This document shows, in pieces, positions 1-64,000 of a stretch of 64,000 nt of DNA. The notes beneath the pieces are model-generated. The model saw only the letters and a program-made list of their open reading frames with translations, had not been told where the DNA came from and searched no databases. The stretch covers positions 124,001-188,000 of the forward strand of contig JANLFQ010000003.1 in assembly GCA_024653355.1 (NCBI GenBank), in the 5' to 3' direction. A program made the translations under genes and the position numbers. How positions within the stretch are numbered: position 1 is the stretch's first letter; the number at the start of each line of letters is the position of its first letter. The DNA comes from a candidate division WOR-3 bacterium. GTDB lineage: Bacteria; Hydrothermota; Tepidihabitantia; Tepidihabitantales; Tepidihabitantaceae.

Positions 1-1
1 G

Positions 2-1531
2 CCCGATGTTGAGGAGACGATTTCGATTCTGCGCGGCTTGAAGGAGCGGTATGAGACCCATCACGGGGTGCGGATTGCCGATGCGGCGCTGGTTGCGGCG
101 GCGGTGCTTTCGCACCGATACATTTCGGACCGGTTTTTGCCCGACAAGGCGATTGACCTGGTGGATGAGGCGGCGGCAAAGTTGAAGATGGAGATTACTT
201 CCAAGCCGGTAGAACTGGACGAGGTGGAGCGGAAGATTTTGCAACTGGAGATGGAGCGGCTGTCTTTGAAGCGGGAGCAGGATGAGGCGTCACGGGCAAG
301 GCTTGCCGAGATTGAGGAGGAGATTGCCAATTTGAAGGAGCGCCAGGCAACACTGAATGCGCAGTGGGAGGCGGAACGCAAGGAACTGGAGAAGCGGACG
401 CGGTTGAAGGAGGAGATTGAGCGGGTGCAGCATGAGATTGAGGTGGCGAAGCGCAAGTACGATTTGAATCGGGCGGCAGAACTGGAGTACGGCGAACTGC
501 TGCGCCTGAAAAAGGAGTTGAGCGAACTGGAAAAGGCGCAGCGGGGTCGCCGGCTGTTGCGCGAGGAGGTGACCGAAGAGGACATCGCCGAGGTGGTTTC
601 GCGCTGGACCGGCATCCCGGTGAAGAATCTCCTGGAGTCGGAGCGGGAGAAGTTGTTGCGTTTGGAGGATGAGATTCACAAGCGGCTTGTGGACCAGGAG
701 GAGGCGGTGAATGCGGTGGCGAATGCGATTCGCCGGGCACGCGCCGGCATCGCGGAGCGGAAGAAGCCGATTGGCTCGTTTATCTTCCTTGGACCGACCG
801 GTGTCGGCAAGACCGAACTGGCAAAGAGTTTGGCGCAGGTGCTGTTTGACTCTGAAGAGGCGATGGTGCGGCTTGATATGTCGGAGTATATGGAGAAGCA
901 CACCGTGTCCCGGTTGATTGGTGCGCCCCCGGGCTATGTTGGTTTTGAAGAGGGGGGACAGTTGACCGAGGCGGTGCGGCGCCGGCCTTATCGGGTGGTT
1001 TTGCTGGACGAGATTGAGAAGGCGCACCCGGATGTGTTTAACATCCTGTTGCAGATTCTGGACGACGGCAGATTGACCGATGGCCATGGCAGGGTGGTGG
1101 ACTTCAAGAATACGGTGGTGATTATGACATCAAATCTGGGTACCGAGATGGCGCAGGAAGGCAGGTTTGACCGTGATGAGTTGATGCGGCTTTTGCGCCG
1201 GAGTTTCCGGCCTGAGTTTTTGAACCGGGTGGACGAGATTGTGGTTTTCAAACCGCTGGGCAGAGCGGAAATAAGACAGATTGTGGATTTACAACTCGCC
1301 CGGTTAAAAAACCAGTTGACAGAACAGGGAATTGATGTTATAATTAGTCCGGGCGTAGAGGATGTACTCGCGAAGGAAGGCTACGACCCGGAATTTGGGG
1401 CAAGGCCGTTAAAACGAGTAATCCAGAATCGCATTGAGAACCAACTGGCTAAGTTGGTTCTGGAAAAAAGACCGGAAAAGGTCGTAATAAAGGTTGTTGA
1501 CGGCGCAATTGTGGTTGCGCCTGAAACCTAA
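2..1531 (+). CDS. clpB: ATP-dependent disaggregase ClpB, C-terminal part (5' end outside window)
   Basis: The reading frame is open from the window edge, so this is the 3' part of a longer gene. It begins in the C-terminal end of the first AAA+ module, continues through a long charged coiled-coil (about nt 190-560) and enters the second AAA+ module. There the Walker A motif GPTGVGKT lies at nt 791-814 and a Walker B (VVLLDEIE) near nt 1000, followed by the small C-terminal D2 domain. The long middle domain is what separates ClpB from ClpA and ClpC-type proteins with a short or no such insert. Known role: a cytosolic hexameric ATPase that threads aggregated proteins together with DnaK. The stop at 1531 is followed by an inverted repeat that looks like a terminator, so clpB probably ends its transcription unit. 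The identification is firm; the N-terminus and first nucleotide-binding site cannot be judged here. Confidence 0.95.
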   Translation, partial: PDVEETISILRGLKERYETHHGVRIADAALVAAAVLSHRYISDRFLPDKAIDLVDEAAAKLKMEITSKPVELDEVERKILQLEMERLSLKREQDEASRARLAEIEEEIANLKERQATLNAQWEAERKELEKRTRLKEEIERVQHEIEVAKRKYDLNRAAELEYGELLRLKKELSELEKAQRGRRLLREEVTEEDIAEVVSRWTGIPVKNLLESEREKLLRLEDEIHKRLVDQEEAVNAVANAIRRARAGIAERKKPIGSFIFLGPTGVGKTELAKSLAQVLFDSEEAMVRLDMSEYMEKHTVSRLIGAPPGYVGFEEGGQLTEAVRRRPYRVVLLDEIEKAHPDVFNILLQILDDGRLTDGHGRVVDFKNTVVIMTSNLGTEMAQEGRFDRDELMRLLRRSFRPEFLNRVDEIVVFKPLGRAEIRQIVDLQLARLKNQLTEQGIDVIISPGVEDVLAKEGYDPEFGARPLKRVIQNRIENQLAKLVLEKRPEKVVIKVVDGAIVVAPET

Positions 1532-1553
1532 AAATTGGTGTTTTAAAAGTTTT

Positions 1554-1626
1554 TGTCGGGAGCAGGTATCCCTCCTTCCCAACCCACCAAAAACCCCCTT
1601 GTTTCCCTGCTCCCGACACCATTTTT
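1554..1626 (+). terminator. Long-loop inverted repeat after clpB, probable terminator
   Basis: A perfect 13-bp inverted repeat (arms 1554-1566 and 1606-1618, reading TGTCGGGAGCAGG and its complement) encloses a 39-nt loop and is followed within 3 nt by five T residues (1622-1626). It starts 22 nt after the clpB stop. The stem is GC-rich and the T-tract supports intrinsic termination. The long loop is unusual, so a role in mRNA 3'-end protection is an alternative. Confidence 0.6.
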
Positions 1627-1706
1627 ATCCGTGGAAAACCGATAAGCGGGCTTGCGGTCTGATTTCTAAATATCTAATTTTCAACAAGTTGGCGAAGATT
1701 AACCTG

Positions 1707-2072
1707 CTATGGCTCGCCGATGTTGAAAACCTGATACCGGATTGCGGTTAGAATGTCCGGGTTAAGGCCACGGGCGGTCCATTTGTCCAGCAGGACCTTT
1801 GCTGCCATTGCCAGGCTTCTGCCTGATATCTCCTGCTGGTTGGAAAGTTTCCACAGTTGCCGGGCAAAGTTCAGATAGGGCACATACAGTATTGAAGACA
1901 CGCCGTTTTCGTTCAAAACCGCTTTGACCTCGGACTCCATCGTGGATATCTTCTCCATTACTATCTCATAGCGGCTCCTCATATCATCAATCTGCGCCTC
2001 CAGGGTCTGTTTTACCCGCTCCGGATTGGTTTTTATCCGATAGGCATTGGCACGCCTTTTCAGGTCTTTCAT
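1707..2072 (-). CDS. Small hypothetical protein with coiled-coil N-terminal half
   Basis: A 121-residue protein that I do not recognise. The N-terminal half (about residues 18-55) is charged and heptad-like, compatible with a coiled coil. The C-terminal half is more hydrophobic and helical, with no cysteines, signal peptide or catalytic motif. The ATG start is well supported by an AAAGGAGGTG Shine-Dalgarno sequence 5-6 nt upstream on the minus strand. It is convergent with clpB across the terminator-like repeat and stands alone. A large inverted-repeat element lies 50-150 nt upstream of its start and could be in its leader. Real by ribosome-binding site and codon texture; function unknown. 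Confidence 0.7.
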   Translation of the reverse strand: MKDLKRRANAYRIKTNPERVKQTLEAQIDDMRSRYEIVMEKISTMESEVKAVLNENGVSSILYVPYLNFARQLWKLSNQQEISGRSLAMAAKVLLDKWTARGLNPDILTAIRYQVFNIGEP

Positions 2073-2909
2073 AGTTCACCTCCTTTTAAGGTTTACTTTT
2101 GCTCTGACAAACGATGTTGTGCGGAAAAGGGTTTGGCGAGTTGCCCGATAAGTTGCTCAGGGAACGGCTCCGGGAGCGGTTCCCAGGTTCAGGCTTAGAG
2201 CTACTTACCGAACCCTTTTCCATTCACTATTAGATACGCAAATCCGGGGAAAATTAACAAAGATTTTTCGGGCTGATTTCTGCTTTACCTTGCCGATAGT
2301 TTCAAGGACGGTGTCCAGGGGTATAACTACTTATATATTAGCAGCTTATACACAGTCGGTTAAGATTGCGGTTGATTGGTTAACAGTTCAGATGCATTTA
2401 GTTTGAATCGATTTTGCGATTTTGGCGTCTAATATCTAATATATAGATATAGTCTTAATAAAATCGGAGTTAAGTATCCGCTTATGCTGACGGTGCATTC
2501 CAAATTGGGCTCGGATGGCTTTGACAGGTAAGCGAAGCATGGTTTAAAAAGACACAAAGCAGGGTAAAAATCATAATTTGGTGATATGAGATAACACAAT
2601 CGTTATCAATAAGTTATATCAGGGAGTCGACACTAAAAAATTGTAGGTTTTTTTAACTGACAATCTGTCGGTATATTAGGGAATTATTCTGACTTAAGGG
2701 CAAAATTCTTTAAAAAACTACTTTTTAGGTAGTTAAGTGTTAAAATATCAATGTGTTAATAGGATTTTTAATCTTCGACGAGAAAACAGTATATTTTATA
2801 TATATATAGCCCGAGAAAGTGAGCCGGGTCTGGTAACAACCGGTGTTTTTGAGTTAACTTATTTAATTAGTGTAAGTTATTAGTTTTTTAAACCCAAAAA
2901 GGAGTAACT
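2073..2909. other. Non-coding AT-rich region with structured element
   Basis: About 840 nt without a credible gene, between a minus-strand and a plus-strand gene. The first part (2123-2221) holds the large inverted-repeat element listed separately. The rest is markedly AT-rich, with runs such as TATATATATATA near 2800, a small hairpin at 2716-2734 (AACTAC/GTAGTT), and a short segment near 2509-2545 that superficially resembles the 5' end of tmRNA. It must contain the promoter of the AAA ATPase gene at 2910, but no clear -35/-10 pair stands out. Confidence 0.6.
2123..2221. repeat. Structured intergenic element, copy 1 (nested inverted repeats)
   Basis: Outer arms 2123-2136 and 2208-2221 (GGAAAAGGGTTTGG against CCGAACCCTTTTCC) pair at 13 of 14 positions. 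Inside, AAGTTGCTC (2151-2159) pairs with GAGCTACTT (2198-2206) at 8 of 9 positions. At the centre lies a near-palindrome, 2160-2184, of the form GGGAAC-GGCTCC-GGGAGC-GTTCCC. The element shares sequence blocks (GGGAACGG, GGGAGCGGTT, AACCCTTTTCC) with two other intergenic regions near 40.4 kb and 53.0 kb. It may be a structured RNA, a protein-binding DNA element or a dispersed repeat; orientation unknown. Confidence 0.55.
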
Positions 2910-4313
2910 ATGGAACAGGTAAAAGTAAAAGCACAAGAACTGAACCGTCAGTACCTGAAGGCACAGAGTATGCTAATCCAGGCAAAGTACCCGAATTCGG
3001 TGGTGAAGCAGATTTTCCAGTCTGGCAAGCTGTGCACAATCGAAGAGGATTTTAAAGAGGGGGTAACGGACAACTGTAAGTCAAAAGTTCTACCAAAAGA
3101 GGTTTATGAGAAGGAACTGGAGCAGGTTATTAATCAAGCAAAGCAAGATGGGGTGGTTATTCCGCTGGAGCGAATCGCCGTGGAAAATGGGCTGGAACAG
3201 GCAGAAAAAGAGTTGCTGATGTTGCTGTTTTTTGCCCAGTTTTACAGTCGCAACCGGATAGAGGGTCGTGATTTGTTACGGTGGATATCGGCTGATGCGC
3301 TGGAGATGATGGACAATATGAGGCTGCTGTTGCCCGGAAGCAGGTTGCGCAAGAAAGGGTTGATTGTGGCAGCGCGCTCCCTGCGTCCTTCTGATGATTC
3401 GGTAGTGGAGCAGGAGTATAAAATTCCTGATGAGGTTTTCTGCGAAATCTGTGGCTTTCAAGAAGAGATGGCGCCGATTGGTGAAATAAAAAACGGGGAA
3501 ATGGATAACGAGCCGACTGTAGAACTGCTCACAATTAAAGAGCCCAAATTGTCGTTTGACCAACTGGCTTTGCCTGAACCGACAATAAGGCAGATTGAGC
3601 AGGCGCTCTGGCAGTACAGGAATCAGGACCGTGCGTTCAACGATTACGGCATCGGCGGAAAGATTCTCTATGGTAAGGGAACAACGATGGTTTTCTATGG
3701 TCCACCCGGCACCGGTAAAACCGCAACTGCGGAAGCGATTGCCCGGTCACTTAACAAAAAACTGGGTGTCGCGGACTATTCTAGCATCTATAGCCCCTTT
3801 GTGGGCGAGTCCGAGGCTAACATCAAAAATATTTTCGGGGAGGCAAGACGGGCAGACTGCGTTTTGGTTTTTGACGAGGCTGATGCCTGCTTTGGGGCCC
3901 GGGTTGAGGAAAAAAGAGCGGTGGACCGCTCCTTCAATCTGATGACCAATATCATGATGCAGGAGATTGAGCGGTTTAACGGCATTTTGATTCTGACGAC
4001 GAATCGGGAATTTGCCTTTGACCCGGCGTTTGACCGGCGGTTTTTGTATAAAGTGAAGTTTGATTTGCCGGACGAAAACCAGCGCGAGCAAATCTGGCGG
4101 ATATTACTTAAAGATTGCACGAAGTTGAGTCCGGATGTTTCGTTTTGGGAACTTGCCCGATTGTATCCGCTTTCGGGCGGGCAAATCAAAAATGTGGTCT
4201 TGAAGGCGGTGATGAGGTGCAGCGCCGAAAACCGGGAGATTACGATGTCGGACCTCAAAAATGTTGCGGCTGAAGAACTGGGCGAGAAAGAGAAAAAGAG
4301 GTTGGGGTTTTGA
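2910..4313 (+). CDS. AAA-family ATPase of unknown role
   Basis: A 467-residue soluble protein. The N-terminal half (about 1-210) is helical and includes a segment around 60-180 that could be a winged-helix-like adaptor; it has no catalytic motif I recognise. The C-terminal half is a classical single AAA module: Walker A GPPGTGKT at 264-271, Walker B CVLVFDEAD at 317-325, a sensor region LTTNRE at 362-367, and an arginine-finger-like DRRF at 375-378. It lacks protease or transmembrane segments, so it is not FtsH or Lon. The start is an ATG with an AAAGGAG site 7 nt upstream. It is preceded by a long AT-rich non-coding region and ends 76 nt from a convergent gene, so it appears monocistronic. 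Likely a remodelling ATPase; substrate unknown. Confidence 0.85.
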   Translation: MEQVKVKAQELNRQYLKAQSMLIQAKYPNSVVKQIFQSGKLCTIEEDFKEGVTDNCKSKVLPKEVYEKELEQVINQAKQDGVVIPLERIAVENGLEQAEKELLMLLFFAQFYSRNRIEGRDLLRWISADALEMMDNMRLLLPGSRLRKKGLIVAARSLRPSDDSVVEQEYKIPDEVFCEICGFQEEMAPIGEIKNGEMDNEPTVELLTIKEPKLSFDQLALPEPTIRQIEQALWQYRNQDRAFNDYGIGGKILYGKGTTMVFYGPPGTGKTATAEAIARSLNKKLGVADYSSIYSPFVGESEANIKNIFGEARRADCVLVFDEADACFGARVEEKRAVDRSFNLMTNIMMQEIERFNGILILTTNREFAFDPAFDRRFLYKVKFDLPDENQREQIWRILLKDCTKLSPDVSFWELARLYPLSGGQIKNVVLKAVMRCSAENREITMSDLKNVAAEELGEKEKKRLGF

Positions 4314-4389
4314 AAAGCCGGCAAGGAAAGACAGCGATAAAAGTGGCGCGGGCAGGGTAATGGTGCGAACGGCAATTAAACCGATTTTA

Positions 4390-5403
4390 CTACGAGATGC
4401 GGAACAGGGAGCGAAAGTAGGTGATGAAGAAGTAAACCGACCAGAAGAGGATGCCGATAATTATCAAGCCGCCAAGGGTTAAAATTATACCCGCAGCAAC
4501 GCGCAGCCATGGCCCACCCTTTTCAACGCCGATGAGCTGACTGAAGACTGGTTCGGGTTCTTCTTCGAGCAGACTTAGTCCCTGGTTTAGCGCTTCAACG
4601 ACTTCGTTTGCTTTGCCAAACAGGGTGACTTCTTCTTCCATTACCGGCGTTTGGAGTCCGCATTTCGGGCAGGCAGGGAACTCCTGACGGACTTTGCCCT
4701 CGTATGCCCAACCGGCAATGAGCGGTTTGTTTTGCCTGATGATTTCAAGGTAAAAGGGTTCGGGCAGGGTGATTTTTGTTGGGTTGATGGGTTGGTCACA
4801 GCGCGGGCAGTGGCAAGGCAGGCGGATTTTGACTTCCTCTTTGACGGCTTCGTTTATCTCTTCGGGCAGGAGCGCATCAGGAAACAGGCGGACGAGCAGT
4901 TCGGCACCGGTGCTGGAGATGCCCTTGCCAATCAAAAGCCAGATTTTGTTCAGTTCCGGGCTGGTAGCGGGCAGTTGTTTGAGCCGGCGCTGGCGTTCCA
5001 ATTTGCGTGCCTGTTCCCGGCGCCGGCTCACCGTGCGCCAGATTTCAAGTTCAAAGTTAGTGACCGCTTTTCTGCCGAAGCGGCGTTCAGATAGCGCTTC
5101 TTTCAGTTCTGGGTTTTTTTCCCGGTTTTTGGGCTCAAGCCAGAGGAGGAAAAGTTTGATTTCGTGTAGGGCGCTGCGGTCAAAAAAGAAAATCACAGGC
5201 CAGAGAAAGAGGTAGAGCGGCAGGCGAATAACCGTGGCGGCGATGTCAAGGAAAAGTTCATCAGGGTTGCGAAATTCGCCCCGGATGAAGAACAGGCTTA
5301 AGTGGTAGAGGACGGTGACGAGGATGCCGACTGATAGCCAGATGTTTATCAGGGGAATGACAATGGCGTAAAGTAGACTCATCGGTGCACCGGCGTAAGG
5401 CAT
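4390..5403 (-). CDS. Membrane protein with internal zinc ribbon
   Basis: A 337-residue protein I do not recognise. Two hydrophobic segments lie near the N-terminus (about 10-40 and 54-73) and one or two near the C-terminus (about 303-330). The central part is hydrophilic and contains two cysteine pairs, CHCPRC near 198-203 and CPKCG near 244-248, consistent with one four-cysteine zinc ribbon. A basic stretch rich in Arg and Gln precedes it (about 123-145). It is a single gene downstream of glyQ with its own promoter at 5420-5448. The ATG at 5403 has GGGAG upstream. A second in-frame ATG at 5382 is possible, because the predicted transcription start (about 5413) leaves only some 10 nt of leader for the first one. 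Confidence 0.7.
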   Translation of the reverse strand: MPYAGAPMSLLYAIVIPLINIWLSVGILVTVLYHLSLFFIRGEFRNPDELFLDIAATVIRLPLYLFLWPVIFFFDRSALHEIKLFLLWLEPKNREKNPELKEALSERRFGRKAVTNFELEIWRTVSRRREQARKLERQRRLKQLPATSPELNKIWLLIGKGISSTGAELLVRLFPDALLPEEINEAVKEEVKIRLPCHCPRCDQPINPTKITLPEPFYLEIIRQNKPLIAGWAYEGKVRQEFPACPKCGLQTPVMEEEVTLFGKANEVVEALNQGLSLLEEEPEPVFSQLIGVEKGGPWLRVAAGIILTLGGLIIIGILFWSVYFFITYFRSLFRIS

Positions 5404-5419
5404 CTTTTCTCCCGGTTAA

Positions 5420-5448
5420 AGGATATGCCGTTGTTAACACCGTGTCAA
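5420..5448 (-). promoter_or_regulatory. Sigma70-type promoter for the zinc-ribbon membrane protein
   Basis: On the minus strand TTGACA (5448-5443) and TATCCT (5425-5420) are separated by 17 nt. Transcription should start near 5413, about 10 nt before the ATG at 5403. Confidence 0.65.
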
Positions 5449-5541
5449 CAACACCGCCTGCGGTGGGCAGCAAAAAACTTGACAAGGGGCAAAATTGATG
5501 ATGGTAGGGTGTCGGCGATGAAGCAAGGGGCGGTTAACTGA

Positions 5542-6414
5542 TTATGTTTGGGCGGTTTCCGGTTCAACTTTTTTGAGGTAGGTGGTGGCGGCAAGGCGGG
5601 CAAGACGCCGGACCCGGGCGATGTAGTTCTGCCGTTCGGAGACGCTGATTGCGCCCCGCGCTTCAAGGATGTTGAAGTAGTGGGAGCATTTTATGACGCA
5701 GTCGTAACCGGGATAGACAAGCCCGAGTTTGAGTAGCCGCTGTGCCTCCGCCTCAAAGCGGTCAAACAGCAGGCGGTGGAGTTCTATGTCGGCTTCTTCG
5801 AAGTTGTACTTTGAGAACTCTTCTTCGTTCTGGCGATAGACATCACCCCAGGTTAACCGGTCGTTCCAGCGGACATCAAAGATGGAGTTGACATTTTGAA
5901 TGAACATCGCAATCCGTTCCAAGCCATAGGTCAATTCTACCGGTATTATTTTGAGGTCGATTGAGCCGCACTGCTGGAAGTAGGTGAACTGGGTGATTTC
6001 AATGCCGTTGAGTTCTACCTGCCAGCCAAGACCCCAGGCGCCCAAAGTGGGCGATTCCCAGTCGTCTTCGGTGAAGCGGATGTCGTTTTTCTTCAAGTCG
6101 ATGTTGATTGCTTCCAAACTTTTCAGGTAGCGGTCCTGGACATCGTTGGGCGCCGGTTTGAGTATCACCTGGAGTTGCCAGAACTGTTGGACCCGTAATG
6201 GGTTCTGGGCGTATCTGCCGTCGCGCGGTCTTTTGGATGGTTCGCAATAGACGACATTCCAGGGTTTTGAGTCCAGGACGCGCAAAAAGGTTGCCGGGTT
6301 GAAGGTGCCGGCACCGACTTCGGAGTTGTAGGGCGAGAGAATCGCACAGCCCTGTTCTGCCCAGTAGTTCTGGAGCCGAAGGATGATTTCCTGGAAGGTG
6401 AGCGTTGAGGACAT
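5542..6414 (-). CDS. glyQ: Glycyl-tRNA synthetase alpha subunit
   Basis: A 290-residue protein matching the alpha subunit of the bacterial alpha2beta2 glycyl-tRNA synthetase in length and in characteristic stretches: [14 protein letters not shown] (about 32-45), [15 protein letters not shown] (about 58-72), and a class II core with TYFQQCG and [12 protein letters not shown] (about 144-190). The alpha subunit forms the class II catalytic core that activates glycine and charges tRNA-Gly with the beta subunit GlyS. The ATG at 6414 directly abuts the stop of the upstream HD-domain gene, so the two are translationally linked. The next gene downstream is not glyS, whereas glyQ and glyS are usually adjacent or fused; the beta subunit must be encoded elsewhere. 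Confidence 0.97.
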
Positions 6415-6960
6415 TTATAAACCGAGTTGGCCCGCGATGCACTGCATCGCCTGGAGGCAGACGGTTAAAAACTCTTCAAGGGAGAGCCCGAGTGCGGAGC
6501 AGGTTTGAATCTGTTCGCGGTTGGCACCAGCAGCGAACCGCTTGTCTTTGAAGCGGCGCAGGACGAAGTCGGTGTCAACATTGGCGAGTTTTTTGGTCGG
6601 GTGCATCAGGGCGGCGGCAACAATTAGACCGGTTACCGGGTCGGTGGCGACAATCGCTTTGTCCAGAAGGGAAACCGGCGGCACATTGCCGGAATGGGCT
6701 TTCACCGCCTGGACGATTTCCGGGTCAACGCCATGGTTGGCAAGGGTCTGGGCGGCAATCAGGGAATGGCTTGTGGGGTCGCCTTTGGTCTGTTCGTAGT
6801 CAAGGTCGTGCAGGAGTCCAGCAAGTCCCCACTTTTCTTCGTCCTGGTTCAGGCGCCGGGCAAGGGCACGCAGGCAGGCTTCAGTCGCCAGCATATGCTT
6901 GATTAAGTTCTGGTTCTTCACCGAACTGGTAACCATTTGCCAGGCGGTTTCACGGTCCAA
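6415..6960 (-). CDS. HD-domain protein (putative metal-dependent phosphohydrolase)
   Basis: A 181-residue soluble protein with HD-superfamily signatures: an N-terminal His in the HMLATE segment (about 22), the HD dyad in LLHDLDYEQ (about 49-57), a further His in SHSLIAAQTL (about 64), AHSG (about 88-91) and an Asp in IVATDPVTG (about 102-110). Such proteins often hydrolyse phosphate esters or cyclic nucleotides; the substrate is unknown here. The start is a TTG at 6960 with AGGAGG upstream, and a consensus promoter (6983-7010) lies just before it. It is the first gene of a two-gene operon with glyQ (stop and ATG adjacent), which may link it to translation or nucleotide turnover, but that is inference. 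Confidence 0.85.
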   Translation of the reverse strand: MDRETAWQMVTSSVKNQNLIKHMLATEACLRALARRLNQDEEKWGLAGLLHDLDYEQTKGDPTSHSLIAAQTLANHGVDPEIVQAVKAHSGNVPPVSLLDKAIVATDPVTGLIVAAALMHPTKKLANVDTDFVLRRFKDKRFAAGANREQIQTCSALGLSLEEFLTVCLQAMQCIAGQLGL

Positions 6961-6982
6961 GGTGTCCTCCTTTTTATTTTAG

Positions 6983-7010
6983 ATTATATTGGTGGTGGTG
7001 CTGGTGTCAA
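6983..7010 (-). promoter_or_regulatory. Consensus promoter of the HD protein-glyQ operon
   Basis: On the minus strand a perfect TTGACA (7010-7005), a 16-nt spacer and a perfect TATAAT (6988-6983). The predicted start leaves a leader of about 16 nt that contains AGGAGG. It sits back to back with the tRNA-Asp promoter. Confidence 0.8.
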
Positions 7011-7021
7011 TTGTGCGTGTG

Positions 7022-7049
7022 TTGACAGGGAAAAAGTTTAGATTATTAT
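7022..7049 (+). promoter_or_regulatory. Promoter of tRNA-Asp
   Basis: TTGACA at 7022-7027 and TATTAT at 7044-7049 with a 16-nt spacer, placed 9 nt before the mature tRNA 5' end. It diverges from the HD-glyQ promoter, the two -35 boxes lying 11 nt apart. Confidence 0.7.
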
Positions 7050-7058
7050 TAGTTATTC

Positions 7059-7134
7059 GGGCCCGTAGTGTAGCCTGGTTTAACACGTCGCCCTGTCACG
7101 GCGAAGATCGCCAGTTCAAATCTGGTCGGGCCCG
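7059..7134 (+). tRNA. tRNA-Asp (anticodon GTC)
   Basis: A 76-nt cloverleaf. The acceptor arms GGGCCCG (7059-7065) and CGGGCCC (7127-7133) pair perfectly, with G as discriminator at 7134. The anticodon stem TCGCC/GGCGA encloses a loop with GTC at 7095-7097. The T arm GCCAG-TTCAAAT-CTGGT is intact. CCA is not encoded and must be added by nucleotidyltransferase. Anticodon GTC reads Asp codons GAC and GAT. Confidence 0.97.
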
Positions 7135-7144
7135 TTGAATTTTG

Positions 7145-7951
7145 ATGAAGTTTTTTCTCCCCCTTTTTTTATTCACCGGACTGTTGCTGGCGGTTGAGCC
7201 CAAGCCGGAGTATCAACTGGAACTGAAGGTGCAGCAGTTTGGTGCCGGGTTGCTGAACGGTGACCATCGCACGCTTTACCGGCTGTTTGTGCCGGTGTTC
7301 CGGCGCGAAGTGGAATTCAGCCGGTTTGATTCGGCAGTTCAGGTTTGGCGCCAGGGAAGAAGGTTGGTCCGGATAAAGGGGAAGGTGATTGACACCCGCG
7401 GGCTGGGAGGGCACGCTTCAATCTATGCCTATTTTGATGGGGCGGAAGATTACGAGTATCTTTACCAGAGCTGGATTTATGCCGATTCGGGCTGGGAACT
7501 CGCCTGGGTTTCAGGGATTTTGAATCAGTCTTTTCAGTATGGCAGGAGTGAGACTTTAGCGATGCGGGCGGTGGCGCGATTGGCGCTGGAGTTTTTGCTT
7601 TCGGATGAAGGTCGGGGCTGGCTCAAACTGGGCAGGGTTGGTTTGCCGGAGACGATTGTGGTTGTGCAGCACAATCGGATTGAGGAGGCGCCGCTAAATA
7701 TCAAGGGGCATACCGTTGTCTGGCAGAGTCCGGAGGCAATTAAGGAGAAGCCGGTTTTTCCATTTATGCCGCTTTACTGTGAGTTCGGGATGGTGCGGGT
7801 TTTTGGTTCGGTGGCGCTGGTGGCGCTGGATTTCAAACCCTGGCCCTATTATCAAGGGCGCCGGGTGCTGAAACAGCGCCGGGGAATGGAGATTTATTTG
7901 AAGAAACAGGGTGAAGGCTGGCAAATCCATTCGGTTGGTAAGCGCTGGTAG
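7145..7951 (+). CDS. Exported hypothetical protein
   Basis: A 268-residue protein that I do not recognise. Residues 1-17 form a signal peptide (Lys, then a Phe/Leu-rich core, then a likely cleavage site near LLAVEP). The mature part is rich in Tyr, Trp and Arg with alternating hydrophobic residues, suggesting a beta-rich periplasmic domain; a nuclear-transport-factor-2-like fold is one possibility from the opening (chain of helix, then RLFVPVFR), but this is weak. The ATG at 7145 is preceded in frame by TTG at 7142. There is no Shine-Dalgarno sequence, and the start is only 10 nt after the mature tRNA-Asp 3' end, so it is probably co-transcribed from the tRNA promoter and released by tRNA processing. 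The next gene begins 1 nt after its stop. Confidence 0.75.
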   Translation: MKFFLPLFLFTGLLLAVEPKPEYQLELKVQQFGAGLLNGDHRTLYRLFVPVFRREVEFSRFDSAVQVWRQGRRLVRIKGKVIDTRGLGGHASIYAYFDGAEDYEYLYQSWIYADSGWELAWVSGILNQSFQYGRSETLAMRAVARLALEFLLSDEGRGWLKLGRVGLPETIVVVQHNRIEEAPLNIKGHTVVWQSPEAIKEKPVFPFMPLYCEFGMVRVFGSVALVALDFKPWPYYQGRRVLKQRRGMEIYLKKQGEGWQIHSVGKRW

Positions 7952-7952
7952 G

Positions 7953-9938
7953 ATGAGGAGAAGTTTGATAGAGCGAATGAGAGCGGCGGGGCAGAGGTTG
8001 TTCTGTCGCACCGGGTTGCTGGTGCTGGCAGGTTTTTTTGTTTTTTGTCCAGGACCGGATAAGACGCCACCCAGGGTGCGTATCGGTTTTCCAACAGCAG
8101 GTGATACGGTTTCGGGCGTTGTCACGGTGACAATCTATGCGACCGATAATCGACGGGTTGAGCAGGTTGACTTTTTTGTTGACGATTCGTTGCGGGGCAC
8201 AGCGGCACGGGTCAGAGATTCGGTTTTTGCGTTTAACTGGGATGTGTCAGATTTAGTTGCGGGTAGTGAGCATACAGTTTTTGCGGTCGGTTATGACCGG
8301 GCTGGTAATTGCGACAGTTCAGAGGTGGTTGAACTGGTAACATACCCCTGGTCGGGAAGGCATCATCAGGGCAGGGTTGGAAGTGACGAGGTGTGGGCAG
8401 CAGGAGACAATCCCCATTATGTTTATGGCGATTTGATGGTTGAGGCGGTGATAACGATTGAGCCCGGGGTTGAGGTTCGACTGGCACCTGATGCCCGGAT
8501 TGTGGTGGGAAGTGGAACTGGTGGTGGGTTAAGAGCCGAGGCTACGGCACGGCAGCCAATCCGGTTTTTGAACGCAGTTGAAGGCGAGCGCTGGCAGGGG
8601 CTATGGTTTTTGAACAATGCCCGGTCTGCGGACTGTATTTTAAAGAACTGTATTATTGAACAGTGCCGGGGTGCGCTGTTGACGGTGAAAGATGCACGGG
8701 TTAAGGTGGAGAACTGTTCGCTGCGTAGTTGTGATGGGGAAGGGGTGGTTGCGCAAGGAAGGGCTTTTGCCCGTTTCAGCGGTAATGTGATTACCGATTG
8801 TAGCGGTTTTCCAATGGTGGTTGATGCCTCAGCCGCCGGAACGGTCGGCGATAACAACACCTTGCTCAACAACGATTCCAATTTTGTCCAGATTCGGGGT
8901 GGCGACTTTTTAGTGTCGGGCATCTGGGCAAATCAAGGGGTGCCTTATTTTGTGACCGGCACGGTGACAGTTGCCGGTGATTCGAGCCCGATTTTGACCA
9001 TCGCTCCGGGCTGTTCTTTGCTTTTTGCCGACTCGGTGCGTTTTCGTATCGGAACAGGCAAGCCGGGCAGGCTGGTTGCTGATGGCACTTATGGTTTGAT
9101 TACCTTTACCGGTTTTAATGGTTACTGGCAGGGGTTTGAGTTCTGGAATGCAACCCAGAGCCAGACGCTGTTGAAGAGTTGTGTTGTTGACCGGGGAGGT
9201 AAGAATGGGGTGGCGGCGATAATCAGTTATGTGCCGATAAACATTGTCGGTAGCAATATTACCAACAGTGCGGCAGCCGGGATTTACCTGTTCAACTGCG
9301 GGTTTAATCAGTTCGGGTTCAATACGATTACCGGTTGCGCCCTTGCGCCTTTGCGGATTGAGGCGCCTTTTGTGGGGAGTTTAGGCTCGGGTAATCGGTT
9401 TTATGAGAACGGCAATAACTGGATTGATGTGGTTGCCGGTATAATCACAAACGATGCGGTTTGGCTCAATCATCAGGCGCCGTACCGGGTTAGCGGCATA
9501 ATTGGGGTCGGTTCAAGTTTTAGCCCGATGCTGTCAATCGGACCAGGGGTGACAGTAATTTTTGGCAGCAATTCCGGTTTGGTAATAGGTGAAGTTGGTC
9601 CCGGTAAACTGGTGGCGATTGGCGAGGGCGACTCAATACTGTTTACCGGAGACAGCGCCAAGCCCGGAGCATGGCGGGGAATTGATTTCGGGACGCTGGG
9701 CGGACAGGGTTCGATTCTGGACCGGTGCCGGATAGTTTATGGCGGTGGCGGTGGTGCGCTGGGAATTGTTACGGTGCGCAACTGCAGTCCATCGATAATC
9801 AATAACGAAATCGCCTATTCGGGGAAGTATTGTATCGCCCTGTTCAACAGTCCCTTAGACCCGGATTTTTTGCGCCGCAACAACTGGCTGCACGATTGGA
9901 ACGAGGAGTGCGACGATATTTACGACAGCGGTCCGTGA
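7953..9938 (+). CDS. Exported right-handed beta-helix protein with N-terminal Ig-like domain
   Basis: A 661-residue exported protein. The N-terminus is basic followed by a hydrophobic segment (about 20-33) ending in Cys, which could be a signal anchor or an atypical lipoprotein signal (Phe before the Cys is unusual). Residues of about 38-125 resemble a bacterial Ig-like domain (PPRVRIGFPTAGDTVSG, then VDFFVDDSLRG). The rest is a repetitive parallel beta-helix with many Asn/Gly-rich coils, for example CILKNCIIEQC, VKVENCSLRSC and INNEIAYSG, typical of the right-handed beta-helix (pectate-lyase-like) fold. No catalytic residues of polysaccharide lyases can be assigned. The longer open frame begins at 7911, but ATG 7953, 1 nt after the upstream stop, is the better start. 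Probably a cell-surface binding protein. Confidence 0.75.
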   Translation: MRRSLIERMRAAGQRLFCRTGLLVLAGFFVFCPGPDKTPPRVRIGFPTAGDTVSGVVTVTIYATDNRRVEQVDFFVDDSLRGTAARVRDSVFAFNWDVSDLVAGSEHTVFAVGYDRAGNCDSSEVVELVTYPWSGRHHQGRVGSDEVWAAGDNPHYVYGDLMVEAVITIEPGVEVRLAPDARIVVGSGTGGGLRAEATARQPIRFLNAVEGERWQGLWFLNNARSADCILKNCIIEQCRGALLTVKDARVKVENCSLRSCDGEGVVAQGRAFARFSGNVITDCSGFPMVVDASAAGTVGDNNTLLNNDSNFVQIRGGDFLVSGIWANQGVPYFVTGTVTVAGDSSPILTIAPGCSLLFADSVRFRIGTGKPGRLVADGTYGLITFTGFNGYWQGFEFWNATQSQTLLKSCVVDRGGKNGVAAIISYVPINIVGSNITNSAAAGIYLFNCGFNQFGFNTITGCALAPLRIEAPFVGSLGSGNRFYENGNNWIDVVAGIITNDAVWLNHQAPYRVSGIIGVGSSFSPMLSIGPGVTVIFGSNSGLVIGEVGPGKLVAIGEGDSILFTGDSAKPGAWRGIDFGTLGGQGSILDRCRIVYGGGGGALGIVTVRNCSPSIINNEIAYSGKYCIALFNSPLDPDFLRRNNWLHDWNEECDDIYDSGP

Positions 9939-11213
9939 TTACAGTTCGCCGATAATCTCTTCGTAAAGCCCGAGCAGGTCGTTTTCAATTGCCTGAATCT
10001 CTACTATGCTGCGCGCCAGTTTTTGCTGGTTTTCCATGCTGTTGAGCGGCAGATGGGCAGCGGCAATCCCTTCCAGTTTGCCGATGATTGCCCGGTTGCG
10101 TGCCATCGCTTCATCAAGGAGGGCGGTTTTTTCTGGTAGCGCCTCTTTCATATCTTCCAGGAGCCGGTTGGCGCTTTCTTTGCTGGAAATCAGGCTCCAG
10201 ACCAGCCGGTAGAAATGGTTGGTGGCAATATCAGCGCCCTCGGGACACATTGGAAATTGGCTTAACTTTTTTAAGATGATGTCGTAGGCTTCAAGTCCGG
10301 AGTGCCAGCCTGAGTCGGTGGATGCCAGACCCTGTTCCAGTGCCTTGTCAAGGACAGCGGTTAACAGGTCAGCAGGGTCCGGGCTGACTTTGCCCCGACA
10401 TTTTACTTCATAAACCGCCTGAACCTTTTCCAGAGTGAGCGGTTGCTCCTGACCGGTGCCGATGGTGTAGCCGTAGATTGTGGAGTCGGGGGCATTAAAT
10501 CGGGCGGCAATACCCCAGAGATAAGGATTTTGCGACCAGCCTCCCCAGACAAGTACCGCTTCGCCACGATTCAGGGCGTCTTTGAGCAAAGGGAGAAGCG
10601 CAGAAGACTTCTCATCAGCGGTTTCTTTATTTTCTGCGGAACGCCAGAGCTGTTTCACCGATAGTCCGGTAAGATTTTCCAGGTCTTCAAGATAGATTTC
10701 TGCGGTACCGTTATAACCCCAGGAGGCGCAATCTTCTTCTAATACATTGATTGAAAAGCTTTCGGTGGTGAGTCCGGCAAGCCAGTCGTAATAGCCGGTT
10801 TGACCAAAGTGTGCCATTATGTCTTCAAGCGCTTTTGCCAGACTGGCAGAGTAGCGCCGCGCAATGGGTATGAATTCCAGTTGGCTGGCTTTTACCTCAA
10901 GGTTGATTTCTTTGCCGTCCCGCAACACGACCAGTTTTACGGTGCCGGTCTTGTCTTTTGCTCCGGCAATAGCCTGGTTCAGGTCGCTAAGGTCCGCGAT
11001 GGGGTTTTCGTCATAGCTGATGATGACATCGCCCACTTTTAAACCAGCAAGCTGGGCACCGGTTTTCGCCGGTACTTTCCAGACTTCCGGTTTGTCCATC
11101 ACTGTGTAAGTGCTGCCCAGGGGCGTACCCTGAGGAGTGGAACGACAGCCTATTAGCAATATACCACCAGCGGCGAATATCAATAGGGTTGAGGCTAAAA
11201 CTGTTTTCTTCAT
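9939..11213 (-). CDS. PDZ-domain lipoprotein
   Basis: A 424-residue predicted lipoprotein: a signal peptide with lipobox LLIGC places the lipidated Cys at about 23. A PDZ domain follows (about 47-110), with the carboxylate-loop region AQLAGLKVGDVIISYDENPI. Residues of about 130-275 form a second globular domain with a lone Cys-Ala-Ser-Trp motif (about 161-164) and the phrase LWGIAARFNAPDSTIYGYT, reminiscent of papain/C39-like folds, but no full catalytic triad can be claimed. The C-terminus is helical. The start ATG has a strong AAAGGAGG site. It lies 15 nt after the methyltransferase gene on the same strand and its stop directly abuts the convergent stop of the beta-helix gene. Likely a periplasmic-facing sensor or peptidase-like protein. 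Confidence 0.75.
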   Translation of the reverse strand: MKKTVLASTLLIFAAGGILLIGCRSTPQGTPLGSTYTVMDKPEVWKVPAKTGAQLAGLKVGDVIISYDENPIADLSDLNQAIAGAKDKTGTVKLVVLRDGKEINLEVKASQLEFIPIARRYSASLAKALEDIMAHFGQTGYYDWLAGLTTESFSINVLEEDCASWGYNGTAEIYLEDLENLTGLSVKQLWRSAENKETADEKSSALLPLLKDALNRGEAVLVWGGWSQNPYLWGIAARFNAPDSTIYGYTIGTGQEQPLTLEKVQAVYEVKCRGKVSPDPADLLTAVLDKALEQGLASTDSGWHSGLEAYDIILKKLSQFPMCPEGADIATNHFYRLVWSLISSKESANRLLEDMKEALPEKTALLDEAMARNRAIIGKLEGIAAAHLPLNSMENQQKLARSIVEIQAIENDLLGLYEEIIGEL

Positions 11214-11228
11214 CTCGCCTCCTTTGGC

Positions 11229-12257
11229 TTATTCTGGTTTGGACGCTGTTATGGGCTCACCGGGCACAGATGCTGCCTCAACAGTTACGGTGAGTTCTGC
11301 CAGCGCCTGCGCCAAGTCTTTTAACTGGACCGCATTCAGTCCATCCATAGCGATGCCGGACCAGATTTTACGGGCAAATGTGCCGGCGGAATAACATATC
11401 CGAACATCGGTGAACCCGATCTCTTCAAGCGTCTGTTTCATCGTTGCGCTGGTGAAGTGTTCCAGTTCGTACCAGGAACCGCCGGTGATGCGAGACTGGT
11501 TGCGCTCGAGAAACTCCAGCCCGATTTCGGGCGCCTGGGTCGGAATGGAACCGAGCCGTTCAATCAGGTCTTTAAGGCGGCGAAACTCCTCTTTCATCTC
11601 CGGTGTGGGCGAGAATTTAACAAGGTAACTTCGTTCCCAGGGCGGGCTGGAGTGCTTTAACACATAATGATAACCAAGCGCATCATCGGTTTCACTGACA
11701 AATACGCTTTCGATTACGCCTTTGCTGTTCTCGGCGAAAGTTTCAAAATAAACCCGGAGTTTGCCGCCCGGTTTTAAGACCCGGAAGATTTCGCGTAGCG
11801 CTTGATATGGGTCCGGCGTCTGTTCAATCGCGGTGGCAGCGGTGACGCCATCAAACGATTCGTCCGGGAATTCGAGGTTAAGGGCGGACATTTTTCTCAC
11901 GGTAACATTTTTTAACCCGAGCCGCTCGGCGTTGGTTTTGGCGTTGGCAACCCGGCGTTCAGCAGCGTCGATGCCGGTTACCGATTCAAAGAAGGGCGCA
12001 ATACGGAGCAGAGGCCAGCCATCGCCACAACCAATGTCAAGGACCTGACGGGCGGGGTTGATATGAACAACAAAGTCCCGGATTAACGCTTCGTCAACGA
12101 AATGGCTTTCCTGGGTAAGGTCCTGGGGAACATCAAGGACCGGTAGCGCACCGGCAACTTTTTCCAATCTTTCATAAGTCTGCTCGGCGCTGTTTGATTC
12201 AACCGGTTTTACTTCATTAACAATCCAGGTTTCAATAACAGTGTATTTTTTGGGCAT
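11229..12257 (-). CDS. Class I SAM-dependent methyltransferase
   Basis: A 342-residue soluble protein. The SAM-binding motif I VLDIGCGDG is at about 72-80, motif II GIDAAERRV at about 95-103, motif IV FDGVTAATAIEQ at about 134-145, and the post-motif VLKPGGKL at about 161-168. This is the Methyltransf_11 arrangement. The N-terminal ~60 residues and the C-terminal ~130 residues are extra and may define the substrate, which is unknown. The ATG at 12257 follows a promoter whose -10 ends 10 nt upstream, so the mRNA is nearly leaderless and lacks a Shine-Dalgarno site. It forms a two-gene unit with the PDZ lipoprotein 15 nt downstream. Confidence 0.85.
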   Translation of the reverse strand: MPKKYTVIETWIVNEVKPVESNSAEQTYERLEKVAGALPVLDVPQDLTQESHFVDEALIRDFVVHINPARQVLDIGCGDGWPLLRIAPFFESVTGIDAAERRVANAKTNAERLGLKNVTVRKMSALNLEFPDESFDGVTAATAIEQTPDPYQALREIFRVLKPGGKLRVYFETFAENSKGVIESVFVSETDDALGYHYVLKHSSPPWERSYLVKFSPTPEMKEEFRRLKDLIERLGSIPTQAPEIGLEFLERNQSRITGGSWYELEHFTSATMKQTLEEIGFTDVRICYSAGTFARKIWSGIAMDGLNAVQLKDLAQALAELTVTVEAASVPGEPITASKPE

Positions 12258-12267
12258 AAGCGGAGTT

Positions 12268-12295
12268 ATAATAATCTACTATCCGCTGTTGTCAA
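12268..12295 (-). promoter_or_regulatory. Promoter of the methyltransferase-lipoprotein unit, inside a palindrome
   Basis: On the minus strand TTGACA (12295-12290), 16-nt spacer, TATTAT (12273-12268), 10 nt before the ATG. The -35 box is one arm of the perfect palindrome TGTCAA-N6-TTGACA at 12290-12307, which could be an operator. Confidence 0.65.
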
Positions 12296-12315
12296 GATAA
12301 TTTGACAGTGGGGTA

Positions 12316-13125
12316 TTAGCGTGGTTTGCACCGCGGCGGTAGATAGGCGGTGTCGGAACGGACAAATACCGGAACAGCGCGTTCTACCGCCGAACCAAAA
12401 ACACCCAGCCCGCCCCAGAGATGGGTTGATTCAGGCACACTTTGACCACCGGCAACTAAACCACCCGCGGCAACCCAGTTAAAGTAGTTGGTATCCAGCG
12501 CCCAGAGATGAAGGGTGCAGGGTTTGGGTGGTGAGTCCGGCGGGGGCGCAACTAGATACAAGAAGAACATCCGGGCGACTTTGACCCGGGTGGAGTCGTA
12601 GTTCGGGGCAAAGGAATCGTTGGGAACGAGCAGGTCGATGTAGAAGGTGTCGCCGAATTCAATCCGATGGAAAGCCATATAGTAACCACGACAGTGCTGA
12701 CTTCGGGTCCACACCATTGAGTCGTTGATTGATACCGTGTCACCGGGACGGGGAAAGTTAATTTCAAACCCGCCCGGAACAACGGTTCTTCCGGTAACGG
12801 TGTCAAAATCAGGATGGGTGACGGCGATGTAGAATGTGTCACCCTCGTTTACGAAGACCGCTTCCTGAGTCTGATACAGGTCTTCGTTAACATAGAAGAG
12901 TTGCCATGCGCCATTTCTGGACCAGACCCGGGCAGAGGCATTAAGGAAGATGGGATTGTAGGGCTCATTCACCTTATAGGAGCGGTTGACTTTTGCCCGG
13001 ACTGGTGCTATGCCGTTATGGAGCAGGCAGTGGATGCACATCCGGGGTTCAAACTTTTCACCGGGTGGTGTTTCGCAGGCGAGAAACAGGAGAACGAAGA
13101 TAAAGAGTCCGGTGCAGTAGCGCAT
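12316..13125 (-). CDS. DUF4249-like lipoprotein partner of a TonB receptor
   Basis: A 269-residue predicted lipoprotein with signal sequence and lipobox LFLAC (Cys at about 16). The mature protein is beta-rich, with repeated aromatic and Asp residues, and resembles the DUF4249 lipoproteins that accompany TonB-dependent receptors in Bacteroidota; this assignment is by layout and context. The open frame extends to 13398, but the ATG at 13125, 1 nt after the receptor stop, gives the signal peptide and is clearly the start. Being last of the reductase-receptor-lipoprotein operon, it probably sits at the outer membrane and helps capture the receptor substrate. Family assignment is moderate; the coding status and export are firm. 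Confidence 0.75.
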   Translation of the reverse strand: MRYCTGLFIFVLLFLACETPPGEKFEPRMCIHCLLHNGIAPVRAKVNRSYKVNEPYNPIFLNASARVWSRNGAWQLFYVNEDLYQTQEAVFVNEGDTFYIAVTHPDFDTVTGRTVVPGGFEINFPRPGDTVSINDSMVWTRSQHCRGYYMAFHRIEFGDTFYIDLLVPNDSFAPNYDSTRVKVARMFFLYLVAPPPDSPPKPCTLHLWALDTNYFNWVAAGGLVAGGQSVPESTHLWGGLGVFGSAVERAVPVFVRSDTAYLPPRCKPR

Positions 13126-13126
13126 A

Positions 13127-15373
13127 TCAGAATTTTGCCTTGAATCCAAGTGTGGGCAGGATGGGCAACATATTAACCTGATGGCGTTCCAGAAGGCCTG
13201 TAGGGGAAACATCCCAGTAGTAGAGGAGAACGTTTTTCGCATTGTAGAGGTTGATGACATCAAGGAAGAAACTGAGTTCAAATGGACCGACTCGGTTGGG
13301 CACGTTTGTTTCCAAGCCGAGGTCAAGACGGTGGTAAATCGGATAACGGAAGGCGTCGCGTGGACCGTTGATGAATTCCCAACGCTGTTCGGTACCACCG
13401 CCTGGTTTTTCGACCTGTTTCGGGTAGTAGCCGATGATGCCGGCGTAGGGTAAACCGCTGCCCAGAGTCCAGCGGAAAGTCAGGTCGATGTGCGGTAGAA
13501 CCAGAACGGTGACGACAAGGTTTAGGTTGTGGCGCCGGTCGTAATGGGGGAAGTAGGTTGTACCTTGAGTTGAGCGCCTGGTCCACATAAAGGAGTAGGC
13601 AAGCCAGCCGCTGATGTTACCAGCGGTTTTACGCAACAGAAGTTCGGTTCCGCACGAGTAGCCGTCGGCAAAAAGAAGCGATTCCGGCGGGGTGAAGAAG
13701 TCGCCGTAGCGGGTTTCAAGGAGGTTGTTGTAATCTTTGTAATACGCTTCCAGCTGAATGGTGATGTTATGACTGAACCATCGTTCAATTCCGGCGATGT
13801 AGTGATAGGCAGTTGGGGTTTTACGATTTTTCGGCACCGGTACCCACACATCGTAGATGGAGAGAACCGGTTCGGTTGAATTTAAGGTGATAAGGGGCTG
13901 GGTGAATCTACCGAGGGCGATGTTGAGAGCGGTGTTTTTCTCGGGGCGGAATTTGATGCCCAAACGGGGTTCAGGCTCAAGACGGTTGCCGTTGGAGTAG
14001 TAGGAAATGCGCCAGCCGGGTTTAAGGAAAAGTTTTTCGGGCAGGATTTCCCACTTGTCTTCAAGGTAGAGGGCGAGCGGAAACAGGGTGTCGGGGAAAT
14101 TGAAGTTGAAGGTGTCAAAGCGGATGTTCATTCCCATCCGATTTGCCTGTGCCTCAAGGCCGAAATTCAGGGTGTGCCTGTCCGCCGGGTAAGCGGTGAA
14201 GTCTGCCTTTAAGGTCCAGCTGGTGAGGTCGGTTTTCATCGTGACATCGCTCGTGTTGGCGAAGTCAACATCAAACCGGGAGAAGAAGTTGCTCCAGGCA
14301 AACATCAATTCACCGTAGATAATCGGGGTTAATATTGCGTTCCCGCGCAATGAGATGCCGCGGTTGCCCCAGGGCAGTTTTGCCTTGAAGGTGTTGGGGT
14401 TTGCTGGGTCCCAGAAAGATAGGACATCTTCGGCTGCCAGACCAGCAAGGCTAAAACGGTAATCTTCGCTCGGGAGGTAGTTAACTTTTCCCATCAGGTC
14501 ATAGAAGTAGTAACCCAAGCCCTTGACATCGAAAATCTTCAACATTAAATCGGGCAGGTAGGTGCGCCGACCAGCGATGAGGAAGGAGCCGTGCGGAAGC
14601 GGTCCTTCGGCAAGCGCTTTGGCGGCGATGACCGAAACTGAGCCGGAACCGGTGTAATTTTTGGAGTTGCCCTCGCGGGTGGTGACATCAAGAACCGAGG
14701 AGAGTCTGCCGCCGTACTTTGCGCCAAATCCACCGGCAAGGAGGGTGACCTCAGAAACCGCTTCCGGCACAAAAGGTGAAAATATGCCAAACAGATGGGA
14801 TGGGTTGTAAACGGTGATACCATCAAGGAGGATGAGGTTCTGGTCAGGTGAGCCACCGCGGATATATAGTTTGTTCGAGAAGTCAGAGACGGTGATTACA
14901 CCCGGCAGAAGCTGGACGGTGCGGAATAAATCCACCTCACCGCCCAGGCGAGGCACAAGCACCAGTTGCCTGGTGTCAAGGCGGGTGGCGGAAACTTGAA
15001 CCTCGCGCTCGAATCGTGCCCGTTCCGCGGTGACCTTGACTTCGCCCACCGGGACCGGTTCGGGTTTGAGTTCAAGATTCAGGGTTAAAACCTTTCCGCT
15101 CCGCACCGTAACCTGTTTTATCAAACTTCGGTAGCCGATAAATGACACCTCAAGTTGATACTCACCCTCGGGTATCTCACCAAGGTAAAAGTAGCCCTTA
15201 GAGTTGGTGATATTGCCGATGCCGGTGTTCTTTAATTCAACATTGGCATAGCCGAGCGGTTCGCCGGTGGATTCGTCTTTAACAAAGCCGTTGATGGCGC
15301 CGGTACCGCCCGAAGAAAGGTTAAAAACAAGCGTGAGTACCAAGAACAGCATTTTTATCGAGAAGAGCGGCAC
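13127..15373 (-). CDS. TonB-dependent outer-membrane receptor with carboxypeptidase-like regulatory domain
   Basis: A 748-residue protein with an N-terminal signal peptide (about 1-26), a CarboxypepD_reg-like domain (about 26-103, starting GAINGFVKDESTGEPLGYA), a plug domain (about 125-230 with KLYIRGGSPDQNLILLDG and GGFGAKYGGRLSSVLDV), and a long beta-barrel ending in an aromatic C-terminal Phe. Such receptors import bound ligands through the outer membrane using TonB energy. The architecture is typical of SusC-unrelated, smaller Bacteroidota-type receptors. The start is GTG at 15373, 8 nt after the upstream reductase stop; an ATG at 15352 is an alternative. The DUF4249-like lipoprotein follows after 1 nt. 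The ligand cannot be told, but the co-transcribed flavin reductase makes a metal or redox-active ligand plausible. Confidence 0.9.
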   Translation of the reverse strand: MPLFSIKMLFLVLTLVFNLSSGGTGAINGFVKDESTGEPLGYANVELKNTGIGNITNSKGYFYLGEIPEGEYQLEVSFIGYRSLIKQVTVRSGKVLTLNLELKPEPVPVGEVKVTAERARFEREVQVSATRLDTRQLVLVPRLGGEVDLFRTVQLLPGVITVSDFSNKLYIRGGSPDQNLILLDGITVYNPSHLFGIFSPFVPEAVSEVTLLAGGFGAKYGGRLSSVLDVTTREGNSKNYTGSGSVSVIAAKALAEGPLPHGSFLIAGRRTYLPDLMLKIFDVKGLGYYFYDLMGKVNYLPSEDYRFSLAGLAAEDVLSFWDPANPNTFKAKLPWGNRGISLRGNAILTPIIYGELMFAWSNFFSRFDVDFANTSDVTMKTDLTSWTLKADFTAYPADRHTLNFGLEAQANRMGMNIRFDTFNFNFPDTLFPLALYLEDKWEILPEKLFLKPGWRISYYSNGNRLEPEPRLGIKFRPEKNTALNIALGRFTQPLITLNSTEPVLSIYDVWVPVPKNRKTPTAYHYIAGIERWFSHNITIQLEAYYKDYNNLLETRYGDFFTPPESLLFADGYSCGTELLLRKTAGNISGWLAYSFMWTRRSTQGTTYFPHYDRRHNLNLVVTVLVLPHIDLTFRWTLGSGLPYAGIIGYYPKQVEKPGGGTEQRWEFINGPRDAFRYPIYHRLDLGLETNVPNRVGPFELSFFLDVINLYNAKNVLLYYWDVSPTGLLERHQVNMLPILPTLGFKAKF

Positions 15374-15381
15374 CCGGGTTG

Positions 15382-15957
15382 CTACTTGATTAATGCGGCA
15401 CGCAGTTCCTTGCCAAACCGCTGGGCTTCGGCGGCGATTGTTTGGTTTTTCTTCAACTGCTGGGGGCGGGAGCAGTTGGTGGCAACAAACTGCCCGAGGT
15501 AATCAACTTTGCCGAACTCTGCCAGCCGGCGAAACATTTCAACCGCCAGGTCGGCACCGTCAAAATGGTCGCCACCGGCGGTTAAAACAACCGCCCATTT
15601 ACTACCTTTCAGGAGGTTTTCGCCGTTCAGGAGGGCGAAACAGCGGTCAACCACCGCCTTGAGCTGGCTGGTAACACCCCAGCAGAAAATCGGGCTGGTC
15701 CAGATGATTAAATCACTATCTATCATCAGGTCATAAACTTCAAGCATATCGTCTTCCTGCTGACAGCCGGCGGTGTGCTTGTAGTCGATACAGCCTTCGC
15801 ACTCCTGACAGCCGTTGATGTTTAAATCGCACACCCGGAGTCGATTGATTTCGTACCCCTTTTTACCTAATCCTTTTAAAACCCAGTCGGTGACAATTTC
15901 GGTGTTACCACGCCGCGGGCTGCCTTCAAGCACTAAAATCTTTTTCTTCGCAGTCAT
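15382..15957 (-). CDS. Flavodoxin-like NAD(P)H-dependent FMN reductase
   Basis: A 191-residue soluble protein of the NADPH-dependent FMN reductase / iron-sulfur flavoprotein group. The phosphate-binding loop is GSPRRGNTE (about 12-20), a cysteine cluster CQECEGC lies at about 50-56 with another Cys at about 65, and the FMN isoalloxazine region is TSPIFCWGVTSQLKAVVDR (about 88-106). The clustered cysteines resemble the [4Fe-4S] motif of archaeal-type iron-sulfur flavoproteins, but spacing alone does not prove a cluster. It has an ATG with GGAGG upstream and a promoter at 15988-16016, and it is the first gene of the operon with the TonB receptor and lipoprotein. A paralogue lies at 39527-40117. 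Confidence 0.88.
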   Translation of the reverse strand: MTAKKKILVLEGSPRRGNTEIVTDWVLKGLGKKGYEINRLRVCDLNINGCQECEGCIDYKHTAGCQQEDDMLEVYDLMIDSDLIIWTSPIFCWGVTSQLKAVVDRCFALLNGENLLKGSKWAVVLTAGGDHFDGADLAVEMFRRLAEFGKVDYLGQFVATNCSRPQQLKKNQTIAAEAQRFGKELRAALIK

Positions 15958-15987
15958 AATTGGTTTCCTCCATTAAATTTGTTATAA

Positions 15988-16016
15988 ATTATCTCTGTGC
16001 TATTTTTTCCTGTCAA
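15988..16016 (-). promoter_or_regulatory. Promoter of the reductase-TonB receptor-lipoprotein operon
   Basis: On the minus strand TTGACA (16016-16011), 17-nt spacer, GATAAT (15993-15988). The leader of about 25 nt contains GGAGG at 15971-15967, so this operon head is Shine-Dalgarno led, unlike many others in the window. Confidence 0.7.
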
Positions 16017-16041
16017 GGAAAACGGCTGTTCGTTGCACGAT

Positions 16042-16599
16042 TTATTTCGGGGCCGAGTTCCAGAAGGCAATTTCCTCAATGGGTTTGCGCTTCGGCGTAC
16101 GGGGTTTTAGTTCTTCTGCCGGATAGCCAACCGCAATCAGGGCAACCGCACGATATTTCGAACCAAGCCCGAGGTGTTTTAAAAGTGCCCGGGTGTCAAA
16201 CCAGCCAATCCAGCAGGTACCCAACCCCTGTTCCGCTGCAGCAAGGACAAAGTGCTCTCCGGCAATTCCGGCGTCGATAAACTGAAACGGTGTTCCGGCA
16301 GCACCGCCGCCCAAGCGGTTAATTACAAAACTTTCTTTCAATAGCAGTGCGACGAGGACCGGTGCCCGGGCAAAATGTTTTGATACAGCGAAGACCCCTT
16401 TAAATACAGCCTCAGCCAGTGCCTGTTTTTTCGCCGGGTCGTCAAAAACTAAAAAACGCCAGGGTTGACCGTTGTCGGCTGAGGGCGCAAGGCGGGCGGC
16501 TTCAAGGCACAGTTCTAACTTTTCTTTCTCAACCGGTTGTTCGCGGAACTTTCGCACCGAACGGCGCATAAGGCAGAGGTTTAAGAATGCGCTTTCCAT
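16042..16599 (-). CDS. Nitroreductase-family flavoprotein
   Basis: A protein of 185 residues. The opening RRSVRKFREQPVEKEKLE is the FMN-binding hallmark of nitroreductases, followed by APSADNGQPWRFLVF (about 36-50) and, near the C-terminus, the GIAGEHFVLAAAEQGLGTCWIGWF stretch and VGYPAEE. Members reduce nitro compounds, quinones or flavins with NAD(P)H as dimers; the physiological substrate is unknown. The open frame extends to 16662 with TTG, but a good promoter (16607-16635) lies inside that extension and its -10 ends 7 nt before ATG 16599, so a leaderless start at 16599 is preferred. It is upstream of, and on the same strand as, the flavin reductase-TonB receptor operon. Confidence 0.85.
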   Translation of the reverse strand: MESAFLNLCLMRRSVRKFREQPVEKEKLELCLEAARLAPSADNGQPWRFLVFDDPAKKQALAEAVFKGVFAVSKHFARAPVLVALLLKESFVINRLGGGAAGTPFQFIDAGIAGEHFVLAAAEQGLGTCWIGWFDTRALLKHLGLGSKYRAVALIAVGYPAEELKPRTPKRKPIEEIAFWNSAPK

Positions 16600-16606
16600 C
16601 AAAAAG

Positions 16607-16635
16607 ATGTTAAGGAAGGCAAACGCTGAAGTCAA
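16607..16635 (-). promoter_or_regulatory. Promoter of the nitroreductase gene (leaderless)
   Basis: On the minus strand TTGACT (16635-16630), 17-nt spacer, TAACAT (16612-16607), ending 7 nt before ATG 16599. Its position decides the start codon. Confidence 0.55.
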
Positions 16636-16724
16636 TGAGAACACAGCACCCGAGGCCAGCAAGAGTTAGATAGATTAGAAGTACGGCGGCGGCGTGGTCT
16701 GACTTTTGGCGACGATGCCGATTC

Positions 16725-16752
16725 TTGTCTTTTGTTTCATCAAGGATATACT
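16725..16752 (+). promoter_or_regulatory. Promoter of polA (leaderless)
   Basis: TTGTCT at 16725-16730, 16-nt spacer, TATACT at 16747-16752, then 8 nt to the GTG start at 16761. No Shine-Dalgarno sequence is present. Confidence 0.65.
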
Positions 16753-16760
16753 GATGAGTT

Positions 16761-19265
16761 GTGAAACGGCTTGTCCTGATCGATGGTCATTCGGTGTTGT
16801 ACCGGAGTTTTTTTGCTTTTATCCGGAATCCGTTGCGAAATTCCCGGGGCGAAAATACCTCAGCACCGTTTGGGTTTGCCAATACCATCCGCAAGGTGAT
16901 TAAAGAGTTGAAACCGGACTTTTGTGCGGTTGTTTTTGATGCGCCGGGGAAAACCTTCCGGGAGGAACTTTTTGCCGATTACAAGGCGCAGCGGCCTAAA
17001 GTTCCGGACGAACTGAAAGCCTCAATTCCTGTGGTTAAGGAGATGGTACAGGCGTGGGGGGTTAAAGTTTTTGAGGTGCCGGGGGTGGAGGCGGATGATG
17101 TTATTGGCACGCTCGCCGAGCAGGGCAAAAGTGAGGGAATAGAGGTTGTCGTCGTAAGTTCGGATAAAGATATGCTTCAGTTGGTGACGGAAGGAGTTAA
17201 GGTCTACGACCCGTGGAAGGAGTTTTTTTTCACTCCGGTGGAGGTCAAGGAGAAACTGGGTGTGAATCCCGAACAGGTACCCGAATTTTTAGCCCTTGCC
17301 GGTGATACGGTTGACAATATTCCGGGTGTACCGGGAATCGGACCGAAACGGGCACTCGATATCTTATTAAAGTACGGCGGATTGGAAGAAGCACTAAAGC
17401 GGGATGAGCGGTTGAAGGGTTATCAGGATGTGATAAAGACAAGTAAACAACTGGCGGTTATCAAACGGGATGCACCGATCGCAGTGCGCTGGGACGATTT
17501 GAGGATAAAGGATGTAGACCGCGAAAGACTGATGGAGATTTATCGCCGTCTCGAGTTTAGTTCTCTTCTGAAGGAGTTGGCGATTGATGAAGGCGCCAAC
17601 GAAGAGGGGTTTAAAGATTTGAAAGTTGTTGAGTTTGGTTTCAGGGAACTGGAACAAATTTTTGGCGAGGGAGTTTTGGGGGTGTATTACGAACGGGATA
17701 AGGGGCTCTGGATTTACGGCCGTAACGAAACGGCGCTGTGCGTGCCGATGCAGGAGATAGAATTGTTGTTGCGATTGAGTAGGTCGAAAGGTGCAATCTA
17801 TGCCGGGTTCGAGATGAAGCAGGTTGTGAAAGAGCTGATGAAGATGGGTATTGATGAGTGGACAGATATTTTTGATGTGGGTGTGGGTGCGTGGCTTGTG
17901 GACCCAAATCGGAAACGGTTCGAGTTGAGTGATGTGAGTGCCCAGATTTTGGGGCGTGCGTTCCGGGCTGAGGGCGGAGCAGAAAAGGCGGCACTGGCTT
18001 ATCAGATTTATCGGGCGCTACTACCGCAAATCCAGGCGCTGGGTTTAGAACCGGTTGCCCAAAAACTAGAGATGCCGCTGATTTTTGTGCTTGCCCGGAT
18101 GGAGCGTCGGGGGGTCAAGATTGACATAAAGTTCCTTGCCGAACTGGAGGATGAGCTGGTTGCAGAACAGAACAGGGTCGAGAAAAAGATTCACGACTGC
18201 GCGGGGGTCGTATTTAATGTTGGTTCCCCGAAACAGTTAGCGCAGGTTCTTTTCGAACGGTTGAAACTGCCCCGGGGCAGGCGAACCAAAACCGGCTACT
18301 CTACCAGTTCTGATGTTCTCATCGAACTGGTTGATGCACATCCAATTGTTAAGGAGGTTTTGCGTTATCGGGAACTGGACAAATTAATCTCTACCTATCT
18401 TAAACCCCTGCGGGAAGTGGCAGAGAAAAGCACCCAGCGGGTATACACCAATTTTAACCAGACGGGAACAAGTACTGGTCGGCTGTCCAGTTCCGAGCCC
18501 AATTTGCAAAATATTCCGATTCGGGGTGAACTGGGAAGGAAGGTGCGGCGGGCGTTTATTGCTGATGATGGGATGGTGTTAATCTCCGCCGATTACTCTC
18601 AAATTGAGTTGCGAATTCTGGCACATTTTACTGAAGATGAACGCTTGATTGAACTGTTTGAACAGGGGAAGGATATTCACGCCGCAACGGCAGCGGCGAT
18701 TCTTCGTATACCGCTCGATGCGGTAACCGAGGAACATCGTCGGATTGCAAAGATGGTAAACTATGGAATTATATATGGGATGGGGGATTGGGGTCTTTCG
18801 TCACGGATGGATATTCCGGTTGAACAGGCGCGGGCGTTTATTGAAGAGTATTACCGTAATTTCCCCGGTGTAGCGAAGTGGCGGGAGCGGGCGTTTGCCG
18901 AGGCGAGGTCTCAGGGGTTTGTGCGCACAATTGCCGGCCGCATCAGACCGGTGCCCGGAGTGATGAGTTCAGACCGGCAAACGGTTGAGGCGGCACAACG
19001 AGCGGCGCTAAACGCTCCGATGCAGGGGTCAGCAGCCGATATTATGAAGAAAGCGATGATTGCCATTGACCAACGGATGCGGGAGCAAGGTTTTAAGGGG
19101 GGAATTGTTATTCAGATTCACGACGAACTGGTTGTCGAAGTGGAGGAGGCGCGGGTTGATGAAGCAAAAGAGATTGTGAAGGGAGAGATGGAGGGTGCCT
19201 GGCGGCTGCGGGTACCGCTGGTTGTGGAATTGGGGGTTGGGCAGAATTGGGGGGAGGCGCATTAA
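16761..19265 (+). CDS. polA: DNA polymerase I
   Basis: An 834-residue family A polymerase. Residues of about 1-270 are the 5'-3' exonuclease/flap domain (VDNIPGVPGIGPKRA at about 188-202). The middle region (about 290-430) occupies the place of the 3'-5' proofreading domain but lacks the DxE metal-binding motif and looks degenerate, as in Taq and Bacillus-type enzymes. The polymerase domain has motif A ISADYSQIELR (about 611-621), motif B RRIAKMVNYGIIYG (about 661-674) and motif C QIHDELVVE. In motif B the position equivalent to E. coli Phe762 / Taq Phe667 is Tyr668. The GTG start follows a promoter by 8 nt, so translation is probably leaderless. It roles in gap filling and Okazaki fragment maturation. 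wecB begins immediately after its stop. Confidence 0.97.
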   Translation: MKRLVLIDGHSVLYRSFFAFIRNPLRNSRGENTSAPFGFANTIRKVIKELKPDFCAVVFDAPGKTFREELFADYKAQRPKVPDELKASIPVVKEMVQAWGVKVFEVPGVEADDVIGTLAEQGKSEGIEVVVVSSDKDMLQLVTEGVKVYDPWKEFFFTPVEVKEKLGVNPEQVPEFLALAGDTVDNIPGVPGIGPKRALDILLKYGGLEEALKRDERLKGYQDVIKTSKQLAVIKRDAPIAVRWDDLRIKDVDRERLMEIYRRLEFSSLLKELAIDEGANEEGFKDLKVVEFGFRELEQIFGEGVLGVYYERDKGLWIYGRNETALCVPMQEIELLLRLSRSKGAIYAGFEMKQVVKELMKMGIDEWTDIFDVGVGAWLVDPNRKRFELSDVSAQILGRAFRAEGGAEKAALAYQIYRALLPQIQALGLEPVAQKLEMPLIFVLARMERRGVKIDIKFLAELEDELVAEQNRVEKKIHDCAGVVFNVGSPKQLAQVLFERLKLPRGRRTKTGYSTSSDVLIELVDAHPIVKEVLRYRELDKLISTYLKPLREVAEKSTQRVYTNFNQTGTSTGRLSSSEPNLQNIPIRGELGRKVRRAFIADDGMVLISADYSQIELRILAHFTEDERLIELFEQGKDIHAATAAAILRIPLDAVTEEHRRIAKMVNYGIIYGMGDWGLSSRMDIPVEQARAFIEEYYRNFPGVAKWRERAFAEARSQGFVRTIAGRIRPVPGVMSSDRQTVEAAQRAALNAPMQGSAADIMKKAMIAIDQRMREQGFKGGIVIQIHDELVVEVEEARVDEAKEIVKGEMEGAWRLRVPLVVELGVGQNWGEAH

Positions 19266-20381
19266 ATGGGACCGCATAAGGTGCTTTTTGTGTTCGGGAC
19301 CAGGCCGGAAGCGATTAAAATGGCACCGGTGATACAGGAGTTAAAAAGGTTCAAAAGTTTATTCCGAACATCGGTGGTGGTTACGGCACAACACCGGGAG
19401 ATACTTGACCGGGTTCTGAAAATTTTTGGTATCAAACCCGATTACGACCTCGGTGTAATGAAAGAAAATCAGAGTCTAACCGATGTGACGGTGCGGGTGT
19501 TGCGACGGCTGGAGCCGGTTTTAAGGAAGGAAAGACCTGATTTGGTGATGGTTCAGGGCGATGCCACAAGTGCATTTGCCGCGGCACTTGCCGCTTATTA
19601 TCAGAAAATACCGGTTGGCCACATCGAGGCGGGATTGCGTACCCGGGACAAGTATGCTCCGTTTCCTGAAGAGGTTAATCGGCGATTTATTACCACGGTT
19701 GCTGATTTCCATTTCGCCCCAACCGAGTGGGCACGGGAAAATCTTTTACAGGAAGGGGTTGACCCGCACCGTATCTATGTAACGGGCAATACGGTGATTG
19801 ATGCCCTGTACTGGATTCGAAAAAAGCAAAAACGGAAGAGCCAGCGGGAAAGCAAACTACGGGTTTTACTCCTGACATTGCATCGGCGGGAGAGTTTTGG
19901 GAAGCCTTTGATGGCAATATGTCGGGCGATTTTGGCGTTAATAAAGCGGAATCCGGACATTGAAGTAATTTATCCGGTTCACCCCAACCCTAATGTTCGG
20001 CAACCAGTTAAGGCGCTATTAGGGGGAAGGGAAAGAATTCATTTGGTGGCACCGCTGGACTATCCAGATTTTGTGCGTGTTCTGGAGCGTTGTTACCTCG
20101 TGCTCACCGATTCCGGCGGTGTTACCGAGGAAGCACCTGCCCTTGGCAAACCGGTGCTGATATTAAGAGAAAAAACGGAAAGGCCTGAGGCGGTTAGGGC
20201 TGGAGTTGCAAAACTGGTCGGAATCGAGCCGAAAACGGTCGTTAATGAAACAGAGAGATTGTTGCGTCACCCGCTTGCCTATCGGCGGATGCAGGGAAAG
20301 GGTAGCCCGTATGGCGATGGCAAGGCAGCCCAAAGAATACGAAGGTTGCTTTTAAAGGTGTTGCCACAGGTTGACAAGTAA
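19266..20381 (+). CDS. wecB: UDP-N-acetylglucosamine 2-epimerase (non-hydrolysing)
   Basis: A 371-residue cytosolic enzyme. The start VLFVFGTRPEAIKMAPV is the family signature, followed by TAQHREILD (about 40-48), QGDATSAFA (about 96-104), GHIEAGLRT (about 118-126), FPEEVNRR (about 133-140) and the C-terminal DSGGVTEEAPALGKP (about 280-294). It interconverts UDP-GlcNAc and UDP-ManNAc, supplying ManNAc for surface polysaccharides. The ATG directly follows the polA stop codon, and GGGGAGG within the polA 3' end is its ribosome-binding site, so it depends on polA transcription. The polysaccharide-export genes begin 24 nt downstream under their own promoter, which fits its role at the head of that cluster. 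Confidence 0.95.
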   Translation: MGPHKVLFVFGTRPEAIKMAPVIQELKRFKSLFRTSVVVTAQHREILDRVLKIFGIKPDYDLGVMKENQSLTDVTVRVLRRLEPVLRKERPDLVMVQGDATSAFAAALAAYYQKIPVGHIEAGLRTRDKYAPFPEEVNRRFITTVADFHFAPTEWARENLLQEGVDPHRIYVTGNTVIDALYWIRKKQKRKSQRESKLRVLLLTLHRRESFGKPLMAICRAILALIKRNPDIEVIYPVHPNPNVRQPVKALLGGRERIHLVAPLDYPDFVRVLERCYLVLTDSGGVTEEAPALGKPVLILREKTERPEAVRAGVAKLVGIEPKTVVNETERLLRHPLAYRRMQGKGSPYGDGKAAQRIRRLLLKVLPQVDK

Positions 20382-20398
20382 ACCTCTTTTCTTACACT
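20371..20398 (+). promoter_or_regulatory. Promoter of the Wzz-flippase-ligase unit (leaderless)
   Basis: TTGACA at 20371-20376, 16-nt spacer, TACACT at 20393-20398, only 6 nt before the GTG start at 20405. The -35 overlaps the last wecB codons. Confidence 0.7.
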
Positions 20399-20404
20399 TC
20401 ATCT

Positions 20405-21634
20405 GTGAACAAACTGGTTAACTATTTGAGCGTCATTGTTAAGTGGCGCAAAATCATACTCCTTAACACCCTCGCAATAACGGTGCTGGTGATGGCACTC
20501 TCGTTTGTAATTCCCCGTCGATTTACCGCTATCGCCCAGTTGTTGCCTCCAAGTGAAGAAGGGGATATGTTTGGGCTTACAAGTATTCTTGGTGGCGGAT
20601 TGAGTACTAGTTTGAGCAAACTGCGGGTTGGTGGGCTTGGTGGGGCGCCGACCGCTTCGGAACTGATGGCTGGTATCCTTGTAAGTCGCTCGATTATGGA
20701 CCGTGTGGCGGAGAAGTGCAGTATCGCATATTACTACCGGATAAAGCCAACCAAGACTGAGGAGGTTCGTAAACAGCTCAAGGGGATGACCAAAATCGGT
20801 GTCGGGGATGAAGGGATTGTGCGAATTACCGTTGAAGCCAAAACACCATCTTTGGCGGCAAAGGTTGCTAACTCCTATATCGCAGAACTGGACAGTTTTC
20901 TGCGGACTTCAAACATCAGTCGGGGTCGAAATATGAGGGTGTTTTTAGAGCGAAGATTAGCCCAGGCGGAAAGCACACTTGGGGTTGTTCAAGAGTCTTT
21001 AAAAGTTTATCAGGCGCGGCATAAGATAGTAGCGGTTGATGACGAAACCCGCGCGGCAATAGATGCCTATGCCCGACTTAAGTCCCAGGCATATGTCAAA
21101 GAGGCCGAGCTGGAGGCGGTACGGCGGGTCGCCAGCGATGACAACCCTTACCTGCTTTCACTGCAACGGGAGACCAGGGCATTTGAGGAGCAGTTACGCC
21201 GTCTGGAACAGGGGAATGGGAAAAGTGGTTTCGGGGTCGGGTTTGCCGTATCGTTTGCTCATCTACCGGAAGTTGGTGCCGAATTTGCCCGGCGGTACCT
21301 TAATTACCGAATTCAGGAAGAAACTTATCTGATGCTTTCCCAGCAACTGGAATATGCGAAAATTCTTGAGGCAAGGGATGCACCAACTTTGACAGTGCTT
21401 GATTATGCCGTTCCGCCCCAACGCCACAGTTTTCCCAAGCGCAGTGTCCTGACAATTGCGGCATTTGTTTTAAGTTTCTTAGCAAGTCTGATGCTGGCAT
21501 TCACTACTGAATATTTTGAATATCTGCGCGGGGAAAAGCCCGATGAATATCAAAAATGGAGGGAGTTGGCGCAGGAGTTGCGGCGGATGGTGGGGCGTAC
21601 AAAAGGCTGGTTCCGTTCCGATAGAAAAAAGTAA
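20405..21634 (+). CDS. Wzz-type polysaccharide chain-length regulator
   Basis: A 409-residue inner-membrane protein with the Wzz layout: a transmembrane segment near the N-terminus (about 16-36), a large periplasmic helical and coiled-coil region, and a second transmembrane segment (about 343-363) preceded by the Pro-rich DYAVPPQRHSFPKR, the usual proline motif before TM2. Residues 48-80 contain a Gly/Ser-rich loop. There is no C-terminal tyrosine-kinase domain, so it is of the Wzz rather than Wzc type. It would set the chain length of O-antigen or another surface polymer. The start is a leaderless GTG. The flippase follows after 1 nt and the ligase after that, forming one operon. Confidence 0.88.
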   Translation: MNKLVNYLSVIVKWRKIILLNTLAITVLVMALSFVIPRRFTAIAQLLPPSEEGDMFGLTSILGGGLSTSLSKLRVGGLGGAPTASELMAGILVSRSIMDRVAEKCSIAYYYRIKPTKTEEVRKQLKGMTKIGVGDEGIVRITVEAKTPSLAAKVANSYIAELDSFLRTSNISRGRNMRVFLERRLAQAESTLGVVQESLKVYQARHKIVAVDDETRAAIDAYARLKSQAYVKEAELEAVRRVASDDNPYLLSLQRETRAFEEQLRRLEQGNGKSGFGVGFAVSFAHLPEVGAEFARRYLNYRIQEETYLMLSQQLEYAKILEARDAPTLTVLDYAVPPQRHSFPKRSVLTIAAFVLSFLASLMLAFTTEYFEYLRGEKPDEYQKWRELAQELRRMVGRTKGWFRSDRKK

Positions 21635-21635
21635 A

Positions 21636-23120
21636 GTGGACTTATCGACCGAGCAAAGTTTTGACCATCCGGTCAGTGCCAGCCGGCGCATAATCAAAAA
21701 CACCTTCTTTCTTGCGATTGCTGATGTAGTAAATAAGGCGATGATGTTTGTATTCTATCTTGTCGCGGCGCGCCATTTAAGTGTTGAGCAGTTCGGGGTG
21801 CTATCTTTTGCAACCACCTTTGTTACGATGTGGTCGGTTTTTTCTGACCTCGGGCTGGGTGTAGTCAGTGCCCGGGAACTTGCCCGGGACCGAATTGAAG
21901 GTCGGCGCCAGGTGAATATCGCCTTGGCAATAAAACTTGTTGCTACCCTGCTGGTCATTGGGTTAATTGTCTTGGTGGTCAATCTGATGAAACTGAACAG
22001 CGAGAAAGTCAGAGTTGTATATATTGCAACAATTTTTGTTCTCCAGACCGCTTTTACCACCTATTTTGCCAGTGTATTTCAAGGGGTAGAAAAAATGCAC
22101 CTTACAACAGTCAGTCGCATTTTGCAAGCGGTGGTGCTTGTCGCAGGGGTATTTGTGTTGCGTACCGGTCCGGCACGGGTCGAAAGTTATACCTGGCTTT
22201 ACGTTCTTGCCGGGCTGATTTCGGTACTTTTCGCCGCGGGTGCGGCTTATGTCCTTGTCCGCCCCAGTTTTGATTTTCATATCAAGCGCTGGTGGGGGGT
22301 GTTAAAAGAGGCGTTTCCTATTGGATTGGCGATAATTTTAGTCTCTTTCTACTACTGGAATGGAACAACATTTCTTACGAAAATGAGTGGCGATGAAGCG
22401 GTGGGTGCTTACAGTGCCGCTTTTCGGGTTGTTTGGGGTACACTGTTCATAACCCTTTCTTTTTCGGCGAGTATCTATCCCTTTTTTTCCCGATTGTATG
22501 TATCGGAGCCGACGCGGTTAAGTGAGATTCTAAAACAGGCATTACGGTATATTACGGTTCTTACACTCCCTGTTGGGGGGTTCGGAACCCTGCTGGCGAA
22601 ACCGATCGTCTTTTTACTGTACGGGACAAAATATTCCGGTGCGGTAACACCGTTTATGATTCTGGTCTGGTGGAGTGTCGGTGCCAGTTTTAGTTCGATA
22701 CTTTCTAACTATTTCATTGCGATCAATCGTGCTTCGGAAATGACTATTCAATCGGGATTATCACTCGGGGTGAATTTACTCGGGAATGTTTTTTTAATTC
22801 CGCGATTCGGCGCAATCGGTGCGGCGGCTTCGATTACTGCCGCCGAGTTTGCCGGGGTACTTTATTTGTGGTTAAGACATTTAAGGACACCATACCGTGT
22901 TACTGTTGGCGACTATATGTCAATACTGGGCAGAGGCACAGCGGCATTAATATTGGCGATTCTGGTCGCATGGTTATTAGGGAGATACAACATCGGGGCG
23001 GCGGTTTTTACCGGCGTCGTGCTTTACGCCTTTTTTCTTATGGTTACCAGGGTCATCTCGAGACAGGATATTAAGTTTGTTCAGAGATTGATAGGGAAAA
23101 GGGTTGTGAAGGAGAGTTGA
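21636..23120 (+). CDS. Oligosaccharide flippase (Wzx-like, MATE/MOP superfamily)
   Basis: A protein of 494 residues made largely of hydrophobic segments (about 12-14 helices), starting with RIIKNTFFLAIADVVNKAM, typical of polysaccharide biosynthesis transporters. Such proteins flip lipid-linked oligosaccharide repeat units across the inner membrane. The open frame continues upstream to 21516 inside the Wzz gene, but GTG 21636, 1 nt after the Wzz stop, is the likely start; no strong Shine-Dalgarno site is seen, so translational coupling is probable. It lies between the chain-length regulator and the ligase, the expected setting for a Wzx/Wzy pathway. Confidence 0.88.
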   Translation: MDLSTEQSFDHPVSASRRIIKNTFFLAIADVVNKAMMFVFYLVAARHLSVEQFGVLSFATTFVTMWSVFSDLGLGVVSARELARDRIEGRRQVNIALAIKLVATLLVIGLIVLVVNLMKLNSEKVRVVYIATIFVLQTAFTTYFASVFQGVEKMHLTTVSRILQAVVLVAGVFVLRTGPARVESYTWLYVLAGLISVLFAAGAAYVLVRPSFDFHIKRWWGVLKEAFPIGLAIILVSFYYWNGTTFLTKMSGDEAVGAYSAAFRVVWGTLFITLSFSASIYPFFSRLYVSEPTRLSEILKQALRYITVLTLPVGGFGTLLAKPIVFLLYGTKYSGAVTPFMILVWWSVGASFSSILSNYFIAINRASEMTIQSGLSLGVNLLGNVFLIPRFGAIGAAASITAAEFAGVLYLWLRHLRTPYRVTVGDYMSILGRGTAALILAILVAWLLGRYNIGAAVFTGVVLYAFFLMVTRVISRQDIKFVQRLIGKRVVKES

Positions 23121-23123
23121 TTG

Positions 23124-24557
23124 ATGGAGCGGAGTCATTTTCTCGAGACCCGAAGGACTAATACAATCCCGCTCAAGTGGTTTTTGGGGTTGGAAGGTTT
23201 GTTGTGCGGTGGGTTTGTCGTTTTGAACCTACTGGGGATGGAAAAACTTGCTATCGCATTGGTGCTGGCGCCGTTACAACTGTTTATCTGGGCGTTAATA
23301 GTGGGGAATGGTCTGGGGGTGTTATGCTACTTTGCAGCACTGGTACCAATCGGTGGTGCAGCATTTTTGCCCCCGTCCTATCAGCAGTTCGCTTTCTATC
23401 CTGTAGTATTGCTCCTGTTAGGTTTGTGTTATGTCGCACCCTGGGCGAGATGCCAAGTTAATTTTCGGACCCTTTCTCGAATTGAGAAAATACCGATTGT
23501 GACATTAGGTATGGTGATAATCCTATCGTTTATCAATGCTTACAATAAAGGATGGCGGGGTCCAACGCTTTTACCGACGACCGTGTTGATGCTTGAATTG
23601 CTTTTGATTGGGTATCTATGCGCTAAAATGGAATTGGATGAGAGTGAGATTACAAAGGTATTGCGGATAATAATTTTTTCCACTGTTATCAGCACGCTGG
23701 GGGTATTTGCGCTGGCATGGAGTAGAGGAGTGGGTAGTGACTTTGGGTCAAAATCGGTATTGACACCGTTTGGCTGGTTGAATCTTAACGCCTGGGGGTG
23801 CATCGCAGCGGTTGCCGGAATTATGGCTTTGGTGTTTGTTCTGCAGGGAAAATCGTTCTTGGATAGAGTGATACTGGGAGTAGTAATTTTTATCTTATTG
23901 GCGATGCTGGTGTTGACAAAATCACGCGGCGCCTGGTTGGGTTTTGGTCTGGCGTTGCTGTATGTTTTAATTGTGTCCCGGTCGTTTAAACTGATTCTCG
24001 TTCTGGCGGTCGTCTTATTTGTTTTGAGTTTCTGGGAGTTAGCCCGACAGTTAGTTTTCACCCGCTTTAGCGAGACGACACTTTTCGACCCTTCACTGGC
24101 GGGTCGGTTTTTGTTGTGGCATTATGCGTGGAAGATCGGTAAAATCAACTGGTTACTTGGCGTGGGAATGGAGAACTTCCGGTTCGTAAAGCACCTGTAC
24201 CGCTTTCCCGGTTCCACTGCGATGGGTTTGCCTTTTAATGCCCATAATATCTATTTAGAGTTATTTGCCGACCTCGGCTTTTTTGGCGCAATGGCGTTTC
24301 TTGCGCTGCTGGCAGTTGCTTTAGTACGCTCCTATGCAACAAAATTTGACGACTCCTTACCCTATGATGTGAGAACCGTAGGCATTGCACTGAGTGCCGG
24401 AATTATTACTTTTATGGTCCATGGGTTGGTCGACGCATTCACCTACAATCCCGGAGCCCTATCTCTTTTGATAATTCTTGTTGGACTTTCTTTGGCTTTC
24501 GGGAGGTTAAAGGAGAAATATCGGACAGTCAGTGCCGCTGAGCGTAGCGCAAGATAA
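23124..24557 (+). CDS. O-antigen ligase / polymerase-like membrane protein
   Basis: A 477-residue protein with about 10-12 transmembrane helices and the large periplasmic loop near the C-terminal third typical of the Wzy_C/WaaL group; a conserved-looking GVGMENFRF and an AHNIYLELFADLGFFG segment (about 341-380) match the family motif with catalytic His and Glu-rich helix. It could be a WaaL-type ligase that joins polymer to lipid A-core or a Wzy polymerase; sequence reading alone does not separate them. The ATG at 23124 is preceded by TTG at 23121 and by AAGGAG in the end of the flippase gene. Its last 29 nt overlap the end of the convergent glycosyltransferase gene. Confidence 0.85.
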   Translation: MERSHFLETRRTNTIPLKWFLGLEGLLCGGFVVLNLLGMEKLAIALVLAPLQLFIWALIVGNGLGVLCYFAALVPIGGAAFLPPSYQQFAFYPVVLLLLGLCYVAPWARCQVNFRTLSRIEKIPIVTLGMVIILSFINAYNKGWRGPTLLPTTVLMLELLLIGYLCAKMELDESEITKVLRIIIFSTVISTLGVFALAWSRGVGSDFGSKSVLTPFGWLNLNAWGCIAAVAGIMALVFVLQGKSFLDRVILGVVIFILLAMLVLTKSRGAWLGFGLALLYVLIVSRSFKLILVLAVVLFVLSFWELARQLVFTRFSETTLFDPSLAGRFLLWHYAWKIGKINWLLGVGMENFRFVKHLYRFPGSTAMGLPFNAHNIYLELFADLGFFGAMAFLALLAVALVRSYATKFDDSLPYDVRTVGIALSAGIITFMVHGLVDAFTYNPGALSLLIILVGLSLAFGRLKEKYRTVSAAERSAR

Positions 24558-25593
24558 GCCGGGCGGTGTTCTCCCAGGTAAATTGGCGGGCGCGTTGTTG
24601 TCCGACCGCACTCAATCTGGTTCTAAGTTCGGCATTATCCAGCAGGAGTTGAATTTTGGTGGCGATGTCTTCTATCGAGAGAGGATTAAAATAGACCGCG
24701 GCGCCGTCAGCCACCTCAGGTAAACTGGAGGTGTTGCTGCACGCAATCGGTGCGCCATACGCCATTGCCTCCAAAACCGGTAGTCCGAACCCTTCGTACA
24801 GCGAAGCGGTTACAAACAAAGTACAGTATCGATACAGGCTGGCAAGCTCAGTTTCGTCCAGTCCACTGAAGACAAACGCCCGGGACAACAGGTTGAACCG
24901 TCTCAACTGAGTGTGAGCGAAATCGAGCTGGTGTTGCGTGTCCCCGCCGACAAGTACAAGTTTCAACGAAGGTGGGGCTTTGAGTTGAGCGAAGGCGGCG
25001 ATCAACCGCCGAGTATTTTTATACGGGGCATGACTGCCAACATAGAGGATAAATGGCACAAACTGTTTACCGAATTCCGATTCGGTTATCGATGGAGTGA
25101 TGCCTGGTCCGTTGTGAGCGACGAAGATCCGGCTGGTAGGTAACAGTTTCATTTTCCCCAAGTCTTTTTTGGTGGCTTCTGATACGGTAACAATCCGCCA
25201 GGCAAAACGGAGGCTCTGAAAACCAAGCCAGAAGGAAAGTTTTTCCTTCTGGGGGAGGAATTGACGCATTTTGAAAGGAATCAAGTCGTGGACCACGGCA
25301 ATGGTTGGCAATCGGGGAAAGATGGGAACCACTGGTGTGGGGCAAAACAGGATGTCGTACTCGTTTGTGCAGTACTGGTTGAGGGCGGTTAGTGTCCAGA
25401 TTGTGCGGTCGAGGTTGGAGCGGACCAATTCCGGCAGTTTGACCGTTTTTCCAAAAGATGAAAACATTTCCGGATCCGGGGTCAGGATAGTAAGGTCACA
25501 AATTCGGGCGAGTTCGGGTATCAGGTGTTTGATGTAACTGGAGATGCCTACTTTTAACCGGGTGTTAAAAGCGGCGTTGAATAGTATCTTCAT
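24529..25593 (-). CDS. GT4-type glycosyltransferase, paralogue A
   Basis: A 354-residue cytosolic enzyme with the two-domain GT-B layout. The C-terminal nucleotide-sugar domain holds the GT4 motif [14 protein letters not shown] (E-x7-E) and NTSSLPEVADGAA. The N-terminus MKILFNAAFNTRLKVGISS is closely similar to the gene at 27978-29096, and both share the ILTPDPE motif near 55, showing they are paralogues. Donor and acceptor sugars are unknown; the setting implies assembly of a surface polysaccharide. Its ATG overlaps the stop of the upstream glycosyltransferase by 4 nt (ATGA). The 3' end overlaps the convergent ligase gene by 29 nt. Confidence 0.9.
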   Translation of the reverse strand: MKILFNAAFNTRLKVGISSYIKHLIPELARICDLTILTPDPEMFSSFGKTVKLPELVRSNLDRTIWTLTALNQYCTNEYDILFCPTPVVPIFPRLPTIAVVHDLIPFKMRQFLPQKEKLSFWLGFQSLRFAWRIVTVSEATKKDLGKMKLLPTSRIFVAHNGPGITPSITESEFGKQFVPFILYVGSHAPYKNTRRLIAAFAQLKAPPSLKLVLVGGDTQHQLDFAHTQLRRFNLLSRAFVFSGLDETELASLYRYCTLFVTASLYEGFGLPVLEAMAYGAPIACSNTSSLPEVADGAAVYFNPLSIEDIATKIQLLLDNAELRTRLSAVGQQRARQFTWENTARLILRYAQRH

Positions 25594-26759
25594 AGGGTAT
25601 TTTTTTCACCGAACAAGCAATTCCAGAGGAGGTTTTCTACCCGGATGATATTCTTCCGGGCGTCGTAATGTTCTTCAGCGATAGAACGGCAGTTTTGAGA
25701 AAGGTAGGTGCGTAGTTTCTCATCGGATAGCACCCTGATGATTGCATTAGCCAACGCCTCCGGGTTTCGTTCGGGCACGAGGATTGCTGTTAAGCCATCA
25801 CTCATAAATTCAGGTATCGAGCCACTCCGGGTTGAGATTACTGGTGTTCCGCACGCGATGCTCTGAATATTCACCATTCCGACCTGTTCGGCACAGCGCT
25901 GGGTGGTGATTGAGGGGGTAACAGTAACCCGGGCGGCGCGGAAATAAGGTGGTAAGTGTTGATTTAAAATCATACCCAGGAGGTGGATGGAATCGGTGAT
26001 GTTTTTGGTATTAGCGATTTGGGTTATCTTTTCTTTTAATGGCCCATCACCGATTATAAAAAGCTGGGCATCTGGTATCTGCTCTTTTACTTTGACAAAT
26101 GCCTCAAGCAGGACAATAATGCCCTTCTGTTCAACTAACCGCCCAACAAATAAAATGGCGTTAGCACCCATATCGGGTTCATTGCCGTCGGTCCGGGGAG
26201 TAAAAAGTTCTGTGTCCACTCCCCAAGTGGCATAAAGTAATTTGCTGATTTTCCCTTCGGGGCATTTTAAAGATGCCATATTTTTTCTTGCCCCTTCATT
26301 AACGGCAAATATCAAGGTTGCTCGCTGGGCATAGATTCGGGCAACCGATTTTACGAAGGGGATTAAGAGCGGGCTCAAGGGGATGCCAAACCGATAAATT
26401 CGAGCAAACTTTATCTCGGGCGGGATGTTTTCAAATGTGGGGAAATAATAAGGAACGCCCAGAATTAAACTGCCAATGATAGTTGCAAAAATCAATGGTA
26501 TCTGAGTGGGAAAGTCGTAAGGTTCGCCGCCCTGAATCAGTGCCGGTTTTAACTTGATCAGTTTCAGCAGGAGGTCGATTGAGTTACGGAAATGCACGGT
26601 TCTGCCCCCCAATTCATCAGGAGAAATGTCCGGGGCACAACGCTGGTAAAGATGCCAGACCTCAAATCTTTTAAAATGAGACAACATATTATGGAAATCG
26701 GCGCGGAGTACATTGGTTAATATCGCCAGGCGCGGCTTAAAGCCGGGGGATGAAATCAT
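25590..26759 (-). CDS. GT4-type glycosyltransferase
   Basis: A 389-residue GT-B enzyme. The acceptor-side N-domain is followed by a C-domain with LFVGRLVEQKGI (about 210-221), a IIGDGPLKEKI motif (about 244-254), and the GT4 signature in QVGMVNIQSIACGTPVIST (about 306-324), where the first Glu of E-x7-E is replaced around VNIQS. It also carries two hydrophobic stretches near 90-135, suggesting membrane association. It is more distant from the other glycosyltransferases here. The ATG at 26759 lies 12 nt after a -10 box (26772-26777), so the leader is at most a few nucleotides. It overlaps the next gene (paralogue A) by 4 nt. Confidence 0.87.
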   Translation of the reverse strand: MISSPGFKPRLAILTNVLRADFHNMLSHFKRFEVWHLYQRCAPDISPDELGGRTVHFRNSIDLLLKLIKLKPALIQGGEPYDFPTQIPLIFATIIGSLILGVPYYFPTFENIPPEIKFARIYRFGIPLSPLLIPFVKSVARIYAQRATLIFAVNEGARKNMASLKCPEGKISKLLYATWGVDTELFTPRTDGNEPDMGANAILFVGRLVEQKGIIVLLEAFVKVKEQIPDAQLFIIGDGPLKEKITQIANTKNITDSIHLLGMILNQHLPPYFRAARVTVTPSITTQRCAEQVGMVNIQSIACGTPVISTRSGSIPEFMSDGLTAILVPERNPEALANAIIRVLSDEKLRTYLSQNCRSIAEEHYDARKNIIRVENLLWNCLFGEKNTL

Positions 26760-26771
26760 GGGTTGACAAGA

Positions 26772-26799
26772 ATAATAACCGTATTGCCGGCGATGTCAA
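26772..26799 (-). promoter_or_regulatory. Promoter of the minus-strand glycosyltransferase pair
   Basis: On the minus strand TTGACA (26799-26794), 16-nt spacer, TATTAT (26777-26772), 12 nt before ATG 26759. It is arranged back to back with the promoter at 26814-26841. Confidence 0.7.
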
Positions 26800-26813
26800 T
26801 TATCATTTTGAGT

Positions 26814-26841
26814 TTGACGCTCTAATTTTTTGTTTTATACT
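26814..26841 (+). promoter_or_regulatory. Promoter of the plus-strand glycosyltransferase
   Basis: TTGACG at 26814-26819, 16-nt spacer, TATACT at 26836-26841, 12 nt before ATG 26854. The two divergent -35 boxes are 14 nt apart. Confidence 0.65.
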
Positions 26842-26853
26842 TCTGCGACGATA

Positions 26854-27975
26854 ATGCGTATCGGCATTGACGGATTTCCTTACATATTTAAGGGGGCGGG
26901 CGTCGCCCGTTATGTGACCGCGATGCTGAATGAGATGGTTGTTCTGGCACCCGAAGACGAATTTTTCATCTATGCGCCGATGCCGGTGGAGATACCGCTT
27001 CTACCTGCGGCTAACTGGCGGTTGCGGGTGGTGAAAAGCGTGCTTTCCCAAAGGCCCACGCTCTGGACGCAAATTGTGTTGCCTAAAGCGCTGGCAGCAG
27101 ACGGCATCGATGTTTTCTGGGCACAACCCACCTACTTACCGCTGGCGGCAAAATGTTTTCGGATATTGACCGTACACGACCTGGTTCCCTATGTGGCACC
27201 GTGGAGTATGGAATTACGATGTCTATTGCAGATGAGAATGCGGCTCGGGCGAATTGCACGGGCGGCGGAACTGGTTGTGTGTGTTTCCGATGCTACGGCA
27301 AAACTTGCCCAGCGTTACTTGAAACTGAACCCCGAAAAAATTAGGGTGATAAAGGAAGCCGCGGCACCGGTTTTTTATCCGATTGAACTTTCGGAAGCAA
27401 AGCGGTTGGTAGCCGAGCGGTTTGGCATCGATGGCGATTACATAATTTTCGTCTCAACGATTGAGCCGAGAAAGGACCATTTACTTTTATTAAAAGCTCT
27501 GGAGATGGTGCCTGATGCACCTTTACTCGTTCTGGTGGGGGGCATTGGCTGGCGCTGCGGTAGAATTTTAAAAGAAATCAGACGTTTTGAGAAGGAGGGT
27601 CGGGTGCGTTACCTGGGAAGGGTTGATGATGAACAGTTGCGGCTACTTTACAGCGGTGCCCGGCTTGCGGTTTATCCTTCCCGTTACGAGGGTTTCGGTT
27701 TGCCGGTTCTTGAGGCGATGGCGTGCGGCTGTCCGGTACTGGCAAGCGACTCTTCCAGTTTGCCAGAAGTGGGTGGTGAGGCAGCGGTCTATTTCCGCAC
27801 CGGTGATGCCTTTGAGCTTGCACGGAAACTACGGGATTTACTTCACGATGAAGAGCGGTTGAGGTTAATGGCGCGGCAAGGAGTGCAGCGTGCCCAGCAG
27901 TTCAGTTTCAAAAAATCGGCTCGGGAGTTTTTGGAAATAATTAAAAAAGAAGTTACTAAATTTTATTCTTCCTAA
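26854..27975 (+). CDS. GT4-type glycosyltransferase
   Basis: A 373-residue GT-B enzyme. It opens with MRIGIDGFPYIFKGAGVARY, where the Gly-rich loop after strand 1 is typical of GT4 acceptor domains. The C-domain has VSTIEPRKDHLLLLKAL (about 213-229), LVGGIGWR (about 235-242) and the signature [18 protein letters not shown] (E-x7-E). The IEPRKDH motif places it in the mannosyl/rhamnosyl-type GT4 group, but the sugar cannot be assigned. The open frame reaches 26830, yet a promoter whose -10 is at 26836-26841 makes ATG 26854 the start, with a leader of about 5 nt. Its stop is 2 nt from the convergent stop of the next gene. Confidence 0.9.
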   Translation: MRIGIDGFPYIFKGAGVARYVTAMLNEMVVLAPEDEFFIYAPMPVEIPLLPAANWRLRVVKSVLSQRPTLWTQIVLPKALAADGIDVFWAQPTYLPLAAKCFRILTVHDLVPYVAPWSMELRCLLQMRMRLGRIARAAELVVCVSDATAKLAQRYLKLNPEKIRVIKEAAAPVFYPIELSEAKRLVAERFGIDGDYIIFVSTIEPRKDHLLLLKALEMVPDAPLLVLVGGIGWRCGRILKEIRRFEKEGRVRYLGRVDDEQLRLLYSGARLAVYPSRYEGFGLPVLEAMACGCPVLASDSSSLPEVGGEAAVYFRTGDAFELARKLRDLLHDEERLRLMARQGVQRAQQFSFKKSAREFLEIIKKEVTKFYSS

Positions 27976-27977
27976 AC

Positions 27978-29096
27978 TCAGCGCTTTTCTATTACCGTTT
28001 GGAAAAATTGGTGTAGCTTCTTTGCGGTATTTTCCCAGGAAAAGAGATTTGTGCGCGACAATCCTCTAACTTTTAACGAGGCACAAAGGTTGTCGTCCGT
28101 GAGTACCTGTTGCAGGGTTCGGGCGATGTCGTCAACCGAATACGGATTAAAGTATAGCGCGGCATCACCAGCGACTTCGGGAAGACTTGATGTGTTGCTA
28201 CAAACCACGGGAGCACCGTTTGCCATCGCCTCTAACACCGGTAAACCGAACCCTTCATAAAGTGATGGGTAAACAAATAGCCGGCAGCGTTGATAGAGGC
28301 GGGACAACTGAACCGGGGTTAAGGTATTGGGCAGGATGAGTACCCGGTCTTTCAAGTGATGGGCGGCGATAGCTTCCCGGGTGCGATTGATAAGCGGCGG
28401 TGTTCCCCAGCCGACAAGCACCATTTGCAGTGTTGGAAACCGGTGGGCGATTTGGGCAAATGCGGCGATTAGACGCGGAATGTTTTTGTGCGGTGCGTGT
28501 CCGCCCACATACAGCAGGTAATCAGTTGAAGGTTGCGGCAAATCATCAGGCACAGTTTCTGCTTCGGTTGCCACCGGGTTTACACAGGGTGCTATGGGGA
28601 TTGCGGCGAGTGCCCGGGAGTTCAATGCCGGGAATTTTGTAACTAAATCCTGTCGCGTCTTCTCTGAGATGGTAACTATTCCGTCCGCGCTGCGCAGGGA
28701 TTGGATTCCTATCCAGAGGAGTAGTTTTTTCCGGTGATAAATCGTTGCCTTTTTTTCTTCTCGTTCAAAGGACAATAAAGGGATGAGGTCATAAACGGTG
28801 GCAACAGCGGGGATTTTTTTGTGTATTGGAGTGGCTGGGATAGAACTGAAAACCAGATCGTAGGGAGATGTGCAGAGTTTGGGAAGTTGGAAAAAAGTCC
28901 ACAATAGGCTATTTCGTGGCACCCTCACCCTTTCCGATATTTTAATCGTTTCACCGTAATGGGAAAACAGTTCTGGGTCCGGGGTCAGGATGGTAAGTTC
29001 ACATAATTTGGCAAGCTGGGGGACAAGCGACTTAATAAACCCGCTGATTCCTGAATTCTCTTTGGTATCGAAGGCGGCGTTAAAAAGAATTTTCAC
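27978..29096 (-). CDS. GT4-type glycosyltransferase, paralogue B
   Basis: A 372-residue GT-B enzyme paralogous to the protein at 24529-25593: both begin MKILFNAAF, share ILTPDPE near residue 55, VYDLIP/VHDLIP near 120, and a matching C-domain with VGGHAPHKN (about 220-228) and [18 protein letters not shown] (E-x7-E). The start is GTG at 29096 with its own promoter (29104-29131) 7 nt upstream, so translation is likely leaderless. It ends 2 nt from the convergent upstream glycosyltransferase. Expected to add one sugar of the surface glycan; donor unknown. Confidence 0.9.
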   Translation of the reverse strand: MKILFNAAFDTKENSGISGFIKSLVPQLAKLCELTILTPDPELFSHYGETIKISERVRVPRNSLLWTFFQLPKLCTSPYDLVFSSIPATPIHKKIPAVATVYDLIPLLSFEREEKKATIYHRKKLLLWIGIQSLRSADGIVTISEKTRQDLVTKFPALNSRALAAIPIAPCVNPVATEAETVPDDLPQPSTDYLLYVGGHAPHKNIPRLIAAFAQIAHRFPTLQMVLVGWGTPPLINRTREAIAAHHLKDRVLILPNTLTPVQLSRLYQRCRLFVYPSLYEGFGLPVLEAMANGAPVVCSNTSSLPEVAGDAALYFNPYSVDDIARTLQQVLTDDNLCASLKVRGLSRTNLFSWENTAKKLHQFFQTVIEKR

Positions 29097-29103
29097 CGAG
29101 TTC

Positions 29104-29131
29104 AGTATATTGATTGACCAGGGATGGTCAA
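29104..29131 (-). promoter_or_regulatory. Promoter of glycosyltransferase paralogue B (leaderless)
   Basis: On the minus strand TTGACC (29131-29126), 16-nt spacer, TATACT (29109-29104), 7 nt before GTG 29096. It diverges from the promoter at 29152-29179. Confidence 0.65.
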
Positions 29132-29151
29132 GTGTACAGTACCCCTTTACA

Positions 29152-29179
29152 TTGACTGTAGTTACGAGCCGGTTATAAT
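29152..29179 (+). promoter_or_regulatory. Promoter of the GT4-GT2 unit (leaderless)
   Basis: TTGACT at 29152-29157, 16-nt spacer, TATAAT at 29174-29179, 9 nt before ATG 29189. No Shine-Dalgarno sequence. Confidence 0.75.
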
Positions 29180-29188
29180 TCGAGAACT

Positions 29189-30337
29189 ATGCCCAAACTC
29201 GCAATCGACGCACGACGACTGGTGCGCCGAATGTCCGGTATTGGCCATTATGTTTTTCAAATCGCCCGATGGGTGGCGCGACTGGCACCAGATTTTGAGG
29301 TCAACTTACTCTTGGACCGCGCGCCATCGAAGGAGGCAATTCCTCCGGGCTGTAATGCGGTGGTTTTGGGAAGTTATCTGGGCGACGGGACACCATTGGC
29401 TAAGTTGTATTCACCATTCTGGTTAAATCGCTATGTGCCTTTTTATTGCAACCGGGCAAGGGTAGACCTATTTCATGGCGCAAATTTCGTCTTACCCTTT
29501 CGGCTAAATTGCAAAAAGGTGGCAACGGTTCATGACATCTCTTTTATCCGAATTCCGTATGCCTACGGGCCAATCTATCGCCGTTATATGGTAATGCAGA
29601 CCAAAAGGTCTTTGGACACTGCGGATGCGGTGATTGCGATAAGTGAAAAGACGCGGGAGGACCTGATAACAGCGTTCCGGGTAAAACCGGAACAGATTAC
29701 GGCGATTCCCATTGGCATCGGCGATGCGTTCCGAAACGATTACGACCATGACTATTTAATTAAGGTCCGCGCCCAATTGGCGCTTCCGGAAAGGTACATC
29801 CTCCATGTTGGTGTTGTCGAGGTAAAAAAGAATATCGGGCTGTTACTTCAGGCGGCGGCACCGCTGATTAAAAATGGTCTGGTTGATGGTGTTGTCCTTG
29901 CCGGTCGTGATGGATTGGGTGCCGATGAAATCCGGCGGTTGGCAAAGGAGCTGGGATTAGCCAACCAAGCGCATTTTTTAGGATTTGTTCCCCAGGAGTT
30001 GCTCCCCGGTGTCTATATAATGGCAAAGGTGGTGGTTTTCCCTTCTCTTTACGAGGGTTTTGGGCTGCCGGTTCTTGAGGCGATGGCGTGCGGCACACCG
30101 GTTATCACCTCCAACATCTCATCATTGCCCGAGGTTGCGGGTGATGCGGCACTGTTGGTTTCACCGAACAACCCGGAAGAGTTAAGACAGGCGCTGGAGC
30201 GGGTGTTAAAGGACGAGGGGTTGTGTGCTTCTTTGCGGGTGAAGGGGTTAAAGCGGGTTCAGGAGTTTACCTGGGAGAAGATAGCGGCGAAGCATATTGA
30301 AGTCTATCGCCGGGTTCTAAGGGGCGGTGATGTTTGA
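29189..30337 (+). CDS. GT4-type glycosyltransferase
   Basis: A 382-residue GT-B enzyme. The N-domain starts [19 protein letters not shown] with a glycine loop, then [10 protein letters not shown] (about 111-120). The C-domain carries [18 protein letters not shown] (about 205-222), a loop at about 290 and the signature [18 protein letters not shown] with E-x7-E. It resembles WbnK/mannosyltransferase-type GT4 enzymes; the sugar cannot be assigned. The ATG follows a -10 box by 9 nt, implying a leaderless mRNA. Its end overlaps the start of the GT2 gene by 8-11 nt, so the two are one unit. Confidence 0.9.
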
Positions 30338-31487
30338 GCCATTGGCGGTTGTCCTTTTCTGGGTCCCATTAGGGGTTATTTTTTATCACTGGGTGATTTT
30401 TCCGGCGCTACTCTGGATATGGGCAAAACTCTTTCCAAGAAAGTATCATTTTGAAAAACGGGATGAGCCGCTGCGGGTGAGCGTGGTGATGGCGGTTTAC
30501 AACGAAGAGGCGATAATCGCGGAAAAGATGAAAAATATCCTGGCGATGGAATATCCGGCTGATTATCTCGAAATCCTTATCGGGTCGGACAACTCCACCG
30601 ACCGCACCGACGAAATCATCCGCTCGTTCAACGACCCGCGGGTGCGCTTGATTCATTATGACGAGCAGTCCGGGAAGACGGTGGTGCAGAATCGGCTCTT
30701 GGAGATTGCCACAGGCGATGTTGTGCTCTGCACCGATGCCGACTCCCTGCTCACGCCGGAGGCGCTTAAACTGATGGTGGAAAAATTTCTTGACCCGAGA
30801 GTGGGTGTGGTCAATCCGAAGTATCGACGCGTCAATGAAGATGGTAGTCCGGCAGAAAGTTTTTACGACCTCTGGGAGAGTAAGGTAAAAGAACTGGAAG
30901 GCAAGATTGGAGCGATGGTTGGCTGTAACGCCTATGCCAATATGGTGCGCAGGTCCCTGGCAACCCCGATTCCGGACGACACCATCCTTGACGACTTTAT
31001 CCTGGGAATCAGGCCTTTCCGGTTCGGATACGATGTGGTGTGTGAACCCCGGGCACTGGTTGTTACCCGGGCGGAGAGCGAAACAGTTGAATACCGGCGC
31101 AAATCAAGGATATCAAGCGGCAACCTCCAGGCGCTATTGCGCTGTTATGACCTGCTTTCCCCGAAGTACGGCCGGAAAGCCTGGGTTTACTTTTCCCATA
31201 AGGTCATAAGGATGATGGTGCCATTTCTGCTCCTCGCGATGCTAATCGGTGCGGGATTACATTTCAGATATCCATTTTTTGCGGTACTGTTTGGGCTGCA
31301 ACTGCTTGCTTATGCCACGATTCCGCTTCTGTTTGTAGTTCCCCGACGGTGGCGCAAACTTCTGATAATACAATACTACCTTTATCTCAATATCGGTCTG
31401 GTTATCGGTTACTGGCGCTACCTGTTCCGGCGGGAGCGATTCTGGAAGAAGACGCCGCGCACCGCACCACCACCTGAATTAAGTTGA
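30330..31487 (+). CDS. Membrane-bound GT2-family glycosyltransferase
   Basis: A 385-residue protein. An N-terminal transmembrane segment (about 5-33) is followed by a GT2 catalytic domain with VVMAVYNEEAIIAEKM (about 51-66), a IGSDNSTDRT motif (about 84-93), the DxD-like TDADS (about 135-139), and a DDFILG/ED-type region (about 210-216), then an RRKSRISSGNLQ motif (about 255-266) like the Q/RxxRW region of processive GT2 enzymes. Two or three transmembrane helices close the protein (about 295-375). It could act as a polymer-forming or lipid-linked sugar transferase. The start is ATG 30330 (GTG 30327 precedes it) with AAGGGG upstream inside the previous gene. The -35 of the pdxJ promoter overlaps its stop codon. 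Confidence 0.88.
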   Translation: MFEPLAVVLFWVPLGVIFYHWVIFPALLWIWAKLFPRKYHFEKRDEPLRVSVVMAVYNEEAIIAEKMKNILAMEYPADYLEILIGSDNSTDRTDEIIRSFNDPRVRLIHYDEQSGKTVVQNRLLEIATGDVVLCTDADSLLTPEALKLMVEKFLDPRVGVVNPKYRRVNEDGSPAESFYDLWESKVKELEGKIGAMVGCNAYANMVRRSLATPIPDDTILDDFILGIRPFRFGYDVVCEPRALVVTRAESETVEYRRKSRISSGNLQALLRCYDLLSPKYGRKAWVYFSHKVIRMMVPFLLLAMLIGAGLHFRYPFFAVLFGLQLLAYATIPLLFVVPRRWRKLLIIQYYLYLNIGLVIGYWRYLFRRERFWKKTPRTAPPPELS

Positions 31488-31512
31488 CAAAGGGCATAGG
31501 GTTTTCTAAAAT
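31484..31512 (+). promoter_or_regulatory. Promoter of the pdxJ-secD-secF-pgpA operon (leaderless)
   Basis: TTGACA at 31484-31489 (overlapping the upstream stop codon), 17-nt spacer, TAAAAT at 31507-31512, 8 nt before the TTG start of pdxJ. Confidence 0.72.
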
Positions 31513-31520
31513 CGGCTGAA

Positions 31521-32237
31521 TTGAGAACGCTATCTGTTAATATCGACCACATTGCAACGCTGCGGCAGGCACGGCAGGAGCCATTTCCTGACCCGGTTCA
31601 GGCGGCAGCGCTGGTTGAATTAGGCGGCGCCGATGGTATTACGGTCCATCTGCGGCAGGACCGGCGGCATATAAACGACCGGGATGTGAAACTTCTGCGT
31701 CAGACGATAAAGACGGAACTCACCGTGGAGATGGCGGCAAAACCGGATTTAATACGGTTTGCCTGCAAAGTGAAACCGGACCAGGTAACTTTGGTCCCGG
31801 AGCTGGTGACCGAGGTTACGACAACCAGGGGTCTGGATGTAGTTAAGGAGGCAAAGCGGTTGCGGCAAGTGGTTGTATTACTAAAACGTGCCGGTATCAG
31901 GGTCAGTTTATTTGTCGACCCGGAGCCCCGGCAGGTGGTTGCGGCAGCCAAAATCGGGGCGCAGGTTGTAGAGTTGAATACCGACCGTTACAGTAAAGAG
32001 CCCGGGCACAGGGAGTTTCGTCTTCAGGAGTTGGAAACTGCCGCCCAGACCGCAATCCAGCACGGGTTAACGGTTCATGTAGGCCATGGGTTGGATTACC
32101 AGAATGTTGTGCCAATTCTGCAAGGGAATTGGGCGCAGGGGTTTTCCATCGGTTTTGCAATTGTGAGCCGGGCGGTGTTTGTGGGCCTGAAACAGGCGGT
32201 TAGAGATATGAAGCATTTACTGGAGGTGTACGCTTGA
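31521..32237 (+). CDS. pdxJ: Pyridoxine 5'-phosphate synthase
   Basis: A 238-residue TIM-barrel enzyme that condenses 1-deoxyxylulose 5-phosphate with 3-amino-2-oxopropyl phosphate in DXP-dependent vitamin B6 synthesis. Family signatures: LSVNIDHIATLRQAR at the N-terminus, GADGITVHLRQDRRHI (about 36-51), ELTVEMAA (about 66-73), KPDQVTLVPE (about 84-93) and GHGLDYQNV (about 192-200). Length is normal for the family. The start is TTG at 31521, fixed by homology and lying 8 nt after the -10 box, so the mRNA is probably leaderless. Its stop overlaps the TTG of secD in the 4-nt TTGA arrangement. Confidence 0.96.
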   Translation: MRTLSVNIDHIATLRQARQEPFPDPVQAAALVELGGADGITVHLRQDRRHINDRDVKLLRQTIKTELTVEMAAKPDLIRFACKVKPDQVTLVPELVTEVTTTRGLDVVKEAKRLRQVVVLLKRAGIRVSLFVDPEPRQVVAAAKIGAQVVELNTDRYSKEPGHREFRLQELETAAQTAIQHGLTVHVGHGLDYQNVVPILQGNWAQGFSIGFAIVSRAVFVGLKQAVRDMKHLLEVYA

Positions 32238-33901
32238 GAGGCACGAGAATTAAACTTGCAATCTGGCTTGTGGTATTAGTTATCGCCGGAGTGATTCTCT
32301 GGCCCAGTTTTCAACTTTATGTACTGTTTCCGAAGCAGGAGAAGGCGTTAAAAGCGCGGTTAAGCAAGGCAGCGACATTTGAGGACAGTCAGGCGGTGCG
32401 AATGGAAATCAACGAGTTCAATCAGCGGAAAGGCGCGCTTTATGAGAAACGGATTGTCCATCTCGGACTGGACCTGGTGGGTGGTATGCATGTGGTTCTT
32501 GATGTTGACCGTTCCCAGCTTTCCGAAGAGGATGCAAGACGAGCCCCGGATTTGGCGCTGGAGGTTATCCGAAACCGAATCGACCAGTTCGGGGTGTTTG
32601 AGCCGACAATTCAAAAGACTGACCGGGGAAGAATTCTTGTGCAACTGCCCGGGGTTGACCGGGAGCGCGCGCTCAACATCATAAAACAACCGGCACACCT
32701 GACATTTCACCTGGTTGAAGAGAAGGCAAAGGTTTACGATGCTTTGAAGACGGTGGATGAACGCCTTCAGGCAAAAGCCGGGGTAAAACCGACAGTGGAT
32801 TCTACCGTTACTCAGCCTTTGGACTCAACCGAAAAAGAGGCGGCGCCGGGAACGCTTTTGAGTTTTCTGCGCAGCGAGGGTGATGAACTGGACCTTTTGA
32901 TTTACGCCAAGGACACCGCGGCGTTCAGAACGCTGCTTGAACAGGGAAGGGAGTTCTGGCCCCAGGGCTACGAGTTTGCTTTCGGTCCTGTGGAGACGGT
33001 GGACAATGACCGGGTGGTGCGCATCTATCTTTTGAAGAGTGAACCGGAACTTATCGGAACGAGGTTGCGCCGGGCTGAACCGGCAATTTATCAGGGCGCA
33101 GAACTGGAACGGGCGAACACCTGGGTGGTGAACTTTGAACTCGACCGCGAAGGCGCGGCAAAGTTTGCAACAGTTACTGGCAGAAATGTGGGCAGAAGGC
33201 TGGCAATCGTACTGGATGGCGTGGTTCGCTCCGCCCCGCGGATTCAAGAGCGGATTCCCAACGGTCGGGGTCAGATAACAATGTACGACCGCCGGGGTGA
33301 TAAGGCAAAAGACCTTTCAATTGTCTTGAACTCTGGTGCCCTGCCCGCACCGGTGGTGGTTGTAGAAGAGCGCTCAATCGGCGCTTCCCTGGGCGCAGAT
33401 GCGATTCGGCGAGGTTTGATTGCCGCCGCGGTTGGTGCGCTGGTGGTGGTGCTTTTTATGCTCCTGTACTACGGTATTGGTGGATTGTTAGCGGACTTCG
33501 CCCTTGTTGTGAACATCTTTCTCCTTCTTGCGGTTCTTGCCGCACTGCGCGCGACTCTTACTTTACCCGGGCTTGCTGGTATCGCTTTGACAATCGGGAT
33601 GGCGGTTGATGCCAATGTCCTGGTTTTTGAACGTATCCGGGAGGAGTTGCGGGCAGGAAAGACGCCGATGGCAGCGGTTGATACCGGTTATGACCGGGCG
33701 CTGGTGACAATCATTGACGCCAACGCCACGACGATTATCACCGCGCTGGCGCTGTACTTTATCGGCTCGGGCCCGGTGCGGGGGTTTGCCATCACGCTCG
33801 GGGTCGGGTTGGTGATTAACGTGCTGACCGCGGTTTTCCTGACGAGGTTCATCTTTGACTGGTTCCTTGCGCAGTTTGAAGTCAAAACACTGAGGATATA
33901 A
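32234..33901 (+). CDS. secD: Protein translocase accessory subunit SecD
   Basis: A 555-residue inner-membrane protein. A first transmembrane helix (about 8-28) is followed by the periplasmic P1 region with GLDLVGGMHVVLDVD (about 76-90) and the RNRIDQFGVFEPTIQ segment, a linker with extra residues (about 165-215), then five more helices at the C-terminus including GMAVDANVLVFERIREEL (about 454-471), the hallmark of the RND-type SecD. SecDF uses the proton motive force to pull exported proteins across the membrane. The start is TTG overlapping the pdxJ stop. secF begins 2 nt after its stop. Confidence 0.97.
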   Translation: MRGTRIKLAIWLVVLVIAGVILWPSFQLYVLFPKQEKALKARLSKAATFEDSQAVRMEINEFNQRKGALYEKRIVHLGLDLVGGMHVVLDVDRSQLSEEDARRAPDLALEVIRNRIDQFGVFEPTIQKTDRGRILVQLPGVDRERALNIIKQPAHLTFHLVEEKAKVYDALKTVDERLQAKAGVKPTVDSTVTQPLDSTEKEAAPGTLLSFLRSEGDELDLLIYAKDTAAFRTLLEQGREFWPQGYEFAFGPVETVDNDRVVRIYLLKSEPELIGTRLRRAEPAIYQGAELERANTWVVNFELDREGAAKFATVTGRNVGRRLAIVLDGVVRSAPRIQERIPNGRGQITMYDRRGDKAKDLSIVLNSGALPAPVVVVEERSIGASLGADAIRRGLIAAAVGALVVVLFMLLYYGIGGLLADFALVVNIFLLLAVLAALRATLTLPGLAGIALTIGMAVDANVLVFERIREELRAGKTPMAAVDTGYDRALVTIIDANATTIITALALYFIGSGPVRGFAITLGVGLVINVLTAVFLTRFIFDWFLAQFEVKTLRI

Positions 33902-33903
33902 GT

Positions 33904-34809
33904 ATGAAACTATTTGGCGATACGAACATTCAATTTGTGCCCAAACGCCGGCTCTTCTTTCTAATTTCGGCGTGCCTGGTGGCAATCAGTATTCTTTTGA
34001 TTGTGTTTAAAGGGTTTCGGTACGGTGTCGACTTTACCGGTGGTGGGTTGGTGCAGGTACGGTTTTCCGCTCCGGTAAAGATTGATGCGGTTCGGGCGGC
34101 ACTGGCGGCAATGGGTGAAGCCGGTGCTTCAATACAGCAGACCGAAACCGGCGACTTTCTTATCCGGGTGAAGCCCAGCGCCAAGTCCGGTGACGAAAGC
34201 GGGTTTTCATCGCGGTTGCGCCAGCAGTTTGCGGTCTCATTCCCCAATATCCCGTTTGAAGTTTTACGGGACGAGGCGGTTGGTCCGCGCATCTCTAAAG
34301 AGTTGCAGAGCAAGGTTTTGATTGCGGTTCTTATCGGACTCATTGGCATCCTCATCTATGTCAGTTTCCGGTTTGACTTCCGGTTCGGCACCGCTGCGGT
34401 ACTGGCGCTCATTCACGACACATTGATCACCCTCGGGTTTTGCGCCCTTTTTAACCGGGAAATCACCACGACGCTTATTGCCGCAATCCTGACGGTAATC
34501 GGTTATTCAGTTAACGACTCGATTGTTGTTTCCGACCGGATTCGAGAGGCGATTAAAAAAATCCGCAAAGAGTCTTTCCCGGAGGTTGTCAATCGGGCGA
34601 TAAACGATACGCTTTCGCGCACAATTGTCACGGGGCTTACCACCCTATTTGTGACGATTGCTTTACTCGTGCTTGCCTCAGCCGAAATCAGGGATTTCGC
34701 CTTTGCGCTCACGGTCGGCATTGTGATTGGTACCTACTCCTCAATCTTTGTGGTTGCGAATCTGGTGGTGGAGTGGGAGCAGAAGTTCCCGACCCGGCGC
34801 CGGCGGTAA
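33904..34809 (+). CDS. secF: Protein translocase accessory subunit SecF
   Basis: A 301-residue inner-membrane protein with six helices. Signatures: FRYGVDFTGGGLVQVRF (about 38-54), then GPRISKEL (about 125-132) and GYSVNDSIVVSDRIREA (about 200-216), the SecF-specific conserved helix. Works with SecD in late stages of Sec export. Its ATG is 2 nt after the secD stop and the last 37 nt overlap the predicted start of pgpA, so pdxJ, secD, secF and pgpA form a tight operon. Confidence 0.97.
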   Translation: MKLFGDTNIQFVPKRRLFFLISACLVAISILLIVFKGFRYGVDFTGGGLVQVRFSAPVKIDAVRAALAAMGEAGASIQQTETGDFLIRVKPSAKSGDESGFSSRLRQQFAVSFPNIPFEVLRDEAVGPRISKELQSKVLIAVLIGLIGILIYVSFRFDFRFGTAAVLALIHDTLITLGFCALFNREITTTLIAAILTVIGYSVNDSIVVSDRIREAIKKIRKESFPEVVNRAINDTLSRTIVTGLTTLFVTIALLVLASAEIRDFAFALTVGIVIGTYSSIFVVANLVVEWEQKFPTRRRR

Positions 34810-35285
34810 GCCAGCCGCGGTCCAGGATAAAACTCTTTTTCCAGGCGGCAGTTGCCAGCGGTTTTTTTACCGGGTACTTCCCTTTTGCCCCGGCGACGGT
34901 AACGAGTCTCTTTACTTTAGTTCCGGCTTATTTCCTTTCGCGCCAGCCATTCCTGGCGGCAGGGGTGATTGTTGTTGTTTTCTTTCTGGGCGTCTATCTG
35001 GCTGATGAACTGGAAAAGGTGTGGGGTAAAGACCCGGCAAGGGTTACGATTGACGAAATTGTTGGCACCTTCATAACATTCCTTTTCAATCCGGTTTCAT
35101 TTGCCGGGCTTGCGGTTGGTTTTGTCCTCTGGCGCGGGTTTGATATCTTGAAACTGCCTTTCATCAATCGGGTGCAGGATGTGCGGGGTGGCTGGGGTGT
35201 GATGCTGGACGATGTCCTTGCCGGCATCTGCGCCAATTTAATTTTAAGACTGCTTATCCTTATATTTCCTGTTCTTCACCCCTGA
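34773..35285 (+). CDS. pgpA: Phosphatidylglycerophosphatase A
   Basis: A 170-residue membrane protein with the PgpA pattern: GYFPFAPATVTSL (about 34-46), DEIVGTFITF (about 93-102), and a C-terminal GGWGVMLDDVLAG (about 139-151) carrying the Asp pair thought to bind metal. It dephosphorylates phosphatidylglycerophosphate to phosphatidylglycerol. The glycine-rich motif has Ala-Thr where many homologues have GT. The only plausible start in frame is GTG 34773, which lies inside secF, giving a 37-nt overlap; an N-terminal extension of about 20 residues precedes the conserved part. The gene ends 15 nt before the promoter of the STAND-like gene. Confidence 0.9.
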   Translation: MGAEVPDPAPAVSQPRSRIKLFFQAAVASGFFTGYFPFAPATVTSLFTLVPAYFLSRQPFLAAGVIVVVFFLGVYLADELEKVWGKDPARVTIDEIVGTFITFLFNPVSFAGLAVGFVLWRGFDILKLPFINRVQDVRGGWGVMLDDVLAGICANLILRLLILIFPVLHP

Positions 35286-35300
35286 CAGCCTTTGCCGGTT

Positions 35301-35328
35301 TTGACAGATTACGCCTGAATGGTATGAT
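35301..35328 (+). promoter_or_regulatory. Promoter of the STAND/TPR gene (leaderless)
   Basis: TTGACA at 35301-35306, 16-nt spacer, TATGAT at 35323-35328, 8 nt before ATG 35337. No Shine-Dalgarno sequence. Confidence 0.75.
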
Positions 35329-35336
35329 TCGGTGTA

Positions 35337-37718
35337 ATGTGGTCTGATGTGAAATCAATTTTTAACGGGATTCAGGAGGCGGTACGCAAGGGAATTTTTG
35401 ACTTTGACCCGGAGAAAATCGCCAAATTTTTACCTCTTGATGTTGCCTATGTGCAGAATTTCATTACGATGGTTTTACCCGCAGTTATTGGTCAAAGGCC
35501 GGGTTTAATCGTAATCTGGCTTGTCTACTCGTATCTCAGTAGTTGCCGAAAAAAACTCACTACTAAAGAATTAACTGATGAAGAATTAGAAGAATTAAAA
35601 GAAGAATTCAGAAATTTCTACGAAACCTACACCAGTGTCATACAGAGGTGGGATGGTTATATCACCGCATCGGGAATTAAACCTTTAATAGAAATAATCG
35701 GCAATTTAAACCGGGAAAGAGCCGAAACGGATAAAGAGAGGTTTCTTGCTGGCTTAAAGCCCACCTATAATGTAATTATTGATAACCTTGATATCAAAAG
35801 GGAGAAATACGATGTAATTAAAAAAGAAATAGCAGATGGAAAAAATGTTTTAATTCTTGGCAACAGCGGTTCAGGCAAGACAGTTCTTATGATGCGTCTG
35901 GCTTACGACTTAATGAAAGAAGGTTGGCACTGTTTTATTGCCCAGGATTCTATAGATGTTCAGAAGGCACTAACTTTCTTACGGCAGAAGGAGTTTACCA
36001 ACAATTCCCGGGTGGTGTTTATTGATAATGCGGCAAGATATAAAGATTCGGTTTTATCATTTATAAATGAGATTTACCAGCAAAGTTGTGATGTAAAAAT
36101 CGTTCTGGTTGAACAAACGCCCCGATGGAAAAAGGATGTTAAAGAGAATCTCGCAGTATATAATTTTGTTGTAGAGGAAATTACTTTGACCGACGCCGAG
36201 GCTGTGTCTTATAGCAATCGTTACGGCAGAGATAAAAAATTTATTCCCATAGCAAGAGGGGTGCTTCCAGTGCTGATTTTCCTGCAGAGAGGAAAAGAAC
36301 AAAGTTTGGAAAAGGCGATTGACGATTTCTGGAATCCGCTTACCGAACAAGAGAAAAAACTTATGCTACCGATACTGATAGTTTCTGCTTATTATCTTGA
36401 TTATCCCCGCGAGGTGTTTGAGAGAATTTATGCCGATGACATCAGCACAATCGCAGAATTAGAAAAATCTAATATCATATCAAAAGATGATACCTGGATT
36501 TCTACCTGGCATCCATTTATATCGCAGGCAATCATAAAAAGGATTTCTCTACCAAAACAGACTGTGTTAACGCACATTTGCCAACTCCGGGAGAATATTC
36601 CATCAGACAAAAAATATCACAATTTCTTATTCTCTTTTGGCACTGAAATTCTTGTTCACGAAGAGGACAGCAAAGACGAAAGTTTCATTGATGAAGGCAT
36701 CCAATTCCTTGACAGGGTGCTTCAGCTCGACCCCCAAGATGCCGAGGCATATAACAACCGCGGGGTTGCTTATGCTAAGAAGGGTGAGTATGACCTGGCG
36801 ATAGAGGACTTTAATAAGGCGCTTGAACTCAACCCGAAATATGTTGAGGCTTATTACAACCGCGGTAATGTTTATGCTAGGAAGGGTGAGTATGACCGGG
36901 CGATAGAGGACTATAATAGGGCGCTTAAACTCAACCCGAACCTTGCCGCGGCATATGTAAACCGCGGGAATGCTTATGATGCTAAAGGTGAGTGTGACCG
37001 GGCAATAGACGACTACAATAGGGCACTTAAACTCAACCCGAAATATGTTGAGGCATATTACAACCGCGGGAATGCTTATGCTGCTAAGGGTGATTATGAC
37101 CGGGCGATTGCAGACTTTACGAGGGTGATAGAACTCAACCCGAACCTTATTGAGGCTTATAACAACCGCGGGAATGCTTATGGCAAGAAGGGTGAGTATG
37201 ACAAAGCGATTGCAGACTTTACGAGGGTGATAGAACTCAACCCCCAATATGCCGAGGTTTATTACACCCGCGGGGCTGCTTACGCTATAAAGTGTGAGTA
37301 TGAGCTGGCTATCGCAGACTTTAACAAGGTGATAGAACTCAACCCAAAAGATGCTAGGGTTTATAACAACCGCGGGAATGCTTATGCTATTAAGGGTGAG
37401 TATGACAAAGCGATTGGAGACTTTACAAAGGCGATAGAACTCAACCCAAAAGATGCCGAGGTTTATTACACCCGCGGGACTGCTTATGCTGCTAATGGTG
37501 ATTATGACCGGGCGATTGCAGACTATAATAAGGCGATAGAACTCAACCCGAAATATGCCGAGGTAATGGCGAATCTTGGGGGAGTTTATCATAAAGTAAA
37601 GGGTGATAAGGAAAAGGCGGAATTCTGGTATAAAGAGGCATTAAAGAACAAAGAGTTACTTCCCGACAAGGGCGCAAGGGTTCAAGAATGGCTGAAAGAA
37701 CTTCTGGGGCAGAGATAG
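35337..37718 (+). CDS. Membrane-anchored P-loop NTPase with TPR array (STAND-like)
   Basis: A 793-residue protein. Residues of about 38-68 contain a hydrophobic stretch compatible with a membrane anchor. A P-loop domain follows: Walker A GNSGSGKT at 175-182 and a Walker B-like VVFIDNA at 226-232, then a helical region to about 465. The C-terminus is eight near-identical 34-residue TPR units from residue 469 plus one diverged unit. A membrane or effector N-terminus, a NACHT/STAND-like ATPase and a repeat sensor is the plan of signalling ATPases, including some anti-phage proteins; this is inference, and no known defence family is claimed. The body is visibly more AT-rich than its neighbours, with AAA/AAT-rich codon use, hinting at transfer. 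Its end overlaps cinA by 31 nt. Confidence 0.8.
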   Translation: MWSDVKSIFNGIQEAVRKGIFDFDPEKIAKFLPLDVAYVQNFITMVLPAVIGQRPGLIVIWLVYSYLSSCRKKLTTKELTDEELEELKEEFRNFYETYTSVIQRWDGYITASGIKPLIEIIGNLNRERAETDKERFLAGLKPTYNVIIDNLDIKREKYDVIKKEIADGKNVLILGNSGSGKTVLMMRLAYDLMKEGWHCFIAQDSIDVQKALTFLRQKEFTNNSRVVFIDNAARYKDSVLSFINEIYQQSCDVKIVLVEQTPRWKKDVKENLAVYNFVVEEITLTDAEAVSYSNRYGRDKKFIPIARGVLPVLIFLQRGKEQSLEKAIDDFWNPLTEQEKKLMLPILIVSAYYLDYPREVFERIYADDISTIAELEKSNIISKDDTWISTWHPFISQAIIKRISLPKQTVLTHICQLRENIPSDKKYHNFLFSFGTEILVHEEDSKDESFIDEGIQFLDRVLQLDPQDAEAYNNRGVAYAKKGEYDLAIEDFNKALELNPKYVEAYYNRGNVYARKGEYDRAIEDYNRALKLNPNLAAAYVNRGNAYDAKGECDRAIDDYNRALKLNPKYVEAYYNRGNAYAAKGDYDRAIADFTRVIELNPNLIEAYNNRGNAYGKKGEYDKAIADFTRVIELNPQYAEVYYTRGAAYAIKCEYELAIADFNKVIELNPKDARVYNNRGNAYAIKGEYDKAIGDFTKAIELNPKDAEVYYTRGTAYAANGDYDRAIADYNKAIELNPKYAEVMANLGGVYHKVKGDKEKAEFWYKEALKNKELLPDKGARVQEWLKELLGQR
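36741..37556 (+). repeat. Eight tandem 102-nt repeats encoding TPR units
   Basis: Exactly eight 102-nt units in frame, each encoding one 34-residue TPR motif with the core NRGNAYAxKGEYDxAI and a LNP turn. The units are very alike at DNA level (recurring blocks such as CGCGGGAATGCTTATG and GAACTCAACCC), more than protein selection alone requires. This suggests recent expansion and potential for copy-number change by recombination. Confidence 0.9.
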
Positions 37719-38917
37719 TCGTTGTTGGTGACGAGGTTGTTGCGGGCAGGGTTGTGGACACAAACTCGGCGGTTATCGCCCGGCAACTGGCGAAGATTGG
37801 TATTGAAACCCAAAAGGTGGTGCGGGTAAGAGATGACGAGGAGGCGATTAAGAAGGCGGTTGCTGGCGCACTGGTCTGTTCCCGGTTGATTTTTGTCTGC
37901 GGCGGACTCGGTCCGACACCGGATGATAAAACTTTGCCCGCAGTTGCGGAACTGATTGAGCGGCGACTTACAGTTCATCAAGAGAGTCTAGAAAGGATTG
38001 ACCGATTTCTGAGCCGAAGGGGTATAAAGACTCCAGAACTGGCAAAGCGGCAGGCGTTCATTATTGAGGGGGCAACGGTTTTTGAGAATCCGGCGGGTAT
38101 GGTGCCGGGAATGGTGGTTGAGCATCAGAATAGTACTCTTGTCCTTTTGCCCGGTGTGCCTGAGGAACTTGTTGGTATCCTTGAAGGTGGCGTTATTTCT
38201 TATCTGAAGGAGCGGTTTTCCGGGCAACGGTTGATGGTCGCGCTTATTCGGACCGCGGGTTTGATTGAGTCGCAAATCGCGCCCCGGGTCAATCGGCTTG
38301 TTGCACATTATCAGGGTGTGAAGGTTGGTTATTATCCTTCGGTTCAGGGGCTGGACCTCTTGATTTCGGGTAGGGATAAAAAGGCGGTGGCAGCGTGCGC
38401 CGGTAAGTTGAAGGAACTTTTTGGGGCGCGGGTGTATGCTGATGAGGATAAGAACCTGGAAGTTGTGGTGGGCGAGATTTTGAACTCAAGGCGGTTGACT
38501 TTAAGCACCGCTGAGTCCTGCACCGGTGGTTTGATTGGCGATTTGTTGACCAATGTGCCGGGCAGTTCAGACTATTATCTGGGCGGTGTAGTTGCCTATG
38601 CCAACGCAACAAAGATGCGGGTGTTGGGCGTTAAGGAAAACACTTTGAAAAGTTATGGCGCGGTGAGTTCTCAAACTGTGAAGGAGATGGTAACCGGGGT
38701 TTGCCGGGTTATCGGTAGCGACTGCGGGATTGCGGTTTCAGGAATTGCCGGTCCGGGTGGTGGGACAAAAGATAAACCGGTTGGTCTGGTTTATATTGGG
38801 GTGGCGTTTAAGGGCAAAATCAAGGTAGAAAGGCACATCTTCTCGGGAAACAGAAGGGTTATTAAAGAGCGTGCAGCATACACCGCGCTTGACCTTTTGC
38901 GCCGTGTGCTATTGTAA
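37688..38917 (+). CDS. cinA: CinA-family protein (competence/damage-inducible, nicotinamide-nucleotide amidase)
   Basis: A 409-residue protein with the two CinA domains. The N-terminal MoCF-like domain has GDEVVAGRVVDTNSA (about 14-28), GGLGPTPDDKT (about 71-81) and FENPAGMVPGM (about 131-141). The C-terminal deamidase (PncC) domain begins near 250 and has STAESCTGGLIGDLLTNVPG (about 272-291), YANATKMRVLGV (about 301-312) and SGIAGPGGGTKDKPVGLV (about 351-368). Full-length CinA couples ADP-ribose pyrophosphatase and NMN deamidase activities in NAD recycling. The start at 37688 lies within the end of the STAND/TPR gene (31-nt overlap), so it may be translated from that transcript. thpR follows 12 nt downstream. 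Confidence 0.95.
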   Translation: MAERTSGAEIVVVGDEVVAGRVVDTNSAVIARQLAKIGIETQKVVRVRDDEEAIKKAVAGALVCSRLIFVCGGLGPTPDDKTLPAVAELIERRLTVHQESLERIDRFLSRRGIKTPELAKRQAFIIEGATVFENPAGMVPGMVVEHQNSTLVLLPGVPEELVGILEGGVISYLKERFSGQRLMVALIRTAGLIESQIAPRVNRLVAHYQGVKVGYYPSVQGLDLLISGRDKKAVAACAGKLKELFGARVYADEDKNLEVVVGEILNSRRLTLSTAESCTGGLIGDLLTNVPGSSDYYLGGVVAYANATKMRVLGVKENTLKSYGAVSSQTVKEMVTGVCRVIGSDCGIAVSGIAGPGGGTKDKPVGLVYIGVAFKGKIKVERHIFSGNRRVIKERAAYTALDLLRRVLL

Positions 38918-38929
38918 AGGAGGCAAAGG

Positions 38930-39526
38930 GTGATGAACAGTAACCGGACAGCATCTGGGGGCAAAGGCGAGATGGTGCGCGCGTTTGTTGCGGTGGACAC
39001 AACACCAGAGGTTAAGGCAGAGGTTTCCCATCTTTTGCGCCAATTAAAGGAACGAACCCGTTTTTCGGTTAAATGGGTCAAGCCGGAGCAGATGCACATC
39101 ACCCTGGTATTTTTAGGTGAGGTCGGCGCGGAGTTTATTCAAGGGGCAAAGGTTGAGTTGAACTCGGTGGCGAGTAGATGCCAGGGGTTTGGGTGTCGGC
39201 TTGAAGGGTTGGGCGCATTTCCTTCACCGGTAAGGGCAAGGGTTTTGTGGGTCGGGCTGAAGAGCGGAGAACAGGAGTTAAAGGAACTACAGAAGGAGGT
39301 ATCCCGGGCTCTTACCCGAATTGGCTATGTACCGGAGAAAAGACCGTTCAGCCCCCATTTGACACTGGGACGATTGCGGGAACCGGCAGATGTAAACTTT
39401 ATAAATGAGATGGCGTTTCAAAGTTCGCCTTTTTTTGTCTCGCGGATGATTCTATTCAGTTCCACGCTGAAGCCTGAAGGACCAATCTATTCGGCCCTTG
39501 ATGAGTTTCGGTTGGGCAACGGATAG
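38930..39526 (+). CDS. thpR: RNA 2',3'-cyclic phosphodiesterase
   Basis: A 198-residue member of the 2H phosphoesterase superfamily. The two catalytic motifs are HITLVFLG (about 55-62) and HLTLGRLRE (about 143-151), giving the paired H-x-T/S-x tetrapeptides. The family hydrolyses 2',3'-cyclic phosphates at RNA ends and was first described as an RNA ligase. The GTG at 38930 has AGGAGG six nt upstream; ATG 38933 and a downstream MVRAFVAVD start are alternatives, the last aligning best with family N-termini. Clusters of cinA and thpR are common in bacteria (often with recA). It ends flush against the convergent flavin reductase stop. Confidence 0.93.
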   Translation: MMNSNRTASGGKGEMVRAFVAVDTTPEVKAEVSHLLRQLKERTRFSVKWVKPEQMHITLVFLGEVGAEFIQGAKVELNSVASRCQGFGCRLEGLGAFPSPVRARVLWVGLKSGEQELKELQKEVSRALTRIGYVPEKRPFSPHLTLGRLREPADVNFINEMAFQSSPFFVSRMILFSSTLKPEGPIYSALDEFRLGNG

Positions 39527-40117
39527 TTAAACTTTCTTATCGTGCCAGAGTTTTTGGGCGAGGAAGGCGATGTTCTGACCAAGGTTTTTGAAGTTTTTTA
39601 TCCCTTCCTCGTCGTTGAGAATCTCGCCCGGTTTCATTCCGAACCCAAAGTTCCAGTAGGTTGAGCCCGGAACAAACATCTCTTTGATAAGAAAGAAGTA
39701 GTTGATTTCGGCAAATACGACATTGCCGCCACCGCGGCGCACCGCCACAACCGCAGCACCAATCTTGTGCCGTAAAGGGTTGTTGTTTCTGCCCGCCACA
39801 TAGCCGGCACGGTCAATCAGCGCTTTTGCCTCAGCGGTCATTGAACTGAAGTAAACCGGCGAACCGATTATGATGATATCTGAGGCAAACATCTTATCAA
39901 TCAAATGGTTCATATCGTCATCCCAGCCGTGACAACGGCGGTCCCGGATTTCGGCGCACTTATTACACGCCCGGCAGCCGTGCAGGTTCAAACCACCCAC
40001 CGACACCAGTTCGGTTTCAATGCCCGCGGCACGCAGTTCTTCAAGGACGATGTTCAACGCCAGAAAGGTGTTGCCCTTTGGTCTGGGACTGCAGTTAAAC
40101 CCGGTTGCTTTAACCAT
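39527..40117 (-). CDS. Flavodoxin-like NAD(P)H-dependent FMN reductase
   Basis: A 196-residue protein of the same family as the one at 15382-15957. It has the FMN phosphate loop CSPRPKGNT (about 9-17), a cysteine cluster CRACNKC (about 48-54) with a further Cys near 62, and GSPVYFSSMTAEAKALIDR (about 85-103). The cysteine spacing fits iron-sulfur flavoproteins. The start ATG has AAGGAG upstream. It stands alone on the minus strand, its stop touching that of thpR, and its upstream region is the non-coding stretch with the structured element at about 40.4 kb. Electron donor and acceptor unknown. Confidence 0.88.
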   Translation of the reverse strand: MVKATGFNCSPRPKGNTFLALNIVLEELRAAGIETELVSVGGLNLHGCRACNKCAEIRDRRCHGWDDDMNHLIDKMFASDIIIIGSPVYFSSMTAEAKALIDRAGYVAGRNNNPLRHKIGAAVVAVRRGGGNVVFAEINYFFLIKEMFVPGSTYWNFGFGMKPGEILNDEEGIKNFKNLGQNIAFLAQKLWHDKKV

Positions 40118-40661
40118 TGTAACTCCTTTTCAGTTTAAGTTCAGAGAAAACTGTGATGGAAACGGTTTTAAGTCGTTTGATTGCCATTTTGTATCCTGAT
40201 TACCATCACTTTTACAGCAAAAATTGCCTGAGGTCAAGGAAAGTTTTTTGCAACGGCAGGTGCGATTTTTTCGGAAGGGGTCAATTCAGGGCTCATTGCG
40301 CTAATGTCTTGATAAAATGTGAGTTGGCTGATTACACCTATCGCTAATTCAGTCCCAGAGGGCACTCTGGATACCGTTCTGGGAACGGTTCTGGGAGCGG
40401 TTCGGTGAGTAACTCTGGGAACGCTTTCCGGGTTGGTAATCACCGGGATTAACGCATCGGTTACTCTTAGGGTTATGTTGATTGATTCTCGGGGTGAAAT
40501 GGCAACTGTTTTGGAGTTGGACCCAACCGGTAAATCAGGATTCTGTTTTGGTGCTCAACCGGACGCAACCAAGAACAGTTATCCGGTTTACAACTCTCCT
40601 TGACTTTTTGAGATAAAAGGGCATTATAGTTTGTGGTGTTATCTGTCAAATGGAGGCGGTT
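40118..40661. other. Non-coding region with structured element
   Basis: About 540 nt without a gene between divergently transcribed genes. It includes the inverted-repeat element at 40353-40446. Just before the NfeD gene a -35-like TTGACT (about 40600-40605) is followed by ATTATA or TTATAG at 17-18 nt, a plausible but imperfect promoter. Nothing else is recognised. Confidence 0.5.
40353..40446. repeat. Structured intergenic element, copy 2
   Basis: The region contains CCCAGAG (about 40354-40360) pairing with CTCTGGG about 60 nt later, a perfect small hairpin ACCGTTC-TGG-GAACGGT (40373-40389), and an outer pair CGGTGA/TCACCG. It shares GGGAACGGTT and GGGAGCGGTT with copy 1 at 2123-2221. The overall fold differs, so relation rests on shared blocks and on the intergenic setting. 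Confidence 0.4.
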
Positions 40662-41102
40662 ATGGTTGCATTGAAGCCGGTGGTCTGGATTATAATTGGT
40701 CTGGTTCTTGTCGCACTGGAGATGGTTGTGCCCGGGCTGGTGATTATCTGGTTTGGAGTCGCCGCAATTCTTACCGGAGTTCTGGCGTTTTTTATCCGGA
40801 ATCCCTATTTCCAGTATGGGGCGTTTCTGTTTTTTTCCGGTCTGGGCGTTTTTCTGGCACAGTGGATTGGCAGGAAAATCACCCGGCCCGAACCAGAGCC
40901 GGTGGGTGCGTTGCGGTTATCGGGCGCCATCGGCGTGGTGTTAGAGAGAATCGAGCCGGCGAAAATGGGTCGGGTAAAAGTGCAGGGTGAGGAGTGGCGG
41001 GCAGAGGCAGCAGTGCCGCTGGCAGAAGGGGTCAAGGTCAAGGTGGTAAAAGTTGACGGAACCCATCTGGTAGTTGAACCATTAGAAGAAAGGAGGCAAT
41101 GA
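40662..41102 (+). CDS. NfeD-like membrane protein
   Basis: A 146-residue protein in the short NfeD class: two or three hydrophobic segments (about 5-25, 27-50 and 52-66) followed by a C-terminal OB-fold-like domain (about 80-145) containing [25 protein letters not shown], the usual NfeD C-terminal pattern. Its partner is the SPFH protein encoded immediately downstream with a 4-nt ATGA overlap; NfeD-stomatin pairs are widespread and thought to shape membrane microdomains. The open frame begins at ATG 40650, but ATG 40662 has GGAGG five nt upstream and is the better start. Confidence 0.88.
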
Positions 41103-42016
41103 TGCCGGTACTGGTAATCATCGTTTTGATTTTTTTGTTTATCTGGGCGCTTTTAGGTTTGAAGATTGTGCGGCCTTATCAGCGGGGTGCGGTGGAAAGG
41201 CTGGGAAAGTATCAACGGATGGTCCAGCCCGGTTTGAATTTTATCATCCCGTTTCTGGAGCGGTTGATAAAGGTTGATATGCGCGAGCAGGTGGTTGATG
41301 TGCCACCGCAGGAGGTTATCACCAAGGACAATGCCACGGTGACGGTTGATGCGATTGTTTATTACGAGGTGACAGACCCGGTGAAAGTGCTTTACAATGT
41401 CGCCAATTTCCGGCTGGCAACGATTAAACTGGCGCAGACCAATTTGCGCAATGTGATTGGTGATTTGACGCTGGATGAGTCTTTGACCTCCCGGGAAAGA
41501 ATCAATGCGAAGTTGCGTGATGTGCTGGATGAGGCGACCGATAAATGGGGTGCCAAGGTGACCCGGGTGGAGTTGCAGCGCATTGAGCCGCCGAGCGATG
41601 TAACCGAGGCGATGCACCGCCAGATGAAGGCGGAACGCGACCGGCGGGCGGTTGTTCTGGAGGCAGAAGGTATCAGGCAGGCGGCGATTCTTAAGGCAGA
41701 GGGTGAAAAACAGGCAAGGATTCTGGAGGCAGAAGGTCAGGCGGGTGCGATTGAGCGGGTTGCCAATGCCGAGAAGTATAAGTTGCTGACCGTGGCCGAG
41801 GGTGAGGCGCAGGCGATTGAGCGGGTTTATGCGGCGATTCACAAGGGAAACCCAACAAAAGATTTAATCGCAATTAAGTATTTAGAGGCGCTGGCGAAGA
41901 TGGCTGAGGGTAAGGCGACGAAGATGTTTATTCCTTACGAGGCGTCCGCGATTATGAGTGCGGTTGCAATGATCGCCGAGGCTTTAAAGGATAAGACCGA
42001 GGCGGAGAAGAAGTAG
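41099..42016 (+). CDS. SPFH/stomatin-like membrane protein (slipin)
   Basis: A 305-residue protein with an N-terminal transmembrane segment (about 3-22) and a prohibitin/Band 7 domain starting [21 protein letters not shown], including [22 protein letters not shown] (about 71-92). The C-terminal third is a coiled coil with the repeating [20 protein letters not shown] pattern. Such proteins form cage- or disc-like oligomers at the membrane and influence membrane-protein turnover. The ATG overlaps the NfeD stop and has AGGAGG upstream. It closes a two-gene operon; the P-type ATPase begins 49 nt later and may be read through. Confidence 0.93.
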
Positions 42017-42065
42017 GCGCGGGCGCGGTTGGGTGTAAGGTTTCCCGGTTGCAGTTTCCTTTGCT

Positions 42066-44849
42066 ATGAGTGACTGGGACAAAAAAACAGCGGCGGAGGT
42101 TGTTTTTGAACTGGGCTCGGACCCGGAAAAGGGGCTGAGCAAAGAAGAGGCGCAAAACCGGCTCCAGCGATTTGGCAAAAATGTGCTGAAGGAACGGGAG
42201 ATTCGAAGCCCGTTATCAATTCTTTTATCCCAGTTCACTTCGGTGATGGTGATTATGCTCCTGATTGCCGGAGTGGTGTCGGTATTTTTAGGCGAGACGG
42301 TTGATGCGGTGGCGATTTTCGCTATCGTGGTGCTCAATTCAATCCTCGGTTTTGTGCAGGAGTTTCGCGCCGAGAAGGCGCTGCAGGCTTTGAAACGGCT
42401 GGCGATGCCTAAGGTCAGGGTGTGCCGTAACGGTGTGGTGGCTGATGCGCCGGCGCAGGATTTAGTGCCCGGTGATATCGTGCTGCTTGAAGCGGGGAGC
42501 AACATTCCGGCAGACGGCAGGTTGCTTGAGGCGGTGAACTTACGGGTTCAGGAGGCGGCATTGACCGGCGAATCAGAGCCGGTGGATAAAGAGAGCAAAC
42601 CGCAGGCGATGGCAGCGCACGGTGCGGTGCCGGATGGGGAACACCGCGCGAAAAATATGGTGTTTATGGGCACGGCGGTGGTTGCGGGTCGGGGTCGGAT
42701 GGTGGTGACAGAAACGGGGATGAGAACCGAGTTGGGCAAGATTGCGGATATGCTTCAGACAACGAAGCGGGAGCCAACACCGTTACAGAAACGGCTGGAG
42801 CGGATGGCAAGAGAACTGGCGATTGCGGTTTTAGTAATTGTTGCCATCGTGTTTATTTTAGGGGTGTTGAGGGGACAGAACTATCGCGAGATGTTTCTCG
42901 TGGCGGTGGCGATGGCGGTAGCAGCGGTGCCCGAAGGGTTGCCGGCGGTTGTTACCATCGGTCTGACGCTGGGTGCGCGGCGCATGCTGGGCCGGAATGC
43001 GTTGATTAGAAGGTTGAATGCGGTGGAAACGCTGGGTTCGGTTACGGTAATTTGTTCGGACAAGACCGGCACTTTGACTCAGAATCGGATGACGGTGACG
43101 GTGCTGGATGTTGCCGGCGAAAAGTGCGACCTGCAGGTGGTACGGGCAAAGGGTGATAAGGTGGAGGGCTGTCACTATCTTTCTCCGACAATGCTACTTC
43201 TGGTTGCCGCGGGTGCGTTGTGTAACGATGCTCTGATTGCGGTTGATGCCGGGGAGATGAAGGTTTTGGGCGACCCAACTGAAGGGGCATTGGTTCTGGC
43301 AGCAATGGAGTTGGGAATGGAACCCAACCAGTTGCGGCGGCTTTTACCCCGGGTCGGCGAAATCCCCTTTTCTTCTGAACGAAAGCGGATGAGCACCATC
43401 CATCAGTTAAAAATTGAAGGTCCGGTTGCGGAAAAGGAGCGGGTGGTTTTTGAAATTTTGAAGACCAGGGATGAGGGAGAGCTGGTTCTCTTCACCAAAG
43501 GTGCGGTTGATGTGCTGTTAAAGTTGTGTCGCGGGGTTTATGTCAATGGTGAGGTGGAACCTTTGACCGAAGTCTGGCGGCAACGGATAACTGAAGCCCT
43601 GACCAATCTCACCGCCCAGGGAATCCGGGTACTGGGGAGCGCGTTCCGGATGGTTAAAGAGGTTGAGGTTACCGAGACAGGTGGCATAGGCGAGGGGCTG
43701 GAAAGCAATTTAATTTTTATCGGGATGAGCGGAATGATTGACCCGGCAAGGCCGGAAGTTAAGGATGCGGTTAAGGTGTGCCGGGAAGCCGGTATTAAAC
43801 CGGTGATGATTACCGGAGACCATCCTTTGACCGCACTTTTTATTGCCAGTGACATCGGTATTTTGAATCGGGCGGAGCCGAACTGGCAGGAACGCTGTCT
43901 TACAGGCGAACAGTTGCGGGAGCTGCCTTTTGAAAGGTTGAAGTCAATTGTCGAACGGGTCGTGGTTTTTGCCCGGGTTGCGCCCGAGGATAAACTGGCG
44001 ATTGTCAAGGCGCTGCAGGAGAAGGGCGAAGTTGTGGCGATGACCGGTGATGGGGTGAATGATGCCCCGGCGTTGAAGAAGGCGGATATCGGTGTGGCGA
44101 TGGGTATTACGGGAACCGATGTGGCGAAGGAGGCGGCGGATATGGTGCTCCTCGACGACAACTTTGCGACGATTGTGGCGGCGGTGCGCGAGGGTCGGGC
44201 AATCTATGAAAACATCCGCAAGTTTATCCGCTATACATTTGCCTCTAACACCGGTGAGATTGTGGCGATGGTTTTTGCACCCTTTTTCGGGATGCCGTTT
44301 CCATTGGGTCCGCTGCAAATACTCTGGGTTAATCTTGTTACCGATGGTTTGCCCGGTCTGGCTTTAGGGGTTGAGCCGCCGGAGCGGGATGTGATGCAGC
44401 GGCCGCCCCGACGGTTGAATGAAAGTATATTTGCCCACGGTATGGGCTTTAACATCATCTGGTCGGGAATTTTTTTAGGATTGGTTTCACTGGGTGTCGG
44501 CTACTGGGCATTCATCAAGGGCAGGGAGGATTGGCGGACGATGGTGTTCACAATACTTATTATGGGGCAGTTGCTTCACTCTTTGGCGCTAAGGTCGCAG
44601 CGCGACTCTTTCTTTAAGATGAAACTGCTGGGGAATCCAGTGCTGATCGGCACATTTTTGCTCACATTTGGGCTGCAACTTCTGGTGATATACAGTCCAG
44701 TTCTGCAACGGGTATTCAGAACTCAGGCGCTGCCCATTTCCGATTTGATTGTCGCCCTGCTGGCAAGTTCGGTGGTGTTCTTTGCGGTCGAAGTGGAGAA
44801 AGCGCTGCGCCGGGTTCTGAACCGAACAGCGGCAAAACAAAGGTCGTGA
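42066..44849 (+). CDS. P-type calcium-transporting ATPase
   Basis: A 927-residue P2-type ATPase. An N-terminal cation-ATPase domain (about 1-70) precedes M1-M2, the actuator domain with [10 protein letters not shown], the M4 motif PEGLPAVVT (about 298-306), the phosphorylation site DKTGTLTQN with Asp at residue 332, the nucleotide-binding domain, and [21 protein letters not shown] (about 659-679). M5-M6 contain ASNTGEI and NLVTDGLP, whose Asn, Glu and Asp match Ca2+ ligands in SERCA/PMR1-type pumps. Expected to export Ca2+ (possibly Mn2+) from the cytosol. Length is normal. The ATG has no evident Shine-Dalgarno site, and 4 nt separate its stop from the Omp85 gene. Confidence 0.94.
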
Positions 44850-44853
44850 TGCG

Positions 44854-46557
44854 GTGGTTTTTTTAACGGTTATCGTGATTCTGGGACAGGTGGCACCGGG
44901 GATGAAGGTTGACATCGTCCGGTTTGCCGGCAATAAGAGTTTTTCGCACCGGGTGCTGGTCAACATTGTTCAGGTTAAACCCGGTGCATTGGCAATGGAG
45001 GCGTTACTGGACGAGGATGCGCGCACCCTTGAGGCGTTTTATCGTAATGAAGGTTTTTTTGATGTCCAGGTTGAGAAGGGTCTTGGCGTGGTCGCCCAGA
45101 AGGTGGTTGCAACATTCTATATTCAAGAAGGGGTTAGGGCAAAGGTGGCAGATGTGGTTTTTGAGGGAAACAGGGCGTTTACTGCCGAGAGGTTGAAACG
45201 GGTCTTGAAGTTTGGTGCCCAAGCACCCTTTTCTCTTGCTTCGGTCAAGGCGGGTACCCAGAGTCTGCGCAATTTGTATCTGAACACCGGATATCCTTTT
45301 GTAACGGTTGAGGACAGCTTTGAGCGCCGGGATACATTGGTGTTGGTTAGATATCGTGTTGCGGAGGGACCCCGCTGTTATATAAGGGATGTTCGGGTGC
45401 GAGGTAACAGGTCGGTACGCACGGCAACGATTTTGCAGAGCGTGGAGATAAAGAAAGGCGAGATGTTCTCACGGCGCCGGCTCGAGGAGGCACAACGCCG
45501 GGTTTATGCGATGAAGGTTTTTTCCCGGGTTCTGTTCTATGTGATTCCGGATTCGCTCGCATCGGATAGCGTTGTGGTGCGGTTTGATGTGGTAGAAGGG
45601 GCGCAAAAGGGTATCGCCCTTGGCGTTGGTCTGGAAACGCCGCCCAGTCGGGCGCTCTTTTCGGTTGAATGGGAGCACAACAATGTGATGAATCGCGGGC
45701 AGTGGTTGATTGCCGAGGTTGTTTTTAGCCCGGATTTAAGCAAGAATTACCGGAGCAGTTTTGACCTGACCTGGCGGGTGCCTTATCTGTTTTGGACCCG
45801 GGTTGATTTTCAGAGCCATCCCTTCTTTTACTACGAGCGGTTTGACTCGGCACGGCAGCGTGAGTACGGAATAGAAAATGGTCTGCAAAAGGATATCGCA
45901 CCTCAGTTGCGGCTCGGTCTGTTCAATCGGTTGCGGTTAGTTGCCGATACGAGCCGGGGGATAACCAATTCTCTGGCGCTGAGTTTGATATACGACTCGC
46001 GGGACAACTTTTTTGACCCGCAACGCGGTGTGTATTTCCAGCCCGGTCTTGAAGGCGCGGGTGGTATTTTGCTCGGGGACAATGACTTTGTCCGCGGGGT
46101 GGCGGACATCCGTGTCTATCAGTCACTGGGGCGGGGCTTTGTTTTCGCCGTGCGGGGGTTAGGAGGCAGGGTGATTCCTTATGGCAGGTCAGCCTCGGTA
46201 CCTTATTACGAAGAGTTTTCGCTGGGCGGCAAGAACAATCTGCGGGGTTATCCGGACCGGGCTCTGGGACCGGATACGGCGCGCGGTGGCAGGTATGGAC
46301 CGGTTATTTTGAATGCCAATGTTGAGGTGCGAAGCCCTTATATCCTGCGCTGGGTTGGGGTTGTTGGTTTTATCGATTGGGGTCAGATTGCCGGTCAGAG
46401 GGATTTGAAACTACGGGGATTTGAAGTTGGCGCCGGTTTTGGTTTACGGCTGCGGACGCCGGTGGGCCCGATTCGGCTTGACTGGGGAAAACGTTTGAAA
46501 GGTGCGGCCGCCGGAGATTGGGGCAGAATTTATTTCGGGGTGTTGCATGCGTTTTAA
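44854..46557 (+). CDS. Omp85-family outer-membrane assembly protein (TamA/BamA-like, three POTRA)
   Basis: A 567-residue protein: short signal peptide (about 1-13), three POTRA domains (about 18-87, 90-158 and 163-245, each with the VxGNxxxxxxxL pattern, for example VVFEGNRAFTAERL and VRVRGNRSVRTATIL), then a 16-strand-type beta-barrel ending in an aromatic Phe. The barrel holds FSLGGKNNLRGYPDRALGP, containing the conserved L6 (V/I)RGY/F motif. The number of POTRA domains (BamA has five, TamA three) and the following TamB gene favour a TamA-like role, but a minimal BamA cannot be excluded. The GTG start is 4 nt after the pump gene stop. The end overlaps the TamB gene by 11 nt. Confidence 0.9.
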   Translation: MVFLTVIVILGQVAPGMKVDIVRFAGNKSFSHRVLVNIVQVKPGALAMEALLDEDARTLEAFYRNEGFFDVQVEKGLGVVAQKVVATFYIQEGVRAKVADVVFEGNRAFTAERLKRVLKFGAQAPFSLASVKAGTQSLRNLYLNTGYPFVTVEDSFERRDTLVLVRYRVAEGPRCYIRDVRVRGNRSVRTATILQSVEIKKGEMFSRRRLEEAQRRVYAMKVFSRVLFYVIPDSLASDSVVVRFDVVEGAQKGIALGVGLETPPSRALFSVEWEHNNVMNRGQWLIAEVVFSPDLSKNYRSSFDLTWRVPYLFWTRVDFQSHPFFYYERFDSARQREYGIENGLQKDIAPQLRLGLFNRLRLVADTSRGITNSLALSLIYDSRDNFFDPQRGVYFQPGLEGAGGILLGDNDFVRGVADIRVYQSLGRGFVFAVRGLGGRVIPYGRSASVPYYEEFSLGGKNNLRGYPDRALGPDTARGGRYGPVILNANVEVRSPYILRWVGVVGFIDWGQIAGQRDLKLRGFEVGAGFGLRLRTPVGPIRLDWGKRLKGAAAGDWGRIYFGVLHAF

Positions 46558-49500
46558 GCGGCGTTGGTGGCTCCTGGTGTTCGGATTTGTGATTGGTTTG
46601 CTGGTAGTGGTGGTTTTATTCCGGCAGGAGGTTGGACGGCTGGTGTTGAAAAGGACACTGGCGGCTTTGAGTAAGGGGATTAACGGCGAGATTACTTACG
46701 GTAACATCAGCGGTGATATATTTTCTGCTCCTCAGGTGAGCGATTTAAGGATAGTTTTAAACTCTGATTCAATTCTGATTAAACGGCTCGGGGTACGGTA
46801 CGACATTCTTTCTTTAATACGGGGTAAAATTGTCCTGCGCGATGTTCAACTGGATAGCGTGCGGGCTTACTGCTCCGGGGTCAGGACAGAAGTCGGTGCC
46901 GGGCAACCAATCAAGAGCTGGAGTTTCCCCGATATTACGGTCAGGCAACTGGCAGTGAAGGGCGGTGCGGTTTATATCAAAGACGAGAAACGGATTGATT
47001 CGTTGCGGATAAATCTCCGCCTTCGGGCAAGGAAGTCGGTTGCGGTGCTTAACCTTGACTCGGCGCAATTTTTAATGGTTAAGGAAAGTTTGGCACTCCG
47101 GCATATCGGTGCCCGGGTGGAGTTGACCGGGGATTCATTAAAGATGAGCGAAGTTCAAGCGATGAGCCGGGGTTCAAGGTTTCGCGGTAGTGTGGGGATT
47201 GATTTGAGGTCAAGAGAGGTCACGGCTGAAGTTACCGAGTTGAGTGTCAATCTAACGGAGATTTTGCATATCCCGGGGCGGGTTTGGTTTCAAGGGGAGG
47301 CAGAGGTGGGAGAGAAGAGAAAGGTGGCGGCAGGTCGTTGGGTTGCTGATGGGCTGCTCTGGAGGAGAGTGAACCTGCCAAGGCTGACCGGGGGGTTTAA
47401 TCTTCAGGAGTCAACATTTCAGTTGACGCTTGCCGGTAGTGACCGTGAGATTGGGCGGTTTGCGCTTGATGGGTGGGTTGATTTGCAGCGGTTTGATTTT
47501 ACCGCCTCAATTCAGGTTGACAGTCTGGCGGTGTCCCGTTTGGAGCCTACGCTACCCGATTTTCGGTTATCGGCACAGTTTCAGTCGAGCGGTGTGCTGG
47601 GTTCTCTAAGTTCCTTACTGGGCTATAAGCGAGATTCCAGTCTTACCGATTCAATTAACTTGCTGGTGAAGGGCAAAGTGACCGAATTGGGGATTGATAC
47701 GCTGAATGCGGTTGTTGATTATCGACAGGGCGGTGTGCAGTTACGAAGTTTGACCCTGAGAGGTCCGGTGGGAAACTTTGACTTCGTCGGTGTGGCGCGT
47801 GCCGGGTTGTTGAAGGCGCGGTGTGATATGGAAAATTTTGATTTAAATGTTGCGGGGCGGTTGTTCAATGTTGAACTCACCGGACGTGCGGATGGCGAAC
47901 TGTCGGCTTTCTGGGAAAAAGATTCCTGGGGTTTTTCCGGTGTTGTTTATTTTGATGGATTCCGCTGGAGTAAAGTGGAGATTACCAACGGTCTTATCGC
48001 GGCGGATGTTAATGGCAGTGGTCCGCTGCGGGGAAATTTTGTTGACCGAATGGCGGGCAGATTGGCGCTGGGCGGCGAAGGCATCGTCGTAGCAAATCAG
48101 GAGTGGAATGCCGGACAGCTGGTATGGACCGGACCCGATTTTGAAGTGAGGTTTGATCGGGAGAACGCACGCTGCGGTGCGCTGGGCGAGCTGCATTTTC
48201 AAGGGCGCGCGGTGGTTTGTTCTTTGAATATGCTGGAGTATGCGACCGAAAAGGAGACGCTTGCCCTTCTTGAACCGTGCCGGCTGGTTTTAAGCGATTC
48301 GGTTGTTGACCTGACCGGTGTGAAGTTTGCGGTTGCCGATGGTGAATTAAATCTGAACGCCAAAATTGTTAAGCAGCGGTCACCCTGGTTTGAAATTGGG
48401 TTGCGCCATATCAACATCAGGAAGGTACAGCGGTTGCTGGGTATCAATACCGAGTTGTGGGGGGTGTGTGACATTGATGTCGTCGGTGGTGATTCGGTGT
48501 TTGTCAAGTTTACCGGGGTTGATTTTGGGGTGCCGAGCCTTTCTTTGAATCTGAAACATATTCAGGGGAGTTTGGTTGCCGGGCGCGCGGGTTGCCATTT
48601 AGCAGGGCTGGAGTTCGTGTGCCGCCAGGACACCAGTTATATAAAAGGTGATTTTGACTGGAAATTGAGTCCCGGGTTTCGCTTAACAGGTGCCAGGCTG
48701 GACTTTGCGCTTGTTGACCCGGGAAACTGGATTTTTGAGGTGACCAAGCCTTATGTTGAGGTTACCCAAGGGGTCGTGTTTGGTGCGTTCAAGGTGGAAT
48801 GGCAGCCGGCGCATCTGGTGCTTTCCGGAAGGTCAAGGGTGAGCAGGGGTGTTATCAGGGTACCAAGCGTTGCCACCACAGTAGATGGGGTGGAAGCGGA
48901 GATTACATTTAATGAGGACCGGCTGGTCATTGAGAAGTTGAGCGGAAAGAGTGCCCGGGGTACGGTTACTGCTGAGGGGATTGTGGATTTGAGCCCGAGC
49001 GGCGAAATCGATTCGGTGGCATTTAAGACCCACTTCACCGGCGTATCAGCGGTGCCGATGCCCCAGGTTTATGCCATTGGTAGGGGGGATATCAACATCG
49101 TCTGGCATCAGGGCGAAGAACGGGCGTTTATCTCGGGAAACACGGTGGTGGATGAGGCGCTGGTGGCAATCGGATTTGGTGGTCAGCAGGGTGGTGGCAA
49201 TGGTGCAGCCGGTGTTGATTATGACATTCGGGTCCGCGCGGACCGCGGTGTTTGGCTGCGCAATCGGGAGGCGGACATTGAACTGGCGGTGGATTTGACG
49301 GTCCGTCAGGTGGGTGAGGAGGCGGTGTATATCGGTGAACTTGTTACCCGGCAGGGCAATGTGTACTACCTTGACCACATCCTGCGCGTTACTGAGGGAA
49401 CGCTGACCTTTGACAATGTGAGCCGATTTGACCCAAAACTTGATATCACCGCGGAATTGCCTATTACCCACAACGGTAAAAAGGAACAGCCGGATAAGGT

Positions 49501-49954
49501 CGTGCTCAGTTTAACCGGAACGCTTTCGGAACCATCATTTGTATTTCGTACTGAACCGCCGGTGTGGGACGAAACTCAGATTCTCTCTTATTTGAGTTTG
49601 AATGTCACGATGGACGAAATTTCCGCAATGGAACAGAAGGAAATTTTGAATAGGCTTTTGTCAGAACGGCTCCTCGGTTATTTCCAGACTCAGGTTGCGA
49701 AAAAGGTCAGAGAGTTTGTCAGTCTTGACTATCTCGAACTGGAGACCGGTATTCTTTCGGGACAGGGCGCCCGGGTTACGGTGGGAAAATATGTTGGGCG
49801 TAATCTCTATGTTTCTTACACCCAGAACTTTACCGGTGAATTGAGCCCGGCTTTTTTGATTGAGTACTATCTCAATCGGCGCAACGAACTGATTGCCGAG
49901 CGTTCTTCAGATGGCAGGTACTCTTTGCGCTATCGTTTTAAACTACGTTATTGA
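46547..49954 (+). CDS. tamB: TamB-like translocation/assembly module protein
   Basis: A 1135-residue protein with an N-terminal membrane anchor (about 6-24), a very long beta-rich middle that alternates hydrophobic strands, and a C-terminal DUF490/TamB domain with YIGELVTRQGNVYYLDHILRV-type sequence and LTFDNVSRFDPKLDITAE. Such proteins form a periplasm-spanning groove that moves phospholipids or helps outer-membrane protein insertion. The open frame reaches 46502, but ATG 46547 has GGGGTG upstream and overlaps the Omp85 gene by 11 nt. TamA-like and TamB-like adjacent genes support a shared module. The stop overlaps the priA start (TGATG). Confidence 0.9.
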   Translation: MRFKRRWWLLVFGFVIGLLVVVVLFRQEVGRLVLKRTLAALSKGINGEITYGNISGDIFSAPQVSDLRIVLNSDSILIKRLGVRYDILSLIRGKIVLRDVQLDSVRAYCSGVRTEVGAGQPIKSWSFPDITVRQLAVKGGAVYIKDEKRIDSLRINLRLRARKSVAVLNLDSAQFLMVKESLALRHIGARVELTGDSLKMSEVQAMSRGSRFRGSVGIDLRSREVTAEVTELSVNLTEILHIPGRVWFQGEAEVGEKRKVAAGRWVADGLLWRRVNLPRLTGGFNLQESTFQLTLAGSDREIGRFALDGWVDLQRFDFTASIQVDSLAVSRLEPTLPDFRLSAQFQSSGVLGSLSSLLGYKRDSSLTDSINLLVKGKVTELGIDTLNAVVDYRQGGVQLRSLTLRGPVGNFDFVGVARAGLLKARCDMENFDLNVAGRLFNVELTGRADGELSAFWEKDSWGFSGVVYFDGFRWSKVEITNGLIAADVNGSGPLRGNFVDRMAGRLALGGEGIVVANQEWNAGQLVWTGPDFEVRFDRENARCGALGELHFQGRAVVCSLNMLEYATEKETLALLEPCRLVLSDSVVDLTGVKFAVADGELNLNAKIVKQRSPWFEIGLRHINIRKVQRLLGINTELWGVCDIDVVGGDSVFVKFTGVDFGVPSLSLNLKHIQGSLVAGRAGCHLAGLEFVCRQDTSYIKGDFDWKLSPGFRLTGARLDFALVDPGNWIFEVTKPYVEVTQGVVFGAFKVEWQPAHLVLSGRSRVSRGVIRVPSVATTVDGVEAEITFNEDRLVIEKLSGKSARGTVTAEGIVDLSPSGEIDSVAFKTHFTGVSAVPMPQVYAIGRGDINIVWHQGEERAFISGNTVVDEALVAIGFGGQQGGGNGAAGVDYDIRVRADRGVWLRNREADIELAVDLTVRQVGEEAVYIGELVTRQGNVYYLDHILRVTEGTLTFDNVSRFDPKLDITAELPITHNGKKEQPDKVVLSLTGTLSEPSFVFRTEPPVWDETQILSYLSLNVTMDEISAMEQKEILNRLLSERLLGYFQTQVAKKVREFVSLDYLELETGILSGQGARVTVGKYVGRNLYVSYTQNFTGELSPAFLIEYYLNRRNELIAERSSDGRYSLRYRFKLRY

Positions 49955-51780
49955 TGTTTTGTGATATCGTCATTCCCCGGACGCCGCTCAACGAGTTGAC
50001 CTACGAACTTCCCCGGGATATGGAAGTTGCACCGGGTGACTGCGTACGGGTACCGTTGCGCGGTAAGCAGGTAACGGCGGTGGTTTTCGGATTGAGAAAA
50101 GAGTTGCCCGAGTGCCAGGTGCCGGGCAAACTACAGCAAATTACTAAAATTCTGGCCCGGGGGATGATTTCAAGCGAACTGCTTTGTTTGGTACGGTGGG
50201 TGGCGGACTATTATGTTGCCAGTATGGGTGAAGTGCTCAGTTTTGTTCTGCCGCGCGGGGTTTTTCCGCAAAAGAGAACCGCTCCGTACCCGCAATCGAG
50301 CACCGGGGTTGCTTCGATTTGTTCGGATGGTGGTGCTGATGCAGAAGCCGTTGCGAGACAGAATTTTTCGGTGCTGGTTTGTTCCGAGAGCAAAGAGAAG
50401 GAGGCGGTGGCGGATTTTTTAAAGCGGGCACAGCGGTACGGTTCAGTCGTTTTTTTGATGCCCGAGCGGCGGCTGAAGGAGTGGCGCAACTTAGTGCGCG
50501 ATATATGGGGGGACGGGGTAATTGAGTACCACAACAAACTTTCACCGGCAAATCAGCGCAAGGCGTGGTTAAAAGCGGTAGAGGCAGAACAGGTCGTGGT
50601 TGTTGGTGTGCGCGGGGCGGTTTGGGCGCCAGTTAAGAAACTTGCCGGGGTGGTGATACTCGAAGAGCACTTTTCAGGTTACAAGGAGGAACGGCGACCA
50701 GGTTGGCATGCCCGGGATGTGGCAATTGCCCGGGCAAAGTTTGCCGACTGTCCGGTTTTGCTTACTGACCGGACACCAACCCTCGAGACTATTGCCAACA
50801 TTAAGTCGGGTCGCTTTACCCTTCTGGCACCGCTGGAGTTACCAATAAACCGGGAACGAATTTTTGTAGTTGATATGCGCTTGCATCGCGGGGAGTTGCT
50901 TTCACCGCTCCTGTTAACCGAGTTAAAAAGGGCAGATGAAAAAAATCGGGTTGCGCTTCTTTTTTTAAACAGAAAAGGTGTAAGCCGGTTTGTGGTTTGC
51001 CGGCAGTGCGGTAATGTGTTGCGATGTTCGCGGTGCGGTGTGCCCGGGGTACTTACCGCCGATTCCCGGCTTACCTGTCGGTACTGCGGAACCGATTGTC
51101 CGGCACCCGACAGATGTCCTTCTTGCCAGGGGGTTGATTTTGAGTACCGGGCGCCCGGTGTTGATATGGTGCAAAGGAAGTTAAAGGAGTATGGGTTTTC
51201 TGGTGCCGGAACAAAGATAGTCGTTGGAACCCGGAAACTGCTGAGTCAGGATTTTCCCGAAAACCTTGGGGTCGTCGGCATTGTCAATCTGGACACCGAA
51301 TTCGCCCTGCCCGACTTTCGTGCCCGGGAGCGGGTCTGGCAACTTTTGTGCGATGTTATCAACCGTGTGCAGCGGCAGCGTGCCCGGCTGGTTATTCAAA
51401 CCTATTGTCCCGAAGAGTCGGTGCTGGACTGCTGTTTGCGGGGGGATAGCGCACAGTTTTTCAAAGAGGAGTTACGGCTCCGCAAGGAGGCGGGATTTCC
51501 GCCCTACCGCCGATTGGTTTTGCTGACAATTAAGGGCGCGGATAGGGAGTTGGTGGGCAAACAGTCCGAACAGTTGCGCCGCATTATTGAGGAGCAGGGC
51601 AAAAAGATTCAGCCGCGCCTTGAAATTCTGGGTCCGGTAACAACGATGAAGGCGGGAAGGTTTAATGCCCGGCTTCTGGTTAAAGTCCCGACCACAATAA
51701 TGCCGGGCAAGGTTATCCCCAGAATAAAACTGCAAAACAGCCAGTTACGGATTGAGGTTGACCCGCAGGAAATAGTTTAA
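49954..51780 (+). CDS. priA: PriA-like primosomal protein with degenerate helicase motifs
   Basis: A 608-residue protein (canonical PriA is about 730). The N-terminal DNA-binding domain is recognisable (DIVIPRTPLNELTYELP, then VRVPLRGKQVTAVVFG), as are all eight zinc-binding Cys (CRQCGNVLRCSRC, CRYCG and CPSC, about 348-391) and the C-terminal domain with EELRLRKEAGFPPYRRL. The helicase core is altered: no GxxGxGKT Walker A occurs, the DEEH box reads LEEHFSGYKEE, GSATPS reads LTDRTPTLET, and motif VI QxxGRxGR is DVINRVQR. It is therefore probably ATPase-inactive, as described for actinobacterial PriA-like proteins. It may act as a structural replication-restart factor. ATG 49954 overlaps the tamB stop; TTG 49951 precedes it. 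Confidence 0.85.
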   Translation: MFCDIVIPRTPLNELTYELPRDMEVAPGDCVRVPLRGKQVTAVVFGLRKELPECQVPGKLQQITKILARGMISSELLCLVRWVADYYVASMGEVLSFVLPRGVFPQKRTAPYPQSSTGVASICSDGGADAEAVARQNFSVLVCSESKEKEAVADFLKRAQRYGSVVFLMPERRLKEWRNLVRDIWGDGVIEYHNKLSPANQRKAWLKAVEAEQVVVVGVRGAVWAPVKKLAGVVILEEHFSGYKEERRPGWHARDVAIARAKFADCPVLLTDRTPTLETIANIKSGRFTLLAPLELPINRERIFVVDMRLHRGELLSPLLLTELKRADEKNRVALLFLNRKGVSRFVVCRQCGNVLRCSRCGVPGVLTADSRLTCRYCGTDCPAPDRCPSCQGVDFEYRAPGVDMVQRKLKEYGFSGAGTKIVVGTRKLLSQDFPENLGVVGIVNLDTEFALPDFRARERVWQLLCDVINRVQRQRARLVIQTYCPEESVLDCCLRGDSAQFFKEELRLRKEAGFPPYRRLVLLTIKGADRELVGKQSEQLRRIIEEQGKKIQPRLEILGPVTTMKAGRFNARLLVKVPTTIMPGKVIPRIKLQNSQLRIEVDPQEIV

Positions 51781-51790
51781 CAGTTGGTAA

Positions 51791-52582
51791 TTAACGGTGC
51801 AGATTTCTTTTCAGCCGTAATGCCGGTGCGGCGTTTAATCCCCGGGATTGGTCAAGAGAAACGGTCGTGTCAATGTACATTGTTGCCCGGATAAACGCCT
51901 CCTTTGCACCAATCGAGTCACCGATAAACTCGGCGGCAACGCCGAGGTTGTTCAGGATTGCGCCGGCTAAATCGGCAGGGGATGGTGTTAGAGTAGAAAG
52001 TGAGCGCTCTGCCAAGCGGTAATAGAAAAGGGCGCTTTCGGGATAAGAGTAGTACTGGAAGATGTAACCAGTGTTGAATGCCAGCCAGCCGGTGATACAG
52101 GATGCGGCGCGCCCGCTAAGGGCGTGTGTCAGTTCAAGACCTTTTTGAAATTCAACGAGCGCCGATTGAGGTTGCGCAAGTTCATTGTAGGAGAAACCGA
52201 TATATCCATAAACCACCGCCTGACCTATTGAGTCTTTTCTTAACTCTTTTTTCTGCAAGAGTTTTGTTAACCGGGCGATGGCGTCCCGCAACTCACGATT
52301 TTCAATCATAGTATCGATTGACACCAGCTGCCGGTTCAGTTCCGGGGAAAGGAAGGTGCGAACGGTGGTGTCAATGTACACCTTGCCCAGCATTCGGGTG
52401 TAAGCGCTGAGGTCTACTTTAGTCAATTCGGCTGTTTTTCGTCCGGGCTCACTTTTGGGTGGCTGGGAAAGAATCCGGCTGAGGAACAAAAGGATGACCA
52501 GGACAACAACACCGACCGTAACCCAGAGCCACAGATTGCGCAGCGAGAGCCCGGGGTTTGGCTTTTTGGGCTTTTTCGGCAC
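51791..52582 (-). CDS. Membrane-anchored TPR protein
   Basis: A 263-residue protein with a basic N-terminus (PKKPKKP) and one transmembrane helix (about 16-38), so it is likely anchored with the bulk in the periplasm or cytoplasm (a positive-inside reading favours a periplasmic C-terminus). The rest is helical and TPR-like: GYIGFSYNELAQPQSALVEF (about 127-146), then WLAFNTGYIFQYYSYPESALFYYR and AILNNLGVAAEFIGDSIGAK. No enzymatic motif. The start is GTG at 52582 with a promoter whose -10 is 5 nt upstream, so translation is leaderless. The stop lies 10 nt from the convergent priA stop. A scaffold or assembly role is possible; function unknown. Confidence 0.75.
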   Translation of the reverse strand: MPKKPKKPNPGLSLRNLWLWVTVGVVVLVILLFLSRILSQPPKSEPGRKTAELTKVDLSAYTRMLGKVYIDTTVRTFLSPELNRQLVSIDTMIENRELRDAIARLTKLLQKKELRKDSIGQAVVYGYIGFSYNELAQPQSALVEFQKGLELTHALSGRAASCITGWLAFNTGYIFQYYSYPESALFYYRLAERSLSTLTPSPADLAGAILNNLGVAAEFIGDSIGAKEAFIRATMYIDTTVSLDQSRGLNAAPALRLKRNLHR

Positions 52583-52587
52583 GCCGA

Positions 52588-52615
52588 ATTTTAATCTAAC
52601 TAACTTTTATGTCAA
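52588..52615 (-). promoter_or_regulatory. Promoter of the TPR protein (leaderless)
   Basis: On the minus strand a perfect TTGACA (52615-52610), 16-nt spacer, TAAAAT (52593-52588), just 5 nt before GTG 52582. Confidence 0.75.
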
Positions 52616-52958
52616 TGTTGTGGCAGATGTCAAAAACGGCAATTCGGATGGCACTCCACAATGCAACCGAATGAAAGAGTAACCGGTAACTATTCAATGG
52701 TATTTAATTTTGCCGAAGTGTTGCAAGAGGCTGTTTTCTGGGCATTATAAAGCGGTGCAATCCATCTTCAGGCTCGACTTTTCTGAACCCTGTATGCTGG
52801 CCGGTTCAGTTGTGTTCTGGTTCACAGGGGTTAGATGTTGTGATGGGTATAAGTTTAACTACTGCTGTATTGGTAAGTTGTTAGCATTATAAAATATCGC
52901 TCATCATCACACCGGTTAGGGCTCGTTAATTCATTCTGAAAGCGGTTCATCAGTTCAA

Positions 52959-53079
52959 TCCCGGACACACTGGCAGAACCAATCCCTGAGTCGCTCCCCG
53001 AGCGGTTTCCTAAGACAGATAAGGACCGACTCAATGATTGAGTTACCCAACCCTTTTCCCTATTCTATCCGAAATAGGG
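52959..53079. repeat. Structured intergenic element, copy 3
   Basis: It includes the hairpin ACTCAA-TGA-TTGAGT (53029-53043) and CCCTATT/AATAGGG (53058-53064 and 53073-53079), and a GAGCGGTTTCC block. Its right part GAGTTACCCAACCCTTTTCC resembles the right arm of copy 1 (GAGCTACTTACCGAACCCTTTTCC in two parts), with similar CTAT-containing flanks. Relation to copies 1 and 2 is by these shared blocks. Confidence 0.4.
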
Positions 53080-53286
53080 TGATGGGTGATTTTAACATAG
53101 GTTTAGTATGCTAATTTACTGGTTTTTAACGGGTTAACATCACAGTCAGTATCTGTTGCCACCTAATCTTTTACCATTTCAACCGTTTGCTGTTTTTTCC
53201 CGGATTGTTGTCGGGGTTTTCTGACAAGAAGGATGGAGTCTGGAAATAACATCGGTATGATATTGTTTTTATAAAGTGCTGACCCC

Positions 53287-53315
53287 TTGACTTTTGGTAT
53301 ATTTTTCGGTATAAT
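53287..53315 (+). promoter_or_regulatory. Promoter of the nfnA-nfnB operon
   Basis: TTGACT at 53287-53292, 17-nt spacer, perfect TATAAT at 53310-53315. The predicted leader of about 70 nt ends in AAGGAGG before the TTG start; it is one of the few long Shine-Dalgarno leaders here. Confidence 0.75.
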
Positions 53316-53392
53316 GCCAATCAATTTACTGGTTATTTTAGTGAGAGCGAAAATAAGGAATAGTTTTTTGTTTTATCCCAAAGGAGGAATTT

Positions 53393-54253
53393 TTGGTTAA
53401 GATTTTGAAAAAGCGCCAGTTAGCGCCACAAATTAAGATGTTAGAACTGGATGCACCCGAAATCGCCCGCAAGGCACAGCCCGGGCAGTTTGTTGTCGTT
53501 AGGGTCAACGAAGAGGGCGAAAGGATACCTTTGACTGTGGCGGATGCGCTTCCCGAGCAAGGGGTTCTGGTTATTGTTTTCCAGGAGGTTGGTAAATCGA
53601 CGATGCTTCTGGGCACGCTTGAAGAGGGCGAGGCGATTCTGGATTTGATTGGACCGCTGGGAAAGCCAAGCGAAATTGAACGGTTCGGGACGGTGGTGTG
53701 TGTTGCCGGCGGGGTCGGAACACCGGAGATTTTTCCTGTTGCCCGGGCGTTGAAACAAGCGGGTAATCGGGTGATTTCAATTATCGGATTTAGAAGTCGG
53801 GAACTGGTTTTGATGGAGGAAAAGATGCGTGCGGTTTCCGATGAGTTGATTGTGGCAACTGACGACGGTTCTTACGGCGTTAAAGGTTTTGTCACCGATG
53901 TATTGCGGGAGGTATTGAATCGGGGCGAAAAGGTGGATAGATGTTTTGCCGTTGGTCCGGTAATAATGATGAAGATGGTTTCCCTGCTCACCAAAGAGTA
54001 TGGCGTGCCGACAGTTGTAAGTTTAAATCCGATAATGCTGGATGCGACCGGGATGTGTGGTGTGTGCAGGGTTGAGGTCGGTGGTGAGACAAAGTTTGCC
54101 TGTGTGGACGGTCCGGAGTTTGATGGCCATAAGGTAAATTTTGACCAGTTGATGGCACGGTTGAGGACCTATGTTAATGAGGAGAAACAGGCGGTAGAGT
54201 TATTCCTTAAATCCCGTAATTGTGGTTGCGAGAAAGGAACTGTCCGTGGCTAA
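53393..54253 (+). CDS. nfnA: Ferredoxin:NADP+ oxidoreductase / sulfide dehydrogenase, alpha (NfnA/SudB-like) subunit
   Basis: A 286-residue flavoprotein of the ferredoxin-NADP reductase family. The FAD-binding segment includes QPGQFVVVRVNEEGERIPLTVAD (about 28-50); the nucleotide-binding part has VCVAGGVGTPEIFPVARALK (about 102-121) and TDDGSYGVKGFVTDVL (about 161-176). Four Cys at the C-terminal part (DATGMCGVCRVEVGGETKFAC, plus one more) match the [2Fe-2S] site of NfnA/SudB. Together with the adjacent large subunit it forms an electron-bifurcating NADH/ferredoxin:NADP+ enzyme (NfnAB) or the related SudAB. The start is TTG 53393 with AGGAGG five nt upstream and a strong promoter. It overlaps the next gene by 8 nt. 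Confidence 0.9.
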   Translation: MVKILKKRQLAPQIKMLELDAPEIARKAQPGQFVVVRVNEEGERIPLTVADALPEQGVLVIVFQEVGKSTMLLGTLEEGEAILDLIGPLGKPSEIERFGTVVCVAGGVGTPEIFPVARALKQAGNRVISIIGFRSRELVLMEEKMRAVSDELIVATDDGSYGVKGFVTDVLREVLNRGEKVDRCFAVGPVIMMKMVSLLTKEYGVPTVVSLNPIMLDATGMCGVCRVEVGGETKFACVDGPEFDGHKVNFDQLMARLRTYVNEEKQAVELFLKSRNCGCEKGTVRG

Positions 54254-55643
54254 GATAAATCCGAAACGAACACCGATGGCTGAGCAACCGGCAGACAAGC
54301 GCCGGCACAACTTTGATGAGGTGCCTTATGGATATACGCCAGAACAGGCGATGGCTGAGGCGCAGCGCTGTCTCCAGTGTAAAAAGCCCTCCTGTGTTGG
54401 CGGTTGTCCGGTTCAGGTGGATATTCCAGGATTCATCCGTGAGGTGGCGCAGGGGAATTTTCTGGAAGCGGTTAAGGTGATGAAGCGGACAAATGTGTTG
54501 CCGGCGATATGCGGTCGGGTGTGTCCCCAGGAGGTGCAGTGCGAAGGTGCCTGTATATTAGGTAAGAAAATGGAGCCGGTGGCGATTGGCAATCTGGAAC
54601 GGTTTGTCGCCGATTGGGAAGCGACGCAACCGGAGTGTGTGATGTGCGAGATACAGCCGGCCACGGGCAAGAAGGTGGCGGTTGTTGGTGCCGGACCAGC
54701 CGGGTTAACGCTTGCCGGTGATATGAGGAAACTGGGGCACAGTGTCACGATATTTGAGGCGCTGCATAAGCCAGGCGGGGTGCTGATGTACGGGATTCCT
54801 GAGTTCCGGTTACCCAAGGCGGTGGTGGAAAGGGAGGTAAACTTTCTGCTCGCGATGGGTGTGGAGTTGAAACTTGATTACGTGATTGGAAAGATCAAGA
54901 CGATTGATGAGTTGTTGAACGAGTACGATGCGGTTTTTGTTGGCACTGGTGCCGGTTTACCACTTTTTATGGGAATTCCGGGCGAGAATAGTTTGGGGAT
55001 TTATTCGGCGAATGAGTATCTTACCCGTTCCAATCTGATGAAGGCTTACCTGTTTCCCAAATATGATACGCCGATTGTGCGGGGGAAGCAGGTGGCGGTG
55101 ATTGGCGGTGGCAATGTAGCGATGGACGCGGCGCGCACCGCATTAAGATTAGGTGCCGAGCGGGTGGTTTTAATCTATCGCCGCTCCCGCGATGAGATGC
55201 CGGCACGGGTAGCAGAGATTCATCATGCAGAAGAAGAGGGTGTGGAGTTCCAGTTGTTGACCAATCCGGTGCGTTACATCGCTGATGAGAGTGGCTGGGT
55301 TAAAGAGGTGGAGTGTTTGCGAATGGAATTGGGCGAACCGGATGCATCGGGCCGAAGACGGCCGGTGCCGGTACCAAATAGCGAATTTCGTATTCCGGTG
55401 GACACGGTGGTAGTGGCGATTGGCAACAGCCCCAATCCGCTTATTCCCCAGACAACACCGGGTTTGGCGACAACCAAGCGGGGAACACTGGTAGTTGACC
55501 CGAATACCGGTAAAACCACGAAAAGAGGGGTTTTTGCCGGCGGGGACATCGTTACCGGAGCGGCAACGGTGATTCTGGCAATGGGCGCAGGTAGAGTTGC
55601 TGCTAAGGCAATGGATGAGTTCCTGCGCACCGGGGTGTGGTGA
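54246..55643 (+). CDS. nfnB: NfnB/SudA-like subunit (glutamate synthase small-subunit family)
   Basis: A 465-residue flavoprotein. The N-terminal domain has two [4Fe-4S] cysteine sets (CLQCKKPSCVGGCP at about 44-57, and CGRVCPQEVQCEGAC at about 90-104). An FAD-binding motif VVGAGPAGLTLAGDM (about 146-160) and an NADPH-binding motif VIGGGNVAMDAARTA (about 283-297) follow, and the end has GVFAGGDIVTGAATVILAMGAGR. This is the GltD/GltA-like family; the upstream NfnA-like gene indicates NfnB rather than glutamate synthase, for which no large subunit is present. The longer open frame begins at 54222, but GTG 54246, overlapping the nfnA stop with GAAAGGA upstream, fits better. It acts in pyridine-nucleotide and ferredoxin balance. 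Confidence 0.9.
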   Translation: MAKINPKRTPMAEQPADKRRHNFDEVPYGYTPEQAMAEAQRCLQCKKPSCVGGCPVQVDIPGFIREVAQGNFLEAVKVMKRTNVLPAICGRVCPQEVQCEGACILGKKMEPVAIGNLERFVADWEATQPECVMCEIQPATGKKVAVVGAGPAGLTLAGDMRKLGHSVTIFEALHKPGGVLMYGIPEFRLPKAVVEREVNFLLAMGVELKLDYVIGKIKTIDELLNEYDAVFVGTGAGLPLFMGIPGENSLGIYSANEYLTRSNLMKAYLFPKYDTPIVRGKQVAVIGGGNVAMDAARTALRLGAERVVLIYRRSRDEMPARVAEIHHAEEEGVEFQLLTNPVRYIADESGWVKEVECLRMELGEPDASGRRRPVPVPNSEFRIPVDTVVVAIGNSPNPLIPQTTPGLATTKRGTLVVDPNTGKTTKRGVFAGGDIVTGAATVILAMGAGRVAAKAMDEFLRTGVW

Positions 55644-55754
55644 TAAAATGATTAAAATGACACCGGTCACCGGTTATCCGACACCAAACGATTTAAAGTT
55701 TAATATGATATCTTTTCAGGGTGGCCAGTCAGAGGTGTCAGGAGGTGTAGAAAA

Positions 55755-56702
55755 ATGAGTAGAAGCGACATTGTCCGCCGGTTACGGAAAAGGAAAATCG
55801 GCGTTCTGATGGGAGGCTGGTCGAGCGAAAGGGAGGTTTCGCTCCTTTCGGGCCAACGGGTTCTGGAATCTTTGAAAAGGCAGGGTTATCAGGCGGTCGG
55901 GATTGATATCAACCGGAGTTTTGTCGACCAGATACGCCAGGCAAAGATTGATATGGCGTTTGTCATACTCCATGGCCGGCCCGGTGAAGATGGAACGATG
56001 CAGGGTTTTTTAGAACTCCTGGGAATTCCCTATACCGGTTCCGGGGTTACCGCATCGGCGATTGCGATTGACAAAGTGTTCACGAAGATGCTTTTCCGAC
56101 AGATTGGTATCCCGACGCCGGATTTTGTAAGTGTTGGTAAGGATGATGATGTTGCTGAAGGGTTAGCCGCGGCGGAGAAACGTTTCGGGTATCCGATGAT
56201 TGCCAAACCGCGCTGCGAGGGTTCGAGCGTGGGAATTGAACTGCTCGAAGGGAAACGGGGCGCACTGGACCGATGCGAGCGGGTCTGGCGCGGTTTTAGT
56301 GAGATGCTCATCGAACCTTTTATCGATGGGATGATTGCCACGGTGGGGATAGTTGGTGACCAGGTGTTACCAATTCTCGAACTGGTTCCCAAACAGCAGA
56401 AGTTTTACAGTTATGAGGCAAAGTACATTCGGGGCGAAACCGATTTTATTGTACCGGCGCGGCTGAGCAGCCGGGTTGAGGCGAGAATTAAAGAATTGGC
56501 GATAAAGGCGTATCGCGAACTGGGTTGCAAAGGTTTCGCCCGCCTTGACTTAATTGTTAAGGACGGTCGCCAGCCTTACTTTCTTGAGGTGAATACCCTT
56601 CCTGGATTAACCGACATTTCCGACCTACCGGTGCAAGCCGAAGCGGCCGGAATTACTTATGACGACCTGATTTTCCGGATTCTGGCGGATGCCTTAGAGT
56701 GA
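55755..56702 (+). CDS. ddl: D-alanine-D-alanine ligase
   Basis: A 315-residue ATP-grasp enzyme that makes D-Ala-D-Ala for peptidoglycan. Signatures: GVLMGGWSSEREVSLLSG (about 16-33), HGRPGEDGTMQGFLELL (about 73-89), YTGSGVTASAIAIDK (about 93-107), AKPRCEGSSVGIE (about 149-161), and EVNTLPGLTDIS (about 284-295) with the Mg-binding Asn. Length is typical. The ATG is preceded by AGGAGGTG. Its context is unusual: it sits directly upstream of the ribosomal-protein operon that begins with rplR, separated by about 60 nt containing a promoter, instead of the usual murein cluster. Confidence 0.95.
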   Translation: MSRSDIVRRLRKRKIGVLMGGWSSEREVSLLSGQRVLESLKRQGYQAVGIDINRSFVDQIRQAKIDMAFVILHGRPGEDGTMQGFLELLGIPYTGSGVTASAIAIDKVFTKMLFRQIGIPTPDFVSVGKDDDVAEGLAAAEKRFGYPMIAKPRCEGSSVGIELLEGKRGALDRCERVWRGFSEMLIEPFIDGMIATVGIVGDQVLPILELVPKQQKFYSYEAKYIRGETDFIVPARLSSRVEARIKELAIKAYRELGCKGFARLDLIVKDGRQPYFLEVNTLPGLTDISDLPVQAEAAGITYDDLIFRILADALE

Positions 56703-56727
56703 CGGTAAACGATGGTGTTGGTATTTC

Positions 56728-56755
56728 TTGACTGAGAGTAATTTATGAATAAGAT
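56728..56755 (+). promoter_or_regulatory. Promoter of the shortened spc operon (leaderless rplR)
   Basis: TTGACT at 56728-56733, 16-nt spacer, TAAGAT at 56750-56755, 8 nt before ATG 56764 of rplR. Confidence 0.65.
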
Positions 56756-56763
56756 TGGTGATT

Positions 56764-57111
56764 ATGATTCGTGACCGAAAGTTAAGAAGGCATTTAAGTA
56801 TCCGGCACCGGATTTCCGGAACGCCGGAGCGACCCCGGTTGTGTGTTTTTCGGAGTAACCGGCATATGTATGCCCAGTTGATAGACGACACTACCGGTCG
56901 GGTGCTAACCGCGGTTTCCAGTTTAACTCCGGAGTTAAGAGACAAAAAAGGGAAACCCACTGAGATGGCGCTTGAGGTGGGTAAACTGGTTGCCGCAAAG
57001 GCGAAAGAACGGGGAATAACAAAAGTTGTTTTCGACCGCGCCGGTTATCGCTACCATGGCCGGGTGAAGGCGGTGGCTGAAGGAGCGCGCCAAGGAGGTC
57101 TGGAGTTTTGA
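56764..57111 (+). CDS. rplR: Large-subunit ribosomal protein L18
   Basis: A 115-residue protein with the L18 pattern [40 protein letters not shown] (read in two halves) and the C-terminal [23 protein letters not shown]18 binds 5S rRNA on the large subunit. The start ATG 56764 is fixed by homology and lies 8 nt after a -10 box, with no Shine-Dalgarno site, so it is leaderless; TTG 56755 in frame is an unlikely alternative. rplR is normally preceded by rplF (L6), which is absent here. The stop overlaps the TTG start of rpsE by 4 nt (TTGA). Confidence 0.96.
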
Positions 57112-57653
57112 TTGAGGTTTTAACTGATAGTGAGGTTGTTCAGCAGGAACCCGAACTTATTGAACGGGTAATCAATATAAAGCGAATTTCCAAGGTGATG
57201 AAAGGTGGCAAGCGGATGCGGATTTCGGCCGCGGTGGTTGTGGGCGATGGTAAAGGACAGGTCGGAGTGGGACACGGCAAAGCGGTAGAGGTGGCTGTGG
57301 CGGTACGGAAGGCGGCAGCGCGCGCGCGCAAGGAGATGGTGAAAATCTCTTTTCGTGGTCATACGATACCCCATGAGACGACGGGAAAGTTTGGAGCGAC
57401 AAAGGTATTAATTAAGCCGGCGGCACCGGGTACCGGTCTGATCGCCTGTCCGCAGGTGCGAGCGGTTTTGGAGGCGGTCGGGTTGCGCGATGCCTTGAGC
57501 AAAGCGTACGGTTCACGTAACCACTACAACACCGCCAAGGCAACAATAATTGCTCTGTCCCGGTTGCGCACGCTTGACCAGGTAGCAGCGGCGCGCAACA
57601 AACCGATAGGGTATTTTGTAGAACGGAAGGGCGATGAAAAAGTTGAAGGTTAA
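57108..57653 (+). CDS. rpsE: Small-subunit ribosomal protein S5
   Basis: A 181-residue protein with the double-stranded-RNA-binding S5 N-domain ([28 protein letters not shown], given in parts) and C-domain with [29 protein letters not shown]. It is part of the 30S decoding-fidelity region. The TTG start overlaps the rplR stop and has AAGGAGG upstream. It overlaps rpmD by 20 nt. Length is slightly above the E. coli protein because of an N-terminal extension. Confidence 0.97.
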
Positions 57654-57813
57654 ACTGATTAAGAGTCTTATTGACGAGAAAGAGGAGCACAAGCGGACCG
57701 CACGGGCGCTGGGATTGCGAAGGCTTGGGGCGGAAAGGGTGCACAACGATTCGCCGGTTGTTCGGGGAATGATTTTTAAAATCAGGCATCTGGTAAAGGT
57801 GGAGGAGTTATGA
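57634..57813 (+). CDS. rpmD: Large-subunit ribosomal protein L30
   Basis: A 59-residue protein, short but unmistakable by position and sequence: [20 protein letters not shown], then [20 protein letters not shown] and a C-terminal [11 protein letters not shown]30 lies between S5 and L15 in bacterial spc operons, as here. The ATG is inside the end of rpsE and the stop overlaps the rplO start (ATGA). It is too short for a usual length cut-off and is easily missed. Confidence 0.93.
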
Positions 57814-58271
57814 GAATAAATGAACTGAAACCGGCAACCGGTGCTGTGAAGAAGAAGAAACGGGTTGGTTGCGGACCCGGTTCCGGGCACGGTAAAACAT
57901 CGTGTCGGGGCCACAAGGGTATGGGACAACATTCGGCACCGGAGTTTGATTCCCGTTTTGAAGGCGGCCAGATGCCCTTCTACCGGCGGATTCCCAAGCG
58001 CGGTTTTAAAAACCCGAGCCGGGTTGAGTTTGAAGTGGTAAACCTTGACGACCTGGCGAAAGTGAAAGAGGAGCAGATTACGGTTGAGACGCTGATAAAA
58101 AATAAACTGGTCCGGCGGGGAAAGTATGTCAAAGTCCTTGGCAAAGGCGAAATAAACCGGCCAATTACGATAACCGCCCATGCATTCTCGGCAACCGCCC
58201 GACAGAAGATTGAAGAAGCAGGGGGCAAGGTTACGGTTCTCGCCCTGAAACCGACGGGGGTTGTTAATTGA
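57810..58271 (+). CDS. rplO: Large-subunit ribosomal protein L15
   Basis: A 153-residue protein with the basic, Gly-rich L15 N-terminus ([21 protein letters not shown], in two parts) and C-terminal [14 protein letters not shown]. It binds 23S rRNA during 50S assembly. The ATG overlaps the rpmD stop. GGAGG is six nt upstream. The stop overlaps the secY TTG start by 4 nt (TTGA). Confidence 0.97.
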
Positions 58272-59572
58272 CGGGCAGTGTTCCCAGTATCTTTAAAATC
58301 CCGGACCTGCGGAAAAAGATTTTATTTACCCTTGCGATGGTTGTGGTTTACCGCCTTGGTACCCACATCCCGGTACCGGGCATCAACGCTCAGGCGCTGG
58401 GCTGGACCTTAAGGCAACTTCAGGGTACGATATTCGGGCTTTACGACATATTCGTGGGCGGCGCCCTTTCCCGGGCATCGGTTTTTGCCCTGGGGGTTAT
58501 GCCTTATATCTCAGCGTCAATCGTATTTCAATTGCTGGGTTCGGTTTTCCCGTTTCTTGAGAAACTGCAAAGGGATGAAGAGGGGCGCAAGAAAATCAAT
58601 CAGTACACCCGCTATGCCACCGTGCTGCTCGCGGTCATTCAGGCGGCAAGTATCTCGGTTTACCTTGAGTCTCAACCGCCGACGCAGTTTGGTTCAATTG
58701 TTCTTCAGCCGGGTCTGTTCTTCCGTTTGATGACCATCTTCACCCTTACCGCGGGGACGATTTTTGTGATGTGGCTGGGCGAACAGATTACAGACCGGGG
58801 TATTGGCAACGGTATTTCCTTCATAATCCTGATTGGCTGTCTCGACAGTACACCGCAAGATTTGGCGCGTACCTTCCAGCAGGCACGGATTTCTTCCTGG
58901 TTCTGGCTCCTGATTGTTGCGGCGATGGTCTTTGTTGTTTACGCCGCAGTGGTGTTGATGACGATGGCGGTGCGTAAAATTCCGGTCCAGTACCCGAAGC
59001 GTATTGTTGGCCGGCGGATGTACGGCGGTCAGAGTACGCACATTCCGCTCCGAATTATCACCGCCGGTGTCATTCCGATCATCTTTGCCCAGAGTTTAAT
59101 TGTTTTTCCCTCGACCTTTGCTACCTTTCTTAAACTGCCGTTTCTGGAGTGGGTGCAGCGATTTCTTTCCCCCGGGGGCTGGCTCTACAATCTGCTTTAC
59201 GCGGTGTTGATTGTTTTCTTTACCTACTTTTACACCTCCATTGTGTTTAACCCGAGAGACCTTGCCGAAAATATGCAACGCTACGGCGGGTTCATTCCCG
59301 GTATCCGGCCGGGCGAAAAGACCGCCGCTTACATTGACCGCAGCCTTTCGCTGTTAACTTTACCCGGGGCGCTGTTTCTGGTGGTGATTGCCCTTTTGCC
59401 CTGGATCCTGATGAGCGCCTTTCGGGTACCGTTCTACTTTGGTGGTACAACCCTGTTGATTATCGTTGGCGTTGCCCTTGACATCCTCCAGCAGATTGAA
59501 GCCCACCTGGTGATGCGGCACTACGAGGGTCTGGTCAAGGGTGGCAAGTTCACGGGCCGGCGTTTCGGCTAA
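58268..59572 (+). CDS. secY: Protein translocase channel subunit SecY
   Basis: A 434-residue ten-helix membrane channel. Signatures: the plug/TM2a region with FVGGALSRASVFALGVMPYISASI (about 56-79), and TM2 with QLLGSVFPFLEKLQRDEEGRKK (about 80-101). The C-terminal part holds NPRDLAENMQRYGGFIPGIRPG (about 325-346). It conducts exported and membrane proteins with SecE/SecG and SecDF. The TTG start overlaps the rplO stop. In most bacteria adk, map and infA or rpmJ come next; here a nucleoside phosphorylase follows. Confidence 0.98.
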   Translation: MTGSVPSIFKIPDLRKKILFTLAMVVVYRLGTHIPVPGINAQALGWTLRQLQGTIFGLYDIFVGGALSRASVFALGVMPYISASIVFQLLGSVFPFLEKLQRDEEGRKKINQYTRYATVLLAVIQAASISVYLESQPPTQFGSIVLQPGLFFRLMTIFTLTAGTIFVMWLGEQITDRGIGNGISFIILIGCLDSTPQDLARTFQQARISSWFWLLIVAAMVFVVYAAVVLMTMAVRKIPVQYPKRIVGRRMYGGQSTHIPLRIITAGVIPIIFAQSLIVFPSTFATFLKLPFLEWVQRFLSPGGWLYNLLYAVLIVFFTYFYTSIVFNPRDLAENMQRYGGFIPGIRPGEKTAAYIDRSLSLLTLPGALFLVVIALLPWILMSAFRVPFYFGGTTLLIIVGVALDILQQIEAHLVMRHYEGLVKGGKFTGRRFG

Positions 59573-59591
59573 AAGACCGGCGCTCCCGGCA

Positions 59592-60938
59592 GTGGAATTT
59601 CTCGAACTTCTCCGGCGCAAAAGAGACCGGGGTCGCCTTACGCCCGAAGAAATCAATTGGCTGGTAAGTAGCTTCACATCCGGGGCAATTCCTGACTATC
59701 AGATGGCGGCGTTCTTAATGGCGGTTTATATTCAGGGGATGAACACGCGGGAGACGGTGGCGTTGACCCGGGCGATGATGAGTTCCGGACGGGTACTTGA
59801 TTTGAGTACACTACCTGGGCCAAAGGTGGATAAACATTCTACCGGTGGTGTCGGTGATAAAGTTTCGCTGATTCTCGCGCCTTTGGTTGCCGCCTGCGAC
59901 GTAATTGTGCCGATGGTTTCGGGCCGCAGTCTGGGCCATACCGGTGGAACACTCGACAAATTGGAGTCGATTCCCGGTTTTAAGACCGATTTGGCGCTGG
60001 ATGAGTTCACCCGGATTCTGGAAAGAATCGGGGTCGCAATTATCGGGCAGACCACCGAGATGTGTCCGGCGGACAAAAAGATGTATGCGCTGCGCGATGT
60101 CACGGCGACAATCGAATCGCTGGCGCTTATCACCGCCAGCATAATGGCGAAAAAACTTGCCGAGGGTATCGATGGGCTGGTGCTTGATGTCAAAACCGGT
60201 CGGGGCGCATTTATGCAGCGATTGCGGACAGCGCGGCAATTAGCAAAACTGATGCTCTCAGTCGGTGAAACGATGGGTAAAAGGGTCTGTGCGTTGATAA
60301 CGGCGATGGACCAGCCGCTGGGAGTTGCGGTTGGCAATGCCCTTGAGGTGCGCGAGGCGATTGGGGCGCTGAAAAACCAATGGCCGCCCGACCTTAAAGA
60401 GGTAACGGTCGCCCTTGCCGAAGAGATGCTTCTGCTGGCGGGTCGGGCGCAAAAACGACAGCAGGCGCGGCGGCAAATTCTCCGGGTTTTAGAAAATGGT
60501 CGGGCACTAGAGCGGTTTAAACAGATGGTTGAAGCGCAAGGTGGCAACCCGGCAGTGGTTGATGATGAGAAACTGCTCCCGGTGGCGCGCTATCAAAGGG
60601 CAGTCCGGGCTGAAGGGGAAGGTTATGTTCGGGCGATTGATGCTTATCAAGTTGGTGTGCTGGGGCTGGATATCGGTCTGGGCCGGAGGTCAATTACCGA
60701 CCGGGTTGCGCCGGGTGCCGGTTTTATGTTCTACAAAAAGGTTGGTGACCCAGTGAAAAAAGGGGATGTCGTGGCAGAGGTTTTTGCCGAGCAGGAAGAT
60801 AAGGCGGAGTCGGTTGCGGCGCAGCTGGCAAAATGTTTTACCTATTCAGAACGACCGGTGCCAGGGGTAAGGTTGATTCTTGAACGCTTGACAGCAGCCG
60901 CGGGGTCGAGAAGAGGCCGTAGAGGGCGGCGGGTATAG
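59592..60938 (+). CDS. deoA: Pyrimidine-nucleoside / thymidine phosphorylase
   Basis: A 448-residue enzyme of the nucleoside phosphorylase family II. Signatures: LTRAMMSSGRVLDL (about 59-72), VDKHSTGGVGDKVSLILAPL (about 78-97), SGRSLGHTGGTLDKLESIPG (about 109-128), and the C-terminal domain KVGDPVKKGDVVAEVFAE (about 393-410), the lipoyl-like module of PDP. It cleaves thymidine or uridine with phosphate. The open frame runs back to GTG 59541 inside secY; GTG 59592, beyond the secY stop, starts at the conserved region and is preferred, though neither has a good Shine-Dalgarno site. It sits in the place usually held by adk/map/infA, which suggests operon reshuffling. Confidence 0.9.
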   Translation: MEFLELLRRKRDRGRLTPEEINWLVSSFTSGAIPDYQMAAFLMAVYIQGMNTRETVALTRAMMSSGRVLDLSTLPGPKVDKHSTGGVGDKVSLILAPLVAACDVIVPMVSGRSLGHTGGTLDKLESIPGFKTDLALDEFTRILERIGVAIIGQTTEMCPADKKMYALRDVTATIESLALITASIMAKKLAEGIDGLVLDVKTGRGAFMQRLRTARQLAKLMLSVGETMGKRVCALITAMDQPLGVAVGNALEVREAIGALKNQWPPDLKEVTVALAEEMLLLAGRAQKRQQARRQILRVLENGRALERFKQMVEAQGGNPAVVDDEKLLPVARYQRAVRAEGEGYVRAIDAYQVGVLGLDIGLGRRSITDRVAPGAGFMFYKKVGDPVKKGDVVAEVFAEQEDKAESVAAQLAKCFTYSERPVPGVRLILERLTAAAGSRRGRRGRRV

Positions 60939-60940
60939 TT

Positions 60941-62527
60941 GTGAGTAGCGATAGCATCGGGCGAGACCCAACGGTGCAGAGTCGGGTTAAGGAACTGCTT
61001 GAGCCCACCTTTTACGGCGGTGGTGTGAAACGGGTGCGATTGATTCAGACCCACACCTCCTGGGTTTTTATCGCCGGCGATTTTGCCTATAAAATTAAGA
61101 AGCCGGTGAACTTTGGATTTCTTGATTACACGACACTTTCGGCCCGAAAATTTTTCTGCTACGAGGAGTTGCGGTTGAATCGCTACCTCTCGCCCGACCT
61201 GTATCTTGATGTTGTGCCGATTGTGGAAAGGAAGGGACGATTGTGTCTGGGCGGTTCCGGGCAGGTGATTGACTACAGCGTGAAGATGAGGGCGTTACCG
61301 CAGCGGGCGATTATGACCGAGCGGTTGAAAAGAGGAAAGGTGACTTTTCAGGAGATTGATGAAATTGCCCGGCGGGTTAGCGATTTTCACCGGCAAGCGG
61401 AGCGGGGTAAACAGGTGGCGCAGTACGGGAGCTCCGAGATAATTAAACTAAACTGGGACGAAAACTTTGCCCAGACGATGGAGTTTAGAGGTAAAACGAT
61501 TTCCTACCGAATGTTTGACGAGATTAAAGAGGTGGTGGAGCGGTTTATTATTGAAAATCGGGACACATTCCGCGAGCGAAGGCAGCACGGTTTTGTTCGC
61601 CGCTGTCACGGTGACCTGCATTCCAAAAACATTTTTCTGACCGACCGGGTTTATATCTTTGACTGTATCGAGTTCAATCCCCGTTTTTCCTGTTGTGATG
61701 TTGCTTCAGAGGTGGCGTTTATGGCGATGGACTTAGACTTTTTTGACCGCCATGACCTGGCAAACTTTTTTCTGGAACGGTATCTGGTCTATTCAGAAGA
61801 TAAAGGTTTTCTTAAACTTTTGGATTTTTACCGCTGTTATCGGGCGTATGTTCGGGGCAAAGTTACCAGTTTCCAGTTGAAAGATCCAACAGTTCCCAAA
61901 CGGGCAAAACAGGCGGCATTAATTACGGCGCAACGGTACTTCAAGCTCGCAAGCCGGTATGCCCGGCTGATGCAGAATAATAACTGGCTGATAGTTGTGT
62001 TTGGATTGCCGGGCGTGGGCAAGAGTTACCTGGCACAGCGGCTGGCAACACGGCATCTGGCAATGCACCTCCTGTCGGATTCGATTCGCAAACAGATTTT
62101 GGGAATTCCGGTCGATGAGCGTCGGTTTGATGGGTACGGGAAGGGAATCTATACTTCAGATATCAGCAAGCGGACTTATGAAGAGTTGCTCAATCGGGCA
62201 GAAATTTTTTTGAAAGGCAGGCAGAGCGTGATTCTTGATGCTACCTTTCTTGCACCGGAAAGTCGCAACCGCTGTCGGGAGCTGGCACAGAGATTGGGTG
62301 TTAAGGTACTCTTTGTCTGGGCAAAATGCCCGGAGAACACAATTGCCCGGCGGCTGCAAAGGCGAGCAAAAGAAGGTGGTTTTTCGGATGCAAACCTTGA
62401 GGTTTACCGGGCGATGAAGGCAAGGTTTCAACCACCGGAACATCGTGCTGATTTGATAACTGTGGACACCAGGGTTCCGATAGTAAAACTGTTTAAGAAA
62501 ATTGAGCGCGCACTACTTTGTGTCTGA
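60941..62527 (+). CDS. Phosphotransferase (APH-like) fused to P-loop kinase domain
   Basis: A 528-residue two-domain protein. The N-terminal half (about 1-345) is a kinase-like phosphotransferase (APH/ECK fold): a Lys in FAYKIKKPVNFG (about 48-59), and the catalytic loop HGDLHSKNIF (about 226-235) with downstream DCIEFNP (about 244-250) as the metal-binding DFG-equivalent. The C-terminal half is a P-loop kinase with GLPGVGKSYLAQRLA (about 356-370), DATFLAPESR (about 433-442) and REL-type basic residues, resembling AAA_33/zeta-toxin-like kinases. This fusion is known as a family of bifunctional small-molecule kinases of unclear substrate. The GTG start is 2 nt after deoA; its end overlaps the LpxH-like gene by 26 nt. 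Confidence 0.88.
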   Translation: MSSDSIGRDPTVQSRVKELLEPTFYGGGVKRVRLIQTHTSWVFIAGDFAYKIKKPVNFGFLDYTTLSARKFFCYEELRLNRYLSPDLYLDVVPIVERKGRLCLGGSGQVIDYSVKMRALPQRAIMTERLKRGKVTFQEIDEIARRVSDFHRQAERGKQVAQYGSSEIIKLNWDENFAQTMEFRGKTISYRMFDEIKEVVERFIIENRDTFRERRQHGFVRRCHGDLHSKNIFLTDRVYIFDCIEFNPRFSCCDVASEVAFMAMDLDFFDRHDLANFFLERYLVYSEDKGFLKLLDFYRCYRAYVRGKVTSFQLKDPTVPKRAKQAALITAQRYFKLASRYARLMQNNNWLIVVFGLPGVGKSYLAQRLATRHLAMHLLSDSIRKQILGIPVDERRFDGYGKGIYTSDISKRTYEELLNRAEIFLKGRQSVILDATFLAPESRNRCRELAQRLGVKVLFVWAKCPENTIARRLQRRAKEGGFSDANLEVYRAMKARFQPPEHRADLITVDTRVPIVKLFKKIERALLCV

Positions 62528-63212
62528 TGTTCATCTCGGGATGGGTACTCCTCTTGCCGAGATGCGGTTTGGTGATTTTCTTTTAAGTATCAAGGGCAGG
62601 GCGAAAGGGCTTTACGTACTGGGCGATTTGTTTGAGTTCTGGTTTGAATATCGCCGGGTGGTGCCCAAAATCGGTTTTGAGATTTTAGCCCGGATGAGAG
62701 ATTTAGCCGAGAGCGGTACCAAAATTTTTCTGTTTCGGGGTAATCACGACATCTGGTTTAAAGGCTGGCTGGAACACGGGTTGAAGGTGGAAGGGGTGTT
62801 TGATGAACAGGAGATGGTGATTGATGGTCTGCGGGTTTACCTGGCGCACGGCGATGCGCTGGACCGGGGTTTTGTGCCCCGACTTTTTCGTTCGCTGATG
62901 CGGTCTCCAATCAACGGCTTTTTATTTTCCTGTTTGCATCCGGATATCGGTATTAGTTTAGCACGCCGCATCGCAATTCGAAGCCGGCGGGGGATGGAGG
63001 AACGGGGCGCGGCACAGAAAGTGCAGGCGGCAATGGTAGAGTTTGCCCGTGAGAAGATTGCGGGCGGTTACGATGTGGTGATGCTGGGGCACTCCCATAT
63101 TCCGGAGATGAGCAGAATTGGATCCGGGGTTTATATCAACACCGGCGACTGGATGAAAAGTTTCACCTACGGGATGATCAGAGAGGGTAAGGCAACACTC
63201 GAGTATTTCTGA
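62502..63212 (+). CDS. LpxH-like UDP-2,3-diacylglucosamine hydrolase family metallophosphoesterase
   Basis: A 236-residue calcineurin-fold phosphoesterase. Metal-binding motifs in order: DVHLG (about 9-13), GDLFEFW (about 41-47), RGNHD (about 78-82), HGD (about 115-117) and GHSHIPE (about 197-203). The LpxH family cleaves UDP-2,3-diacylglucosamine to lipid X in lipid A synthesis; the sequence fits that family, but a related phosphoesterase is possible. The start is TTG 62502 inside the preceding kinase gene, a 26-nt overlap. It ends 1 nt into the next gene (TGATG). If truly LpxH it supports an LPS-bearing outer membrane. Confidence 0.82.
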   Translation: MSAHYFVSDVHLGMGTPLAEMRFGDFLLSIKGRAKGLYVLGDLFEFWFEYRRVVPKIGFEILARMRDLAESGTKIFLFRGNHDIWFKGWLEHGLKVEGVFDEQEMVIDGLRVYLAHGDALDRGFVPRLFRSLMRSPINGFLFSCLHPDIGISLARRIAIRSRRGMEERGAAQKVQAAMVEFAREKIAGGYDVVMLGHSHIPEMSRIGSGVYINTGDWMKSFTYGMIREGKATLEYF

Positions 63213-64000
63213 TGAAGAGTTTCTGGCGTTTTTTCGGTCTCGGGGCGTGGCGTGGTGTGCGGGCATTTGGTAAACTTTTATTGATTGTCGCGCCCGTTTA
63301 TACGCTGGTTACGGCATTGAAGTATACGCCGGTTCTGGCGGCTTTTGCGCAATTTATGGCGCCGTTTATGCGTTTTTTCCGGTTACCCGGTGAAGCGGCG
63401 ATGGCGCTGATTTTGGGCAATTTCATCAACATTTACGCCTCGTTAGGAGCGATTACCGCTTTGAAAATCAGTGGTAGTCAGCTGACGGTGTTGAGCCTGA
63501 TGATACTTATCTCGCATTCCCAGATTCTGGAGACGGCGGTCTTCTTTCAAATTCGAGCAAAATGGTGGCTATTGTGGTTTGTCCGGCTGGTGGTTTCCCT
63601 GCTGGCCGGTGCTGGACTTGCGGTGCTCATCGTGCGGAACAATTCGGGCGGAGGCGGGAATGTTGACTTTTCTCTCCTGCGACAAGAGTTTGTGCTTGGG
63701 CCGGCTTTGCAGGGGTGGGCGTTGGGGCTTTTCAACACGGGCGTTAAGATGCTGTTGGTTCTCGTCGGGATATTTATTCTGCTTGAGCTGGCACGAGGTT
63801 ACGGGGTGCTGGAAAAGGTGCTCGCCGCAGTGAAGCGCATTATTGGATTTATGGGCTACAACGAGGCAGCAGCGATGCCCTGGCTTGCCGGTAATGTGTT
63901 TGGAATTGTGTTTGGTGCCGGGCTGATTGTTGAGTCGGTTAAGGAGGGAGGTTTGACGCCGAAACAGGTGACGCTCGTTGCCCAGTTTCTGGCGTTGTGC
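63212..64000 (+). CDS. Nucleoside-recognition-domain membrane protein (3' end outside window)
   Basis: At least 263 residues, open to the window end. It is strongly hydrophobic with about six transmembrane helices visible. The Gate-type (nucleoside recognition) domain shows as LGNFINIYASLGAITALKISGSQ (about 70-92) and later GYNEAAAMPWLAGNVFGIVFGAGLIVESVKEGG (about 217-249). Members include SpmA/SpmB-like and nucleoside/ferrous-iron-related membrane proteins; the substrate is not known. ATG 63212 overlaps the LpxH-like stop by one base. The C-terminus and the full helix count cannot be assessed. Confidence 0.75.
   Translation, partial: MKSFWRFFGLGAWRGVRAFGKLLLIVAPVYTLVTALKYTPVLAAFAQFMAPFMRFFRLPGEAAMALILGNFINIYASLGAITALKISGSQLTVLSLMILISHSQILETAVFFQIRAKWWLLWFVRLVVSLLAGAGLAVLIVRNNSGGGGNVDFSLLRQEFVLGPALQGWALGLFNTGVKMLLVLVGIFILLELARGYGVLEKVLAAVKRIIGFMGYNEAAAMPWLAGNVFGIVFGAGLIVESVKEGGLTPKQVTLVAQFLALC

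Follow-up and report, generated by a model that had tools for sequence, protein, structure and literature searches.

GeneMarkS-2 predicts leaderless transcription for 21.6% of bacterial species (PMC9581028). Where leaderless genes have been detected, they average 39% in Deinococcus-Thermus, 27% in Aquificae, 19% in Actinobacteria and 16% in delta-Proteobacteria, and a value of 13% is reported for Acidobacteria (PMC3160421). An earlier note on the DNA described here considered a division between leaderless first genes and internal genes led by a Shine-Dalgarno (SD) sequence to be unusual outside archaea, Deinococcus-Thermus and Actinobacteria, a list that these surveys show to be too short. In Deinococcus-Thermus, where leaderless transcription has recently been dissected (PMC12340547), a TANNNT motif lies a few nt before the start in about 30-40% of genes, and SD-led genes occur alongside (PMC12340547, PMC3160421), a picture similar to that in the candidate division WOR-3 bacterium we investigated. 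A -10 element adjacent to the open reading frame has been shown to drive leaderless mRNA in Deinococcus-Thermus. The two differ in that the -10 is often sufficient by itself in Deinococcus-Thermus, with the -35 merely enhancing, whereas WOR-3, which belongs to an unrelated phylum, has a clear TTGAC -35 box at a distance of 16-17 nt. Actinobacteria such as Mycobacterium (PMC3898074, PMC4633059) resemble WOR-3 in having about 20-25% leaderless genes, both ATG and GTG starts, and SD-led genes alongside. Archaea (Sulfolobus; cited in PMC3160421) also combine leaderless transcript heads with SD sequences within operons. Archaeal transcription, however, uses TATA/BRE elements, whereas WOR-3 has a bacterial sigma70 promoter and the arrangement is found in just about a third of its first genes. 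Actinobacterial -35 boxes are weak, in contrast to the strong -35 in WOR-3. A search that detected bS21 in the WOR-3 genome gave no member of this family in Corynebacterium glutamicum. The leaderless arrangement is thus already known from bacteria, and what is new here is the phylum: in the literature searched we found no earlier report of leaderless genes in WOR-3, Stahlbacteria or Caldifarciminota, and a search on leaderless genes, metagenome-assembled genomes and Shine-Dalgarno sequences likewise returned none.

The WOR-3 genome (G000; 1.88 Mb in six contigs, 98% complete) belongs to a lineage listed as phylum Caldifarciminota. Its PolA has its nearest match (52%) in a metagenome-assembled genome named candidate division WOR-3, and over 4980 bases that record is 100% identical to the polA locus of G018, a genome placed in the same order as G000. 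The window, that is, the whole stretch of 64,000 nucleotides that was analysed, corresponds to C3:124001-188000. The organism has outer-membrane genes of the BamA/TamB type and a protein with a TonB plug. The earlier note had listed twelve -35/-10 pairs in front of genes in the window, and all twelve are present on the strands and at the positions given below, each with an in-frame start codon. Their consensus is TTGACN or TTGTCT, a spacer of 16-17 nt, and TANNNT. The spacers are, as claimed, mostly 16 nt (10 of 12, with 17 nt for nitroreductase and pdxJ), and the gap between the end of the -10 and the start codon is 5-12 nt, within the 5-16 nt originally proposed. ATG, GTG and TTG all serve as starts, in seven, four (polA, Wzz, the glycosyltransferase at 27978-29096 and the putative TPR gene) and one (pdxJ) of the sites, respectively. 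Pfam agrees with the gene names that had been proposed; the exception is the supposed TPR gene (51791-52582), which matches no Pfam family at E 1e-5.

12268-12295, minus strand: TTGACA-N16-TATTAT, methyltransferase gene (11229-12257); ATG at 12257, gap 10; leaderless-type, same in the ortholog of same-genus G001
16607-16635, minus strand: TTGACT-N17-TAACAT, nitroreductase (ORF 16042-16599); ATG at 16599, gap 7; leaderless-type, kept in G001
16725-16752, plus strand: TTGTCT-N16-TATACT, polA; GTG at 16761, gap 8; leaderless-type, kept across genus, family, order and class
20371-20398, plus strand: TTGACA-N16-TACACT, Wzz; GTG at 20405, gap 6; predicted to be strictly leaderless
26772-26799, minus strand: TTGACA-N16-TATTAT, glycosyltransferase (25590-26759); ATG at 26759, gap 12
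26814-26841, plus strand: TTGACG-N16-TATACT, glycosyltransferase; ATG at 26854, gap 12
29104-29131, minus strand: TTGACC-N16-TATACT, glycosyltransferase (27978-29096); GTG at 29096, gap 7; leaderless-type
29152-29179, plus strand: TTGACT-N16-TATAAT, glycosyltransferase; ATG at 29189, gap 9; leaderless-type, kept in the G010 ortholog
31484-31512, plus strand: TTGACA-N17-TAAAAT, pdxJ; TTG at 31521, gap 8; leaderless-type, kept in the G010 ortholog, which starts with ATG
35301-35328, plus strand: TTGACA-N16-TATGAT, nSTAND-TPR gene; ATG at 35337, gap 8; leaderless-type
52588-52615, minus strand: TTGACA-N16-TAAAAT, gene 51791-52582 (TPR in the earlier note); GTG at 52582, gap 5; leaderless-type, kept in G001
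56728-56755, plus strand: TTGACT-N16-TAAGAT, rplR; ATG at 56764, gap 8; leaderless-type, heads rplR-rpsE-rplO-secY

For nitroreductase and rplR, the ORF already has an in-frame start codon upstream of the one that matches the promoter (16599 and 56764), and this earlier codon overlaps the promoter. Two of the intergenic regions separate divergent glycosyltransferase genes (26759-26854 and 29096-29189); only about 93 nt lie between the genes of each pair, and each gap holds two back-to-back leaderless-type promoters. The spc ribosomal operon is split in this genome: in the region 55755-59572, rplR-rpsE-rplO-secY follows a D-Ala-D-Ala ligase gene and has its own leaderless-type promoter, and rplF is found apart from it on another contig (G000:C1:540889-541374).

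The upstream regions in 824 kb of the genome (44% of the total, sampled as stretches) were scanned with the E. coli sigma70 matrix, a promoter model that is not host-derived. Genes were called with our own codon-pair coding model, which is blind to promoters and SD sequences and gives computationally predicted starts, and those with 30 nt or more of free sequence upstream were treated as first genes. A dinucleotide shuffle provided the chance level, and further controls came from the antisense strand, from internal genes and from other phyla. A promoter pair 4-12 nt before the start was found in 93 of 315 first genes (about 30%; of the sampled genes overall, about 15% are promoter-abutting), compared to 8.0 expected from the shuffle and 18 on the antisense strand; among internal genes there were 6 in 241, with 3.0 expected. 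With a stricter score the first genes of the sample show a sharp peak at gaps of 5-9 nt (72 matches vs 1.3 in shuffled sequence), the genome-wide peak in -10-to-start distance that the earlier note had named as its check. Overall the gaps range from 5 to 12 nt with a mode at 6-9. The base profiles correspond to TTGAC-N16-TANNNT with the sixth base of the -35 free, and the spacer is 16 nt in 58 and 17 nt in 24 of 89 promoter-abutting genes. A TTGACA-like -35, a TATAAT-like -10 and 16-18 nt spacing are the properties of sigma70-type promoters. The preferred spacer is 16 nt in the class to which the window belongs and 17 nt in the phylum's other classes and in the control phyla. The promoter-abutting type is most frequent where divergent genes are separated by a short region (16 of 24 cases at 50-99 nt and 23 of 44 at 100-199 nt), and it is rare where a co-directional gene lies less than 15 nt away (6 of 241).

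One could assume that these matches arose by chance in AT-rich upstream DNA, where TANNNT is common, or through a bias from picking starts after stop codons, as choosing the longest ORF favours a TAA or TAG just upstream. The controls refute this explanation, which has a negligible probability. The peak is absent from shuffles, the antisense strand and internal genes, and it persists when the longest ORF is taken as the gene start (63 vs 3.7). No gap peak was found by the same scan in samples from E. coli, Firmicutes, Proteobacteria or Chloroflexi; a Brevibacterium sample, with just 17 first genes and 1 TANNNT vs 0.2 expected, is too small to serve as a positive control. The -35 box provides independent evidence, as it emerges at the right spacing (16 nt) when sites are selected on TANNNT near the start alone (T.81, T.57, G.52, A.47, C.59). 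AT-richness does not explain the pattern, since the largest ratio over chance is seen in the 62% GC relative G003, with 21 promoter-abutting genes vs 0.4 expected; moreover, the arrangement is kept in orthologs (see below).

The 3' end of the 16S rRNA, GGATCACCTCCTTTCT, has an intact anti-SD. An SD motif is present in 6 of 93 promoter-abutting genes vs 94 of 222 other first genes (Fisher p 2e-11), and in the pooled WOR-3 sample in 12 of 241 vs 261 of 647. Internal genes have an SD in 44% of cases vs 14% expected, and in the SD-led groups (internal and other first genes) the motifs start at -12 to -8. In the window, SD-led internal genes stand behind leaderless-type heads:

19266-20381, plus strand: wecB-like gene directly behind polA; GGAGG 8 nt before ATG
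32234-33901, plus strand: secD, behind leaderless-type pdxJ; GGAGG 7 nt before TTG
57810-58271, plus strand: rplO, internal gene of the leaderless-headed rplR operon; GGAGG

The SD-led internal genes agree with the division between leaderless first and SD-led internal genes that had been proposed, but the division is not all-or-none: the leaderless type accounts for only about 30% of first genes, and 42% of the rest have an SD. Three features of the leaderless class in GeneMarkS-2 and of the TA-led genes of Zheng et al. 2011 are found in this genome: a -10 about 10 bp upstream in many genes, no SD in those genes, and SD-led genes coexisting with an intact anti-SD. As a reading of the sequence, the claim that leaderless or near-leaderless transcripts are predicted for many first genes, alongside SD-led genes, is supported. 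A Bacteroidetes-type mode of non-SD initiation, with an unused anti-SD and an AT-rich signal, was rejected, as there is a clear SD peak at -12 to -8. Loss of bS1, bS21 or IF3 does not account for the pattern either, since all three are encoded in the genome. A recoded TGA in infC was considered and rejected after a check in one relative, where the family match runs past the normal stop.

An alternative explanation is that starts were called too far upstream, and that the promoters are normal ones followed by a real 5' UTR, with the true starts located downstream behind an SD. The start calls are computational, and a few genes do have SD-preceded in-frame starts further down (e.g., rplR at 56839 and 56866). 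Nevertheless, this explanation is very unlikely, as an SD-preceded in-frame start within 30 codons downstream occurs in only 9 of 89 promoter-abutting genes vs 62 of 228 other first genes. The polA start is fixed by a conserved N-terminus, with the promoter abutting it across the class, and the Pfam matches for nitroreductase and L18 start no more than about 10 residues from the proposed N-termini.

The reading we prefer, with a probability of roughly 0.9 on the sequence features described above, is that sigma70-type promoters abutting start codons produce leaderless or very-short-leader mRNAs. Housekeeping-sigma (sigma70-type) promoters of the form TTGACN-16/17 nt-TANNNT would place the transcription start on the start codon itself or 1-6 nt ahead of it, if initiation occurs 6-8 nt past the -10, as for sigma70 in general. 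In sigma70 initiation, +1 lies about 7 nt after the -10, so that the mRNA would begin on the start codon at a gap of 6 and otherwise 1-6 nt before it. The resulting mRNAs would have either no leader or one that cannot accommodate an SD; with gaps of 4-12 nt, some of them would carry several nt of leader and not be strictly leaderless. Initiation may then depend on the 5' end, as described for leaderless mRNAs (PMC9031893), with 70S ribosomes, or 30S subunits together with IF2 and initiator tRNA, acting on the 5'-terminal start codon, and downstream genes on the same mRNA would use an SD.

If the very short leaders (3-8 nt) themselves mattered for initiation, then the mRNAs would not be leaderless and 5'-end-dependent initiation would not be involved. 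The broad distribution of gaps (5-12) fits this possibility, because a start 6-8 nt after the -10 would leave leaders of 1-6 nt in many genes. We regard it as unlikely: the mode of the gaps is at 6-9, GTG starts are concentrated at gap 6 (7 of 15), where +1 is predicted to fall on the start codon, and leaders this short cannot hold an SD at the -12 to -8 spacing of SD-led genes.

Comparison with relatives reveals that leaderless-type promoters are conserved gene by gene. In G001 (same genus) and G010 (same family), 17 of 18 genes keep the arrangement where the ortholog is also a first gene, compared with just 3 of 31 other first genes whose orthologs there are of this type. Over all sampled relatives the numbers are 38 of 48 vs 9 of 55 other first genes (p 9e-11, an optimistic value since the same gene may count several times across relatives). 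Within the genus and family, the polA promoter lies directly against the start in G000, G001, G002, G014, G006 and G010. The same holds for G021, from another family of the order, and for G028, G031, G093, G100, G104 and G035, from the class families f6 and f9. Spacers and start codons of polA have diverged among these genomes, and the arrangement persists at 44% protein identity. No start-abutting polA promoter was found in the remaining order and family members examined; in several of these, polA appears to follow another gene closely.

Whole genomes were searched with the strict pattern TTGAC-N17/18-TANNNT-N5-9-ATG, using the reversed pattern and a gap shifted to N25-29 as controls. The genome of the window has 143 matches vs 8 reversed, and 42 with the shifted gap, a count that includes genuine leadered promoters. 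At least a threefold excess over the reversed control is found in 52 of 60 phylum genomes, with totals over the 60 of 6866 near the start, 732 reversed and 2869 with the shifted gap. The signal is strongest in the class members G030 (368 vs 1 reversed) and G032 (328 vs 6). In five genomes from families f21 and f22 (G063-G066 and G069) the pattern is at control level. As the pattern is strong in most of the phylum, this suggests that the leaderless mode was lost in these families. For 25 genomes from other phyla, the strict pattern gives 556 matches in total and the reversed one 314. In eight genomes that carry the label Aminicenantes, Acidobacteria or uncultured bacterium (G125, G127 and G150-G155) the counts are 393 vs 45, about a ninefold enrichment, which makes a weaker form of leaderless genes likely there.

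A broader and more tentative interpretation, which we consider possible but rather doubtful, is that leaderless initiation is ancestral to WOR-3/Caldifarciminota and under gene-specific selection, with a fixed core set of genes, polA among them, in which promoter and start codon have stayed fused from the origin of the class or phylum onwards, as a distinct translation class that was lost in a few families. If this were the case, then the promoter-fused class could be regulated separately from SD-led genes.

The prediction of leaderless mRNAs is directly testable, as a cultured WOR-3 strain exists (sy37, NBRC 116057, genome AP038914; PMC12285271). Gene finders tuned to SD sequences likely misplace starts in WOR-3 genomes, as the cases of nitroreductase and rplR illustrate. 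With whole-genome counts for 60 genomes, the predicted occurrence of strong leaderless transcription is extended to a phylum known almost solely from metagenomes, and given the apparent losses in some families, gain and loss of the leaderless mode can be studied within one phylum.

Follow-up and report, generated by a model that had tools for sequence, protein, structure and literature searches.

A PriA ortholog with erased ATPase motifs in a candidate division WOR-3 bacterium, and recurrent loss of the PriA motor within its phylum

The window, a stretch of 64,000 nucleotides from a candidate division WOR-3 bacterium (positions 124,001 to 188,000 of contig JANLFQ010000003.1), encodes a genuine PriA ortholog in which the ATPase motifs are erased. 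The gene is under purifying selection and is not decaying, and we consider it probable that its product is a pseudohelicase that recognizes forks and recruits DnaB, presumably together with DciA, without unwinding DNA. The loss recurs among related bacteria: there is good support for a minimum of four to five Walker A losses within the phylum.

The protein passed the cut-off of the TIGR00595 equivalog in a profile search (Table 1). The PRK05580 models, which are narrower, matched with a best score of 331.9 bits but remained under their own cut-offs. Membership of the PRK14873 branch was rejected on scores: these NCBIfam models, named "primosome assembly protein PriA," show weaker whole-length similarity to the window PriA (best 128.8 bits), and the protein lies nearer the ordinary PriA branch. 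The gene coordinates hold as originally predicted. Its ATG overlaps the stop codon of the upstream gene (TGATG), and a TTG at 49951 is merely the mechanical first start of the frame. We take the upstream gene to be TamB-like from its size and its position after a BamA-like gene. A comparison of neighbors showed that the TamB-priA junction is kept in f7 and f8 as well as throughout the window's order, and this conservation supports the orthology of PriA. Family f1 is the only one in which relatives of the TPR-like gene, convergent with priA in the window, were found on the downstream side of priA. The possibility of a second, intact PriA, which the original prediction had raised, was examined by searching the 1.88-Mb genome with the TIGR00595 profile; none was found, and the other matches, all weak, were Mfd, UvrB, and RecG.

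Table 1. Coordinates of priA, its domains and motifs, and its neighbors (positions in the window; residues counted from ATG 49954)
Feature	Position	Strand	Details
BamA-like gene, then directly the TamB-like gene, leading into priA	44854-49954	+	
TamB/AsmA-like gene, directly upstream of priA	46502..49954	+	stop overlaps priA start
Putative PriA pseudohelicase gene, 608 aa	49954..51780	+	from ATG to end of stop codon; TIGR00595 288.4 bits, cut-off 230.35
3'-DNA-binding domain (PriA_3primeBD), kept	49966..50253	+	PF17764 E=5e-18, 65.2 bits, cut-off 22.7
Short variable linker in place of E. coli winged-helix and linker region	50254..50380	+	winged helix absent; 23 vs 100 residues; dN/dS 0.70
Former Walker A / motif I position, SESKEKE	50383..50403	+	aa 144-150; P-loop erased
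Former DEEH box (motif II), now LEEHFSGYKE	50659..50688	+	LEEH = aa 236-239
Conserved segment after motif II, WHARDVAI, kept	50704..50727	+	E. coli YHARDLAV; R and D 100% retained in f1
Altered motif III, RTPTLET	50770..50790	+	E. coli SATPALE
Cysteine-rich region, eight zinc cysteines	50998..51126	+	aa 349, 352, 358, 361, 375, 378, 388, 391
Altered motif V, GTRKLLSQDF	51226..51255	+	E. coli GTQMLAKGHHF
Altered motif VI, DVINRVQR	51352..51375	+	E. coli QVAGRAGR
PriA C-terminal domain (PriA_C), kept	51502..51762	+	PF18074 E=1.3e-6, 29.5 bits, cut-off 26.9
TPR-like gene, convergent with priA	51791-52582	-	

Like E. coli PriA, the window PriA has a 3'-DNA-binding domain (3'BD), two RecA-like lobes, an eight-cysteine region, and a C-terminal domain (CTD); unlike it, E. 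coli PriA has an active ATPase and a winged helix. All eight zinc-binding cysteines align with the PriA set, in agreement with the original prediction. The accompanying claim that both flanking domains persist is correct for the 3'BD and PriA_C, but the winged-helix domain is gone: the region equivalent to E. coli positions 106-205 (winged helix plus linker) is reduced to less than a quarter of its length. Among relatives in the class whose motifs are fully intact, the same region has 27-32 residues in f6/f9, 24 in f7, and 30 in f2; it is equally short in f28 and f29, and it spans 65-175 residues in f11-f27. The stretch from motif IV to motif VI is shorter by about 28 more residues (152 versus 180 aligned, E. 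coli 421-600), a gap that takes out conserved R/D residues at E. coli 509-513. The protein had been described as about 120 residues shorter than canonical PriA. The length is right (E. coli PriA has 732 aa, a difference of 124 residues), but the shortening does not come from helicase loss and is mostly the winged helix, because class members with an intact Walker A also lack that domain. Absence of the winged helix is therefore not diagnostic of activity, and it is an event older than, or separate from, the loss of the motor.

Alignment with E. coli PriA and relatives confirmed that Walker A is absent, that the DEEH box has become LEEH, and that motifs III and VI are changed. The E. coli motif I, GVTGSGKTE, is replaced by CSESKEKE, and motif Ia (LVMVPEIGLTPQ in E. 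coli) reads VFLMPERRLKE; in the wider alignment of motif III, GSATPALE has become TDRTPTLE, and motif V with its flanking residue reads GTRKLLSQDFP. A pattern search found no intact Walker A elsewhere in the protein, GxxxxGK[ST] being absent from the protein and from both remaining forward frames of its gene. The loss of the motifs is not the product of chance or error, because it is common to all 17 genomes read in the window's family, in open frames. We considered whether a weak motor might still operate from a non-canonical ATP site, given that LEEH retains two acidic residues of DEEH, both glutamates, and that much of the remainder of both RecA-like lobes is conserved. Such an activity is very improbable, as GxxxxGK[ST] is missing from all forward frames, motifs Ia, III, V, and VI have all changed together, and the K230R substitution alone abolishes the ATPase of E. 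coli PriA (PMC4504706). The predicted structure of the window PriA has a pLDDT of 48; the best PDB matches of this low-pLDDT model are all PriA, which partly reflects sequence.

The disappearance of every ATPase motif could also be read as decay, with priA a pseudogene or a residual PriA and restart proceeding by another route, and 9 of 120 genomes in the phylum (for example, G042) indeed have no strong PriA match, some of them probably through assembly gaps. Signs of selection largely refute this reading, to which we attach a very slight probability. Compared with the sister species G001, priA has an overall dN/dS of 0.18; by region, the ratio is 0.12 in HD1 (the dead motor lobe), 0.11 in HD2 with the cysteine region, 0.14 in the CTD, and 0.31 in the 3'BD. 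The frame is open across the family, the gene order is conserved, and the zinc cysteines are kept in every motor-less clade: all eight are present in 46/46 motor-less relatives compared, none of which retains the Walker A lysine (the equivalent of E. coli Lys230). Family f1 also keeps fixed some further positions that hardly vary in intact PriA, namely R and D in the HARD segment that follows motif II, PDFR..E in HD2, and, where the CTD begins, R and PP.

There are precedents for PriA without motor activity. Deinococcus radiodurans PriA is a pseudohelicase without ATPase or unwinding activity that binds single-stranded DNA, forks, and DnaB, and recognition with DnaB recruitment in the absence of unwinding has been proposed for that organism (PMC4504706). 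ATPase-dead E. coli PriA (K230 mutants) still assembles primosomes (PMC4504706), and in PriA-PriB restart in vivo in E. coli the ATPase/helicase activity of PriA is dispensable (PMC10175261). Fork contacts of E. coli PriA involve the 3'BD, winged helix, HD1, zinc region, and CTD, and the zinc region pivots upon fork binding (PMC10175261).

We propose that the window PriA cannot bind or hydrolyze ATP in the usual way and that it would mark forks and recruit the replicative helicase DnaB. The nascent lagging strand would not be unwound by PriA, and another enzyme, such as RecG, would expose single-stranded DNA where needed. DciA probably acts together with PriA in recruiting DnaB, since an IstB/DnaC search of the genome found no DnaC-type loader and matched only DnaA, PhoH, RarA, and ClpX; DciA has been proposed to work with PriA at forks (PMC9825169). 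The partners of E. coli PriA are PriB, DnaT, and DnaC. The genome has DnaB, DciA, DnaA, and RecA, as well as RecG, Mfd, and RarA. Judged from sequence, lack of ATPase activity, fork binding, DnaB recruitment, and the roles given to DciA and RecG are the most likely properties of this system.

The same domains would be kept if PriA had given up DnaB loading for a new role, for example as a scaffold that binds forks in recombination or in transcription-replication conflicts. Fork management in this bacterium does differ from that in E. coli, as no PcrA, UvrD, or Rep was found in the genome, where the sole UvrD-superfamily helicase found is AddA-like. We nevertheless consider a change of role unlikely, because the genome search yielded no other PriA and because DnaB binding persists in the pseudohelicase of D. 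radiodurans (PMC4504706). As for the original suggestion that restart can rely on PriA as a loader only, the ATPase motifs are lost, no second PriA was found, and the window PriA is probably still a loader; but that primosome assembly and restart work with an ATPase-dead PriA was known before from K230 mutants of E. coli and had been suggested for D. radiodurans, and so one more case does not itself establish it.

Like D. radiodurans PriA, the window PriA is an ortholog that has lost its catalytic motifs and kept its other domains under selection. In D. radiodurans, Walker A and B are degraded, and the genome is without clear priB or dnaT (PMC4504706). There the Walker A lysine is changed to arginine, whereas the window PriA has lost its P-loop entirely; its motifs III, V, and VI also differ, the winged helix is absent, and the lineage is a different one. 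The loss of activity in D. radiodurans was shown biochemically; for the window PriA it is predicted from sequence. Pseudohelicase PriA is already published as a kind. The precedent that we found lies in Deinococcus-Thermus (PMC4504706) and not, as had been supposed, in actinobacteria: a literature search, outside which most subscription journals lay, found no paper on motif loss in actinobacterial PriA-like proteins, nor any on repeated loss of the PriA motor in one phylum. What is new here is a lineage outside that report, the complete erasure of the P-loop, a winged helix whose absence is independent of the motor, and losses that recur in one phylum beside motor-intact neighbors.

The distribution of Walker A was established by full-length reading of phylum representatives and an HMM census. 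It is absent from f1, f3, f4, f5, f8, f12, one f22 genus, and f31-f35, and present in f2, f6, f7, f9, f11, f13, f15-f21, the other f22 genus, f23, and f25-f29. A PriA tree from which the motif columns were left out requires five changes (bootstrap range 5-6, with the starred branches forcing 4), and in no bootstrap PriA tree does a single change suffice. The pattern likewise needs five changes on the rpoB tree, where parsimony includes one regain, in f2. That regain concerns G018, a single 82%-complete draft genome that belongs to the window's own order and has an intact PriA. If regain of all the motifs is excluded, a manual count from the printed trees gives about six losses on the PriA tree and about seven or eight on the rpoB tree. 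A grouping of f1, f3, f4, and f5 without f2 was rejected on the rpoB tree (p-AU 0.004), and a single clade of f1, f3, f4, f5, and f8 was not rejected on the PriA tree (p-AU 0.098); the rpoB test with f8 added was set aside because f8 is adjacent to f10, a family without a PriA match. Beyond the lower bound given above, Walker A was perhaps lost six to eight times. The original prediction of an apparently independent case is accordingly right in that the losses are separate, but the case is not a single one, as several occurred within the phylum.

In the window's class, strong PcrA/UvrD/Rep matches are mostly lacking in the motor-less families f1, f3, f4, f5, and f8, as in the window's genome (G000), and a strong PcrA/UvrD match is present in f6/f9, whose PriA is intact. 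We rejected co-loss of PcrA as a general explanation, because a strong PcrA match persists in the motor-less f12 (G066), f22-g50, f31, f32, and f34, and f16 lacks one despite its intact PriA.

Three other observations concern PriA across the phylum. In f18-f26 (L066-L072, L075-L079), Walker A and a DEEH-like box are intact, and motif VI is often QxxGRxRK or QxxGRxRT, forms in which another residue takes the place of the second arginine (E. coli R587); this is a possible intermediate state of motor loss. No convincing PriA match was obtained in G042, G117, G097, G035, G039, G045, G052, G076, or G127, although these genomes are 85-97% complete, and they may represent assembly gaps or complete loss. 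Finally, G053 carries a separate 173-aa open frame (G053:C1:2679088-2679483) that resembles only the C-terminal part of PriA, in addition to an intact PriA of full length at another place in the genome.

Descriptions of PriA usually present it as a helicase, while the E. coli mutants and D. radiodurans say that its motor is optional. The interesting part of the present finding is the recurrence of the loss. We see the balance as even for a broader proposal: that the motor was lost separately six to eight times in the phylum, more than once within the window's order around a motor-intact relative, with the zinc region and most of the fork-binding domains retained. On this view, recognition and loading would be what PriA always does, whereas the helicase would be conditionally dispensable, dropped once another condition (loader type, helicase set, or lifestyle) relaxes. 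Natural losses beside motor-intact relatives offer matched comparisons for asking what the motor is for and what has to change before it can be dropped.
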